A stretch of DNA of 64,000 nt from Linderina pennispora. Its lineage: Eukaryota; Kickxellomycota; Kickxellomycetes; Kickxellales; Kickxellaceae. The position numbers and the translations under genes were made by a program. The notes beneath the pieces are model-generated. The model was not told where the DNA came from, searched no databases, and was given only the letters and a program-made list of their open reading frames with translations. Position 1 is the first letter of the stretch. Every line of letters starts with the position of its first letter. The stretch is taken from positions 372,001 through 436,000 of the forward strand of contig NW_024468258.1 of the NCBI RefSeq assembly GCF_002104995.1, given 5' to 3'. This document shows positions 1-64,000 of the stretch, one piece after another.

Positions 1-181
1 TATCAATATTGTTCAATATGGAGGGTATTCACAACTGCTAAATTTAGTAAAAGATAGTTAGAACTTTTAAAACTTTATTATCTAATGCACATTCTACTCC
101 TTCTCTTGTAATTCTTATAATTGATTATTCATGGGTAGTAAGATAAGATACATAACTCTGGTTCATTATCAATTTTAGAAA

Positions 182-421
182 ATGCCATCATTCTATAACT
201 TCCTTAAGAAACATATAGCTGATCTGAGTACTGAAGAAAGAGATATGCTAACTTTAGTGCTTATCCATGACTTTAACATGAGTGCTGGCTTAGCATTCCA
301 AGTGCATAATTGGATCCAACTTAGTGGAACTTTTTATGAGATAAAGGTTGAACATATATATGAAGTGTGTCAAAATTCCCATAGATATAAGGAGTGGATG
401 GTAGTATATAATATGTTTTAA
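182..421 (+). CDS. 79-residue element-encoded protein, intact copy
   Basis: An open frame of 79 codons starts at the ATG at 182 and ends ATG-TTT-TAA at 421. A second copy of identical length lies at 2646-2885, preceded by the same leader, so the frame is an old conserved gene of the mobile element and not a chance ORF. I do not recognise the family. The product is small and probably helical, with no signal peptide; the conserved stretch is around residues 20-35 (ERDMLTL, then LIHDF). It is convergent with the remains of the 544-codon gene, whose relic begins immediately after the stop. This copy has an intact reading frame while its partner gene is dead; the reverse holds in copy 2. Confidence 0.5.
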   Translation: MPSFYNFLKKHIADLSTEERDMLTLVLIHDFNMSAGLAFQVHNWIQLSGTFYEIKVEHIYEVCQNSHRYKEWMVVYNMF

Positions 422-632
422 AATGGTAGTTATATAACTGTGACCATTCTGTAGCCCTCACTTACAACTCTTAGATATATTTGTTAGTGTATTATTCCTT
501 TCTATAGAGTAATTGCTTTTCCAAAAGAACTATCATCTGGTATCTAAATATGAGTTAGCTGTATATCTCTCCTATTAATATGAATATCTAAATAGTAGTA
601 GGAATGTCCTCTGAATATACAGAGTGCATATT

Positions 633-1029
633 GGAGGCCATTCATAAATATAAAAGTTTAAAGAAACTAAATATCTATTATCAGAATAACCAATTAATAA
701 ATAATAAATCAATTACTAGCAGTAGATAAATATTTTAAAATACAGAATGTTTAGCAATGGCCAAAAAGATTCTAGCAACTAAATTAACAAATAAACAAAG
801 ATGCCAAATATGGTGCTTCTACGAAACCCCCTTCGGCATCCTGAAAAATTTCAGTTGATTTCTCGGGACGCAGCCTCTATCTCAGTAGAAGCATATTAAT
901 TGTGTATCAACTGAAATTTTTCAGGATGCCGAAGGGGGTTTCGTAGAAGCACCATATTTGGCATCTGACCAAGAAAACAATAAAAATATTAATAATTATT
1001 AAATAGCTAACTATTTCTGACTGATCTCC
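633..1029. mobile_element. MITE-like element with central perfect hairpin
   Basis: The insertion begins GGAGGCCATTCATAA at 633 and ends near 1029 with a degenerate inverted match (GATCTCC). It is flanked on both sides by ATT, consistent with a 3-bp target duplication, and interrupts the alignment of copy 1 to the intact 544-codon gene. Its outer 170 bases match, inverted, the right part of the second element (about 1925-2105) and the end of the third (about 4970-5133). Length is about 397 bp. It has no coding capacity, so it is presumably mobilised in trans. Confidence 0.6.
800..965. repeat. Perfect 60-bp inverted repeat (hairpin 1)
   Basis: The left arm 800-859 and the right arm 906-965 are exact reverse complements over all 60 bases, with a 46-base loop. 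The arms carry the core CGGCATCCTGAAAAATTTCA. A second copy at 1789-1924 has nearly the same arms but its loop is inverted. Perfect complementarity inside heavily mutated surroundings implies recent insertion or ongoing arm correction. Confidence 0.9.
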
Positions 1030-1442
1030 ATTATGTAACTACAAAACCATTACTGAAATAGAGAACAATATGAGCAACTCTTTACTAAAGGCTTAAGATC
1101 TAGATTCTTATATAAATATTGCCCTTATTTCATCTAGTATGGCATCTTCAATCACTGTTGTTAGTGCATTGATCTTTTGTTCACCTATAGAAACTACACC
1201 TCAGACATTTCTTATAGACAAATCATATTATTTGCTTATTTGAGTATATTCTGTCTATCTAACTAATATGCATCTCTTAATAGTAAACTAATCACATCTT
1301 GTCAAAAGTGTGATATTGCTTAGATATAGGATATATAGACCAGAAGTAATTTCTCAGATTTAGAACAATAGATATATTATCATCAACTCTTCTAAGAACA
1401 TTTACTGTATTAAGCATATTCTTATGTGACTTGTATATTTGA

Positions 1443-1689
1443 TGTTTTAAAATAGCACAGTTTGATGCTTTCTAAAATTGATGACATATATGATTGCTTG
1501 GTGCATATCTATTAATTACAGATGGGATTCTAACAACTTGATGAATTTATTATGATTTTTTAAAATGGCATAATTTGATTCTTTCTAAAATTGATGATAT
1601 ATATGATTGCTTAGTATTAGAAAAATAGTTATAAATAGGATGATAATGACTTGATGACTAGAACATGATGTTTTAAAATGGCAGTATTT
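1443..1689. repeat. 113-bp tandem repeat, two copies plus start of a third
   Basis: The motif TGTTTTAAAATRGC starts at 1443, about 1556 and 1669, an exact 113-base spacing. The first half of each unit (TTTCTAAAATTGATGA, then ATATATGATTGCTT) is well conserved and the second half is diverged. The unit start resembles the end of the 79-codon gene (ATGTTTTAAAATGG), so the repeat may derive from the element's own gene junction. Confidence 0.7.
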
Positions 1690-2105
1690 GGAGGTTATTC
1701 ACAATCACTAGGAGGTCATTCACAATCACTAAACTAAGTAAAAAATAATTAGAACTTATAAAACTTTTTGTTCTTTTGTTTTTTTTGAGCTTCTCCAAAA
1801 CCCCCTTCAGCATCCTGAAAAATTTCAGTTGCTACACAATTAATATGCTTCTACTGAGATACAGGCTGAGTCACAAGAAATCAACTGAAATTTTTCAGGA
1901 TGCCGAAGGGGGTTTCGGAGAAGCGTCTGTTCTTATATTTTTGTTTATTAGTTAATCTAGTTGTTAAAATCTTTTTGGCCATCACTAAATATTCTGATTT
2001 TTAAATTATTTTTTAACTGCTAGTAATTGATTTGTTATTAATACTTGGTTATTCTGATATAAGATATTAAGTTTCTTTAAACTTTCTTATTTGTGAATGA
2101 CCTCC
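1690..2105. mobile_element. MITE-like element, second copy, with duplicated left end
   Basis: The left terminus GGAGGTYATTCACAATCACTA is present twice in tandem (1690-1710 and 1711-1731). The right terminus is TTGTGAATGACCTCC at 2091-2105. From 1711 the element is 395 bp, matching the roughly 397 bp of the first copy. It carries hairpin 2 in the middle. The right end abuts the truncated transposase frame, which reads 13 codons into the element. Confidence 0.65.
1789..1924. repeat. 43-bp inverted repeat (hairpin 2), loop inverted relative to hairpin 1
   Basis: Arms 1789-1831 and 1882-1924 are reverse complements with two mismatches. The loop (about 1832-1881) is the reverse complement of the hairpin 1 loop with scattered changes, so the two hairpins entered in opposite orientations or the loop flipped between the arms. 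Confidence 0.85.
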
Positions 2106-2636
2106 TATCATAAGAGTAATATGCTTAAAGTTTGTTGGATTCTGAATCTTTGCTGAGATCACTCTTAGTTCTGGAGTAGAGAACATTGTGTGCAAGTAGT
2201 GTGAAAGCTTCTTATTCAACTCACTTAACTCTGAGAGATAGAACATGTTATGAATAACTTGGTAGCTGCTCTTAGGAATAAACCTCTCCATCTCATTGAT
2301 TGATAGCCCAGCAACTAACTGGTACAAAATTAAGAGTCCTTTCTCAGCATTTCTGTATGGACATGGATACTGCTTTCCACCAAATAGCACATTTAGGAAG
2401 AAGAACACAGGAATCATTCCAAGTTGCTTAACAAGTGTATCTTTAATAAGCTTTATTTCTTTTACTTCATGAGCTTCACTCCTATAATACTTCTGCTGTT
2501 TATGCACTAACCAGTCTTCATCAAGAAATCTCCACTTTGTTGTGTAGAGCACATTCCACTCCTTCTCTCTTAATTCTTGTAATTGATTGTCCATTAGTGT
2601 GAGGTAGTCATAAATTAAAATTTCAACTTTTATCAA
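2067..2636 (-). pseudogene. Truncated DDE-transposase-like fragment
   Basis: A 189-codon minus-strand frame. Residues about 100-135 look like a helix-turn-helix (LSINEMERFIPKSSYQ). The frame then reaches NPTNFKHITLMI, resembling the segment just before the first catalytic aspartate of DDE transposases (family pattern: LMxDGHD). Exactly there the sequence becomes the end of the inserted hairpin element, and translation stops 13 codons later. No catalytic core remains in the window. The true start is probably an internal ATG such as the one before DNQLQ, because the first ATG lies only 9 bases from the divergent 79-codon pseudogene. The first 30 or so codons recur in decayed form at 88-135, tying this gene to the same element. 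Family assignment is inference. Confidence 0.5.
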
Positions 2637-2645
2637 TTTTAGAAA

Positions 2646-2885
2646 ATGGGATCATTCCAGAACTTCTTCAAGCAACATTTAGTTGAGATGTGTGAGGAAG
2701 AAAGAGATATGCTTACTCTGCTACTTATTCATGACTTTGATATGAGTGATGACCTAGCAACATAAGTGCGTAATTGGATCCAACATATTGCTACTGATTG
2801 TGAAGTAAGGGTTGAACATGTATATGATGTATGTCTAACTTTCCATAGAGATATGGAGAGAATGGTTGCTTATTCTATGTTTTAA
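2646..2885 (+). pseudogene. Second copy of the 79-residue element gene, with premature stop
   Basis: Same length (79 codons) and same ending as the gene at 182-421, with clear residue-by-residue similarity, but codon 40 is TAA (2763-2765). Downstream codons remain in frame and alignable, so the stop is a simple point lesion. The end lies 8 bases from the stop codon of the convergent 544-codon gene. Confidence 0.6.
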
Positions 2886-2893
2886 AATGGCTG

Positions 2894-4528
2894 CTATTCA
2901 ACTGTGATTGTTCTATATCCCACACTTATAACTCTTAAGTAGCTTTGTAGCTTTGTTTCTCCTAACTGTTGAGAAATTGCTTTTCCAATTGAACTATCTG
3001 CTGGTGTCCTGATAAGAGTTGGCTGTTTATCTCTCCCTTTAATATGAATATCAATATAGAAGTAGGAATGTCCTCTGAAAGTATGGAGTGCATAATAAGT
3101 AACTGTAAATTCATCACCTAACTGAAGAACATTGTAAGCAACTCTATACAATGAAGGCTTCAGATCTGTATTCTCTTTGATAAATATATGTCTAGTTTCA
3201 TCTAGTGTGATATTGTCTATTGCTGTTGTTAGTGCATTGATGTTTTCCTCATCTACAGAATATTCAACCTCTGACATTTCTGATAGACATATTTTGCTCT
3301 TTGCTTGTTTGCTATCTATCCAACCAATATGCATTCCTTTGTAGTTAACTAATCCCATCTCTTCAAAAGTATGATACTGCTTAGTTGTAGGATAAGTTGA
3401 CCAGAAGGAGTTTCTCTGACTTGGAACAATAGTTATATTCTCATCAACTCTTCTAAGAACTTTTTCTGTTTCAAGACCACTCTCAATTGAGTCATATATT
3501 TGATAAAGTGTAGGTCTATTGTTGAATGAAAGATTAGCAACAACTACCATTGGATCATCATTCTTGTTTAGTTTCTTAATAATCCCTTGCTTTTTTGATG
3601 TGATTGAGTTAAACCAATGACAATATGCTAGAGTATGCTGTTGTCTCACATAAATACAAACTGTATAACAACTACTAACCTTATCAACAAGTGCCATCCA
3701 CTGCTTTTCATAAGAAGTTGCAAATGTTCTGCATCCATTCATGAACTGAACTGTGTTAAGAAGCAAGTTACTGTTCCATTCAACAGTTTGCATCTGAGAA
3801 GAATGTACAGTTAGTTCTATCCTAGTCAAACCAGAGTTTCTACAAGCATACAATGTTTCTCCAAAGTTGTGCAAAGTTGGCATAACAAATTCTGAAAGTT
3901 TTGAACTAAGAGGATTACGAACTTCACCACTCTCAAGAAGCTGAATAAACTTGTTGTAAATTTTATTCTTAACTTTAACATCTCCTTTCTTTGTAAACCA
4001 GCTAATACAGTTAGAGCCAGACTTGCGTAAATCATCTACAACATCTTTCTTTTCAACTCCTCTTTCTAAAAGGTATTTATAGATAATATTTCTAGATGAG
4101 ATATTTATACAATCCATTGTGATGTCATAATTCTGTAGATATATTTTGTGATCAGCCATAGTAGCAAACTTCACTGTTAACAAAGAACTAGCTATTGCAA
4201 TGTTTGGGGTAGATACTTTGTAAATAGCAACTGGTCCATATTGTTCACTAATCTTGCTTCTAACATACTTATAACCAAAACCTTCTCCAAATACTTTATG
4301 CAATCTAACACTAGCTGACTTCTGCTTTACCTTTATATCTGATTCACTGCATTTCTCAACAACAACCTCAACAATGAATGAGTCAACAAATATTTCAGAA
4401 TAATGCTCAAATCCAAGTTGCTCTATACCTCTAGCAGTATACCTAGTATCAGCAACATCAGGCATATTTCTTCTTTCTGACAACACTCTTGTTAGCAACA
4501 CTCTCAGTTCACTTTGGAAGGGGGTCAT
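2894..4528 (-). CDS. 544-residue element-encoded protein of unknown function
   Basis: A long uninterrupted frame in very AT-rich DNA, where long ORFs rarely arise by chance. I do not recognise the family with confidence. Visible features are an N-terminal basic segment, a central NYDITMD stretch (about residue 132), a YNKFIQLLESGE segment (about 190), a GLTRIELTVH strand (about 233) and a beta-rich C-terminus. The order Asp-x-x-x-Asp, Tyr-Asn-Lys, then Thr-Arg-x-Glu-Leu recalls replication initiators of the Rep_trans/phage Rep type, but this is only a pattern resemblance. The ATG lies inside an end-like motif of the neighbouring insertion (4521 onward), so the original N-terminus may be lost. 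A decayed paralogue lies at 421-1440. Confidence 0.5.
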   Translation of the reverse strand: MTPFQSELRVLLTRVLSERRNMPDVADTRYTARGIEQLGFEHYSEIFVDSFIVEVVVEKCSESDIKVKQKSASVRLHKVFGEGFGYKYVRSKISEQYGPVAIYKVSTPNIAIASSLLTVKFATMADHKIYLQNYDITMDCINISSRNIIYKYLLERGVEKKDVVDDLRKSGSNCISWFTKKGDVKVKNKIYNKFIQLLESGEVRNPLSSKLSEFVMPTLHNFGETLYACRNSGLTRIELTVHSSQMQTVEWNSNLLLNTVQFMNGCRTFATSYEKQWMALVDKVSSCYTVCIYVRQQHTLAYCHWFNSITSKKQGIIKKLNKNDDPMVVVANLSFNNRPTLYQIYDSIESGLETEKVLRRVDENITIVPSQRNSFWSTYPTTKQYHTFEEMGLVNYKGMHIGWIDSKQAKSKICLSEMSEVEYSVDEENINALTTAIDNITLDETRHIFIKENTDLKPSLYRVAYNVLQLGDEFTVTYYALHTFRGHSYFYIDIHIKGRDKQPTLIRTPADSSIGKAISQQLGETKLQSYLRVISVGYRTITVE

Positions 4529-5133
4529 TCCTGGACTTGTAAATATTAGTAAATTACAATTTTGTTAGATAGTTATTTGTATAATCGTTTTCAAAACTAT
4601 TTTTTACTACTAATTATTTTTTTCATAGTTATTATTAGTTATTGTGTCCAGAATGTTTTTGTGTATATAATTGATTTTAAAAATACAAATATTTTTTGCC
4701 ATTTCACCCAAACCGCCATCGGCATCTTAGAAAAGTTTCAGTGAACATAATTTCCTTATGGTTGCTTAGCCACATCTATTGAGATATTGACTTTTGTTGC
4801 CCAATGATAATTAACCCCTACTATGCAAAGTTTTTCTTTCTGGTTGAAATTATGTTCACTGAAACTTTTCCAAGATACCGATAGTAGTTTGGGTGAAATT
4901 TTTATTTCACTGAAATTGCTAATAATTTCAACATGTATAAATAGTTGTTGTGCAGATAACTAGCTCTGAATAACCTCCTTAATCTAGTTGCTAGAATCTT
5001 TTTGGCCACTAGTAAACATTCTGTATTTTAAAATATTTATCTATTGCTTGTAATTGATTTCTTATTTGTTAATTAGTTATTCTGATAATAGATATTTAGT
5101 TACTTTAAACTTTTATATTTGTGAATGGCCTCC
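4521..5133. mobile_element. Third hairpin-bearing element
   Basis: The left end GGGGGTCATTCCTGG near 4521 and the right end TTGTGAATGGCCTCC at 5119-5133 match the ends of the 395-bp elements. The last 170 bases (about 4970-5133) are homologous to the right part of the second element. The interior differs and is longer, with its own hairpin (4701-4899). The left end overlaps the start codon of the 544-codon gene. Confidence 0.5.
4701..4899. repeat. 53-bp inverted repeat (hairpin 3)
   Basis: Arms 4701-4753 and 4847-4899 pair with about six mismatches around a loop of about 93 bases. The core (CGGCATC, then GAAAAGTTTCAGTGAAC) is related to the core of hairpins 1 and 2 but clearly diverged, marking an older or separate subfamily. 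Confidence 0.75.
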
Positions 5134-6734
<1,601 letters not shown>

Positions 6735-7432
6735 GCCCGGGCGTAGTGCTACTTCACCTCCCAATGGCCAGCGCGCTTTTAGGCAGCATGGGCTTTCTGG
6801 AGGTGTTTCACAATGTCTGAGAATGCCCTGGAACTGTGAAGACTGCGAATGCAGCCTCCCCAGCTTGTGATCCTCGCAATAAATTCTACTACTATCACTG
6901 TGCTGCGAATGTGATTTTCTGTCCGCTCTGACAGAGCCTTGATCAATCGATAAATGTGCAGGCGATGTCGACAGCGACGGTTCGAAATTGCTGCTGCGGT
7001 CTGAGGTGATCCGCACCAAACGCTCGTAGTGCCGTGGTCTGATGTTGTGGACATGTACTGCCCAAAAATAGGCGCCGAGGGATGTGGGCCGCTCTGTGTG
7101 GACAGGGACGATGTTGTGTGCCCGCAAAAAAAAATACATGTTGCTGGAGGTTGTTGACACGATCGTGCTTTGCCAAGAGCAGCCGTGGCGGGCAGCTGGG
7201 CATTTTTGCATAAATAAATTGCGCGATTCCCGCCTCCTACAGCCCAGCCAACCACAAAGCGCACGCATTCCCAACACTTGATGAGCAACTAGCCGCTGCA
7301 GCCAACACTTTCTCCTCCCTTATCCCCTATTTCCACACTCTTATTTTCCTTTGCAATTTTGTCGTGACCCTTTAGCACAACCCACCACGCAACACCACCG
7401 CTTCCACACCCCACCACCGGCTTTCACTCAAA
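6735..7432. other. Intergenic region between polyubiquitin and the bZIP gene
   Basis: About 700 bp. The open frames on both strands here lack conserved features and I see no gene. The last 200 bases, with a pyrimidine-rich CCACACC-type leader, are likely the bZIP promoter and 5' UTR; CATAAATAAA at about 7209 is TATA-like. Confidence 0.4.
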
Positions 7433-8824
7433 ATGTCTAACACCTGTGTTTCCCCAAACAAGGCAGGCGAGGGCTCCGGCATTGGCAGTGGTGCTGTTGG
7501 CGTTGGTAAGAGCAGCGCGGGCAAGCGCAAGCACTCGATGGTCGTGCTCACATCAGGGGCCGAGATCGACCTCAACGACCTGCCGCCGCCTCGGCCTGGC
7601 CGGCCCTCAGGCAAGACGCCGCAGGACCCGGCAATGCAGGAAGCCCGTAAGCGGGCCCGTGTTCTGCGCAACCGTGCGGCGGCACAGCTGTCTCGCGAGA
7701 AGAAGCGCCAGCATGTCGAGTCGCTCGAGAACGAGAACGCCGAGCTGCAGGCCAAGAACGCCGAGCTCGAGCAGCGGCTGACAAAGGCCGAGACGAGCAA
7801 CCTCGAGCTATCGAGCAAGCTTGACTCGCTGGCGCAGCAGCTGCAGTCGCTTCAGAGCCTGATTCTGGGCGGTGCAGCACCCGTTGCTGCTGGAGCATCG
7901 ACTCCGGCGGCGGCAGCAGCCATCTCGCAAGCAGCAACGCCGGGCATGTGGAGCAGCCTGCCCACGCCTATGGCAGCATCGCCGCTCAACCAACCGCTGG
8001 CCCAGCTTGGCCTGTCGCCCGGCGAAGCCCCTTTTTCTCTTACCAGCGCCGATCTCTCAAACAGCATCATCTCACGTACCCCCTCCTCAGCCACAGTCGC
8101 CATGAGCGCGACATCGTCGTCGCAGTCGCCCTCGCTGGGCACTGCTCTGTCGTCGATTCCGAGCACCAACACTAGCACCTCTGAGTCCACCACAGCAGCC
8201 ACGGAGCTGTTCCCTGGCGTTGCTCGCACCACAACACTCACCAGCAAGGGCTTGTCCGAGTCGGCAGTACTCGAACAGTCGGGCACGTCGCACATTTACT
8301 GTGTGAAGCCCGATTCTCAGCAGCGGATGCCTTTGCAGTTTTCGGTGAGTTTGGGTCGCAAGCAGCCGGGGACATGCTCCTCAACCAGTTCATCGACGAG
8401 CTGGCGGCAGCAGGTAGTGGACACGGCAGTGCAGGCGATTGTCTCGGCGTCGGCAACGAGCAGCCCACAGGCGGTCTGGACGATCTTTTGCGCCTTGTGG
8501 TGGACCCTGTGCCAAAGTGGGGGGTGGATCAGTCGGCACCAGGCGTCGCAAATTGCGCGTGGGGTTTTGGACCATCCCCAGCAAGCACGCGTTAGCAAGG
8601 CGCCGCGCGGGCTGGCAGTTGTTGCCAGCTGGCTTGCAGCCGGGACCAAGACAGCACGGGCGCTGCGGCGCGTCGCTGGTGATGGCCCGGTGGACCAGGT
8701 CAGGGCATTGGTTGCCCGGCTGAGCGTGGCCATGAAGGCCGTCGAGGGCAGCGCAAAGTACCGCCGGCGCGGCCGACAGCCGGGCGACAAAAGCATGTAT
8801 ACTTTGTCTCAGAAAATCTCTTAG
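7433..8824 (+). CDS. HAC1: Hac1/XBP1-like bZIP transcription factor
   Basis: The basic region (residues about 70-95) contains RVLRNRAAAQLSREKKR, the Hac1/XBP1 signature, followed by a leucine zipper to about residue 140. Next come Ala/Ser/Thr-rich linkers. This factor drives the unfolded-protein response in other fungi, where its mRNA is cut by Ire1. Read straight through, the frame ends at 8824 (463 residues). A second, well-formed frame (+1 phase) begins near 8290-8325 and ends at 8595, containing an acidic/hydrophobic segment GDMLLNQFIDELAAAG. Joining the two frames needs removal of 2 mod 3 bases, and a textbook Ire1-type hairpin sits at 8252-8278. The spliced product (7433-8264 plus 8321-8595) would be 368 residues. 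Which form is annotated as the protein depends on transcript data. Confidence 0.8.
   Translation: MSNTCVSPNKAGEGSGIGSGAVGVGKSSAGKRKHSMVVLTSGAEIDLNDLPPPRPGRPSGKTPQDPAMQEARKRARVLRNRAAAQLSREKKRQHVESLENENAELQAKNAELEQRLTKAETSNLELSSKLDSLAQQLQSLQSLILGGAAPVAAGASTPAAAAAISQAATPGMWSSLPTPMAASPLNQPLAQLGLSPGEAPFSLTSADLSNSIISRTPSSATVAMSATSSSQSPSLGTALSSIPSTNTSTSESTTAATELFPGVARTTTLTSKGLSESAVLEQSGTSHIYCVKPDSQQRMPLQFSVSLGRKQPGTCSSTSSSTSWRQQVVDTAVQAIVSASATSSPQAVWTIFCALWWTLCQSGGWISRHQASQIARGVLDHPQQARVSKAPRGLAVVASWLAAGTKTARALRRVAGDGPVDQVRALVARLSVAMKAVEGSAKYRRRGRQPGDKSMYTLSQKIS
8252..8320 (+). promoter_or_regulatory. Candidate Ire1 splice-site hairpin and 56-nt unconventional intron
   Basis: The loop CGGCAGT (8262-8268) matches the CNG'CNGN consensus known for HAC1/XBP1. 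It is closed by a perfect 5-bp stem (8257-8261 with 8269-8273) that extends, after one mismatch, by four more pairs including one wobble. A second CNGCNGN site (CAGCAGC, 8318-8324) lies downstream with a weaker stem. Cutting after 8264 and after 8320 removes 56 nt, with no GT-AG at the ends, and shifts translation into the alternative C-terminus. The assignment is inference. Confidence 0.5.
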
Positions 8825-9037
8825 CAACACTTTGTCGTTTTTCATTTAATCCAGTCATTGATCTCTTGGTGTGATTGCGGAGGTGATCAAGGCCACGCAT
8901 TTTTTGAATTTGGAAAAAATCTCTGCTGGCGCTGTTGGCTGTCTGTCCGCCTCTTGCGCTCAACAACCCACTTCAGCCCCTCAGTATTGACACAATTACC
9001 AGTTATTTGAATCCAACAGCTCCAGACATAGAAAGGC

Positions 9038-10702
9038 ATGGTCACCACACGAGGATCCGCACCAGAGAGCGCTGTACCTGCGACACCGCCTGCGCAGACA
9101 GGCGAGGCGGCATCATCCCGGGCATCACCCATCTCGCACCGGCTGCGCTCGCGCGACCGGTCAGGCGCCAGCATGGAGTCGGACACCACGGCCGAGTTTG
9201 CATCGCCCACGGAGCAGCTGCAGAAGCGCGCCAAGCTTCGGTCTGATGATGCAGATGAGGCAGCGACCACCACGCCCACGCGGCGCAGCACCCGATCCGC
9301 TGCAGCGAAGAAGAGCACGGACGATGCTGAAGCTGCCGACGAGACGCCGACAAGCAGGCGCGGCCGACGGGCATCGGCACGGCGGACAGCAAGCAACACA
9401 TCGGTTGAGGCATCCGACGACACCCCGACGACGCCCACACGCCGGACTACCCGGTCGACCTCGCGCACGCCGGCAAAGAAGAGCGCAGCCAAGCCGTCAG
9501 CTGACACATCTGCTTCAGAAGCCGTGCAGGTGTCGTCCCCGCGCACACGCCGGGCTCCGCGCCAGTCACGGAAGCAGACAGCTAACGAGGACTCTGCAGG
9601 CGACGGTGATGTGGAAATGAACGAGGATCTGGCCACGCCCCAAATGCAAGACGCGCCAGCAGCGGCACTTCCACCGCCGCATCCGGACCTGTCTGGCATC
9701 ACCAGCAAGCTGGCGGCAGCTGCTGCGGTTCTGGACAGAGCTGCGTCAGCCGATGGCAATTCAGTTGACGAGGGCAGCTTCCACACGGCGCCAGAGAGCC
9801 CGGAGAAGAAGCTGAAGCAGCTGGAGAGCAAGGCCGATGAGGACATCTCGGACCTGAGCGATGTTGAGGACCCGCACTTTTCGGATGCGCCCGATGCGAC
9901 CGAGAGTGTGCCAAAGGCCACACACAAGAAATTTGATTCGGATGCTGAGAGTGACAACGACGAAGCACCCGACGTGGCGCCAGCCAAGCAGCCTCTGGCT
10001 GCAGCCGATGACGAAAGCGACGACGACGACGACGACGACGCCCCAGAGGTCGTCTCTACCAAGAAGCCGCTGGCAGCCAAGGTAGAAGAGGCCCAGGAGG
10101 ATGCTGACCAGCAAGATGAGGCTGACCAAGATGAGACTGACCAGCAGAAGCCCAAGAAGAAGCACCGCCGGCGCCATCGCAAGCATGCAGCGTCGGCTGC
10201 TGTGACCGACACTGTCGCCACGGCTATCGAGGCGGTCCGGGAGTCGCTGAACAAGCCGGCACTGGTGCTGCCCCACGAAATCCCGGCCCAGCTGCGCCTG
10301 ACTGCCACCGAACCCAAGCGCACCGATGCCAGCGCACCGCCCAAGCGCGCTGCGGCAGGCCAGAAGCTCGACGCGTCGCTGCTGGCCGACTTTGCCAAGG
10401 AGTCTGGCCAACACACACGCCTGTCGGACGACGCACCTCGCAAGAAGCGCAAGCATGGCAGCAAGAAGCGTGCCCCTGAGCCGGCTCGCAAGGGCGAGCG
10501 GTTCGTGTCGGGTATCCGAGTAGTTGCGTCGGCGCCTGCCAGCCGCATGTCGCTGTTGGAGAGCCTGACGCAGGAGGTGCCCAAGTCGGTCAAGCGCTTT
10601 TCCAAAGAGAAGCACGGTGGCCGCCGGGTGCCGCGGTCAGACCCGCTGGAGGCGATTGCGCGCAGCCACGGCAAGCCCGCGGTCGCTTTCCTCAGAAAGT
10701 AG
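9038..10702 (+). CDS. Nuclear-type disordered acidic/basic protein, unrecognised
   Basis: 554 residues, start MVTTRGS at 9038, no intron. Almost entirely low-complexity: Ser/Thr/Arg-rich modules with TPTRRSTRS-like repeats (residues about 85-160), an acidic block ending in a run of Asp (about 325-335), a KPKKKHRRRHRKH basic cluster (about 370-383) and a second basic cluster KKRKHGSKKRAPEP (about 470-482). The only globular-looking part is the last 60 residues (GERFVSGIRVV, then HGKPAVAFLRK at the C-terminus). Multiple nuclear-localisation-like clusters suggest a nuclear or nucleolar protein. A Utp16/Bud21-like snoRNP role is conceivable from this architecture but not established. GC3 is strongly biased as in its neighbours, supporting a real gene. 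Confidence 0.7.
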   Translation: MVTTRGSAPESAVPATPPAQTGEAASSRASPISHRLRSRDRSGASMESDTTAEFASPTEQLQKRAKLRSDDADEAATTTPTRRSTRSAAAKKSTDDAEAADETPTSRRGRRASARRTASNTSVEASDDTPTTPTRRTTRSTSRTPAKKSAAKPSADTSASEAVQVSSPRTRRAPRQSRKQTANEDSAGDGDVEMNEDLATPQMQDAPAAALPPPHPDLSGITSKLAAAAAVLDRAASADGNSVDEGSFHTAPESPEKKLKQLESKADEDISDLSDVEDPHFSDAPDATESVPKATHKKFDSDAESDNDEAPDVAPAKQPLAAADDESDDDDDDDAPEVVSTKKPLAAKVEEAQEDADQQDEADQDETDQQKPKKKHRRRHRKHAASAAVTDTVATAIEAVRESLNKPALVLPHEIPAQLRLTATEPKRTDASAPPKRAAAGQKLDASLLADFAKESGQHTRLSDDAPRKKRKHGSKKRAPEPARKGERFVSGIRVVASAPASRMSLLESLTQEVPKSVKRFSKEKHGGRRVPRSDPLEAIARSHGKPAVAFLRK

Positions 10703-11053
10703 AAAACAAAAGTAAAAAGAGCTCTTAATCCCAATCCATACTTTGCCCATTACTCGTTGCACATATGGCGGCAGCGACTTGACGAAGGGTGATGGCGGGC
10801 AAGCCTGTCGGGTATAAAGGCAGAGCCTCACGCGGGCCATTCCCCCCTTCTTTCCCCTTTTTGTTTCTCCACACCCTTTTTCTCTTTCGCTTCTGCTTGG
10901 TTTCACTCGCTCCTCCCTTTTTCCGTTACTTGTACCAGCAAGCTGCTGCATGCACTCGAGGACCTTTTTACCTCACCTCTCAGCCCCGTCGACGCTATAT
11001 GCAAACCGCTTCACACTGCCACTTCGCCAGCAGCAACAGTATATCATACGCAC
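10703..11053 (+). promoter_or_regulatory. Elongin A promoter and leader
   Basis: The TATA box GGTATAAAG is at 10811-10819, followed by a pyrimidine-rich leader. No other gene is seen. Confidence 0.45.
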
Positions 11054-12389
11054 ATGGAACGCAGCCGGACCAGCGGCAAGCCCAGGGTGCTGTCGCTGAA
11101 GGAATTGTGCAAGCGCGCGCTGATGGCCAAGGTTGACAGTACGTACATATATGCAAACTGCAGGCGTGGCGATTGATGCCAATTGCAAAGACCGCCACCA
11201 TTAAACCCGACTCATGTTTCAATTAGGGATACGCCGGCTCGGAATTGTGCCACAGTTTCTTGTCGCCGACGTGCTGGCCGTGTGCACGCCGGAGCAGCTG
11301 ACGATGATTGAACACTTTAACCCGCACATTGTCGACGACAACCAGCCTCTGTGGATGGCGCACTGCCTGCGGACCTTTAAAGAGCTGCGTGCATTGCCCG
11401 AGGATATCGAAAAGGGGCGTGCCGAGCCCGTGCACTGCTGGCGGGATCTGTATGCCCGCATGAAAGCGCAGGACGAGGAAAGGGCCAAGGATATCGCGCA
11501 GCGCGTCAGAACCAAGGTCGCGGAGATCGAGCAGGCAAAGAAGCAGCGGAGGGTCAGGATGACAAAGCTGCCGGTGGTCGAGGCAGGCCGAGATAGGCGG
11601 GTGGCGAGGGCTGGCGACCTGTCGGTGCTGCAGCGAGCAAGACGAGAGACCAAGGTGCACATGTCGAGGATGCACAGCCCCATTGATCGCTGGCCTAGCA
11701 GCACGAGCACCAGCCTCGGCGGCAGCGGCTACGGCTATGCTGGCAGACAGAGCATTGGCAGGCCAGGGCTTTCCGGTACTGCTGCAGCACCATGCTCGAG
11801 AAATAGACCTGCTGCTGCCCGGCCAAGCGCACGGGCAACCCGGTCTACTGCCATGTCTGGCGCAAGCAGCAATAGCAGTGCACGCCGCCAAAACTCTCCG
11901 CCAGCCGCCAGTTCCCCGCCATATCTACGGCAGCTCACGCCGTCCGGCTCGCCCTCACATTCGCCACCCTACCAGGTGGCATCGTACTCTCCGTCATATC
12001 TGTCGTCGGCATCGTCTCAGTCGCCAACGTACTCTGCTGGCTCACCGCCGTACGTGCCAGACTCGGGTAACACTAGCCAAACCGAATCAGCGACAGCGCA
12101 GTTCAATGTGTTTGACGATATTTTTGGATCCTCCCCGAACGCCGGCGGTGACCGGATACCGCCATCAGTGACCATCACCGAGCAGACGCGGTACCGGAAA
12201 CGGGTTGCTACCCCGGCAGAGAAGCGAAGACAGACGCAAAAGCGAGACGCTGACGAGGAGCATGTGGACCGGGGCCCGTCAAAGAAGAGGCACACGCAAC
12301 AAGGCAGTGGCGAGGAAAGCCGCGTGTACGTGGATGATGTGGCCGATCCAGGGACGGAGGACCTGTTCCGCATGCTGTCGGGGCAATGA
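11054..12389 (+). CDS. ELA1: Elongin A (transcription elongation factor SIII / CRL subunit)
   Basis: Two exons: 11054-11138 (MERSRTSGKPRVLSLKELC, continuing) and 11227-12389, joined across an 88-bp intron with GTACGT and TTAG ends; the split codon becomes Arg. Residues about 14-110 match the elongin A domain: LKELCKRAL, GIVPQFLVADVL, CTPEQLTMIEHFNPHIVDD, WMAHCLRTFKEL and the CWRDLYARM helix. The BC-box-like and NPH/W segments bind Elongin C. The remaining 290 residues are Ser/Pro-rich and disordered, with TPAEKRRQ near the end. The product is expected to act with elongin C and a cullin in ubiquitylation of stalled RNA polymerase II. The 28 N-terminal residues depend on splicing, because the second exon alone lacks a plausible start. 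It is convergent with the phosphomannomutase gene, 69 bp apart. Confidence 0.85.
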
Positions 12390-12458
12390 CCACTATTTAT
12401 TCAACCTGTACCAATAGAATTTTGCGCTCATTATGTGTGGAGAGAGAATGCGCTGCGC

Positions 12459-13314
12459 TTAGAGCTTGAAGAGGTCCTTGAGGATAGCCTCGGTGTCAAC
12501 GGGGCTGTTGACGGCGTGGCCAGCGACATCAGGGTGAGTGTAGATCTCGTAGTCGTTGCCACCCTTGAACGACTTGTCGCCAAAGAAGTGGATGGTCTTG
12601 AATCCCTCGTCCTTGATGTGACGCAGGCAGTAGGTCTTGTCCCAGCCAATGGGGAACACGTCGAACGAGATCTGTCCGCCGATCGAGTACTTGAGGCCGT
12701 AGTCGGGGAACTCCTTCTCGAGAGCCTCAACGAACTTTTCGCGGATCTTGTGCTCCAGATCGAACTTTTCGTAGTTGTTGCGCTCCTCGCGTGTGCAGCT
12801 GCGGCCGATGGGTGAGATGTTGACCATGCCATTGCGGAACTCGACAAACGTACCGCGCTTCTGCGGCAGCTCCAGATCGGCGATGTAGCGCAGGCAGAAG
12901 TTGACCAGCCTGGCGTAGCGGTCCTCGCCCAAGAACTTCAGGAAGCTGTTGCCCGGGAGCTCCTTGCCCTGGCGGTATGCAGTCAGGCCGTTCTCCGAGA
13001 AGCAGAAGTCGAACATGTCGAGGGCGTTCTCGCCCAGCTGCTCCTGCTGCTTGACAAAGTCGGAGCCGCCAACGAAGCCGATCACGCACTTTTTGCGGGT
13101 GTCAGCCAGAGTCTGCTTCATCGAGGGACTGATGACCTAGTCATAGAAAGGATATGCGCGTTAGTGCGTGGGGGAGTCGGTTATTCATAGCAGGCGCCGT
13201 GGAGTGGAGCTACTGTGGACCGCCAGTACTTACGCCGCGGGCCGGGGTCAGGGTACCGTCGACGTCGAAGAGACAGATGGTGTCGGGGAATTCGCGGTCG
13301 GACCAGGCAGACAT
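12459..13314 (-). CDS. SEC53: Phosphomannomutase (eukaryotic PMM/Sec53)
   Basis: Exons complement(13234-13314) and complement(12459-13136), with a 97-bp GTAAGT...CTAG intron in phase 0. Exon 1 encodes [20 protein letters not shown] and onward to TLTPARG and supplies the HAD nucleophile motif DVDGTLT. Exon 2 carries the cap-domain motif [11 protein letters not shown] and the HAD C-terminal Asp in [16 protein letters not shown]. 252 residues, normal for the family. It converts mannose-6-P to mannose-1-P, feeding GDP-mannose for N-glycosylation, O-mannosylation and GPI synthesis in the cytosol. A minus-strand TATA box lies at 13418-13427, about 105 bp upstream. The gene is divergent from SPF1. 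Confidence 0.96.
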
Positions 13315-13923
13315 TGCTGAGGAAAAAACTGAGGTTTGTTGAGTTGGCTGAGGGGAGAGAAAAGGAAAGTATACAGAAGCAAGGAACCAGCAGGCTGCGC
13401 GTCGTCCGGTAGCAGCCTTTTATACCGCCGACTTTTGAGAATGATGGGGAAGTGGTGACGGCAGGAGCTATTTCGAGACCGCCAGACTGCAAGGATGGGC
13501 CGCAATGTGTTGACGTGGTTCGGAAAGGCAGATCGTGACATGCACCACTGTGTAATGCTGCGATTGGGTCCGGCCGACGTACCGCGCGCACTACAGCCGA
13601 TTTGGCGCACGACAGGGCACGGCCAGCATAACCGCCCAGGTGGATGATTCAGAGGTGGATCCCGTCAGTAGGGCCCGGAGCATATTGACACGTAGCATGC
13701 ACAGGCAGGCCAGACGGTTCCTCCGCCTCGTTTTCATCAAATGGCCTCGGGACGGCTGGACGATCGAAACGTTTAGAACAAAAAGTAAAATCTCGCCTGA
13801 TGGGCGAATCCGCCTAGTACACCGCCGCGCTCGCTGTGTTGCGCTTTCTCTTTCTCTTCGTTTTCCCCCCAGAATATTATTTATCTTGCCAGTTCTGACT
13901 TCTCATTTGAGCAGCTATTACTG
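13315..13923. promoter_or_regulatory. Divergent promoter region SEC53 / SPF1
   Basis: A 609-bp spacer. Minus-strand TATA (GGTATAAAAG) at 13418-13427 serves SEC53. On the SPF1 side a pyrimidine-rich leader (GCTTTCTCTTTCTCTTCG region) precedes the ATG at 13924. No gene seen inside. Confidence 0.5.
13418..13427 (-). promoter_or_regulatory. TATA box of SEC53
   Basis: GGTATAAAAG on the minus strand, about 105 bp upstream of the SEC53 ATG at 13314. Confidence 0.5.
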
Positions 13924-16900
13924 ATGTCGTCGTAAGTTTCAGTGCATGGGACGTGGCCAGCATGCAGAGCTCCTGTGGAGACAAACACAGGCGCACGACC
14001 GCCCGACGAAATTGCTAATGACAGCCAGTTCTGAATTCTGCATAGATCACCACCGCAAGACAAGCTTGTGCTGGACAAGGGCATTGTGGCGGCGACGCTG
14101 CACCGGCGACTGCCGCTGTTCCAGCATGCATACATCTGGCCATTCACATTTGTGTACCCGGCGTGGCTATACATTTACACGATGCGGTACGAGGAATACC
14201 TCGGTTCGCAGGAGTTTACGTTCCTGTCGCTGATGCTCGTGATCATGGCGCAGGCATTGGTGTTTCTGATGTGTCAGTGGAGCATCGATATGCGCGCAAG
14301 GCTCACCTGCCAGCGCGTCAAGGACCCGTACGAGGCCGAGCTGGTCAAGGTGATTGCAGCGAAGCATCTGGGCAAGAGCGCTATGTGCGCCATGGATTTC
14401 GGCATCAACGTACATGACGAGACCCGCCCGCAGCTGTCGTTCCTGTTCCAGGCGCTAAAGTACATTTACGACGAGAACAAGCGGATTTTCAGCCCGGTCA
14501 CGTACCCGTCTGACAGCAAGCCGCCCCTGGGCGAGCTGCAAAAGTCGGTCGGGCTCTCGGGCGAGCTGGCCATCAAGGAGGCGCTGGAGACATACGGCGC
14601 CAACAAGTTCCTGATCCCGATCCCGACCTTTGTCGAGCTGTTCAAGGAGCACGCGGTGGCGCCGTTCTTTGTGTTCCAGCTGTTCTGCGTCGGCCTGTGG
14701 TGCATGGACGAGTACTGGTACTACTCGATCTTCACGCTGGTGATGCTGGTCGTGTTCGAGTCGACCCTGGTGTTCCAGCGCCTGCGCACGCTGCGCGAGT
14801 TCCGGTCGCTGTCGATGCATCCGTACAAGATCCAGGTCCTGCGCAGCGGCAAGTGGACCGAGGTCACCACCGAAGACCTGTGCCCTGGCGATATCATCTC
14901 CGTGGTGCGCTCGGCCGAGGACAGCGGTGTGCCGTGCGACGTGATTCTGCTCGAGGGCTCGTGCATTGTCAACGAGGCTATGCTGTCGGGCGAGTCTACG
15001 CCGCAGCTCAAGGAGTCGATCCAGCTGCGCCCTGCCACCGATCTGCTGGACATGGAGGGGGCCGACAAGGCCAGCATGCTGTTTGGCGGTACCAAGGTTC
15101 TGCAGGTCGACTCGCCGGCAGCAGCCAGCAAGATCGCCACCCCCGACGGCGGCTGCGCGTGCTACGTCCTGCGCACAGGCTTTGGCACAGCCCAGGGCGA
15201 GCTGGTCCGCACCATGGTGCACAGCACCGACCGTGTCTCTGCCGACAACAAGGAGTCGTATCTGTTCATCTGCTTCCTGCTCATCTTCGCCATCATGGCC
15301 TCGGCGTACGTCTGGGTCGAAGGCACCAAGGACACGCGGCGCTCAAAGTCCAAGGTTCTGCTTGACTGTGTGCTGATCATCACCTCGGTGGTTCCGCCCG
15401 AGCTGCCCATGGAGCTGTCGATGGCGGTCAACTCGTCGCTGATGGCGCTGTCCCGCTTTGCCATTTTCTGTACCGAGCCATTCCGCATCCCTCACGCCGG
15501 AAAGATCGATATCTGCTGCTTTGACAAGACTGGCACTCTGACCGGCGAGGATCTGGTGGTCGAAGGTGTTGCTGGTTCGCCTGGATCCCCCGACCCGTCG
15601 TCGCTGGGTGACGCCAAGACACTGGGCCGCGACGCGACACTGACCCTGGCCAGCGCCCACGCCCTGGTGCAGCTTGAGGACGGCGAGCTGGTCGGCGACC
15701 CGATGGAGCGCACGCAGCTCGACGCGGTTGGCTTCAAGCTGGTCACCAGCGACATCATTGTGGCCGAGTCCAACAGCAAGGTTGACTTTGCGCAGAAGCT
15801 CGGAATCAGCTCGGACAAGATCAAGATCACGGTTGCTCGGCGGTTTGCGTTCTCGTCAGCGCTCAAGCGCAGCGCGACGCTGAGCCAGGTCACGGGCCTT
15901 GGATCGAACGTGAGCAAGGCCAAGCACAACTACTTTGTGGCGGTTAAGGGTGCGCCCGAGACGCTGCGCGGCATGCTGCGCTCGGTGCCGTCCTGGTACG
16001 ACGACACCTACAAGGCATTCAGCCGCCGTGGTGGACGTGTTCTGACGCTGGGCTGCAAGTGGATGCCGCGCGATGCCGCGTACTCGGAGCAGGAGACCAA
16101 CGACCTGGCCCGTGACGAGATCGAGTCGCAGCTCGAGTTCCAGGGCTTCCTGGTCTTCAGCTGCCCGCTCAAGCCCGACTCGGCCGAGGCAATCAAGATG
16201 CTCAACGAATCGTCCCATCGCTGTGTTATGATCACTGGCGACAGCCCCCTGACTGCGTCGCATGTCGCTCGCGAGGTCGGCATTGTCGACCGCGGCGTCC
16301 TGGTGTTTGATGCCCCGCATGCGTCCGAGGTCGAGGACCCGGCCAGCCGTGTGGTTACGTGCACGTCCATTGACGAGTCAGTCCAGTTCGACATTGACCT
16401 CTCGGATTCTGAGCGCATGCAGCGGGCCATGGACGGCTGGGACCTGTGCCTGACCGGAGCCGCGCTCGAGGTGCTTGGGGCGACTGGTCTGTGGAAGTCG
16501 TACCTGATGCACCACGCGTGGATCTACGCCCGCGTCAGCCCGTCGCAGAAGGAGTTCATTCTGACAGAGTACAAGCTGGCGGACTACATCACGCTCATGT
16601 GCGGTGACGGAACCAACGATGTCGGCGCGCTGAAGCAGGCCCACGTCGGGGTTGCCCTGCTGAACGGAAACGCCGAGGACCTGCAGGCCATTGCCGAGCG
16701 CCAGCAGATCAACCGCCTGAAGCAGGCCTACGACGCGCAGTGCAAGATCGCGATGCGCTTCAAGCAGCCGCCGCCCATCCCGCCGCCCATGCTCAAGGCG
16801 CACATGGACAAGCTGGCAGCCAAGGAGAAGGAGCGCGAGAAGGAGCAGCAGGAGGAGCGCCGCCGCATTCTTGCTGCCGGAGGATCGGTGCCCAAGAGCT

Positions 16901-17907
16901 GGATCGAGGAGGACAAGAAGCGCAGCGAGGCTGCCAAGAAGGCACAGGAGATTGAGCGCGACACCGCCCAGCAGCGCACAAGCGCCAACCCGCAGGCCGA
17001 GCAGCTGCACGCAAAGATGAACGAATGGCTGATGCAGATGGACACCATGGAGGACGATGTGCCTGTGCTCAAGTTTGGCGATGCCTCGGTTGCTGCCCCC
17101 TTCACGTCCAAGCTGGGCAGCATCAACGCCATCTGCAACATTGTGCGCCAGGGCCGCAGTACGCTGGTGGCGACCACGCAGATGTACAAGATCCTGGGTC
17201 TGACGTGTCTCATCTCGGCGTACAGCATGAGCGTGCTGTACCTCGAGGGCATCAAATTTGGCGACTGGCAGGCGACTATCATGGGCGCCCTGATGTCTGT
17301 GTGCTTCCTGTGCATCTCCAAGTCGTCGCCTCTCGAGAAGCTGTCGCGCGAGCGCCCTACCGCCAACATCCTGAACCTCTACATGCTGCTGACCGTGCTT
17401 GGCCAGTTCGCTGTGCATGTCGGCGCCTTGGTCTACCTGACGCTGCAAGTGCGCAAGTACGAGCCGCCTGGCGAGGTCGACGTTGAGGGCGAGTTTGAGC
17501 CCAGCCTGCTCAACACCGCCATGTATCTGATCTCTCTGTCGCAGCAGGTGTCGACCTTTGCCATCAACTACCAGGGCCACCCGTTCCGCGAGTCGCTGAA
17601 GGACAACAAGGTTCTGTACCGCGGCCTGGTCGGCGTGGCCAGCATTGCTGTGGTGTGCGCGACCGAGACCATCCCTGACTTTAACGAGTACTTGAAGCTG
17701 GTGCCCATGCCGTCGTCGTTCCGCGACACTGTCTGCATGATCATGGTGGTTGACTTTGTCGGCGCCTATGCCATCGAGAAGCTCTGCGCCATGCTGTTTG
17801 CGGACTACTCAGCCAAGCCCATTGCCTACCGCGAGCCCGTTGAGGCTACTGTTGCGGCGCCCGACTACGCGTCCAAGGCCGAGGTCATCTCTCAGGCCGA
17901 AAAGTAA
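13924..17907 (+). CDS. SPF1: P5A-type ATPase, ER transmembrane-helix dislocase Spf1
   Basis: Exons 13924-13931 (only 8 nt: Met, Ser and two bases) and 14046-17907, with a 114-bp GTAAGT...ATAG intron; 1289 residues. The N-terminus becomes MSSSPPQDKLVLDKG. Hallmarks are the P5A membrane motif VPPELPMELSMAVNSSL, the phosphorylation motif CCFDKTGTLTGEDL (Asp about 494), the TGD-like MITGDSPLTA and the hinge GDGTNDVGALKQAHVGVALL. A Lys/Glu/Arg-rich insert (about residues 905-1000) precedes the last membrane segments. P5A ATPases remove mis-inserted helices from the ER membrane and support ER homeostasis. It is convergent with the PHD gene, 65 bp apart. Confidence 0.95.
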
Positions 17908-17972
17908 GCCCAGCCCCCTTTTATTTCTTTTCTACCACCAAAACAACAAATACATCATCCGTCAGCCATGCG

Positions 17973-19250
17973 CTACTCCAGGCGCGGCCGCTTCGCGCCT
18001 CTGCTCGTCTTGATGGCCTGTGCGCAGTCGCTGCAGTACCATGTGTCGTGGGCCAGCTCATGCTCCATGACCACCGGCGCATGGCACAGCTGATGGAACG
18101 CATAGTCGCAGCTGTCGCAGATCACGATCTTGTCGTAGCCCAGCGACTCGTGGCCAGCGCACACCTTGCAGCAGATCTCGTCGTCAGGATCCGCCACCAC
18201 CACGTTGATTCCGCCGTTCTCCAAGTCTGCTCCGCACTCTGCGTCAACGCCGCAACACACCCACATGCACTCGACGACCACCCCGCGCAAGTCCGACGCG
18301 CGCACCGGCACACACACGCCATCGGCATTCAGAACCGAGTAGTTGCTGCTGCCGGCTGCCTTGCCATAGCGCCGAACCACCGAGAACCGTGTCGGGCTGT
18401 CGGCCTGGACCATTGTGTCCTCCAGCAGAAATGCCCGCAGCACATACAACGCCGGCCGCTGCAGCGCATCCAAAGTCTCTCTGGCGCTCTGCTCCCGCGC
18501 CTCAACTGTGTCGAGGATACCCTGCCATGCATCCATTTTCGCCAGGGCACTGGTAACTGCATCGTGCCGAGTGTCGACCCCGCTCTCCGCAAGCTCCCCC
18601 ATCGCTGGCGACTCTATCCAGCGCCTGAGCATGTGAAGCGAGTCCGCAATGTCCTTGCACCCGGCCGTATCGTTCTCTCGACGAATCCCACCCACCACCG
18701 ACCCCATCGTCCGCACACGCGCCTGGGCGGCCTCGATCTTTGCCTGCTTCATACGCGCGCTCTGGACATCTATGCAGGATCCAAAGTCCACCATGCCGTC
18801 CCTGCACAACGCATGAACCGGGATTCGCCGTCCGCTGGAAAGAACAACGCTGGGCGCACACAGTTTCCGAGTGTCGCTCATCAGCCAGCCTTCCTTTAGC
18901 GCTGCACAATAATCGCTCGCGGCATGTGTTGATCCTATGTCGAGTCCAGCCATCAGCAGCCGTGTGGCCAGGGGCATCCGCGCCGCCAGCTGCTGGAACA
19001 CAGTCGACTGCTCAGACTCAACAGCTGCTTGGCCGGCCCACCGCGCCAGAACAGCCACCTCCTGTCGGCTGTCGCGGTCACCAAACGCCTCGCTGTTCTG
19101 GCCGGCCAGTGCTGCGACAGCACTCTTCAGCTCCCTCGTGTCTACTTTTGAGCAGTCGTTTGTTGCATACAGCTCGTCGCCCAGTGCAGGAAATGCGTTG
19201 AGCGCTGCACACATGAACAAGGCAAAGGTGCTGTGTACAGGTGCGGCCAT
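17973..19250 (-). CDS. PHD-finger protein of unknown role
   Basis: 425 residues from the ATG at 19250 (an upstream in-frame GTG is less likely). The C-terminus holds a PHD zinc finger: CCKVC, then VICDSCDYAFHQLCH, then DTWYCSDCAQ, the Cys4-His-Cys3 order, followed by a basic tail KRPRLE. The N-terminal two thirds have no recognisable domain; helical stretches lie at about 195-280. PHD fingers commonly read histone H3 tail marks, so a chromatin role is likely but the partner is unknown. It is convergent with SPF1 and in tandem with the repeat protein behind it. Confidence 0.8.
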   Translation of the reverse strand: MAAPVHSTFALFMCAALNAFPALGDELYATNDCSKVDTRELKSAVAALAGQNSEAFGDRDSRQEVAVLARWAGQAAVESEQSTVFQQLAARMPLATRLLMAGLDIGSTHAASDYCAALKEGWLMSDTRKLCAPSVVLSSGRRIPVHALCRDGMVDFGSCIDVQSARMKQAKIEAAQARVRTMGSVVGGIRRENDTAGCKDIADSLHMLRRWIESPAMGELAESGVDTRHDAVTSALAKMDAWQGILDTVEAREQSARETLDALQRPALYVLRAFLLEDTMVQADSPTRFSVVRRYGKAAGSSNYSVLNADGVCVPVRASDLRGVVVECMWVCCGVDAECGADLENGGINVVVADPDDEICCKVCAGHESLGYDKIVICDSCDYAFHQLCHAPVVMEHELAHDTWYCSDCAQAIKTSRGAKRPRLE

Positions 19251-19668
19251 TAAAAGCACACGATTATCTCAGTAGTCTAGCAATACAGAAAATAGCAGGG
19301 CAGCGGTGTTGGCAAAGAATGCAAGAAAGGGAGGCAAAAGAAACACGGCAAGCAGATACCCACAACCCGACGCAGCCGCGAAGTATGGCCAACAGGAAAA
19401 CCAATCCGAGCAGGCTGTGGCAGCCGACGCGGTCTCCAGCCCCGCAGATCGGTCTGGCAGAGCAGCTGCCGCCTGAAGCGCCCTATGCATTTCGGGATAC
19501 TCGTCTAGGCAATGCCTGCCAACACGACACGGGCTAAATGTTATGTTTTTTGTATTGGGCTTGAAATCATTAACTAGAAGAGAAAAAGGAAAAGGAAAAA
19601 ATGACAAAAGTTTGAACCATCAGAACAGGATTAAACGACCGAGTCAGCACTGAGCTCTAGTGCACTAC
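19251..19668. other. Intergenic spacer
   Basis: 418 bp between the PHD gene start and the stop codon of the secreted repeat protein, both on the minus strand. Apart from a likely PHD promoter no feature is evident. Confidence 0.4.
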
Positions 19669-22600
19669 TTAGTAGTACGGGCTGTTGACAGGGACGGCGG
19701 AGTAGCCCGGAGCGGGGGGGGTAGTCTCGTAGGCGGTGGTCACCTCGGACTCAACCGACGACGGGGCAGCGGTGCTGTAGCCAGGAGCGGGGGTGGTCTG
19801 CTCAGCAGTGGTCTCCTCAACGGTGGTCTCCTCAGCGGTGGAGTAGCCAGGAGCGGGGGTGGTCTGCTCGGCAGTGGTCTCCTCAACGGTGGTAGTCTCC
19901 TCAGCGGTGCTGTAGCCCGGAGCGGGAGTGGTCTGCTCGGCGGTGGTCTCCTCAACAGTGGTGGTCTCCTCAGCGGTGGAGTAGCCCGGAGCGGGAGTGG
20001 TCTGCTCGGCAGTGGTCTCCTCAACGGTGGTGGTCTCGTAAGCAGCCGACGACTCCTCAGCGGTGGTCACCTCGGACTCGACCGACGACGACTTGCCCTC
20101 AGTGCAGGTGGTCTCGGCAGCCGACGACGCCTCCTCGGTGGTGGTGTAGCCCGGAGCAGTGGTGGTCTCGTAAGCAGTCGACGACTCCTCGGCGGTGGTC
20201 ACCTCGGACTCAACCGACGACTTGCCCTCAGTGCAGGTGGTCTCAGCAGCCGACGACGCCTCCTCGGTGGTGGTCTCGTAAGCAGCCGACGACTCCTCAG
20301 CGGGGGTGGTCTCGTAGGCGGTGGTCACCTCGGACTCGACGGTGCTGTAGCCCGGAGCAGAGGTGGTCTCGTAGGCGGTGGTAACCTCAGACTCAACCGA
20401 GGACTGGCCCTCAGTGCAGGTGGTCTCGGCAGCCGACGACGCCTCCTCGGTGGTGGTGTAGCCCGGAGCAGAGGTGGTCTCGTAGGCGGTGGTGACCTCG
20501 GACTCGACCGACGACTGGCCCTCAGTGCAGGTGGTCTCAGCAGCCGACGACTCCTCAGCGGAGGTGGTCTCGTAGGCGGTGGTCACCTCGGACTCAACAG
20601 TGCTGTAGCCCGGAGCGGGGGTGGTCTCGTAGGCGGTGGTAACCTCAGACTCAACCGAGGACTGGCCCTCAGTGCAGGTGGTCTCGGCAGCCGACGACGC
20701 CTCCTCGGTGGTGCTGTAGCCCGGAGCGGGGGTGGTCTCGTAGGCAGTGGTCACCTCGGACTCGACGGTGCTGTAGCCCGGAGCGGGGGTGGTCTCGTAG
20801 GCGGTGGTAACCTCAGACTCAACCGAGGACTGGCCCTCAGTGCAGGTGGTCTCAACAGCCGACGACGCCTCCTCGGTGGTGCTGTAGCCCGGAGCGGGGG
20901 TGGTCTCGTAGGCAGTGGTCACCTCGGACTCGACGGTGCTGTAGCCAGGGGCAGGGGTGGTCTCAGCCGGGACGGTGGTATAGCCAGGGGCCGGGGTGGT
21001 CTCGTAGGCAGTGGTCACCTCGGACTCGACCGACGAAGGAGCGGGGGTGGTCTCCTCGCAGGTGGTCTCAGCAGGGACGGTGGTGTAGCCCGGAGCAGGG
21101 GTGGTCTCGGCCGGGACGGTAGTGTAGCCAGGAGCCGGGGTGGTCTCGTAGGCAGTGGTCACCTCAGACTCAACGGTGCTGTAGCCCGGAGCGGGGGTGG
21201 TCTCCTCGCAGGTGGTCTCGGCCGGGACGGTAGTGTAGCCAGGAGCCGGGGTGGTCTCGTAGGCAGTGGTCACCTCGGACTCAACGGTGCTGTAGCCCGG
21301 AGCGGGGGTGGTCTCCTCGCAGGTGGTCTCGGCAGGGACGGTGGTGTAGCCAGGAGCCGGGGTGGTCGGAGTCGGGGCAGTGGTCACCTCAGACTCAACG
21401 GTGCTGTAGCCAGGGGCGGGGGTGGTCTCAGCAGGGACGGTGGTGTAGCCCGGAGCAGGGGTGGTCTCCTCCTCGCAGTAGGAGGTGGTCTCCTGGGGAG
21501 CAGGGGTGGTCTCCTCATCGCAGTAGGGGAGGGTCTCAGCGGGGACGGTAGTGTAGCCAGGGGCCGGGGTGGACGGAGCCGGGGCAGTGGTCACCTCAGA
21601 CTCGACGGTGCTGTAGCCCGGGGCGGGGGTCGTCTCAGCGGGGACGGTGGTGTAGCCCGGAGCAGGGGTGGTCTCGGCGGGGACGGTGGTGTAGCCAGGG
21701 GCCGGGGTGGTCGGAGCCGGGGCGGGGGTCGTCTCAGCGGGGACGGTGGTGTAGCCCGGAGCAGGGGTGGTCTCGGCGGGGACGGTGGTGTAGCCAGGGG
21801 CCGGGGTGGTCGGAGCCGGGGCGGTGGTCACCTCAGACTCGACGGTGCTGTAGCCAGGAGCCGGGGTGGTCTCATAACCGCACGGGGCGGTGACGGTCTC
21901 AGTGACATCCTTGGTAACGGTGACGGTGGCGCCCGGCACCTGGTTGCCCGGAGCGGTGACGGTCACGGTGACGGTGGCACCCGGGACCTGGTTGCCCGGA
22001 GCAGTCACGGTGACGGTGACCTCCTCGCAGCAGTACTCGTACTCCTCGGCGGTGCTGTAGCCAGGGGCGGGGGTGGTCGCAACCTCGGTGGGGACAACCG
22101 CGGTGGTGGTGTAGCCAGGAGCCGGGGTGGTCTCAGCGGGGGCAGTGCTGTAGCCAGGGGCCGGGGTGGTCGGAGCCGGGGCGGTGGTGACCTCGGACTC
22201 GACGGTGCTGTAGCCAGGGGCGGGGGTGGTCTCAGCGGCGGAGGACTCCTCGCAGGTCGACTCCTCAGCCGACGACTCCTCAGCGGTGCTGTAGCCAGGG
22301 GCGGTGGTGACCTCGGACTCGACCGACGACTGCTCAGCAGTGCTGTAGCCAGGAGCGGGGGTGGTCTCGGCCGGAGCGGTGCTGTAGCCAGGGGCGGGGG
22401 TGGTCTCAGCAGGGGCGGTGCTGTAGCCAGGAGCCGGGGTGGTCTCGGCCGGAGCGGTGCTGTAGCCAGGAGCCGCGGTGGTCGGGACAGGGACCGAGGT
22501 GGTGGCCGGAGCCTCGGTGCTGTAGCCAGGGGCAGCGGTCGAGGGAACCTCGGTGGAGACCGGGGCCTCGGTGGTGCTGTAGCCAGGGGCAGCAGTCGAG

Positions 22601-22752
22601 GGAGCCTCAGTGGTGACCGGGGCAGCCGAGTAGGGGGGAGGGACAGCCGAGTAGATGTTGGTGTTGACAACATACTCGTTGCGCTTCATCGGGGCGGCAA
22701 GAGCAGCGCTACCGAAGGTGGCAAGAGCCATGAGAGCCTGGTTGAACTTCAT
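19669..22752 (-). CDS. Secreted Thr/Pro/Glu-rich repeat protein (mucin-like, cell surface)
   Basis: 1027 residues, no intron. It starts with a clear signal peptide (MKFNQALMALATFGSAALAA) followed by a Lys-Arg site typical of Kex2 cleavage. The rest is tandem repeats built from two modules: TTPAPGYS(T/S) with linkers such as TAPAE, TVPAE and TVESEV, and, toward the C-terminus, ETTCTEGQSSVESEVTTAYE with SAAETTCTEG. A short valine-rich patch (VTVTAPGNQVPGAT, twice, about residues 250-280) breaks the pattern. Cysteines are sparse and mostly in TCEE, TCTEG and CCEE. It ends PGYSAVPVNSPYY with no hydrophobic GPI-anchor tail, so it is probably secreted or wall-bound by other means. Thr/Ser density predicts heavy O-mannosylation. 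Repeat number is likely variable between strains. The equally long plus-strand frame is a shadow of the repeat codons. Confidence 0.9.
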   Translation of the reverse strand: MKFNQALMALATFGSAALAAPMKRNEYVVNTNIYSAVPPPYSAAPVTTEAPSTAAPGYSTTEAPVSTEVPSTAAPGYSTEAPATTSVPVPTTAAPGYSTAPAETTPAPGYSTAPAETTPAPGYSTAPAETTPAPGYSTAEQSSVESEVTTAPGYSTAEESSAEESTCEESSAAETTPAPGYSTVESEVTTAPAPTTPAPGYSTAPAETTPAPGYTTTAVVPTEVATTPAPGYSTAEEYEYCCEEVTVTVTAPGNQVPGATVTVTVTAPGNQVPGATVTVTKDVTETVTAPCGYETTPAPGYSTVESEVTTAPAPTTPAPGYTTVPAETTPAPGYTTVPAETTPAPAPTTPAPGYTTVPAETTPAPGYTTVPAETTPAPGYSTVESEVTTAPAPSTPAPGYTTVPAETLPYCDEETTPAPQETTSYCEEETTPAPGYTTVPAETTPAPGYSTVESEVTTAPTPTTPAPGYTTVPAETTCEETTPAPGYSTVESEVTTAYETTPAPGYTTVPAETTCEETTPAPGYSTVESEVTTAYETTPAPGYTTVPAETTPAPGYTTVPAETTCEETTPAPSSVESEVTTAYETTPAPGYTTVPAETTPAPGYSTVESEVTTAYETTPAPGYSTTEEASSAVETTCTEGQSSVESEVTTAYETTPAPGYSTVESEVTTAYETTPAPGYSTTEEASSAAETTCTEGQSSVESEVTTAYETTPAPGYSTVESEVTTAYETTSAEESSAAETTCTEGQSSVESEVTTAYETTSAPGYTTTEEASSAAETTCTEGQSSVESEVTTAYETTSAPGYSTVESEVTTAYETTPAEESSAAYETTTEEASSAAETTCTEGKSSVESEVTTAEESSTAYETTTAPGYTTTEEASSAAETTCTEGKSSSVESEVTTAEESSAAYETTTVEETTAEQTTPAPGYSTAEETTTVEETTAEQTTPAPGYSTAEETTTVEETTAEQTTPAPGYSTAEETTVEETTAEQTTPAPGYSTAAPSSVESEVTTAYETTPPAPGYSAVPVNSPYY

Positions 22753-25624
22753 TTTTGTCGTTATGTGTCTTTTGTGTGGGGGTGGTACAAAGATGTGGTT
22801 ATTTGTTAGCCGTATTCTACGTTATTATGCGCCGGGCCTAAGTACTGTAGAAGCAACGCAAAAGGGGGCGGAAAGGTGAGTAGCGGGTGTTAGAAGGGAG
22901 AGTTGGGAGGGTAGAGAGCGAAGAGAAGAGGAAGTAAAGAAAAATTGTATTTCTACCTTTGCAGCAAGCGGTCCAGGAGGATGCGGTCTAATTTATATGA
23001 GAAAAAGTCGTTGAAGCAGGTGGGGGAAACGATAATGAGACTTTTCCAGCCTGCCTGTGAGGACCGATGTTTTTATATTGTCACCATTCACACTGCAATA
23101 GGCTGGCCAAACACTGGGCTGGGATATGCAGCCGCGCGTCCATCACAGACTGCTCCCACCGCCTATCCCATCCTCCTATTGCGCTCTATTGGCATGGAAT
23201 GCGCGGCCAAAGGGAGCGCAATGTGAAAGAGCGCAACAAATGCGAAGCGATTGGGCGATCGCCCGTGCATGTGTGGGTCGATGACCCCCTCGCCGTCCCT
23301 CCATACTCGCCCATTTGCCGTGCCGCTCGCTCTCTAAAAATAAGTTCGTTTTGTTGTGATTCCTTTTGCGTATTCCGCGAGCCAAGGCTGCCGCCCAGCG
23401 CAGTGTGGTCATCGACAATCGCGCCTGGCCCATCGCCTGAAGGCTGCCGGGACTGCTGCCATGTGAACGGCCCGAGGCGGACCGCCCGAGTGTTGAACCA
23501 GCGCTTTTGCTGTGCTGCGCATGACTACCTAGCCTGCATGACTGTGGGCGGGCTGGCGGGCTGGCTGGCGACGAGACATGCAGAATGCTCCCACCCGCCC
23601 TTCCTGACAGCCCAATGTAGACGACACCTCCTCTTTCTTGCGTGGCCTTTGGCTCCGGAAAGGAATCTATTTTTTCTGCTCCCCACCAGACGTGCCGCTG
23701 GGCACAGCGTGTGCTATGAAGAAGCGGTCCTCAGTGGACTGATGTCGCACCAGCTTGTTTTTTTGCTATATAGCCGGCGATCATCGATTTCTAAAAGCTG
23801 CGACACATTTCCACCGCAGCGCCGTTGCGGTCCTCATTGGCTCAGGTTTGCGGCCTGTATGGCGGCCCCTCATTGCAAATCACTGCTGCTGCCTCCCCCT
23901 TATCGACCTGCGAAATTGCAGGCGCTCTCTGCGCCCGCAGTCCACTCTCGCCCATCTCTTTTGGGGGGCAATTCTCGGATTTCGTCTGCCCTGACCGAGA
24001 CGGGATTGCTTGATGTCATGGATTTCTAGGCGAAACGTGCGACGGTTGGGCGTCGGCGATATGGATCATTGGCAGACGGCTCCACATCAGCTGCTGACTG
24101 GTACATATAACAAGCAGTGCAACTGCGTGTGCAGGTAGGTCAATGTACGGTCCATTGATGCACAGTGCGATTATTAGCTCGGAGAAAGGTCCCAACACAG
24201 CAGACAATCGCCAAGACGGCTAGCATCGCTACAAACAATTGTTGCGATCACCCATCTGCTGGAAGCTACAAACAAAGCCCGCAAACAAAGCGGGCAGCGG
24301 TCCCAGACTGCCTCACTTCACCAGCAAACTGGCTATTTATAACACTGTGAGCGAGGAATTCCTTTCAATACCTGCAATGTATTGCTTTTGGATATTGTGC
24401 AAGCCGCAGAACAAGATAGTTCTGGCACGCAACTCTGTTTTTGGGGCGGCAGGTCGCTCTGGGAGGAGCGATGTGATGATATCCCAAAGACACAGACGCA
24501 GGCTGCTGGTCGCCCACCCAGCGCACGTCGAGCGAGATGTTTTGGCAAAAGGGCGGGAAGCGATGTTGGACCTGCGTTGGTGTTTTTGCGTACCCCCCAG
24601 ATCAGCGCGCTGGGTCTATTTATACTGGCCTGTAGCAGCGCGGTTCCTGGGCGTTCAGTAAATATTGCAATTCTGGGAGCCATTCCTGATATGCTGGTGC
24701 CAGCCTCGGCGCTGGTGTGCAAAGAGCAGGTTTATTGAAGCGTGTGGTACAAGATCAGCGGATGGCCAGAAAGGCGACAGTATTTGTTATTGTGATCACC
24801 AGAGCTCGCGCCCTGTTTCTGCTGCCAGGAGCGCGAATGCCATGCAAAGGAAATGAGCTTTTATTGCAGGACCAAAAAGCAACTCCTTTGTGAGCGGCAA
24901 GTCTCGAACGTCACGCAAAGGCAGCCAGAACATCAACGCTAGTGTCAGCAGTGGGTGTGGGAAAGCTGGAAGGGCAGCGAGACCGTGGGCCCCGTGACCT
25001 GGACCGGTTCTGAAAGCACTTTGGCACAGAGGAAACCTGTCCGACGCTTCCATGCGAAAGGACGACATCAGGCCAAAGTGGCCCGATGCATGAGTGGGAT
25101 GGATCGACATGCATATCAGTGCATTCGTCTGCAAGCCCGAATCCCTCCCCATCGGCACGCCTGCCCGCCCCAGCGGCACCTACCGGGCAGATATTGCCCA
25201 CACAAAACCAGGAGACAAGCGGCATATGAGCGTATCTGACACGCAAGCCAGAAAGAGGGGATGTTGCGGTAGTTTTGCAGCGAACAAAAAAGCATATTTC
25301 GTAGGATGGGGTCTCATTGCTCGATATGGGGATGGCCAGCGTCGGCCGAGCAAGAGCCCAGAACTGCAACGCTGTTCGGTGGCCTGCGAATGGAGGGGTC
25401 CGATTAACGGCCGTGCTATAAGAGATGGGCCACTTTCCCTCGGAACTCCACAGACGTGTTTTGACTCAACGCTTCGATCAGCCGCATTCACCGATTAGCT
25501 GCTCCCATACGGTCGGGGTCCGCAGATGACGCAGACATAATTGGCTCGGGAGTGGCCCAGGGGCGGCCAGGACCAGAGAAGGCGCCATTCTCATACATCA
25601 CTCCCAAAAATACACGCACTATAC
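22753..25624. other. 2.9-kb interval with no supported gene; long upstream region
   Basis: Frames up to 320 codons exist but are rich in Cys, Arg, His and Ser, lack domains and show no coding bias. Several TATA-like boxes occur: minus-strand ATATAAATTAG at about 22991-23001 (repeat-protein promoter), CTATATAG near 23766, CTATTTATAAC near 24330, CTATTTATACT near 24613 and CTATAAGAG near 25416 (likely F-box promoter). Unannotated noncoding transcripts are possible. Confidence 0.4.
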
Positions 25625-27061
25625 ATGGATCCGGTCGAGCGGCTGCCGAATGACATTAGCATTGCGATCTTCCGGCACCTTAGCATACACGAGCTTGCAG
25701 AATGCATGCTGGTGTCGAGGAGGTGGTACTATGCGCTGGATGGCTGGGCGGTGCTGTGGAAGAACATTGACATGGGCTTCCACCACGTGGGCGTGCAGAA
25801 GACCAACGCAGATGGCTCAGAGCGAGAGGAAACAACGGTGAAAATGCAACTGCTGCAGGACCAGCACCTGAAGGTACTGGCGCGGCGGGCCGGGCCGGCG
25901 CTGGCTCGGATAGCGCTGTTTTTCGCACCGCTTCTGTCGGATGACGGGCTGCAGACGCTGGCGGTATTTGGATGCACCAACATCAGACACCTGGAGGTGC
26001 GGGCAAGCAACCGCATAAGCAACGCGGTGCTAGGAGCACTGATTCCAAAGATTGGAGCGCACCTGGAGGTTGTGGCGCTGAGCACCACGGACATTGCAGA
26101 CTATGCGGTCCAGAGCCTGTGGCTCAGCTCGCCACGGCTCCGGCAGCTGGACCTGAGTCATTGCCGGTACATAACCTGCGACGCCTTTCCGGTGGTAGGC
26201 GCAGCGGGGATACGGTTCTGCCACGAAGCAGCGGCGGATCAGCAGCGCAGGACACTCCCGGGGCTGCAGTCGCTAACCCTCAGATGCTGCCCGCAGATTG
26301 ATGACCGGAGCGTGCGGCGGATCACCGCGGCATTCGGCGGTACGCTGCAGCACATCGACGTGTCGCTGACACGGACAACGGTTCTGGGGCTAGGGGCGCT
26401 GGCGATGGGGCAGAGAGCAAAGACGGAGCTGCGCGATGTGGGCATGCGAGATATCGACTTTGGCATGGCAGCAGGGGCGCGGCGGGAAGCGGGGCTAGAG
26501 GGGCGCAGCCTGCTAATGTTTGCGACTGGGGTTCCCCAGCTCGCGCGGCTGGCGCTCTGCGGCGAAAACGACACAGTCACCGACGAGTTTGTCGCAGCGC
26601 TAGCGCGGCAGTGCGCGGGACTGCAGGTGCTGGACATCCACGACTCGCTGCGCGTAGGCGATGACGGGCTCCGGGCACTGGCACAACAGTGCAGTGGGTT
26701 GCGGGATCTGAACGTCAGCGGGTGCATGGAGTGCACCACCAGCGGGGTGATTGAGCTGGTACGGGGATGCGTGGATCTGGAGGAACTGGATCTTTCGGGG
26801 CTGCGCATCGAGGATGCAGCGCTGTCAGCGATTGGAGACCATCTGCGGCGGCTGTCGCGGCTGTCGCTCGATCTGTGCTGGCGGATTACGCAGGCCGGCA
26901 TCCGTGCGGTTGTGGAGGGCTCCAACGGGCTGGGGTGCGTGTTCACGCTAACCGAACTCAGCTTCGTCCAGTGCAGCCGCGTGGACGAGAGCGTGGTTGA
27001 CTGGTGCCGGCAGCGCCTGAAGCCGGAGGCGATAATCCGGTGCCGGTTCGGCGATGTATAG
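25625..27061 (+). CDS. F-box / leucine-rich-repeat protein (Grr1/Amn1 type)
   Basis: 478 residues from the ATG at 25625; the in-frame stretch upstream has no ATG. The F-box spans residues about 2-45 (MDPVERLPNDISIAIFRHLS, then LVSRRWYYAL, then LWKNID). From about 90 to the end run cysteine-containing leucine-rich repeats (LRQLDLSHCRYIT, LQSLTLRCCPQIDDRSV, LRDLNVSGCMECTTSGV, LTELSFVQCSRVDESVV). The architecture is that of an SCF ubiquitin-ligase substrate receptor: the F-box binds Skp1 and the LRR horseshoe binds the target, which cannot be told from sequence. It is convergent with the dCMP deaminase gene, 63 bp apart. Confidence 0.88.
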   Translation: MDPVERLPNDISIAIFRHLSIHELAECMLVSRRWYYALDGWAVLWKNIDMGFHHVGVQKTNADGSEREETTVKMQLLQDQHLKVLARRAGPALARIALFFAPLLSDDGLQTLAVFGCTNIRHLEVRASNRISNAVLGALIPKIGAHLEVVALSTTDIADYAVQSLWLSSPRLRQLDLSHCRYITCDAFPVVGAAGIRFCHEAAADQQRRTLPGLQSLTLRCCPQIDDRSVRRITAAFGGTLQHIDVSLTRTTVLGLGALAMGQRAKTELRDVGMRDIDFGMAAGARREAGLEGRSLLMFATGVPQLARLALCGENDTVTDEFVAALARQCAGLQVLDIHDSLRVGDDGLRALAQQCSGLRDLNVSGCMECTTSGVIELVRGCVDLEELDLSGLRIEDAALSAIGDHLRRLSRLSLDLCWRITQAGIRAVVEGSNGLGCVFTLTELSFVQCSRVDESVVDWCRQRLKPEAIIRCRFGDV

Positions 27062-27124
27062 AAAGCGAATTCAGACCACTCCCAGCTGTGTATAAAATAT
27101 GTGTATTGGTGAAAAAGCTGAGTC

Positions 27125-28397
27125 CTACGGCGACCCGATCTCCATGCTGAGCGTCGGCGGCGTGTGCTGGCGCACTTCGATGCCAGCCTCCTTGAACAGC
27201 TTCAGGGTCAGGGCGTCCATTCCGTAGCCCTTGGAGTAGACCACGGTCCCGACGCCGACCTGCACGATCTTCTTTGCGCAGCCCAGGCACGGGCACGTGT
27301 TGCAGTATAGCACCACGCCCTGGGCGTTGCGCACACGGCCTCGGCCAGCCTCCAGCAGAGCATTCTCCTCGGCGTGGATACACAGGCAGTGATCCAGCGA
27401 CACCCCACACGGCGTGCCGGCGTTGCAGCGCGGGCACCCGCCCTCGTTGCAGTTGGTGATGCCCTTGGGAGTGCCGTTGTAGCCGGTGGCGATGATCTGG
27501 GTGTCTTTGACCAGAATGCACCCCACCTTGCGCTTCATGCAGTTGGCCCGATGCGACGCCAGCTCCGACAGTAGCATAAAGTACGTGTCCCACGACGGCC
27601 GCAGCCGCTCGCTGTTCAGCAGGTCCAGCTTGTCCAAGTACTCATGCAGCTCACTCACGCTGCTGAACGTGTTGGTGACTGATACGTTGGCGCTCGCCAG
27701 CATGCGCTTCAGGCTGAGCTCCTGCGACGGGTCGGCGCTGCGCAGAATCGGCGACATCAGCTGCTTGGGCATCTTCTCCTCGTCCCGCACCTCCAGCGGC
27801 CCGGGCGACGGGGTGGCAGCCGGTCCCCGCGGCGTTGCATACATGAGGCTGTCGTCCAGCGCAACGAACTCGTCCAGCGACATCACAGGGTCTGCCTGCC
27901 GCATCGATCTACAGACGCATGACCTGCCTTGTAGCTTTAGCTTTAGCTTCCCCTGCTGTGCTTTGCTATCTGCCTGCCACCACCAACAAACACTTACCGC
28001 TCGGTGTACCGCCTGTACCGAAGCCCCAGCGGTGCGTCAATGCCCACCACCATGAAGAATGGCCGCTTGAGCAGCAGGTACAGGTCAACTGGGTCCGTGA
28101 CATCCGTCGTCACAAATCGGGTCCGCCAGCGTGGTGTGGTGAAGCTCAGCATGTCCTTGGCTGACTGGAACTCGGTTTGCGACTCGTCGGTGCTGGTGGT
28201 CGTCAATGCCGGTGCACCAGGCCGCAAATACAGGCGCGTGAACTGGTGCTGGCTGACCAGGTACTGTGCCACTTCCTCCTTGCCGCTTGCCTTCGAGCCT
28301 ACAGGTCCAGCAGGCCAGAGGTGTTGATAAGAATGCCATGTGCTGGTGGCGCGCAAGGCCAGCTCCACCGAAACGTACCGATGATTCCAATGTACAT
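27125..28397 (-). CDS. DCD1: Deoxycytidylate deaminase
   Basis: Three exons: complement(28379-28397), (27998-28298) and (27125-27908), with introns of 80 and 89 bp; 367 residues. The 19-nt first exon encodes MYIGIIG and joins in frame to SKASGKEEVAQYL, giving the P-loop-like N-terminal half seen in yeast Dcd1 (KRPFFMVVGIDAPLGLRYRR). The C-terminal half is the zinc deaminase: RPSWDTYFM, CMKRKVGCILVKD, the catalytic HAEENALLEAG (His and Glu) and the zinc cysteines in CNTCPCLGC. It makes dUMP from dCMP for thymidylate synthesis and is usually regulated allosterically by dCTP/dTTP. All three exons agree in phase. Confidence 0.93.
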
Positions 28398-28539
28398 TGG
28401 GCCAGGAATTCAAGTGAATAGAATTTAAATAGTGAAGAGAGCCTGGGTGAGTGGGAATGTTGACGAGTCAGATGATGGTGGCGGTGACGATGGCTGGACA
28501 TCTCTGGGTCAGCTAGACCTGGCAGCGCTGACCGACCAT

Positions 28540-29355
28540 TTACGCCTTGATTTTGGCACCAGGAACGCAGTCCTGCCACGACCCCAGAACGTGCTGGACA
28601 ATCTCATCGACGTTCTTGCCGTGCTTGACCACCGCCATGGTGACTGGGCCGCCGTCGCGGATGTGGTCAGCGTCACGCTGCATGACGCCCAGGTCGGCGC
28701 CCACCGCCTCAGCCAGATCAGTCTTGTTGATCACCAGCAGGTCGCTCTGCGTGATGCCCGGCCCGCCCTTGCGTGGCACCTTGTCGCCGCCGCTAACATC
28801 AATGACATAGATGGTGTAGTCGGCCAGCTCGCGGCTAAAGTTGGCCGCCAGGTTGTCGCCGCCCGACTCGATCAGCAGCAGCTCGGTGCCGAACCGCGCC
28901 TGCAGCGTCTCCAGCGCATGCAGATTGGCCGTGATGTCCTCACGCACCGCCGCGTGCGGGCACCCGCCGGTCTCCACAGCCACGATGCGCTCGGCCGCCA
29001 GCGCGCCGTTCTTGGTCAGGAACTCGGCATCCTCCCGTGTGAAGATGTCGTTGGTCACGCATGCCACATTGTACTTGTCGCGCAAAGCCCGGCACAGCTG
29101 CAGCATCAGCGCCGTCTTGCCGCTGCCCACCGGCCCGCCGATGCCCACCGTGAACGCCCGCTCACCCCAGTCCCGCCCCGTGCGGTTGTACGGCGGCCGC
29201 TCGTCATACCGCCCCGGGTGGTCCAACACATCGTGGGTGTGCCCATGGTCCTTGGCTGCCTGGCTGTGGTCGTGCGAGTGCTCATGCGAGTGTCCATGAG
29301 CCGGTGCTCCGCCCGCCCCGCCTGTCTTGAAATCGCAAACGTCGCCGCTAGCCAT
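28540..29355 (-). CDS. ureG: Urease accessory GTPase UreG
   Basis: 271 residues, no intron. A His-rich N-terminus ([20 protein letters not shown], residues about 20-40) is a probable nickel-binding tail, as in plant and fungal UreG. The GTPase core follows with P-loop [14 protein letters not shown] (about 70-84), [14 protein letters not shown] with the metal-binding Cys-Pro-His, [12 protein letters not shown] and the NKTD motif (VINKTDL). UreG delivers nickel to apo-urease with UreF and UreD, using GTP. Complete length, and clean frame. It lies in tandem behind DCD1, 142 bp apart. Confidence 0.95.
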
Positions 29356-29917
29356 CCTGTGCTTGGTGTAATAGTGTCTTGGAGTATAGTGAGTGCTGTC
29401 TGAAGAAGAGAAACACCGCCTCCTGTGGCTTGGTCCGCTTCTCCCTCCGTGTTATCCACTGCCCCTGCCCCTACTCCAACAGCCCCTCTCCGGATAACTG
29501 CTAAACTGCTAAACTGCTCTAGCGTTACTTTCCGATCGAGCTTCCTACACCAAAAATCCCCGCATGTCGGTTCTTCCTGGCGCCGTTCCGTTATCGGATC
29601 GCGTGAGATTGTCCTGATATCGATTGAAACCCTCCGCAACCTCCGAGATCCACTGCCCAAACACTCCCACATCGAATTTTACTGTGATAATCCTCCAGCT
29701 CGCCTCCCCGCTTAGTGGTCCTCTCGGCTCGCCTTGCCACGGCTCGCCTGAAGCTGGCTTGTTGACTAGAGCCAGCTCCATATCCACACGATATACCGCA
29801 AGCATCGGATCCCACGCATGCATTTGCTGCTTCTCTACATGCCAATGACAATGATCTCGCCTTCACACTGTCTCAAGATTTGGATGAATACATTAATTAA
29901 CTATCCGTCTTGACCTG
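29356..29917. other. Intergenic spacer
   Basis: 562 bp between ureG and the P450 fusion gene. Only short unsupported frames; CTGCTAAACTGCTAAACTGCT near 29498 is a small direct repeat. Confidence 0.4.
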
Positions 29918-32900
29918 TTACCAGATATCCTGAGCGTAGCGACCATCCGAGATCATGTCCGACAGACACTTGCTCGCCTCATCGTGAGATAGCCCGCCAT
30001 GTTCTTCAAAGATACGGGTCATAGTAACCGTCAGATCTTTGGCCAGTTTGTCAGCCGATCCGCAGACGTAGATGCGGCCGCCATTCTGCAGATGCCACCA
30101 GATCCTAGCCCCATCTGCCGAAATGTGGTGCTGCACATACCTGCGCTCATCGCCAACACGCGAGAATGCCGTTTGCAGTTTGGACAGCGTGCCATCTTGG
30201 ACATACTGCTCGAGCTCGTCCTTGTATAGGTAGTCGTACTCGGGACTGCGGCAGCCAAAGTACATCGTAGCACCGCCAATGCCAGCAAGTTTCATCTCCT
30301 GCAAGAATCCACGGAACGGGGCAATTCCAGTACCGGCACCAACAAACATCACAGGCACATCTGATGAGAGTGGGAGGTGGAAGACTTCTTGCGCTGGGAG
30401 ATGTGACACCGATACACGAGCACCCGGCTCCAACGATGCCAGATACTCGGTTGCCAGGCCACCGTAGGAGCGCCCATTGACGGCATCGTTGACGATGGCA
30501 GCTGAAATATGAACCTCATTGCCAACAACACCTTGGCAGCTGGCAATCGAGTAGCGACGAGGCGCCATGGCCGACACAAAGTGCAGTAGCGTTGCAAATG
30601 GAACTTGGGACATGAGCGGCGCATACGTGCGCAGCACATCCAGAACAGTGCGATTCTGTGCTGTAAACGCGCTCCAGCCAGCCGACTGTTTGCCCAGCGT
30701 GTTGACATCATCCGCTGCCTTGCGCAGTGCCTCGTAGGCTGCATCGTCGCCAGAGGATTCGCTTAAAGCATTAGCGAGTTCTCGCGAAGGCGCTTCCTTC
30801 CAGTCACAGACATACTGAAGGACATCGCTGACAGTGCACACACAGCCCTTGATGGCTGCTGCTGCAGAGCGGACAAACCGTGAAGCATCAGAGACCTGCT
30901 CCAGCTCAAATTCCATATCCAGATTGAGCCCCATGATCGCGGCAACTTCGCGCACAACACCTAGCGTGTTGACCGGGTAGATATTGAGATGATCGCCGGT
31001 CTTGTACGAAACACCGGTAGAGTCATCCAGAGTGATCTCGATATGGCGTGTGCTGCGACCACTTCTTTTGACGTCCTGCAGCTCCTGGTTGATCTTGATG
31101 GCTGCGTTCTCCGCTGCAAGTCGAAGCGGCTCTGCTCTGGTGGTGCCAGCAGACTTGAAAACAAATGGAAGCGCCTTGCCAGTCACTGCGCTGAGATACG
31201 TATCAATACCCGACCCGTACCGTGAGGCAATGAGCGCGCCCACCTGCAGCGACCACTGCAGATAATCTTCATCCAGGTCGTCATTCGAGTCGCCATAGTA
31301 AAAATCTGTCAGGGGGCGTGCGCCAAGCTCGTTCAGTCGGTCAAACACATGCCGCGGGAACCGAAGGAATGTGTGCCACAGCGAGTTGCCGCAACCAAAC
31401 AGCACAAAATCGACGTCCTTGAGCAACCCAGGATCTGTCTCGGCATCAAGTTTCTTAGCAAAGCCTGCCGCATTATCAGGCGGAATCCCGTTGTATGTGC
31501 TTGTAATCACAATGACCAGCGTGCGCTTGCCGTCGACAGATCTAGCAGCACTGAGCTCCCACTTGTTGAGCGGCATGACGGCCAAGTCCACATAACCCAT
31601 ACGCTTGAGCTGCTCCGCCATCTGCCGCGAGTAGTCCTCGCTGGTGCCCATGTTGGATCCGTACACGATGAGCGTGCGCGGGAGATCGTCCGGACTCACA
31701 ACAAGCGGCCCAGACGGAGCCGTCTTTCCAAGATCAACCAGATCCTCCGAGCTGGCAGCAAAGTCGGTTTCGACAGCATCAGACTCGCGGGGCATGGGGA
31801 AGTCTGTGCGCGCATGGATCTCCATGTCCAGCCCCATGGGGCGCGCAATCGCGTTGAACTGGTCGTGGAACACTTCCTTGCCACTGACTGTCCGGAACTC
31901 AAACTTGGACAGCAGACGGGCCAGCGCAATCCGCATCTCCATGAGAGCAAACTGCATTCCGAGGCAGCTGCGCAAGCCTGCCGAAAACGGCGTCCAGGCA
32001 CCATGCGGGATGTTCTTGCTGTTGTCTTCGCTGAATCGGTCTGGGTTGAATTTGAGCGGGTCGTCAAAGACATTGGGGTTCCGCTGCATCGCCCAGAAGT
32101 CGACGTACGCCGTATATCCCTTCCTGATACGGTAACCGCCAGGCAAAATGCAGTCCTTTTTGCACGACTTTTGCACAAACCACAGAGGCGGATAGAGACG
32201 CAGCGTCTCCTTCAGGACCTGCGCCAGGAACTTTAGCTGGCTGACCTGCTTGACTGTGGGCGGCACATCCGGGGTGATGCCGTTATCCGCCAGCTCCTGT
32301 AGCAGACGCCGCTGAATACGCGGGTGCTTGTCCAGCAGGTACAGCGACCACGCTACGGTGCTGGCCGTGGTTTCAGTTCCAGCAAAAATGAACGTGACGG
32401 ATTGGTCAAGGACAACTTCCTCGGGCAGCCCCACCAGCTCGCCGCTCTCATCAGGGACCCGGGCATTGAGCATAACGCCCAGCAGGTCCTTCTTCATGTT
32501 GGTTGCGTCAGGAGACTGCTTGCGGTCCTCAATCACCTCCTTAAGGGTGTCGCGCATCAGCTTGACGCACTGGTCAAACTTGTAGTTTGAGGGAATCGGC
32601 AGGCGCCTCCACAGCGGCGAGCGCAGCCCACGCAGTGTCGCCTGCGACACGCAGTACGTCATGGCATCGACGAACGGATGCTTGGATCCGTCTGAATCGT
32701 CAAAAATATGGAGATCGTAGCTGAATCCAACGCGGGTAATGATCTGGAACGTCATGTTGTACGCAACATCAACCATATCGAGCGACTTGCCTACATTGCG
32801 TGACAAGAACGAGCATGCATCCTCGACCACGCCGACCATCTGGTGCGAATACAACTTCATGGCGCTGGCAGAAAACGCGGGCATCAGCATGCGGTGCGAA

Positions 32901-33499
32901 ATCTGCCACTCCTTGCTCTCGGACCGCGACGTCAGCAGCCCTTCGCCGCCAATGAACTTGCCTTCCACGAATGGGTACTCCATGTTCTTGTCAAAATGCT
33001 CGTCGTCGGTCATGAAAAGGTTGGCAATCTCGTAGTTGCGCGTCATGTACCCGCGCAGAAAGAACCCATGGCCGACGAATGTGTCGCCGTGATCGGCGTA
33101 GAATCTCTCGAGCGCCGGGCGGATGCCGTTGATGAAATGCGGCAGGATGCCCACCAGAGGGTAGCCTGGGACCATAGGTGCTTCTCGGACGTCAAGTGGT
33201 GTGGTAAGAAATACAACGCGCGATTGCGCTAGCTGCTCGATGGTCTTGACAGCGTTGCTATCGGCATCGACGAGTTCTATGGCAGAGGGGTGGACAGAGA
33301 TGTCGGTTGACATGCGCTTTGCTATTTCGGCGCTGAACTGGGTCAGATCTGTGTCGGTGGTGGTAGTCGCGACGATGAAGCCATCCCTGTCGGGGTTCTT
33401 GCCCTGCTCGACAACGATGGTGTAAAGTGGCTGGGACTGCATGCTAGTCGAGCGACTATGCATCATAGGGCAGCCTGAGGCACTGCTTGCTTGGAGCAT
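29918..33499 (-). CDS. Self-sufficient cytochrome P450 / NADPH reductase fusion (CYP505/BM3-like) with extra N-terminal domain
   Basis: 1193 residues, no intron. The P450 part (about 108-590) shows the I-helix AGTETTAST, the K-helix ExxR (ETLR), and the heme loop FSAGLRSCLG (Cys about 511). The reductase follows: an FMN-binding flavodoxin module (LIVYGSNMGTSEDYS, about 610), an FAD-binding RRYSIAS (about 980) and NADPH-binding GAGTGIAPFRGF (about 1056). Such fusions hydroxylate fatty acids at sub-terminal positions without a separate reductase. Unusually there are about 105 residues before the P450 fold with a beta-grasp-like pattern (PLYTIVVEQG, SAIELVDADS, RVVFLTTPLD) not found in BM3 or P450foxy. 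A minus-strand TATA box (GGTATAAATAAAG, 33603-33615) sits about 105 bp upstream. Clean frame throughout. Confidence 0.93.
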   Translation of the reverse strand: MLQASSASGCPMMHSRSTSMQSQPLYTIVVEQGKNPDRDGFIVATTTTDTDLTQFSAEIAKRMSTDISVHPSAIELVDADSNAVKTIEQLAQSRVVFLTTPLDVREAPMVPGYPLVGILPHFINGIRPALERFYADHGDTFVGHGFFLRGYMTRNYEIANLFMTDDEHFDKNMEYPFVEGKFIGGEGLLTSRSESKEWQISHRMLMPAFSASAMKLYSHQMVGVVEDACSFLSRNVGKSLDMVDVAYNMTFQIITRVGFSYDLHIFDDSDGSKHPFVDAMTYCVSQATLRGLRSPLWRRLPIPSNYKFDQCVKLMRDTLKEVIEDRKQSPDATNMKKDLLGVMLNARVPDESGELVGLPEEVVLDQSVTFIFAGTETTASTVAWSLYLLDKHPRIQRRLLQELADNGITPDVPPTVKQVSQLKFLAQVLKETLRLYPPLWFVQKSCKKDCILPGGYRIRKGYTAYVDFWAMQRNPNVFDDPLKFNPDRFSEDNSKNIPHGAWTPFSAGLRSCLGMQFALMEMRIALARLLSKFEFRTVSGKEVFHDQFNAIARPMGLDMEIHARTDFPMPRESDAVETDFAASSEDLVDLGKTAPSGPLVVSPDDLPRTLIVYGSNMGTSEDYSRQMAEQLKRMGYVDLAVMPLNKWELSAARSVDGKRTLVIVITSTYNGIPPDNAAGFAKKLDAETDPGLLKDVDFVLFGCGNSLWHTFLRFPRHVFDRLNELGARPLTDFYYGDSNDDLDEDYLQWSLQVGALIASRYGSGIDTYLSAVTGKALPFVFKSAGTTRAEPLRLAAENAAIKINQELQDVKRSGRSTRHIEITLDDSTGVSYKTGDHLNIYPVNTLGVVREVAAIMGLNLDMEFELEQVSDASRFVRSAAAAIKGCVCTVSDVLQYVCDWKEAPSRELANALSESSGDDAAYEALRKAADDVNTLGKQSAGWSAFTAQNRTVLDVLRTYAPLMSQVPFATLLHFVSAMAPRRYSIASCQGVVGNEVHISAAIVNDAVNGRSYGGLATEYLASLEPGARVSVSHLPAQEVFHLPLSSDVPVMFVGAGTGIAPFRGFLQEMKLAGIGGATMYFGCRSPEYDYLYKDELEQYVQDGTLSKLQTAFSRVGDERRYVQHHISADGARIWWHLQNGGRIYVCGSADKLAKDLTVTMTRIFEEHGGLSHDEASKCLSDMISDGRYAQDIW

Positions 33500-34432
33500 G
33501 GATAATAAAGTAGGCAGTTGAATAGGTGTTGTGGATGGAGTAGTTGCTGCTGGGAGAATCTCGCTCAGAGAATGGGGGATGCCGGGTATGTGCTGCTGCG
33601 TCTTTATTTATACCGCGTGAGATCGTCGAGAATGGCCTTCGCAGAGGCCATTGCAAGAGTAGAATATACGAGTCCCTCAGGATAGACACACCCAAAGAAT
33701 CCCCCTTTGTGTCCTGTGCCGCCTTTTTTTCGTTCCTAGCAGATTGCCATCCATACACCTACAATCCTCCCCACCAACTGGAAAGTTTAGTGCAAATATT
33801 GGAGGTGTGACGGACACGAGCAGCCGCATATCTACCAGGACCCTTCTCCACAGAACGGAACCACTCCTTCGCCGCATCAAAGTAGACTGGTGGCTGCCAA
33901 GACGGCTTAGCTGGCGGTCTGCGCACAAGGACTGGACAGGGTCTGTGTTCTGGCCTGAAATACTGCTACCAACGTCATTCATATGACTGTGCGTAGCTAT
34001 GCATATGGTGGCATCTGTTCGCCATGGTCCTGGGCGGCGCCGGCGGCGATAGTTGCCTCCACCACTCCCAGACCAGTGTCCTCTATGCCAGTAGCATATC
34101 CGTGCTGTGTAGATCGAACGCATCATCATGTGAATATCTCTACAGGCTACTGGTATATGCTTGTGTGGGAGCCCCCACAAAATCCGCGCCATCCACGCTC
34201 GTGTTGGCTTGCTGGCACAAGCGGAGCGTCAGGGGGTCATGTGGGACATTGCGCTACTAAATGGGGATGTTCAGGCATGGGGTTTGCCCGGTGTTTCCAA
34301 GCAGAAGCTTGTGAACATACATGGACCACACACTCAGTTGTAGCAGCATACAGCACCAGCATGAAACGAACGGCATAGCTGAGCTGGATTTTTTTTACAC
34401 ATTGGACTAAAAGGCATTAACACCATAAATTT
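33500..34432. other. Intergenic region, no supported gene
   Basis: 933 bp. The proximal 120 bases hold the P450 promoter. Further open frames on both strands have no domain or codon-bias support. Confidence 0.4.
33603..33615 (-). promoter_or_regulatory. TATA box of the P450 fusion gene
   Basis: GGTATAAATAAAG on the minus strand, about 105 bp upstream of the ATG at 33499. Confidence 0.5.
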
Positions 34433-35793
34433 CTAGATGACATCGTCAGGATCTTCAGGCGGCAGATGCAGCGGGCCCTCTTGGTCCTCGGTCTTTGACG
34501 ACAGGAACATGACGCCTACTGCCAGCAACACGATGCCGATTGAGATCATGGCAATCTGGAGGGTGCTGAGCAGCTTGATCTGGTCAAAAGTACACGAGCG
34601 AGCTGACTAGGGCCATCAGTGAGCTACTGCAGTAGGTGAGCGGCACAACAGTCAGCGTGCTGCATAGACGCAGAGCGCGCTGGATGTAGTAGAGGTTGGC
34701 TAGGGCGGTGGCCACCAGACCAACGACAATGGCCACAGCTAGTGGGTCATTGAACTGCATGTTGCCGCGCACAGTCAGAACGAGCAAGCCAATCCCGGAT
34801 TTGGCCAGCAGCAGGGTCTGGCTGCAGATGAGGCCCTGATATTATTGCTGAGAGGAACCCCGAGATGTACTTGGCTAGCTGGGCGGCCCGGCTAACCTTA
34901 GCCTCCTGCGCCAGAATGCCGCTGGCCTGCGAGAAGTGGCTGCGGAACATGCTATCTGCAGAGGCCGACGAGTCTGTGATGACCAGCGAGGCCGGCGGCA
35001 GGGTGCCTGTCGCTGGGGGCTGTGTCGGCGTTGGTGGAAGCGCAGGCTCTGTATCGGCTGGGCGGGGTGTCGGGCGACGGGTGCCTACCGCAGTGGCTAG
35101 CGAGTCTGTTGATGATGCGTACACGGATGAATACGACGACAGAGAGTCAGCCAGCAGCGGTGTTCCCTCACCAGCCGTAAACCTGGTCGCAGTAGCGCCC
35201 ACAGTACCTAGGGGAACCCTGGCTGCCCCCGCGATCAGCGTGCGGACCCATGGCTCTGATACTGCGCACCACCTGTTCTCCTCACCAGCCTGTCGTACCT
35301 GTGCCTCCAGAGCAGCTCGGCTAGAATCAGCGCCAAGACAGCCACAGTATATCCCGGCGAAGAACACAGCATAGGCTTTGCGTCTGTACAGCTTCATTAG
35401 TTCGGCTAGCGAAAGGGGTGGCTCGTCAATGGCACCAAACACCGCCACGCTGCTGCTTCCGAGGGCCACCAGCAACGTGCCGAAGGCGTCGGTCCGCGCA
35501 AAGGTGCTGGACAAAATGTACCGCGCAAAAACAGCGTTGGCCACCAGCCCGACAGCAGCCAGGGGCGCAGCGACAAAGACAGGAAGGATACTAAGTGCCA
35601 GTGTTGGCGGTACAGTGGAGCTGAACAAGTACAGGGCCAGCCCGGCTTGCCACTCGCTGTCGCGCCATGTCTTTGAGTTACTGCCGAGTGCCTCCAGGCG
35701 CAGGTGGGCGCGTTTCTGCAGAGTCATGCCGAGCGAGTGGCCAAGCGAGCCTGTGACAGACGCCAGGACACCGAGAAGCAAACGTGCAAACAT
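34433..35793 (-). CDS. NIPA-type magnesium transporter, frame broken twice
   Basis: Membrane protein of the NIPA/DUF803 family. Helices 1-5 lie in residues 1-165 (MFARLLLGVLASVTGSLGHS, TLALSILPVFVAAPLAAVGL); a long Ser/Thr/Pro-rich loop (about 185-285) follows, then the terminal helices (GLICSQTLLLAKSGIGLL, PLAVAIVVGLVATALA, YCSSSLMALVSSLVYFDQIK) and an acidic tail ending PEDPDDVI. Two single-base excesses break the frame: near 34839-34846, and in the A-run 34586-34589, where the frame otherwise reaches TGA. Removing one base at each gives a continuous family-like protein of about 452 residues. I treat them as sequence errors. Expected substrate is Mg2+ at endosomal or plasma membrane. Confidence 0.75.
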
Positions 35794-36344
35794 GAGGGGG
35801 GGAATGCAAATAATAAGTCGTTAAATTAAGATAAAAAAGCGGGCGTGAACAAGTGAAGAGGACAGGAAAGAGATAGAGAAGCGAAAGTAGCAGGAGTGTG
35901 GAGAAGAGGGGGTGCAGTGTGAGGCAAGACGTGTGAGACAATGACTGCTGTTGCTGCTGTTGCTGGCTGCTGGCTGCTGCTGGCGAAAGGGACAAGTCTA
36001 TTTTTGGATCGCTCTCTCGAAGAGAGGCATTAATCAGACTCTCGGGTGGATCATCGCTAGCAAACTCTAGGACAAACCTGTGACCTGACTGGCCAGCCAG
36101 AACAGGCGCTGAATTGCAGCCTCAGCCCTCGCACAGTCAAGGGCGATGCCCAACCGGTTGCGCTGGTCCCAGTCTGGTCCCCAGATGCATAGACTTGGCG
36201 GGCACTGTCGTGACAACATGTGGGGGGACGGCGGTCGAGCCCCGCATGGTCTGGCCATCAGGGACACATAGAATGTAGATGATTCAGCATCTACGTCACA
36301 AGTAATAGTTAAAACAGCAAAAAAAAAGCAAGTAAAAGTTAGGC
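35794..36344. other. Intergenic region
   Basis: 551 bp between the NIPA start and the acyl-CoA oxidase stop. Poly-CAG-like GCTGCTGTTGCTG at about 35947 lies in the presumed NIPA leader. No gene seen. Confidence 0.4.
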
Positions 36345-38546
36345 CTACTCCTCCTGGTCAATCTCGAGCTCGGGCCCGGTCTCAAAGGTCTGGGTGCGCT
36401 CAAGCAGGGGCTTGATGAGCGAGTCAAAGTACGGGATGGGCTTGGTCGGGTTGAGGCTGGTGACCAAGCTCAAAGTACTTCTCGTAGACGTTGCCGTCGA
36501 AGCGGCCCAGCGGCGAGTTGACGACGTAGTCGGTGTAGTTGAAGGCATCGGTCAGCGGCACGGCGTCCTTGCGCACCTCGGAGCACGCGTGGTTGACAAA
36601 GGCCTTGAGGGACTCGACCTGCTCGCCCGAGTAGTAGCCGGCCTGCAGGAACTCGCCGCTGAACTGGACCGCCGAGTGGGCACCGAACAGGCGCGCCAGC
36701 AGCAGCAGCACGGGGCGCAGCCTGGGCAGGGCTCTGCTCGACCTGAGCGGCGAACCGGTGCAGCAGGAAGGTGTAGGTGTGCATGCGGGCAGCGTGCAGA
36801 CGCGACGCCGACGAGTACTCATAGGCGTTGTCCTTGCTCAGGCCCTTGGCCACGCCCTCCTCGAAGTCGCGCACGGCGTTGAGGATGGCGTTGGCCGACA
36901 CGCTGCTCCATGCCTCCTTGAGGGCCTCCAGCGACGCAACCTCGTCAGGCTTGGAGCCCTTGCACGTGCGGCGGGCAGCCTTGCCATTGGGCGCAATGGC
37001 GTCCTTCAGGTAGCTGAGGTTCGCTGGCAGCGGCTGGCCGTTGCGGGCCTCGATGGCAGTGGAGACCAGGTAGCGGCCGCACTGCAGCGTCAGAATGGTG
37101 TTGTCGCCCTCCCACGTGCAGTGCACAGTGAAAGTCGGCGTATGCCTGCGACAGGCCCGTGTAAGCCGAGTAGCCGTGGCCGCCCAGGCTCTGGCGGCAC
37201 TGGTCAATGATGTTGAGACACATCCACGTGCAGAATGCCTTGAGCCCAGCGCTGGTGGCATGGGTCTCCTTCAGGTTCTTGATGGCCTCGTCGACCTCAG
37301 CGCCCTTGGCGTCGCCCAGCCCGTTGAGCTGCGCCATCAGCGCCTCGTAGTTGGCCGTGATCTCGCGTGCAGTGAAGATCATGGCGAACGTCTGAGCCAT
37401 CAACGGCAGCAGCCGGTGCTGGTGGATCGGGTAGTCGAGCAGCTTCGTCTCGGCCTTGCCGGGAGTTCCGTCGCTGAACTGCCGCCGCACCGCCGCGTAG
37501 CGCGTGGCGATGGTCAGCGCGCGCTTGGCCACGTTGGCCGAGTCGCTGACCATCGAGACACGGCCCTGGAATCAGCGCTCCATAGGCCAGCTGCGCCAGC
37601 GGCGGGTCGATGACATCACCGGCCTTGGTGACCTTGGTGTGCTTCATCAGCATGTGCGACCGCGGGATGCGCACGTACGTGAACCGGATCCATCCGTTGT
37701 CGATCTGGTCACGACCCATCTTCTTGCCGAGATCGCCAATGTTGACGCCGGGCATCAGCTCAAACGTCTGCGTGTCGCGCAGCTGCACCACAAACGTCTT
37801 GGTGCCGTACCGCTTGCCCTTGACGATCAGCTGCGCATACACCGCGCAGTGCGAGGCCTGTGTGCGCTGCTCCGCCGATCCACCACTTTGTGGCCGTCAG
37901 CGTCGGCGAGTGGATGATGAACTCGTCGGTGCTCTCGTCCAGCGTCGCCGTCGTCTCGAGCCCAGCGACGTTCGAGCCGTGGCCCAGCTCCGTCATGCCA
38001 AAGCACCCGGTGATGCCCTGCATCGACAGCGCCCCCTTGTCCATCCAATACGCCAGCTGCGACGGCGTCGCCTGGCCCTGCAGCGCGCCAAAGAACAGCC
38101 CAAAGTGCACGCCGAACCGCGTCCAGAAGCCCGGGTCCACAACGCTGATGACGCCCAAGCGGACCATCGTCTCCTCCAGCGGCCGGGTCGTGGCCAGGTC
38201 TGCCAGCCGCCGCACCTTCTTCATTGCCCGCTCGCGCGTCTCGGCCAGAGTCAGGTTCGGGTGGTCACTGACCCGCCACAGCGGATCGCGCTCCAGCTCG
38301 AGCATGACGCGCTCCTTGAGCTCCGTTGTGCGCTTGCCGCCGTCAATCCAGTACGTCAGGTCCCGCACCGGGAACGACGGGTTCTTGCGCTCCTCGGCAA
38401 TGCTCTCCATAGGGCTAGTGCAAATGTTGAATTGCTGAGTAAAACTGGTCCAGTGGTCTCATAAAGAATAGCGCTGTGAGTGGTGGCGTGGGGACGACTT
38501 ACTTTGCGACAACCGGGACTGCGCTCGTGGTATCTGTGGAAGCCAT
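36345..38546 (-). CDS. POX1: Acyl-CoA oxidase (peroxisomal), frame broken five times
   Basis: Exon 1 complement(38503-38546) encodes [14 protein letters not shown]. An 88-bp intron follows, then exon 2 complement(36345-38414) starting [20 protein letters not shown]. Family landmarks are [30 protein letters not shown] then [57 protein letters not shown] and [11 protein letters not shown]. The frame changes near 37855-37858, 37570-37571, 37131-37133, 36720-36731 and 36464-36467. Each is one extra base and the family alignment resumes immediately. The enzyme does the first step of peroxisomal beta-oxidation, passing electrons from acyl-CoA via FAD to oxygen. The C-terminus ends ELEIDQEE, so no obvious PTS1 is seen. 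Treated as one intact gene with sequence errors. Confidence 0.85.
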
Positions 38547-39312
38547 TCTTTTCTAATCTATGGTATCAGGCCTGTGGAACAAGGGTGTGGTGGTGGTGAT
38601 AGTAGCGTCGTTCGCTCCTCAAATAGCGAGTAGAGAGGGATTAGAGAGTACAAGTGAAGAGAAAGGGATTTGTGCTGCTGGCAAGTGTGGCATGGGCTGG
38701 ACGCCTCTTTAAATACGCCTGCTGGCCTTGTCATATGAAAGAAAGGATGCAGAGCTCCATTGGCAAGTTGACTTTCCCTCACATCCTCTATTCCCCCGCT
38801 CTAGCGTAGAAGCACGGGCGCAGCTAGCATTAATTAGTAGCCAAGCATGTGAAACCCATTGCTGCCCGTCGAGAGCATGTGAGCGGAATCACCGCCCTTT
38901 GGGCTTTCACGCGCCCAGAGCTGACTTTTCGACGGCCCCAGACAGGCTTGGTTCGTGCTGCCAATCCCATGTGCACCGGCGGATTCAGGTGCTTCCGAGA
39001 ATGGAGGTCAGCGCTGATGCCAGTTTCACAGGCTGCGCCGGGCTGCCTTCTTCTTTCGGATAGCGAATATAAGGTTCTCTCTTGGCCGGTGCGGCGTGGG
39101 TGCGTGGCCAGATCACCACTGTTTTTCCTTATTCAGATCCATCAGCCCTCCCTCCCAGCACGCATATGCCAAGCGGATACATACAACGCATGGACGGCAC
39201 CAGAGGAGGGCTGTAGTGAGATGCTATTTGAGTTTGTACATTGAAAAGAGTTTAAACACGGGCACTAATTGATATAGAGACGGGCTGGCCTGTGGATTGC
39301 GCGGCAGGGGGT
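38547..39312. other. Intergenic region
   Basis: 766 bp. The acyl-CoA oxidase promoter (minus-strand TATTTAAAG near 38708-38716) and leader occupy the first 200 bases. No other gene supported. Confidence 0.4.
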
Positions 39313-39474
39313 CTACATGTAGTACCCCGGGTAGTGCATGTCGCGGTGCTCGACAAACGCATCGATCGATGTGCCCTCCCACCCGCAGTCTGCACACGCA
39401 AAGTGTCCGTCGTTGGCATTGCGGAAGCAAGTCCAGCGGGGGTTGGCAGGTCTGGTGCTGTGTCCGGCGCACAT
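39313..39474 (-). CDS. 53-residue single C2H2 zinc-finger mini-protein
   Basis: A short frame starting MCAGHSTRPANPRWTC. It carries one classical C2H2 finger: Cys-x2-Cys-x12-His-x3-His in FACADCGWEGTSIDAFVEHR then DMHY, preceded by a Trp-Thr-Cys-Phe-Arg strand, and ends PGYYM. A minus-strand TATA box AGTATAAAAG (39581-39590) lies about 110 bp upstream, the same spacing as SEC53 and the P450 gene. That makes a real small gene likely. Function unknown; a nucleic-acid or protein-binding adaptor is possible. Confidence 0.5.
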   Translation of the reverse strand: MCAGHSTRPANPRWTCFRNANDGHFACADCGWEGTSIDAFVEHRDMHYPGYYM

Positions 39475-39916
39475 TTTTTTCAAAGAGTGTAAAAATGCGG
39501 TGATGGGGGTAGTTTTAAATTAAACAGGGGTAGAGAGGCGAGAGGCGAGAGGCGAAATCACGGCTCCTCCGGGGCAACCGCTTTTATACTTGACAAGAAA
39601 GACAAAAGCCGTCAATTTATGCTGCTTTTTTCTCGCCTCCCCTGCTGCGTTGTCCTTTAGAGCCGTCCGGCGGCATAAATGCGAGCTGTGCATTATCTGC
39701 TTTTGGTCCTGACTGGCCGCCATTTATTTAAAGGTCATGTGATGCACTTGGCCTCTCTCCTTTGCCCTCGTTCCGAGGGCTCACACTTGTTCGCTTCATA
39801 GCAGACGCTGCTGCGTTCCCTTTATTTGCCTGTCACAAAGCCAGACAGAACCCAATGCGCCTCGCCCCCTCTGTCTCGCCACCCTTTTGTTGCCTGCAGA
39901 TCCCGTCGAGTCTCTC
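39475..39916. other. Intergenic region
   Basis: 442 bp between the mini-protein and the TFIIIC subunit stop, both on the minus strand. It contains the mini-protein promoter and TTATTTAAAGG near 39725. Confidence 0.4.
39581..39590 (-). promoter_or_regulatory. TATA box of the C2H2 mini-protein
   Basis: AGTATAAAAG on the minus strand, about 110 bp upstream of the ATG at 39474. Confidence 0.45.
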
Positions 39917-42134
39917 TCACCACCCGCTGAGCGCTGGGGAAGCGCCGGATGGGGGCGGAGAAACAAAGCGCGCCTCGCACTCTGCAGACTTGCCACGCTG
40001 AGCACGCTCTGTCAGAGCACAGACCAAAAACTTGCCTCGGCAGAAGGGGCACGCAGGGAATTCGCCCAGCACCCTGCCCACCAATCCCCGCATTGCCCGA
40101 GACATGCAGCCGCTTGGCTCTGCACGTCTGGCACTGCTCTGATCTCGGCTCTCTGAGCACCGCCAATGTCACGGAGCACACATCTACAGTTGCAAACCCA
40201 GTTTATAAGGATACTCTACTTGCGTCATCCCACATCCCCCGGTGTTTGTGACTCCCACACTTACCAAAGATGTGCTTGTTGGTGCACACAGCCACCTGCT
40301 TCGAGTGCAATTGCATATCTACAGCAGCAAATATATGCTTAGTGTCATCACGCCCGGCATCCGCGCCAATCCCACACCCATGTCACTGATACATTACCGC
40401 TGTGGCAGATTGGGCACTGTTGCGCCTCGGCATCATTTTCTGTCCTGCACAGCACGTCAGGCAAGTCGCCAACAATGTCTGAAAACACTGGTTCGTGAAC
40501 TGCCCAGCTGACGTGTTTCAGGTACTCATTATCCCCGTCTACAGAGACACAAGTGTGTGTGAGTGAGAAACCCCCTATTGCAAGCGCACAATAACATGCA
40601 TGGTGCACCACCCTATTGACACAAGGAGAACATACCTTCCAGCACAAATCCCGCCTCTAGCGTGTCCTGGATGTACGAGAACAGCGCCTGCACATGAGTG
40701 TCCAGCGCGTCGCCTCGTGCGCCCCTCAGCAGCTGGGTCGCCTGCTCGCCCTACAAAATAGTGCAAACGCCGAGTAAGTGCAGTGGGCTGTCACGTTTTT
40801 TCTTTCGTGCCTTTTTGGCTGCTGTTTTAACCTGCCTTGCACTTTGCCCCGATCATATTGAGCATATACAGCTGCTGCCCATGCGAGCCAGACACATCCA
40901 GCAATGCTTGCACAAGGCCCATCACGCGCGCCTCCGACAGCCCGCTGAACAGGTCCCACACCACCGCCCACACGTCGTCCTGCCCGACCGCCTCCTTGAG
41001 CGCCAGCTCCGCCGCTGCGTCCGTCCAGTCGTCAAACTGGTGCAAGTGGATTCTCGTCACCCCCTGTCCATCCGACCCAATGCTCCAGTTCGTCTGGTCA
41101 TCTGCCACAAACATCAGCCTGCGGCCGCAAGGCGACATGTGCAATCCACGCAGTTGCAAACGTGCCATGACAAACGGCGTTGTGAACGAGTCCTCCACAG
41201 TCCTCCGGAGGCCGCCTCTCAGCTGGGTCTCCTCGGACAAGCTCCGCACCCACCCAGCGCCAGTCTTCTCAAGAACAAAGATGCTGAAATCAAGCGACCC
41301 AATGTATATGCGGCCACGCTGCTTGTCCACCGCACAGCTCGTGACTGAATCGCTCACACCCAGACGCACTACAGCAGGCGCCGTGGGATTGTGCACATCC
41401 ACCACGAAAGCCGTGCCGAGCTTTGCATAGCACAATCGTATCGGGCGCTGCCTGGCACACTGTGAACTGCCGCATATCAGCGCTCCCCAACACACACAGA
41501 CGCGTGGTACTCGACAAGTCCCTCGAGACCCGCCACAGCACTGCGGTTCCATCCGCAGAGCAGGTCACCAGCACGCAGGAATCCTCGGCTGTGTCCTCTG
41601 CCCATGCCATGCTGCTGATCAGATCCTGGCCACTCGCAAATTCGAGCTTCATAGCTACCTCCAATGCCCCCGGCTCTGCTGCCTGGATAACAGCCAGCGA
41701 CACCACTGCCGCCCATCGTCCCTACGGCTACCACCGGCACCGCACTGCCCTGCCAGGTAACTGACGTCGCTGCTACCGAACAAGCATGCCGGTCCCCATA
41801 TCCAAACCCATGCCGGGCAACCTCATCCCACTCCAGCGCACTCTGGTTCCCAGGCGCCATGAACACGCGGATCGATGAGTCGCTGGCCAGCAGCACCAGC
41901 GTGTCTCCAGTCAGCGGCGAGCCCTGGGCATGCAGTGAGCATACTGAATCCCTCAATGTTTTGCTCAGCCTCAATCCCTACCGTCATCTCGCGCTGCTTG
42001 GGCACCTCGCCCTCAAATGTAAGCTCGGGCATGATGACAAATACGCGCATGCATGTCCCAACCACCCACTTGTTGCTGCTCGTGTATGCAATGCCTCCGA
42101 CTGTAAATGGCGGCCGTTCAAGCGTGATATCCAT
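39917..42134 (-). CDS. TFIIIC subunit with WD-type N-terminus and C-terminal zinc finger (GTF3C4/Sfc9-like)
   Basis: Five exons: complement(40836-42134), (40636-40750), (40398-40538), (40265-40318) and (39917-40183). The start MDITLERPPFTVGGIAYTSS opens a beta-propeller (SVAATSVTWQG, SCVLVTCSADGTAVLWRVS). The C-terminal exons encode a TFIIIC-type zinc domain: QCPICHSG, then VAVCTNKHIF, then VCSVTLAVL, EQCQTC and PACPFCRGKF. Frame breaks, each one extra base, occur near 41929-41936, 41701-41706, 41421-41434 and within 40045-40110. Exon 1 ends best at AAG/GCAGGT, a GC-AG intron, or else another error hides a GT site. The complex recruits RNA polymerase III to tRNA genes. Family assignment rests on the order propeller plus zinc domain. 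Confidence 0.62.
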
Positions 42135-42248
42135 CGAGAAAGAAATAGGCCGTAAAAATTGATATATTGCCCAACAAACCATATGCGCACATATAGCCTG
42201 CTACATAGCGAAATTTCGCCCTTTCGACATAATTATGGCGACCGCACC

Positions 42249-43524
42249 TTATGCAAAACCGACAGTGACTTCGAGGCTGGTTGGCAGCGTCGGATCTGTG
42301 ACTGTCAATGTTGACTGGTCCGGCACCAGGTTCTGCTACCTTCTTGGCCAGATTCGGTCTGGTCTCCTCCTCCAGTGCTGGCGGATTCTGGAAGTAGAGG
42401 CTGGCCGTGCCAAACGTCAGCGTCGGTGCCTTCAGGCGCAGCACCGAGTCCTCCTTGAGCTGCTCAATCAGCTCCTCCAGCGTTGCGATCCTTAGCCACC
42501 TGCACCGACTGCTTGCTGGTTGCCGCACACCAGGCAGTCGGGCGACTTTTCAAGCTCAAACGTGTGCGAGTGGATGCCAATGTCGCCTGAATAAAACATG
42601 TAGTTGGTCAGTCATCGGGTTGCACATCGTCACCAGCTTCAGCGCCTCGTTCGTGCACGCCGCCGCAATAATCGCGTTGGTCGACGCAATTGCCGGAATG
42701 ATGTTCTTCACCACGCCCTGTGTCAGCGAGTACGTGATTCCCGAGATGTTAAACTTGTTGGCTCGCTCCGACGCCCGATCGACCAGCCATGTGATGTGCT
42801 CTGGGTTGTCCCCATCCAGCTTCTTGTCTGGAAACACCCTGGGCCACTCGAGCACCGACGCCCATTCGATGCAGTGCTCGGGTAGTCGCGGCGTATTGGC
42901 AATGGTGCAGATCGGATACGTCGTCTTGGCGCCGTGCAAGCTCAGCCCACACTCGAAGCACGCACTAATTGACGGCAAAACAACTCTGGCATTACCCTTA
43001 AACCCCTCAGTGCCGCCATCAATCATCGGCTTGAACCCCTCGAACCCATGCGAGTCCACCAGGCTGTGCAGGTACGCGTTGATCCACCGCCTTGCCTCGA
43101 TTGAGTCCAGACCGCAAATTACCTGGGTGAACTGCATGTAAAACTCCTCTGGCATGTCCTGGATCTTGGCGCGGTGCGGCGTAATGCTGACGTTTGGCGA
43201 CCGCCGCTTGATAAACTCGGCTGCCACCTCTGCCTTGGGCCGGCCAACGTCGTTCTGCCGGAATAGGAATTGGCGGTTCAGGTTGCTGACGTCGATTGTG
43301 TCCATGTCGATTACGTGGATGTTGCGGAACCCCGTCATCGCCAGGTTCTTGAGGATCTCGCAGCCAAGGCCACCAGCACCAATAACAAGAATCATGGCCT
43401 TGTCAAACAGGTCCTGCGGCGTTTCGCCCGCTTCATTGACAAGCTCAAAGTTTTCCACGTGAGGAGCCTCGAGTTGGAGGAACCGCTCGACTCCGGCGGG
43501 ACGCACTGTAGTTGTAACCACCAT
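42249..43524 (-). CDS. UBA3: NEDD8-activating enzyme E1 catalytic subunit
   Basis: Start MVVTTTVRPAGVERFLQ at 43524. The adenylation fold is clear: MILVIGAGGLGCEILKNLAM, VIDMDTIDVSNLNRQFLFR and KPMIDGGTEGFKGNARVVLP. The catalytic cysteine is in PICTIANTPRLPEHCIEWA. The E2-binding ubiquitin-like C-terminus (ATLEELIEQLKEDSVLRLKA) ends at the TAA 42249-42251. Four single-base excesses break the last third, near 42606-42613, 42507-42520, 42481-42493 and 42327-42335. Removing one base at each gives 423 residues, the usual size. With its partner Ula1 it charges Rub1/NEDD8 for cullin modification, a pathway also used by the F-box protein and elongin A in this window. The start lies 1.4 kb from the TFIIIC gene start, same strand, and the two genes are 114 bp apart. 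Confidence 0.9.
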
Positions 43525-43932
43525 TCCTTTGAAATTTGCAATAACAACGGCGGAAAATTGACTGCGGTTAAAGCGAGAAATAATGGAAGTGGAATAAAAG
43601 CAGCAACCCCAGCAACTAGATGACGTTGGCTCGATGTCGATTCTGGTGCCCGAGCCGTGGCTCGCAGTAGTAGCGGCTCGCTCAAAGCTGCTGCATTGCC
43701 GCCGAGGCGCCATGTCTGGCAAGCAGCACCAACATGCGGAGGTTGCAAGGCTGCACTGATCACTGGCGACAAAGGACCGAGCATCAATAGGAAGGCTTAC
43801 ATGAACGCCTTCCGCCAACATCCATTTCCCCTCAGGCCAGTAGCAGCTGAAAGGGCACGATGAAGTAATATGTCTTTTATTGAACGGCTATTAGAGAAAA
43901 ACGGAAAGTCAGGGCACCCAGTGCCATTTTTT
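43525..43932. other. UBA3 upstream region
   Basis: 408 bp. An upstream in-frame extension of the UBA3 reading frame exists here but is low-complexity and not conserved-looking, so I treat it as leader. No gene otherwise. Confidence 0.4.
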
Positions 43933-44094
43933 TTACAGGACGTTGACAGGCCAGTCGCGATCAGGGTACGGAGTAGTCTGTCCATACGGGAATCCCTTGT
44001 CCGCACTGTTTGTTGCTTTACTCGAAAGCGGTGCTGCCGACGACACTGCGGCGATAGCTGCAACGACAACAAATGCGAGAATCGGTGAACGCAT
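43933..44094 (-). CDS. Small secreted peptide, 53 residues
   Basis: The frame starts MRSPILAFVVVAAIAAVSSA, a textbook signal peptide with Ala-x-Ala at the cleavage site, and continues with a mature peptide of about 32 residues rich in Asp, Pro and Tyr (DKGFPYGQTTPYPDRDWPV) and no cysteine. An AT box (CTTAAATACG, minus strand, about 44200-44209) sits about 108 bp upstream, matching promoter spacing elsewhere. No family recognised. It could be a hydrophobin-like wall peptide, a signalling peptide or a precursor remnant. Because it lies in the error-prone interval, the exact C-terminus should be treated with care. Confidence 0.5.
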   Translation of the reverse strand: MRSPILAFVVVAAIAAVSSAAPLSSKATNSADKGFPYGQTTPYPDRDWPVNVL

Positions 44095-45767
<1,673 letters not shown>

Positions 45768-46199
45768 ATTTGAGCTCTATAGCTTTCCTTCTTATCCTCC
45801 TGTCCAAATAAATTCCCACATATTCTTTCTTTGTCTGTTTGGAGCTGTTTCAGCTTTCGTTCTTGCTGCTGTGCAGCGCAGTAGCGGCTCCCGTGGGCCT
45901 CTTGGCAAGCGATCCAGCACATCCCGCCACGGTGCTTCAGCAGTCTCTGGAAATTGCGGCACAGGGGCGTGGATGCGTGCGCAGCGATGGCCTGCTGCCA
46001 GCCATGATACAGGCTCTTGGCCCTACAGCGTGGCCCTGGCCAGTGTGGTGAAATCAATGGATCATCTTTCTGCGTTGAGTGTATATTTTTTCCAAAACTT
46101 TTTTCCTTTCTAAACCTCCCATTGCACTCTTGGACGCCCAAATTCTGTATTATATTCCGACCTCAATTCCCCCACGCTCGCACGTATACATATTCGAGA
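45768..46199. other. Intergenic region
   Basis: 432 bp. Contains the H3 3' region (CCAAATAAATTCC near 45803 is AATAAA-like) and the leader of the Rrp47 gene. Confidence 0.4.
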
Positions 46200-46568
46200 A
46201 TGTCAGACGCTAAAGTACAAAAGTCGGTCGACAAGCTGTCGGCTGAGCTGGCCAGGGTCGAGGCTTCGCTGCAGCCGATTCTGGGCCACGGAATGGCCGA
46301 GCTGCTGCCAAAGCTGACGGCGCTACAGCGGTGCGAGCTATCGGCCCTGGTCGCATACTCGATTGAGACCCTGTTCTGGATATACATGAAGGCCAACGGC
46401 GTGCCGCCGAAGGAACACCCGGTGATGAAGGAGCTGCAGCGAATCCAGCGGCACATGGCCAAGATTGATGCCGCCAAGGGCACTGCGCAGGCAGAGAAGC
46501 GGCCAATGCAGCTCGACAAAACAGCAGCAGAGCGGTTCATCCGGAGCGGTACGGGTATACAGAAGTAG
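46200..46568 (+). CDS. LRP1: Exosome cofactor Rrp47/Lrp1 (C1D family)
   Basis: 122 residues starting MSDAKVQKSVDKLSAELARV. The all-helical Sas10/C1D domain is complete: LQPILGHGMAELLPKLTALQ, CELSALVAYSIETLFWIYMK, GVPPKEHPVMKELQRIQRHM. It ends with a basic tail AAERFIRSGTGIQK. C1D/Rrp47 binds Rrp6 and assists the nuclear exosome in maturing snoRNAs and 5.8S rRNA. The Lys-rich tail typical of yeast Rrp47 is short, as in animal C1D. It is convergent with the C1-THF synthase gene, 47 bp apart. Confidence 0.9.
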   Translation: MSDAKVQKSVDKLSAELARVEASLQPILGHGMAELLPKLTALQRCELSALVAYSIETLFWIYMKANGVPPKEHPVMKELQRIQRHMAKIDAAKGTAQAEKRPMQLDKTAAERFIRSGTGIQK

Positions 46569-46615
46569 TTGGCAGCTCTTTTTAAACCAAGTCGAATAAA
46601 AACCTATGAAGGTGC

Positions 46616-49600
46616 TTAGAACAGGCCCTTGATGTCGCCGGTCTCGGGGTCGACGTCAATGTCGTAGAAGCACGGGCGCGTGGGCAGACCCGGGAGCGTC
46701 TGCATAGCACCGCACAGCGGGTAGACGAAGCCGGCACCCAGGCTGGCACGGATATCGCGAATAGGCAGATCGAAGCCCTCGGGCGCGCACTTGAGCTCGG
46801 GATTGGCCGAGAAGCTGTACTGGGTCTTGGCCATGCACACAGGCATCTTGTCCCAGCCGTTCCTGGCAAACTCGGCCAGCTTCTTCTCGGCCTGCTCGCT
46901 AAAGCTGACCGACCCAGCGCGATAGAATTCCCGGGCGATAGTTTCGATCTTGTCCTTGATCGGACAGCTCCACATCGTACAGGAACTTGAACTGGCTCTC
47001 CTCTTGTCTGTCGCAGCACTTGATGACGGCATCGGCCAGATCCACGGCTCCAGCACCGCCCTTAGCCCACAGGTGGGCGGGGATCGCATCGTACGCGCCA
47101 GCCTCAAGCGCCAGCTTGCGGACAAGCGCAAGCTCTGCCGGTGTGTCGGTCGAGAAGGCGTTGATAGCGACGATAGCCGGGATTCCAACCTTGCCCACGT
47201 TTTCAATGTGGCCGGCGCAGGTTGGCAAATCCCTTCTCGAGCAGGTCGAGGTTCTCCTGCGTGTACTCGTCAGCCAGCGGCTTGCCAGGAACCACCGCAG
47301 GGCCTCCGCCGTGCATCTTGAGTGCACGCACAGTGGCCACAATGACAGCAGCATCCGGGACCAGCCCCGAGGCACGGCACTTGATGTTGACAAACTTCTC
47401 GAATCCAATGTCGGCGCCAAAGCCGGCCTCGGTGACAACATACCCAGAGTTCTCGGGGGTCACGAGCTCGCCAGCAGGCACGCCAACCAGCTTCAGCGCA
47501 ATGCGGTCGGCGACAATCGACGAGTTGCCATGGGCAATGTTGGCGAAGGGTCCAGCGTGGACAAACACGGGCGAGCCCTCCAGCGTCTGCATCAGGGTCG
47601 GGTTGATCGCGTCCTTCATCAGCACAGCTAGAGCGCCGGTGATGCCAATGTCGTCGCACGTGACCGGCTCGCCCTGCTTGCTCATGGCCACCACCATACG
47701 GCCCAGACGCTCGCGCATGTCACCCAGCGATGTGGCCAGCGCAAGTACAGCCATGATCTCGCTGGCGACGGTGATGTCAAAGCCAGTGTGGCGCGACATG
47801 CCGCGCTCGGTGGCCGCCTCGCCGATGGTGATCTCGCGCAGGAACCGGTCGTTGGTATCCATGACGCGGCGCCACATGATGTTGTCCTTGTCGATATCGA
47901 GACGAACAAACTTGGAGATCTCCTCGGGTGTCAGCTCCTCGGGGGTGGCCTTGTCGATGCCCAGTTTCTGTAGGCGCCGGTTCATGATATCAGCAAATTT
48001 GCGCACACCCTTTTTCTTTGGGCACAGGCGGTTGAACAGCTGCGTGTCAGTCTGCGTGTTCTCGTGGAAGAAGCGCGCGTCAACGGCAGCTGCCACCAGG
48101 TTGTTAGCAGCGGTGATGGCATGGATGTCGCCAGGTCAGATGCAGGTTCATCGACGTCATCGGAGTCACCTGCGAGTAGCCGCCGCCAGCAGCACCGCCC
48201 TTGATGCCAAAGGTGGGTCCCTGCGACGGCTGGCGTACACACGCAAATGTTGGCTTGTTGCGATGGGCGTACAGCGCCTGCGACAGGCCAATGGTGACTG
48301 TAGACTTGCCCTCGCCAAGGGGAGTCGGGCTGATACCGGTGACTACAATGTAGCGCCCGTTGCTGTTATCCTTGAGGCGGTCAATGACGTCGAGAGTGAC
48401 CTTGGCCGTGTGCTTTCCGTACGGCTCGAACTCGGCATGCGCCAGGTTCAGCTCGCTGGCGACCTGTGCGATCAGCTTCGGCTTCTGGGCGCTGGCAATC
48501 GCAATATCGCTAGGGACAGGATCCAGCAACGTCAGCGCGCTCGGCACAATCTTGACCTTCGATGTCTCCTCAAAGTACCGCTTGGCGCTGGTGACTACGT
48601 TGCGCAGCAGCATGGCTACCGTCATGGGGCCGACGCCGCCAGGCACAGGGGTCATATACGACGCGCGCTCGATGGCCGAGGCTTCGACATCGCCGACCCA
48701 CCGGTATCCGGCCTTCTTGGTTGCATCGTCCTTGGCGTTCATGCCAACATCAACCACAACGGCTCCAGGCTTGATCCAGTCGGCCTTGACAAATTCGGCT
48801 TTGCCAATGGCCACAACCAAAATATCGGCGCCCCGCACCTTGCTCTCGATGTCGTCGGTGCGGCTGTGGCACAGCGTCACTGTGGCATTCAGGTTAGTCA
48901 GCATCATGGAAATTGGCGAGCCAACGATGTCGCTGCGGCCAACCACGACTGCGTTCTTGCCAGCGATCTCCACATTGTACCGCTCCAGGATTTCAATGCA
49001 GCCGAGCGGCGTGCATGAGTAAAAGTGCGGTTCAGTGGCCCGCTTCGACAGGTGCCCGATGTTCTCAGCATGGAATCCGTCGACGTCCTTCTCGGGAAGG
49101 ATCGAATGCACAATATGCTTGGTGTTGAGGTGGTCGGGCACCGGCAGCTGCACAATAATCCCGTGTACCGATGGGTCGTTGTTGACCTGGTCCAGGCGGG
49201 CATCCAGCTCTGCCTGCTGGATATTCTCGTCGAGCTGGACGTGCTCAAAGTCAATGCCGATCTACAAAACAAGCTGCCGTCAGTGGACAATTGGTGGCTG
49301 GATTGCTTTCGTGTCTGTCCACCAGGTGGATAAGGGGGTGGCTGCCAGGGATGTGCATGCAATATTGTCGTGTGCATATTGGCGCATTCTCTATCCCCCC
49401 TTCAGTTCCGCGGGGTGCTCCACTAGGTGCTCCACTAGGTGCTCCGCTGGGTGCTCTGCTGCAAACCAGCAGGAGGCCCCGGATCAGGGCTGCATGGCTT
49501 GCTGAATACTCACCTCGTTGCACGCCTTGGACTTTTGTCGAATGTACACGCTCGAGTCGCTGCGGGCGCCGACCTGAATTGCCATCAGCTTGGGCTTGAA

Positions 49601-49820
49601 CGTCGGGTGCTGCTTCTTGAATGCCGCAACCTCTTCCTTGAGCTCCAAACGGACAGCCCTAGCGGTACAAACAAATGCGTGTTGGTCATCAGTGGCTAAA
49701 GAGCGGGGCTGGAAAAGGAACAGTCTATGCAGTAGTCGCATATCAGGGAACTTACTCCGAGATGGCCTTGCCGTCCAGACGGACGCCAGTGGTCGGTGAT
49801 GCGGTCTTTTCTTCAGCCAT
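46616..49820 (-). CDS. ADE3: C1-tetrahydrofolate synthase (trifunctional), frame broken three times
   Basis: Exons complement(49756-49820), (49514-49658) and (46616-49261); introns of 97 and 252 bp fit in phase. The N-terminal dehydrogenase/cyclohydrolase domain shows [18 protein letters not shown] (catalytic Tyr and Lys), [20 protein letters not shown] and [16 protein letters not shown]. The synthetase domain carries the ATP loop [15 protein letters not shown] and runs to [11 protein letters not shown]. One extra base breaks the frame near 48128-48138, 47212-47226 and 46957-46970, with perfect continuation afterwards. The N-terminus [20 protein letters not shown] lacks a mitochondrial leader, so it is the cytosolic form. 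It interconverts one-carbon folates for purine, thymidylate and methionine synthesis. Confidence 0.92.
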
Positions 49821-52160
49821 GCTTGATAGCGGTGCGTTTATAGAGAGTATCTGTGATGAGTGGAAATAGCGTACTGAAAGGCCTGCAGGCGGGGTTTGTA
49901 AAGCGCGACTAAAAGTGCTGGCTGGAAAGCGCGGATAACAGAATTTTGTAGAGCAAAAGGGCATGATACCGCCCGGTTTCGGCGCTGCTCTAGAAGGCGT
50001 GCGAAGCCGAGCTGGAAGGGCGATTTGGCGGTTCAGCGATCTGCGCATTTTTAATTACTGAACCCCTTCCGTGCGATTAGGATGGCGCAGGCGTGAGAGT
50101 AGCCTGGAGTTATGCGAAGGCTCGAGCCAGCTTTGCGATTGCCTGTAGGGGTGGCAGAGCTGCAGGGAACTCGCTAGGTGTCTTTTCTTTGCTTCGGCCT
50201 TCCTCGTAATAGCCCTCCGATGGTGCTGGTGTGCAGGGAGAGCGGGGTAGAGCGAGCCGTGTTATTGTTGGGTGTGAAAACACAAAAAATTTGGTAGCTT
50301 GGCGAAACTAGGGAACCACTGCCGTATGAAGAGCGTCAGTGTAGGGCTGAGTGTCAGGTTGGGGTAGGTTATGTGCCACGCCCTGGCAGATGTCTTACGG
50401 AGTGCACAAAGAAGCTGTCGATGGAAGCGAGCAGACGAAGAGCTTGAAATAAGCGGTCTCTTGGGCGCTAGGGCCAATGCATGTCTAAGGTGGCTGGTGT
50501 GGTTGATGCTGCTCTAAGTGGTCACTGTAAAGCTGGCTCCTTATGTGGCATCGCTGATTGCTCTTACGGAGCCATTTTTTGGTATCTCTGCGCACCATCC
50601 CAGAGGTAGTATGCCCATCGAATAAACACATTGCCTTCTCGTTGTATTGGTGCTGCTCAGTAAAGCGTGAAATTGCTATGGGAGCGAATAATGCCAAAAT
50701 CTCTATCCTTCATAGAAGATTTAATATTCCAAAAATGCTCGACCATCCGCTAGAACCTTTTTAGTTAGTTGAAAACATCCACGCTCTTTTGGAGCCTCAC
50801 AGCGAGTATGCGTGGCTCGCCCTGTAAACTCTTAACAGTACTATCTTTTGGTCGATGGGTTCAGATCCTGAGGCGACAAATATATGTCTTCAAAGCACTC
50901 GAAACATCAGGCCCTAGAACCTTGGTTCTATCAAAGTACCATTCATGTCAGTTCGCATTTTGTAGATGCAGTAATGTAATAAACAAACCACTCCACCTCC
51001 ACATCCTCGGCACTCGGACTTGGAACCATGGGCTTAAGTCAGGTGGGGATGATAACAGGCTGTCTACACCGACCCGCAGTCGGTCTCATTGTTTTATGAG
51101 AGTGCTCAAAAAAGGAATCATTGGTTTGCTGGCCAACACATATCCTACATATAAAAGCAGCCCTTCCTGCGTCCATCTGCCTTTTCTAATACTTCAGCTT
51201 CCTTCCACACATTCCGATATCCCTACAAACCCCTCCTTTAGATTCCGTTATTTAATCCTCGTAGCTGCCAGCCATGCCATACCTCAGTGCGGGGCTCGAC
51301 CCGATGAATGTGCATCGGCAACCACTCGATGGATACGTCTGACTATGCAAGAACCACCTGCCTTGGGCAGTGGGATGAAGCCCCACTTTTGTTCTGCAGC
51401 CTTCCGCGATAAACGTCAGCTATGCCATACCTACAGGCTGGCTGCATTGAGTTCTCTTGGGCACATACCTCCTGCTGTGCCAGACAGGCAATACTCTTGC
51501 AAGGTTTTGCTACCGACCCTGCCCCCGATGGGTCTGCTGTCACCCAGACTGCAAGCAAGTCAAGCAAGCTAAGAAGTGCCCAGCTGCTGCCAGCAATGAC
51601 GAGCCAAAGTAGCGTGGCCTGTGCCGATCAAGCCCCCAAAACAAGCCCTCAACAAGAGCTTTCTTGAACTTTCCGGGTAGTTGCTATCGGCCTCAGACCA
51701 TGAAGCCCTGCGGTAGATTTCCTGCCACACTTATTGACTGTCTAAACCATACTGACTAGCCGAGCTTGCATCGCGAGGGCCATAAGTCTGGTAGATACAG
51801 ATTAAGCAGACCCTTTGGAATATACCCTTAGCACCGTGCATCACCATCGCGCAGTACCTGGGTTTAATATACTTTAGTAGCGAGTGACCACTCTCGATAT
51901 CCACAACAGACACACCAGTACCTCAAGGCAACCCTCCGCAGGCTACCTGTTCATCGACAGATCAGCAAATTTCAGCGATCCTGCAGATTCACGATCACCA
52001 CCACAACGCCTACTCTATAAATGCAACACAAACCTCTCGACTGCCCTGAGTTGCAAAGCAAGTATGAACGACATCCGATTACCTTCCGTATAGTTTGAAA
52101 TCACAACAACACGCCCTTTCCTTCACTGCATTTCTGTAACAGCTTTTATTGCACTCTTCT
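49821..52160. other. 2.3-kb intergenic region, possible cryptic secreted peptide
   Basis: No gene can be firmly supported. At about 51148 a good TATA box (ACATATAAAAGC) is followed by a pyrimidine-rich leader and then, without an ATG, a signal-peptide-like frame (FRFRYLILVAASHAIP, about 51238-51286) and Cys-containing segments in shifting frames up to about 51660. Since this interval carries many single-base insertions, a small secreted protein could be hidden here. Confidence 0.3.
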
Positions 52161-55100
52161 ATGGACAGCTGGGTAAGCGCCGTGTCTTTTTGGGTTTGGA
52201 GCCATCGCGGCCATGGTTCTTGGAGTCCATGCAGTGCGGGTTGCTAGGCGAACCTCCTGTCGACCGCTCGTTCCAACCCCCTTTACTGGCTACACAAGCA
52301 AAGTGTATCCTAGTAACCCTAGCTACTTTTCTCTCCCTGGTCGATATCTACGAATGGTCACGCATCACACAGTTGAATCCACTTGGCCTGCTTGGCTCCT
52401 ATTGCCCAAGCCTGCGCATCTGTAGCGTCACTACTCCTTCACTACATACAGCATACTCGTAGCATATATCCTTCCGATTTCTTACTCTTGTACTGGCCTG
52501 CGTCGATAGTTCTCTCACTGTGTTTGCTGAGACATGAAGCAAGTGTCGATCACCTCGCACTTCTGGTATCACGGATATTTTACTTGCTGTCAGCGCTTGC
52601 AGTGTTCTGCCTTGAGCTCAGGGCTGCACCCGATAATCCGCTTCTGCTGCTGAACGATGACGGTGGGCCGTATATATATGGGAATGCACACATCTATTCG
52701 AGGATCTCCTTCTCCTGGGCGACGTCCGGTGATCGATGACTGTCACCGAAAGCAGAGCAGAATTGCAGACAATTTGTTCCAGACACCAAGCTTGGATTCA
52801 GAGACAGACCATGCCATCCATGGTTCTCAGCAGCCTGAACAAGGAGCTCCGCAAACAGCCACTGTCTTTGCTTGGGATCTTGTGCAAGGGGCATACCACC
52901 GCTTTTGCCATCTCTGGTGTATGTCTGCTCCTGACTTATGTGTGCCGCGCCATGCAGCCCATTGTGCTCAAGGTGATGATACAATATTTCCAGGCGACCA
53001 GGCACTCCGGAGGATCGTTCGGTCGAGTACGGACTGGTGCTCTGTGTGTGTATGGCAGTACCAGGAATGGGCAAAACAGTCTTGTCTCAGACGTACTGGG
53101 AATATACCGTGCACCCATGGCTTCAGTTTATCAAGACACTGTCGGCGCTTGTGTACCGAAAGGTGCTTCGGATGTCAAACGAGACCAAGGCCAAACACTT
53201 CTACTGGCCAGATAGTGGCCTATATAAGTGTCGACATTGAGCAGTTTTCCTCATTTGTCCGACATGCGCATGAGCTGTGGGTATATCCGCTGCCAGGCTA
53301 TCATACTCATGCATATGCTATATAAAACTATCGGATGGAGCAGTCTGGTCGGGGTGGTGCTGCTTGTAGCTGATGCCGTTCTGGGCTTCCGCCTAGCCAG
53401 GTGCGATCGGTACCAGCACAAAGCAGTTCCTGCGCTTCCGCGACAAACGGATGCGGATGGTCAGCGAGGCGATCGGGAATTTCAAGGCAGTAAAGCTATA
53501 TGCATGGGAGCGCGCATTTATGGCAAAGATCGAAGGCATTCGCAACAATGAGGAGCTGGCAGCAGTGCGGAAGATGGGCGTATCGAAGGTTCTGATTGCC
53601 TTTACAGGCGGGCTGACATCGATTGTTGTTACACTCGGCACCTTTGGTGCGTACATGATATTTGGGTGTGAGAGCCACGGCCCGCTTACGTCGCAGCTGA
53701 TCTTTGTCTCTCTCTCTCTGTTCTTTTTGCTCCAGGAGCCTGTGTCGGGGTGGCCACGGGCTCTGTCATCATTCGTCACTGCCTCCAGGTCTTACGATCG
53801 ACTGAACGCCTTCCTCATGTGTCCTGATCGCGACCCTGAAGCCATCAGCCGCTTGGAGTACGATAGATATAGGGAATCAGCTTCAGCAAACGATGTTTTG
53901 GTAGATGTATCCGGCGCCTCGTTCAAATGGAATGCGTGCGAGGGAACGGCCCTGGAGGACATTAGTTTTGAATGCCGTCGCGAGGAGCTAGTTGCTGTCA
54001 TCGGCAAAGTCGGTTCAGGAAAGTCATCGATTATCTCGGCATTATTGGGGGACCTGGTCAAGACTGCTGGCTCAGCGACTCTGTGTGGGTCAGTCGCTTT
54101 TGTGCCGCAGCAGCCGTGGATCGTCAACACCACGCTCAGAAACAATATTTTGTTTGGCAACAAACTCGAGCAGGAGTTCTACGACAGGGTCATCGATGCG
54201 TGTGCGCTGCGTGCTGATCTTGTGACGATGTCTGGCGGTGATATGACCGAGATTGGCGAGAAGGGGTTCAACTTGTCCGGCGGACAAAAGGCTCGCGTTG
54301 CCCTTGCTCGAGCAGTATATGCGCGTGCTGACATATATCTGCTTGACGACCCTCTTTCTGCTGTCGATGTCCAGGTTGGCAAGCACATATTCAGCCATGT
54401 GCTGGGCCCCACGGGTCTTCTTAGGAACCGGGCCCGCATCCTTGCCACCAACAATCTGCAGGACCTTCGTGGCGTTGATCGAGTGCTGCTGCTGCAAGAC
54501 GGCCGTTTGGTGACATATGGTACCTTCACGCAAACCACTAATTTTCCCCAGAGAGGTGCTTCGGTTCATGCAAGGAGTTAAGGATGATGGTGTGTGCACC
54601 ATGCATTCATCGACCACACCAGCCGCAGAGACTGGTATTTGGGTGCCTGCTGTAGCCGAGCGTACATCTATGGTTGCTGAAGCAAACGTCGTAGGCAGGC
54701 AATGCACCATTGGCCGAGCTGAACGCAACAGTACCTGGGTTGACAACAATCGTGGCATTCATACAAGTGCTACTGGTGAACATGTCATTATCAAGGACGA
54801 TGTGGAGCATTTCGGCCAAGTTGGCGTGGATGTGTTTCGACACTATGTTCGGGCATGTGGAGCGCAAAATGTTGCGTGGCTTTTGCTGTCAGTCATTGCT
54901 ACTATGCTCTTGGTGATGGGCGGCAGTTTTTGGTTGGCACACTGGGCTCATACTAACGAGGAGAACAAGCAGCCAAGCCAACCAGTAAACTCGCTCTACC
55001 ACCTTTTGATATATGCAGCAATCGGTGCTGGTTCAGGAGTTTCCAGTATGGTGACTTTGGTTCTGCTCTGGCTCGTCTGTGCATCAGATGGCTCAAGACG

Positions 55101-56578
55101 CATTCACTCCCAAATCCTTCACAGCATCTTCCAGGTACCCATCTCGCTCCTGGATTCTATTCCGACCGGCCGGATATTAGGACTGTTCGGTAGCGATCTA
55201 GCAAAGGTGGATATTGTAATTCCTGGATGCGTTGATATCTGGGTTCAGTCGGGTATCGGGATTGCAGTTTCGATCATCCTGATATCCATGACCTCCTTAT
55301 TTTCGCTGCTGTTCCTTCCTCCGCTGGTATACCTGTTTGTCTCTATCCAGAAGCGGTCTATACCAGCCACCCGGGATGTCCGGCGCCTCATAAACAAATC
55401 GCGTGATACGATTATCACCGGCATCGAGGAAGCTGTGCATGGTGCAGTTTCGATTAGGGCGTATTCGCAGGAGAGACGGTTCGAGGTTAGCTCCGAGGCA
55501 AAAATCGAAAGGTACATGGCGGCATTGTGGACCTATGAATGTGCCGATCGATGGCTGATCTTCCGTCTTGACTCTATATGTGTGGCTATTCTGCTCTTTG
55601 TTGCATTCATGCTTGTCGGGATACAGCACTTTTCGGGCCGCATCGATAGCGGATTTGCCAGCTTGACTTTGACATATGCCATGTCAATGCTTGGGATGGT
55701 CAACATCTGCCTTCGGAGTTCTGCATTGTTGGAGATGTCGATGGTATCTGTCGAACGACTTCGAGACTATTCATTCCTGGAAAGTGAGGAGCAAGTAGCC
55801 GCCAGTGGCCATTCGGGCCCACCATGTTGGCCTGAGACAGGTGACATCGAATTCCGCAACTACTCCACCAGGTACCGCAAAGACCTAGGATCCTGTGCTC
55901 AATGATCTGTCGTTCAAGGTCCTTCCAAGCCAAAAGGTTGGCATTGTCGGACGAACAGGAGCTGGAAAGTCGTCGCTCGCCTTGGCCCTGCTCCGCATCA
56001 TCGAGCCTGACTCTGGGCAGATCTTGCTTGATGGCCAAGATATATCCAAATGCCCGCTGCATGACGTTCGCAGCCGTGTGTCCATCATCCCACAAGATCC
56101 AGTGATGTTTTCTGGTACTGTGCGCGAAAACCTGGACCCATTTGGCAGCTACTCCGACGGTGAAATATGGCGTGCACTAGATAACTCGCACATGGGCGAA
56201 TTTATTCGCTCCAAGAATGAACGCCTAGAGTCTGTTGTCACCCAGGGGGGCGAAAACTTCAGTGTCGGCCAGCGCCAGCTCATCTGCTTCGCACGCGCAC
56301 TTTTAAGGCGAACCAAGATCTTGGTTCTTGACGAAGCAACTTCGGCGATCGACGCATCCACCGACACTGCTATTCAACAGACGATCCGCAAAGAATTCAA
56401 GAGTTGCACCGTTTTGACAATTGCCCATCGTCTGAGCACCGTGCTTGATAGCGACAGGGTCCTAGTGATTGACAGAGGGAGAGCGGTTGAATATGACAGT
56501 CCGCAGAAGCTTCTTGCCAATAGCTGCAGCATGCTTTCGCAGCTTGTAGCAGACACAAAAGACAAAAGTTGCAAATAA
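52161..56578 (+). CDS. ABCC-family full transporter (MRP/Ycf1-like), frame broken about eleven times
   Basis: Start MDSWVSAVSF at 52161 leads into TMD0-type helices (FGAIAAMVLGVHAV, CILVTLATFLSLVD, LLLYWPASIVLSLCLL) and the linker IYSRISFSWAT. TMD1 follows (LSQTYWEYTVHPWLQF, ALVYRKVLRMSNETKAKH, TGQIVAYISVDIEQFSSFV). NBD1 has Walker A GKVGSGKSSI, signature LSGGQKARVALARA and Walker B IYLLDDPLSAVD. After TMD2, NBD2 has GRTGAGKSSLALAL, FSVGQRQLICFARALL and ILVLDEATSAID. The reading frame steps forward by one extra base about eleven times (near 52190, 52270, 52390, 52730, 52800, 53012, 53205, 53300, 53412, 54557 and 55893), always in the same direction. ABCC proteins pump glutathione conjugates into vacuoles; glutathione synthesis is encoded next door. 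Exact exon limits are uncertain. Confidence 0.82.
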
Positions 56579-56839
56579 TAATACTGCTATGGTTTGCGTA
56601 CAAAGCATTGGAATGAGCTGGGCCCTGCAACTGGTCGTATACGTTTAATTTTGATGTGCCTCTCCACGACATGCCTTAACGTGTATAATTTGACAACCAA
56701 TGCGTGAGATGTGCAAAATAACAAGTGATTTGGGTGTATATTCGAAAATATGTAAGACGGTAATGTAATGTACCATTAGGCAGAGGTTCAGTGAGAAACA
56801 TCGGAGGCAACCGAAGCAGCACCTGCCGCCCCGAGGAGC

Positions 56840-59692
56840 TCAGGGGCAGAGCGCCGGCCCGTCGACGATCTCGTTGAGGGCAACCATCAGATCGTAGTTG
56901 ACCTCTGGCGACACAACCGAGTCAAACTTGTACTCGGGATGGGTCCGGACGAAATTGCGGATCCAGGTTGCACCGGTCATGATCGAGCCATTGGCGCGGC
57001 CCTGGATAAACGCAACATACTCCTGGATTTTGCTCTTGACCTGGGCATCAAGCGTGACAGTATCGAGGTACATGAGCACAATCGGAACGAGTCCAACAAA
57101 CGAGTCTGACCCGTTGAGGATCTCGTTAGCGGACATCTCAGCAATCTCGTCGGCATCCTGTGCACTCTCTGGCTCCCCCGTGGCAAGCACATTGCGACGG
57201 AAGAAGAACTTTTCGTTCAGCACAGCGTCCCGGTTGTGCGCACGCTGCATGTTAATGTCCATGCGGGTCACAGGAATGTAGAGGTTGATGTCGTATGCAA
57301 GCAAGGCACGAGCAAGGAGGATCATAAACACAGAGAACGCAGCGTTCTCGTAGTCAGTGAGCTGAATCTCGAGCGGGCGGAACTCGACACGCCAGCCAAT
57401 CGGCGAATTAGGTGGCGGCGGCTTGAACCGCACGTTCTGCCAGTTCGTCGACTGAATGTTCTCAAAGTGGTCGGCTGAGACCGAATCGTCCTGGTGCAGC
57501 AGCTCCTCAAAGATCACCAACGGGTCGCGGATGAACAGATGGGCAATGTGCCGGGCCAGCAGATCATCAATGCCTTGGGTGAGCAGATACGCGTAGATCT
57601 CGCGGTCATAGACCAGCTCCAGGTCGTTGTACTCGGACTTGAAGTGCCCATCATCGGAGCCAAGGAATGTGTCGATGGTGCCATAGCGTGACTTGGGGAT
57701 GACGAACCGGTCCTTGGCCAGCGGTATCTCGCCGCGCTCTTCGCGGCGTCCGATCATCAACCGCTGCCGCAATAGTATTCCATCGGCAGTCCACGTCGGC
57801 CAGGTAGCCACGGAAAATCGGAGATGATGCTGACAGCGTCATCATCACCGCACCAACAACCGCCAGCTGGTCATACAAGCGACGGGCCTGGTTGACATTA
57901 GGTGCCTGCATGGTGATCTGCAGACAACAGCAGCCCATGCCGAAGCCCATGGCGTCCATGTAGATGTGGTCAGGCAGAGCAGCGCCCTCCTTGGCCTCCT
58001 TATCGCCCGGGAACACGTCGCGCTCGTACGGGATGGTCGGATCGATGAATGGCTTCGGCGTGTTGACGTCGTGGAAAATCGGCATGTTGATGGCGACCTT
58101 GGCGCCACGGCGCTCGCGGATGTTTGCGGCTAGAGTGCGGAAGCGCGGGTGCGGGTTGATAACCTCATCCGGCAGGAACAAGCTGCGCGAGAAGGTGCCG
58201 TTTGCCTTGTGGGGTGGCTCCAGGAAATCGCCGCTACCAAGCACCGGATAGCTGGTAATGGTTAGCAGCACCTTCATGGTCCTTTCAATGGTAGCTGGGC
58301 AATCTCGCGTCTACATCGGTGAGTTGAGAGGGGAGGATATTAGTGCACTAGTTCTGAACTTATCCGCAGGCGTGTCAGACCTTGGCTGCAGAGTTCCATC
58401 GGGTACAAAGACGCATAGAGATCGCGCAGGTTTCTCCGTAGTGTGAAAGGCATTCCCAGTGGCAAGCTGGACAGTTTTGCACCCCCGCCGATTTCCCAGA
58501 TCTCGTCGGTGGCCTGGCTCACCAGTGGGCTTGGTGGACCGAGCCAATCCCAGACCTATGTCCCTCCAGCTCCCCCAAAAAGAGATACGGGGTTTGTCTG
58601 GAGGCGGTCCGCTCGGCGCGATCCCTCCTTGTTAGTGGTTGCACATCGTCCAAACCCCCCAACAAGCAGCAATAACCAGGGAATAAACAATACCGACCTT
58701 CTCTTCATGCTTGCCTCGACGTTGACCAGGTCGTTGACTGTCGAGCGGTACGGCTGACCCGGAGTTCCTACATGGGGTTGTGAATTGCAAAAGACTTGAG
58801 TCCCATGGCGCAGATGAGTCCTCCCCGACACCATGTCTCGCTTCCATTTGCGACAGGGAGTGCGGGCTGGCGCTGTGTGATCATCGGTGCCGGCCGCCTG
58901 ACCAGCTTGACCCGCGAGAGCGGCATTCATCCACGTCTCATTAGGGCACGCTGTACGGCTGCAGCAAGTGCAACAAAGTGGCACGGCCGATAACACCATC
59001 GCCACAGGCAGGCATTGGCCAGAACCATGCTTAAATTAAAAGCACGCATCTCCTGAGAACTGCATCTCGGGGCAATGGCAGCCTATCGCGTCTGGAAGGC
59101 GGGCCATTGAGGAATGGGGAGGGGTGTCTGATACTGGCCGTGTGCAGTTTTTACCCTGGGCGCGGTCAATATCGTGCTTGGCAGTTATCGCAGGCCAATC
59201 TCCCCTCCCACCCGAGCCACGAAAAAAGATAACGATCTTCTCTGAGCAACAGAAAACTGGTGTCCTTTGCTACATACCTTCGATCATGTAGCGACCAAAC
59301 TCTGGCCGCCACAGCGCCTCGAGGTCGGGCTTTTCGCCTGTGCGCTTGGCCCGCTCAAGCTGCTCAGTCTCATCAACCTGCAGGAGCGCCAGAACCTCGT
59401 GGGCGCGCTGTGAGAGCCGCGCACGACGGTTTGTGTGATCCAGCGAGACCATCATGTACTCGACCTAGCGCGAGCAATTCAGTTCCAGTGCCTTTTGCTG
59501 TTTCTGAGAAGCCCAATTTCTGCGATGGCAAAAAAGACTTACCTCGTCGCCCCACAGCAGGCGGTCCTTCTGGCGGTCCTTCATGTTGCGCCAAATGTGG
59601 AGGAACTGCTCGATTCCGTGCTTGCGCACCTCATGCGCCAGTTTCTTGGCCTGATCCCAGGGAAGCGGAGTGCCGAGCGAAAGAAGACCCAT
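56840..59692 (-). CDS. GSH1: Glutamate-cysteine ligase catalytic subunit
   Basis: Exons complement(59543-59692), (59278-59464), (58698-58767) and (56840-58310), with introns of 78, 510 and 387 bp. Start [20 protein letters not shown] is the eukaryotic GCL N-terminus. Next come [91 protein letters not shown] and [13 protein letters not shown]. One extra base shifts the frame near 57740-57752. A net excess of two bases lies near 58290-58300, after REIAQ and before [10 protein letters not shown]. It makes gamma-glutamylcysteine, the rate-limiting step of glutathione synthesis, and is usually feedback-inhibited by glutathione. A minus-strand TATA-like TTTATAAG lies near 59880. The exon joins match the family exactly, so the long introns are real. 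Confidence 0.9.
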
Positions 59693-61062
59693 TGTGTATT
59701 AAGAAGCGTGGGATGCGAAGGGCTCGAAAAGATGGAATAAATAGAGTTCTAGATAAATTTACAGGGAGAAAAGCAGCAGAGAGCCCAGGTTCTTTCAGAA
59801 GCGCAGAAAAAAGCAGGAGGAATTGGGAATTACTAGAGTCGAGGCTAGCGCAGCCGGAGGAGGGAGAAGGGCCCTGCCACTTATAAACCTCGCAAGCAAC
59901 ACGAGCAGGCCAAAAAAGAAACCCACATTGACCCGCTGACAAATAAGTTCCCCCAGCAAAGTAACAGAGAAAAAGAGTGAGGGAATAAATGATTAGCGCA
60001 GCTGGCTAACTGGTCCGCTGATAGGGCAGCCAAATTGCCGCGGCACACTCTAGGATTCTCAACCGATGTTTCTCTCGTCGCCCACGACCACCATCACCAC
60101 CGCATCAGGGACCCCTTGAATGCAGCCATGGCAGTGCGCGGCCATTGTTTACTGTCTCTCCTGGCCACTAGCACCGTTTTTTGCAGGGTCACCAGAAGTA
60201 ACGAGATCCCAAGAGGATGTGCCACAAGCCTCGTACTAGGGCTGGATGGGCTCCTGGGACAAGTCTGCAGCGAGGAGGAGGAGGGGGCGACCATGCAGGC
60301 GCTCTGCGACGTTAATTGCAGATGTCGCCATCCGGGGCGACATGCGCACCATACAAAATCGTCGCGTATATTTGTCAAGCGCACATCTGAGCACTGGCGA
60401 TCACATTTGGCAGGGAAAAAAGGAAAGTCAACTGGGCACGTAGAAAACGCTAGAGGTCCAAAGGGGGTTCAGGATGTCCGATAGCAGATGACCATGCAAT
60501 GGTATCATCGCCAGCATAGATGGCGACATCAGCCTTGAGCCTGCCGCGGATCTGCCATGTTCCGAGCACTGGTGGCATCTCCGTTTCTGGCACAGTGACA
60601 GTGCCGTTATCGCACACCTGGTGCTGCCAGTCTCAGCAGCAGTCAAAGTTGACACAATCTTGTCTTCGGGTGCATGATGCAGCCCGGCGCTCCTGAGCAA
60701 GTGGAATTGTCCGGGTGAGGGCAAGCGGGCCGGACAAAGCCGCATCCTGCTTACAAATATGACAGCCAAAATGCTCTCACGCATCCGCAGCTTGCGGCGT
60801 TACCGCTATGATCATGCTCTTGTATCCAGGCGCCACCAACACATCATGTCCTTGATCCCGATCCACAGGCGTGATCAGATCGGGCGGGCTGCGAATGCAC
60901 TTTGCTTGGACTTGCTAGAGGCATCATCATCACACACCATCGATTCTGAACTCTTTGTACTTTGAAACCTGTCATTTTCCTCTGCTTTATTTTCGAACTC
61001 ACATTCCATATTCTTTCAAAGCACACACACATTCACACCGAATTCACAGCAACACGGCAGCC
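59693..61062. promoter_or_regulatory. Divergent intergenic region GSH1 / SZT2-like
   Basis: 1.37 kb. GSH1-side TATA-like box near 59880. On the SZT2 side a pyrimidine-rich leader with repeated CACACA lies at 61020-61060. The open frames inside have no domain or codon-bias support. Confidence 0.4.
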
Positions 61063-64000
61063 ATGGGCAACAGCAGCAAGCCGCCGCCGCCGCCGCTTTC
61101 TCAAGGACAGCAACAGCAGCAGCAGCAGCAACAACAGCAGCAACAAATTCGCCCGCATGACGAGCCACCAACGGAGCGCGCAACTGTGGCCCACGGTGTG
61201 GTTTTGATGGCTAAAGACGCCACGTACTCTCGCCGTGTCGACCAATCGCTCTGGCTACTTGAAACCCTGCAAACACCGCTGAGCCTGGAGGAACTCAAAA
61301 ACCCGCGGTTCGAAGTTGTCGACATTATTACAGATGAATTCAGCACTGGCATAGGAACCAGTGGTGCGACCAGCGCAGGTGGGAACAGCGGAGTAACAAC
61401 CGGTGCTAGTAGCTTGCGCCATGGGCACCATTGGGGCGTACCGCACCGACTGGATCGGCTGTCGAGCAGCCTGCTGCCAACAGGTATCGCGTTACTGAAC
61501 AACAGTCTGGACCGCAAGTTCCGGTTCACCGACGAGACTATCTTTTGGATTCTCAACCACCAGTACAACGTCGTTTTTGTGCTGGATATCAGCCAGAGCA
61601 TGTATTCGCTGGACCCAAACACCAACAACGCCCATGTCGAGGTTGGGCTCGAGACTATTGAAAAGAGCGTCATGGGCATGGTTCAGCCCTTTGTTGTGCG
61701 ATCGTCGCTTGGGCTTCCAGACTACACGGTAGGTGCAGATTTGCTGGTGACATTGAAGCGGGCTATGCGCAGCTGTTTTGTACTGACGCCTTCTCGCCAA
61801 ACTCCTAGGTTGAACCCAGAATTTGTGCCAGCGTTATCGGCTACTGTCCGCGACCACCAGGATCGTATCCGGTCGAGAAGGATACAAAGAAGCTGCCGTT
61901 CTGCCGCACGCTTATACACGCGCACATGGTGACGCGCAACAATGTGGCCGAGTTCATAAAGACCATTCGCAATTTTCTGTACAACTACGAGTGCGAGCTG
62001 CAGGACAAGCTGAGCAGCTTTCCGCCGCCGCCGCCACCCATCCCGCTCGACCTGCAGAGCGTATTCAGCCCACATAGCACGCGTGTCAACCAGCCGCGCA
62101 CCAGTAGCCCCAACCGCCGCGGCACCCAGACAGCTGAGGAACCGCACGACTTGAGCCCCGGCGACACACACTCATTCACATACGATCCGGACGCGCCTAT
62201 CCTGCATGTGCTCCAAATCGCCGATTACTTTTTGAAGGTAATGCCCGAAGTTTGTGCACCTGCCTTCGTCTACATCACCGACGGTGTTACAAAGTCAAAC
62301 TTCTCGGTGTCCAAGATACAGGAAGTAGCGAGCTCGCTGAGTCGCCGCAACACGCAGTGTACAATTGTGCAGGTCGGCTCACAGGGAGGGTTCACACCTG
62401 AGGCGACTCTGGGGTTTGCGGGTGACAGCGAAATGCTGCTGTTCCTGGCCGCTTCGCTCAACGGTCACTTCATTTACGCCAGCGACTGCCCAAGTGTAGT
62501 GGTTCCCAAGCGTGCCAATTTCTACCACGAGATCATGCTTATTGGAGAGTCTCGGCTTGCCAGGGCATCGGCGCGGCACAGGTACGATATGACACAGTGC
62601 GGGGCCAGGCGCATTTCAGACATGCCGCGCGAACGTCTTGTCAACAATGATTCGGTACGCCAGACATCAAGAGGTGCCGACAGCGATTTCCCGTGGACAT
62701 ACGATAGTAGGCCACCAGTCGTCGACACAGTGACAGTGAGGTATACGGACTACAACATCCCGGTGTGCATGAACCTGCTGATTGAGGCCCGTGTTCATGA
62801 GGGATTTGTGGTCAAGAGCGTGCAGGTGGGCAGGCTGAATCGCAACGGCGCAGCTGAGCGCATCAACGTCAAGATGGAGCTGGTGTGGCATCCCAACATC
62901 ACCATCATCTACCGCATCACGAACACGCACAAAATTGGTCAGACTGCCAGCGACCCAGTAGCGGGCAAGCCGCCCAGCCTGTATCCAGTGACCGAGACTG
63001 CTGCTGCCAATGGAGATGATGGCAGCAGCGACACACAGTCGTCGCTGGGCTTTGGTGATGATGATGACGACGGTGATGATGACGACGACAATGACATCCC
63101 CGTGTCGATTGACGATCGTGGACAGCGCAGCCCAAACATGGTTGATATTATGATTCGGTCGTATAGCCTGTTCAGAGTTGCGTTTCTGCGACATGGCCAG
63201 GATGGGTCGCGCAAGGGTGAGATCTATGCAAAGGCCAACATGCTGATCGAATTCCTGAAATCGATCCACGACAAGGACATGAAGCTGCGGCAGATATACG
63301 GCCCGTCCTCGATCGCCATATCAAGCAGCACCACCGGCGCTCAGAGCCACTCGCTGGTCAAGAGCCTGCCGACTGTGCCCATCCAGGCGAGTCCGACGAT
63401 TGTGCCGATGGCGCCGCCAATCCATCCCCCGCCGCAGTACGCAATGCCGCGCCTGACCAAGGAGAAGTGGTCGTCGGGCACACGAGTGATCACTGATGGT
63501 GTCGACCTTAGCGTGTTTATGGAGTTCAAGGACTGGACACAGCAGCACCAGCAGGTGTACGAAGTCATGCGGCAGATGTACAAAACCAGCGAGTCGATCA
63601 CGCCGCTGTGTGGGTTCGAGTATATCACATCGCTTTTCATTGAGCCTGACCTAATCTCTCCCCACATATACGGCGTCAACTTCAAGGAGGCGTCCAAGCG
63701 CGGGCGGCAGATCCTGCGCGACTTCCGGGCCCACGTCTGCAACTCTGGCACCTGGGCACTGCTGAAGGACAAGGATGTGTCAATTGTGTTCTTGCGCGAC
63801 AAGTACCGGCTGTCGCTGGCCAGCCCCGTGTTTGCCATCGTGCGGTGGCGGATGGTCACTGACTGGGTCTTGCGTGTGTCATTCAACATCTTCAACGGCA
63901 ATGTGGAGTCGCGCAAAATAATCATGGACTGCTTGCCAACGTTCACCGAGACGTTCATGCCGCCGTATGCCAACGGTATGCCCGAGTCGGTGGTCCGTGC
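61063..64000 (+). CDS. SZT2-like KICSTOR component, 3' truncated by window edge
   Basis: Exon 1 61063-61728, an 80-bp intron (GTAGGT...CCTAG), then exon 2 from 61809, open without a stop to 64000. It starts MGNSSKPPPPPLSQ, with a glutamine run (residues about 17-27). Recognisable SZT2-like segments are VVLMAKDATYSRRVDQSLWL, FWILNHQYNVVFVLDISQSM then EVGLETIEKSVMGMVQPFVV, and ADYFLKVMPEVCAPAFVYIT with TQCTIVQVGS, the VWA-like N-terminal part. An acidic Asp run occurs near 63060-63095. SZT2 anchors the GATOR1 complex in nutrient sensing upstream of TORC1 in animals; early-diverging fungi retain homologues. At least 952 residues are present and the family reaches over 3000. The frame is clean over 2.2 kb, in contrast to the interval just upstream. 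Confidence 0.65.

Follow-up and report, generated by a model that had tools for sequence, protein, structure and literature searches.

Single-base indels that remain in long-read assemblies disrupt the reading frames of otherwise intact genes and lead to wrong annotation, as described in the portion of the Kastor paper drawn on here (PMC12007338). In a diploid PacBio assembly of Trypanosoma brucei Lister 427 in which sequence was held once, apparent frameshifts vanished after phasing, according to the sections of that report used here (PMC8445201). Most of the early-diverging fungi treated in the consulted part of a ploidy survey, three of the four Zoopagomycota among them, are non-haploid (PMC6784888). 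The assembly of Linderina pennispora shares features with each of these. As in the Kastor cases, leftover single-base indels appear to break the frames of intact genes; those cases, as far as the cited portion goes, are bacterial, involve mostly homopolymer indels and have both signs, whereas here the sign is +1 in nearly all breaks, which cluster in patches linked to the lack of a second contig (PMC12007338). As in T. brucei, apparent frameshifts occur in sequence held once; the errors there were linked, in the sections used, to allelic repeats and nearby variants, whereas in L. pennispora the surplus bases at the edges of the second contig C148 are mostly copies of a neighbouring base (PMC8445201). 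Like the non-haploid Zoopagomycota, the L. pennispora assembly holds contig pairs at 97-99% identity, and the species is not among the ploidy cases in the consulted part of that survey (PMC6784888).

The L. pennispora assembly comprises 222 contigs and 26,172,285 bases in total. The window analyzed here is a 64-kb stretch of contig C2 (801,100 bases), C2:372,001-436,000. Breaks were detected by frame-aware alignment of the window against relatives with intact proteins, and aligner calls of -2 were counted as the same frame change as +1. An initial annotation had claimed about thirty single-base breaks, all of one extra base, in an interval of the window from about 34.4 to 58 kb. The alignments bear out numerous single +1 breaks in this interval, affecting genes of either strand; about 25 of them are firm. 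Five genes (UBA3, ACOX, C1-THF synthase, ABCC and GSH1) together contain 21 +1 breaks, and none of the non-+1 aligner calls in them is convincing, in keeping with the uniform sign claimed earlier (Table 1).

Table 1. Features of the window and introns of the deposited gene models that bridge breaks. Positions are those of the window.
Feature	Position	Strand	Basis
Control Spf1-type P5 ATPase, unbroken	14047..17904	+	Second copy on C148 at 99%
Control fused cytochrome P450-reductase, single open frame, 1,193 aa	29918..33499	-	C148 copy at 98%
Left edge of window patch, overlap with C148 end	34380..35583	.	C2 vs C148 comparison
NIPA-type magnesium transporter gene, frame-broken	34438..35793	-	Pfam PF05653, HMM, C148 comparison
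Acyl-CoA oxidase (ACOX), five +1 breaks	36348..38416	-	Pfam pieces in several frames, alignment
Region previously named TFIIIC	40827..42094	-	Coding signal, one HMM +1 break near 41.94 kb
UBA3 (NEDD8-activating enzyme E1), four +1 breaks	42252..43524	-	Alignment to P0001
C1-tetrahydrofolate synthase, three +1 breaks, two ordinary introns	46619..49820	-	Alignments, FTHFS pieces
ABCC transporter, seven supported +1 breaks	52530..56578	+	Four relatives and L. pennispora P0127
GSH1 (glutamate-cysteine ligase), two clear +1 breaks	56818..58277	-	Alignment to P0146, Pfam GCS
False introns, UBA3 model			79, 35, 25 bases
False introns, acyl-CoA oxidase model			37, 49, 34, 34, 49 bases
False introns, C1-THF model			106, 34, 19 bases
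False intron, ABCC model			58 bases

For UBA3, ACOX and C1-THF synthase the numbers of breaks given previously (four, five and three) match the alignments, and all are +1. The UBA3 breaks lie between about 42.33 and 42.61 kb, and the gene is identical at 416/423 residues to L. pennispora P0001 (423 aa), which is itself unbroken; P0001 sits on a 5,154-base contig and thus comes from another L. pennispora record. ACOX, which is identical at 608/687 residues to Martensiomyces P0122, is broken near 37.86, 37.57, 37.13, 36.72 and 36.47 kb, and no second copy at this identity is present elsewhere in the assembly. The C1-THF synthase breaks near 48.13, 47.21 and 46.96 kb are the same three with two references, Martensiomyces P0147 (816/941 identical) and the partial L. 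pennispora protein P0132 (722 aa; 718/722 identical). Pieces matching positions 2-127, 128-362, 361-443 and 434-556 tile the FTHFS profile, the main domain of this enzyme, end to end with frames changing, and an assembly-wide search with this profile matches C2 only, a result that does not match the decay of a redundant copy.

The remaining genes support fewer breaks than had been proposed. The ABCC gene, credited with about 11, is indeed broken, but only seven breaks are supported by a net +1 in 4/4 or 3/4 relatives (Coemansia or Kickxella): six fall at roughly 52.7-53.4 kb, and one lies near 55.89 kb. The last is also seen against the partial L. pennispora protein P0127 (871 aa), which aligns over 53,400-56,401 with 836/869 identical residues, one +1 and two introns. 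Calls of -1 or -2 near 54.56 kb with 3/4 relatives coincide with an intron in the P0127 alignment, and two -1 calls near 52.38 kb arise with one relative only (P0244) in the badly conserved N-terminus. GSH1 is likewise broken: about three breaks had been counted, and two are clear, both +1, one near 57.74 kb and one near 56.86 kb; Pfam GCS positions 1-78 and 73-372 fall in two frames, and a -2/+1 pair is called near 58.51-58.55 kb in the poorly conserved N-terminus. A diverged GSH1 paralogue is present on C112/C151. In the NIPA-type gene, Pfam PF05653 matches residues 6-145 of the ORF at 34747-35793 and one break near 34.59 kb is called by the codon model described below; a PDB search with the frame gave no match. 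Neither the TFIIIC identity nor the four breaks proposed for that region could be confirmed; two ORFs gave no Pfam match, and one break is called there by the model. A repeat lies near 50.7-51.8 kb of the window.

Comparison with other L. pennispora records shows that the breaks in UBA3, those in the part of C1-THF synthase that is available there (722 residues) and the last one in ABCC are absent from them. Among the 120 matches listed for chimeric queries, L. pennispora proteins were retrieved for ABCC and C1-THF synthase but none for ACOX, TFIIIC, GSH1, Spf1 or a biotin ligase, and the breaks in ACOX, GSH1 and the ABCC N-terminus are judged against other genera only. Because UBA3 and the partial C1-THF synthase of the same species run on unshifted, a biological +1 mechanism, which the initial annotation had regarded as very unlikely, is contradicted. 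Frameshifting during translation of these genes would account for the uniform sign and for the exact resumption of each frame, but the same-species proteins continue without a shift and the shift sites are not conserved in orthologues.

To follow the breaks beyond genes with close relatives, a three-periodic codon HMM with frameshift and intron states was trained on 59 long C2 frames outside the window and applied to C2:312-516 kb (204 kb) and to four other 10-kb C2 samples. Planted insertions and deletions were recovered equally (46/51 each), indicating that the model has no sign bias. The training set took in stretches that later proved broken, and 9 +1 and 1 -1 were called inside the 59 training frames, which are open by construction. 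Within the window, 11 +1 and 0 -1 were called in 11.0 kb of coding sequence at 34.4-58.3 kb, compared with 0 +1 and 1 -1 in 20.2 kb at 6-34.4 kb and no breaks in 3.2 kb at 58.3-64 kb. The flanking stretches contain no +1 call, in line with the unbroken genes noted there earlier. The Spf1-type ATPase shows 0 breaks over 1,284 residues aligned to Martensiomyces; the frame-aware match of the P450-reductase is to itself, and this control rests on its open frame.

Contrary to the initial annotation, the breaks are not confined to one 24-kb interval. Over C2:312-516 kb the codon HMM called 25 +1 and 2 -1 (14 and 0 at a stricter cost), and the four samples yielded 17 +1 and 2 -1, mainly from C2 200-210 kb (12 +1, 1 -1). 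A further +1-rich patch lies at C2 439-446 kb (7 +1, 0 -1), and scattered +1 calls occur at C2 312-332 and 457-465 kb.

Whether a stretch is broken goes with whether the assembly contains a second copy of it. Contig C148 (77,323 bases) spans C2:329,375 to 407,583, ending at window position 35,583; the span was checked by letter or search in three parts (C2 329.4-334.4, 386.1-391.2 and 401.9-407.6 kb), and collinearity of the remainder with C2 is assumed from the size of C148. For C2:486-496 kb, the second copy lies on C206, at 97-98% identity. No second copy was found in assembly searches for the ACOX stretch, C2:201.0-209.8 kb or C2:436.0-445.9 kb. Samples had been labelled broken or clean before second copies were looked for, and neither C2:312-329, 446-482 and 496-516 kb nor the 10-kb samples at 0, 100 and 600 kb entered the comparison. 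Coding sequence with a second contig at 97-99% identity (45.1 + 6.1 = 51.2 kb) contains 0 +1 and 1 -1 by the codon HMM, compared with 27 +1 and 1 -1 in the four stretches without one (19.0 kb; 5, 3, 7 and 12 +1 in 2.0, 1.9, 7.0 and 8.1 kb of coding sequence, with one -1 overall). The breaks go with the lack of a second copy, whose status is a sufficient but not exact predictor: C2 436.0-439.05 kb is free of breaks although it lacks one. The C151 copy in the C112/C151 pair has -1 breaks, the opposite sign, indicating that small contigs can carry deletions and that the sign is not uniform across the whole assembly. The lack of breaks in genes with a second contig is a further point against translational frameshifting.

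Surplus single bases are also seen in C2 where it aligns with either end of C148. At the left end (C2:329.4-331.15 kb), 19 single extras are present in C2 and 1 in C148, whereas the next 3.2 kb, to C2:334.4 kb, contain 0 extras in C2 and 4 in C148. At the right end (34,380-35,583 of the window), C2 has 13 extra-base events (11 single) and C148 has 0. This comparison upholds the claim of a broken NIPA gene; at least the two extras nearest the C148 terminus look like losses in C148, not gains in C2, as judged from the reading frames. Immediately before this stretch (window 33,245-34,380), in mostly non-coding sequence, extras occur both ways, with 8 events in C2 and 7 in C148. Extra bases are found in non-coding sequence as well, and those of C2 are missing from the second copy C148, neither of which agrees with a translational mechanism.

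True pseudogenes, or one decaying haplotype, were also considered. The cell could live on a functional second allele that the assembly lost, but nearly all changes are single +1, deletions and long indels are very rare, many housekeeping genes with no relation to one another are hit together, and the patches stop at the ends of C148, a limit for which there is no biological reason. The initial annotation had argued that decay would give deletions and stops too; the 21 +1 breaks in five genes, with no convincing -1, show no such mixture. Pseudogene decay is rejected on this sign bias and on the coincidence of patch limits with C148 ends, and we regard it as very unlikely. It is highly improbable that the extra bases are real in the narrower sense that the assembled allele of the stretches held once decays by single-base insertions while its functional partner was lost from the assembly.

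Of 30 single extras at the two C148 edges, 23 copy the neighbouring base, 6 form a transition pair and 1 does neither; by our own arithmetic about 44% of randomly inserted bases would match a neighbour, and the count of 23 is approximate because run alignment favors a copy and two far-right extras look like C148 losses. At the left edge 17/19 are copies; at the right edge 5/11 are transition pairs and 0 are transversions. In coding sequence, 18/22 breaks could be resolved. The earlier description of breaks as mostly at doublets or triplets is matched in direction by the 12/18 that touch a run, at a level not clearly above random insertion (0.50, p 0.12). Synonymous doublets account for 13/18 (0.47 under random insertion, p 0.028) and transition doublets for 9/18 (0.24, p 0.015), and 18/18 are compatible with codon position 3 (0.73, p 0.0035; p 0.22 against pure duplication). 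The breaks share no obvious common site, falling at runs, doublets and singles, with 6 outside a run. Programmed +1 ribosomal frameshifting is rejected on these differing contexts and on the unshifted same-species proteins, and the chance that frameshifting explains the breaks is negligible.

Taken together, we conclude, with a probability of about 95%, that the extra bases are an artefact of assembly and not biology, most likely uncorrected insertion errors, as the initial annotation had proposed. Raw single-molecule long reads insert surplus single bases of this kind, mostly copies of a neighbour, and long reads were presumably the platform used for this assembly. The sequence of the strain would exist in two forms 1-3% apart, both kept as separate contigs in some places and only one in others; the contig pairs at 97-99% identity suggest that either two haplotypes or two strains are present, and the two pairs checked for single-base gaps (C157/C171 and C112/C18) have none. 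The strain looks heterozygous, although the same picture would be expected from a mixed culture. In several stretches held once, the consensus would be under-corrected and retain surplus single bases, mostly neighbour copies, each of which would shift the frame by +1 when it falls within a gene. Thin usable read coverage in the patches is probably the reason, as reads too few for building a second contig may also be too few for correcting the first.

The excess of transition doublets (9/18) is not predicted by plain insertion and is a point against it. Reads of both haplotypes may instead have piled onto one contig, with the consensus keeping both alleles or misaligning near differences, which would still be an artefact, arising from heterozygosity instead of thin coverage. 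Such mixing expects extras as transition doublets at third codon positions, and it agrees with the synonymous and transition doublets, with the right-edge transition pairs lacking any transversion, with the 1-3% difference between haplotypes and with the location of breaks where the second contig is absent. INDEL errors lay near allelic variants in the collapsed PacBio assembly of T. brucei, in the sections of that report used here (PMC8445201). However, the 17/19 neighbour copies at the left edge are too many for second alleles, making retention of both alleles insufficient as the sole cause, and mixed signs would be expected more often. We consider haplotype mixing a tentative explanation, clearly on the less likely side; it may contribute, but the extras at the left edge favor plain insertion.

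The surplus bases matter as a warning on the assembly, not as biology. Published gene models are distorted, reference-genome proteins carry false introns, and counts of introns, gene losses or per-gene DNA methylation from this assembly need checking, for which the error patches can be predicted by locating the stretches that lack a second contig. The deposited proteins P0003, P0121, P0125 and P0143 match the window exactly, given intron jumps, at 335/335, 618/618, 895/895 and 976/976 aligned residues. These models bridge the breaks with GT-AG "introns" at or beside them, 9/12 of which are only 19-49 bases long (Table 1). The deposited ABCC model begins only downstream of the six upstream breaks, and the deposited UBA3 model, P0003, has 335 aa compared with 423 expected.

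Matches on contig C201 of the assembly, at about 836-901 kb, are placed mirror-wise around 868.77 kb, as in a palindrome of at least 65 kb, and a hairpin-type mis-join is a possible explanation of this layout. A GSH1 paralogue is present twice in the assembly, at L036 on contig C112 and at L038 on contig C151; the C151 copy, located close to the beginning of that contig, contains -1 frame breaks, which are absent from the C112 copy. In a passage of PMC8298701, Linderina pennispora is described as exceptional for an early-diverging fungus in having few 6mA-methylated genes, a small count to which assembly quality might partially contribute.

Positions of paired matches and open reading frames
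Feature	Sequence	Position (strand)
Mirror pair 1	C201	855,300 (+) / 881,718 (-)
Mirror pair 2	C201	836,408 (-) / 900,097 (+)
ORFs in AT-rich stretch	window	2067-2636 and 2894-4528 (-)

Positions 1-6000 of the window form an AT-rich stretch (GC 30-35% versus 55-60%) that looks foreign or mobile, and its two tabulated ORFs matched no Pfam families. A DNA search of the genome identified window positions 50,700-51,800 (approximate) as a repeat with dozens of relatives (70-87% identity) spread over many contigs. The fused P450-reductase gene (29,918-33,499) matched ∼15 further places on other contigs at 70-78% in the genome search, and thus belongs to an expanded family.
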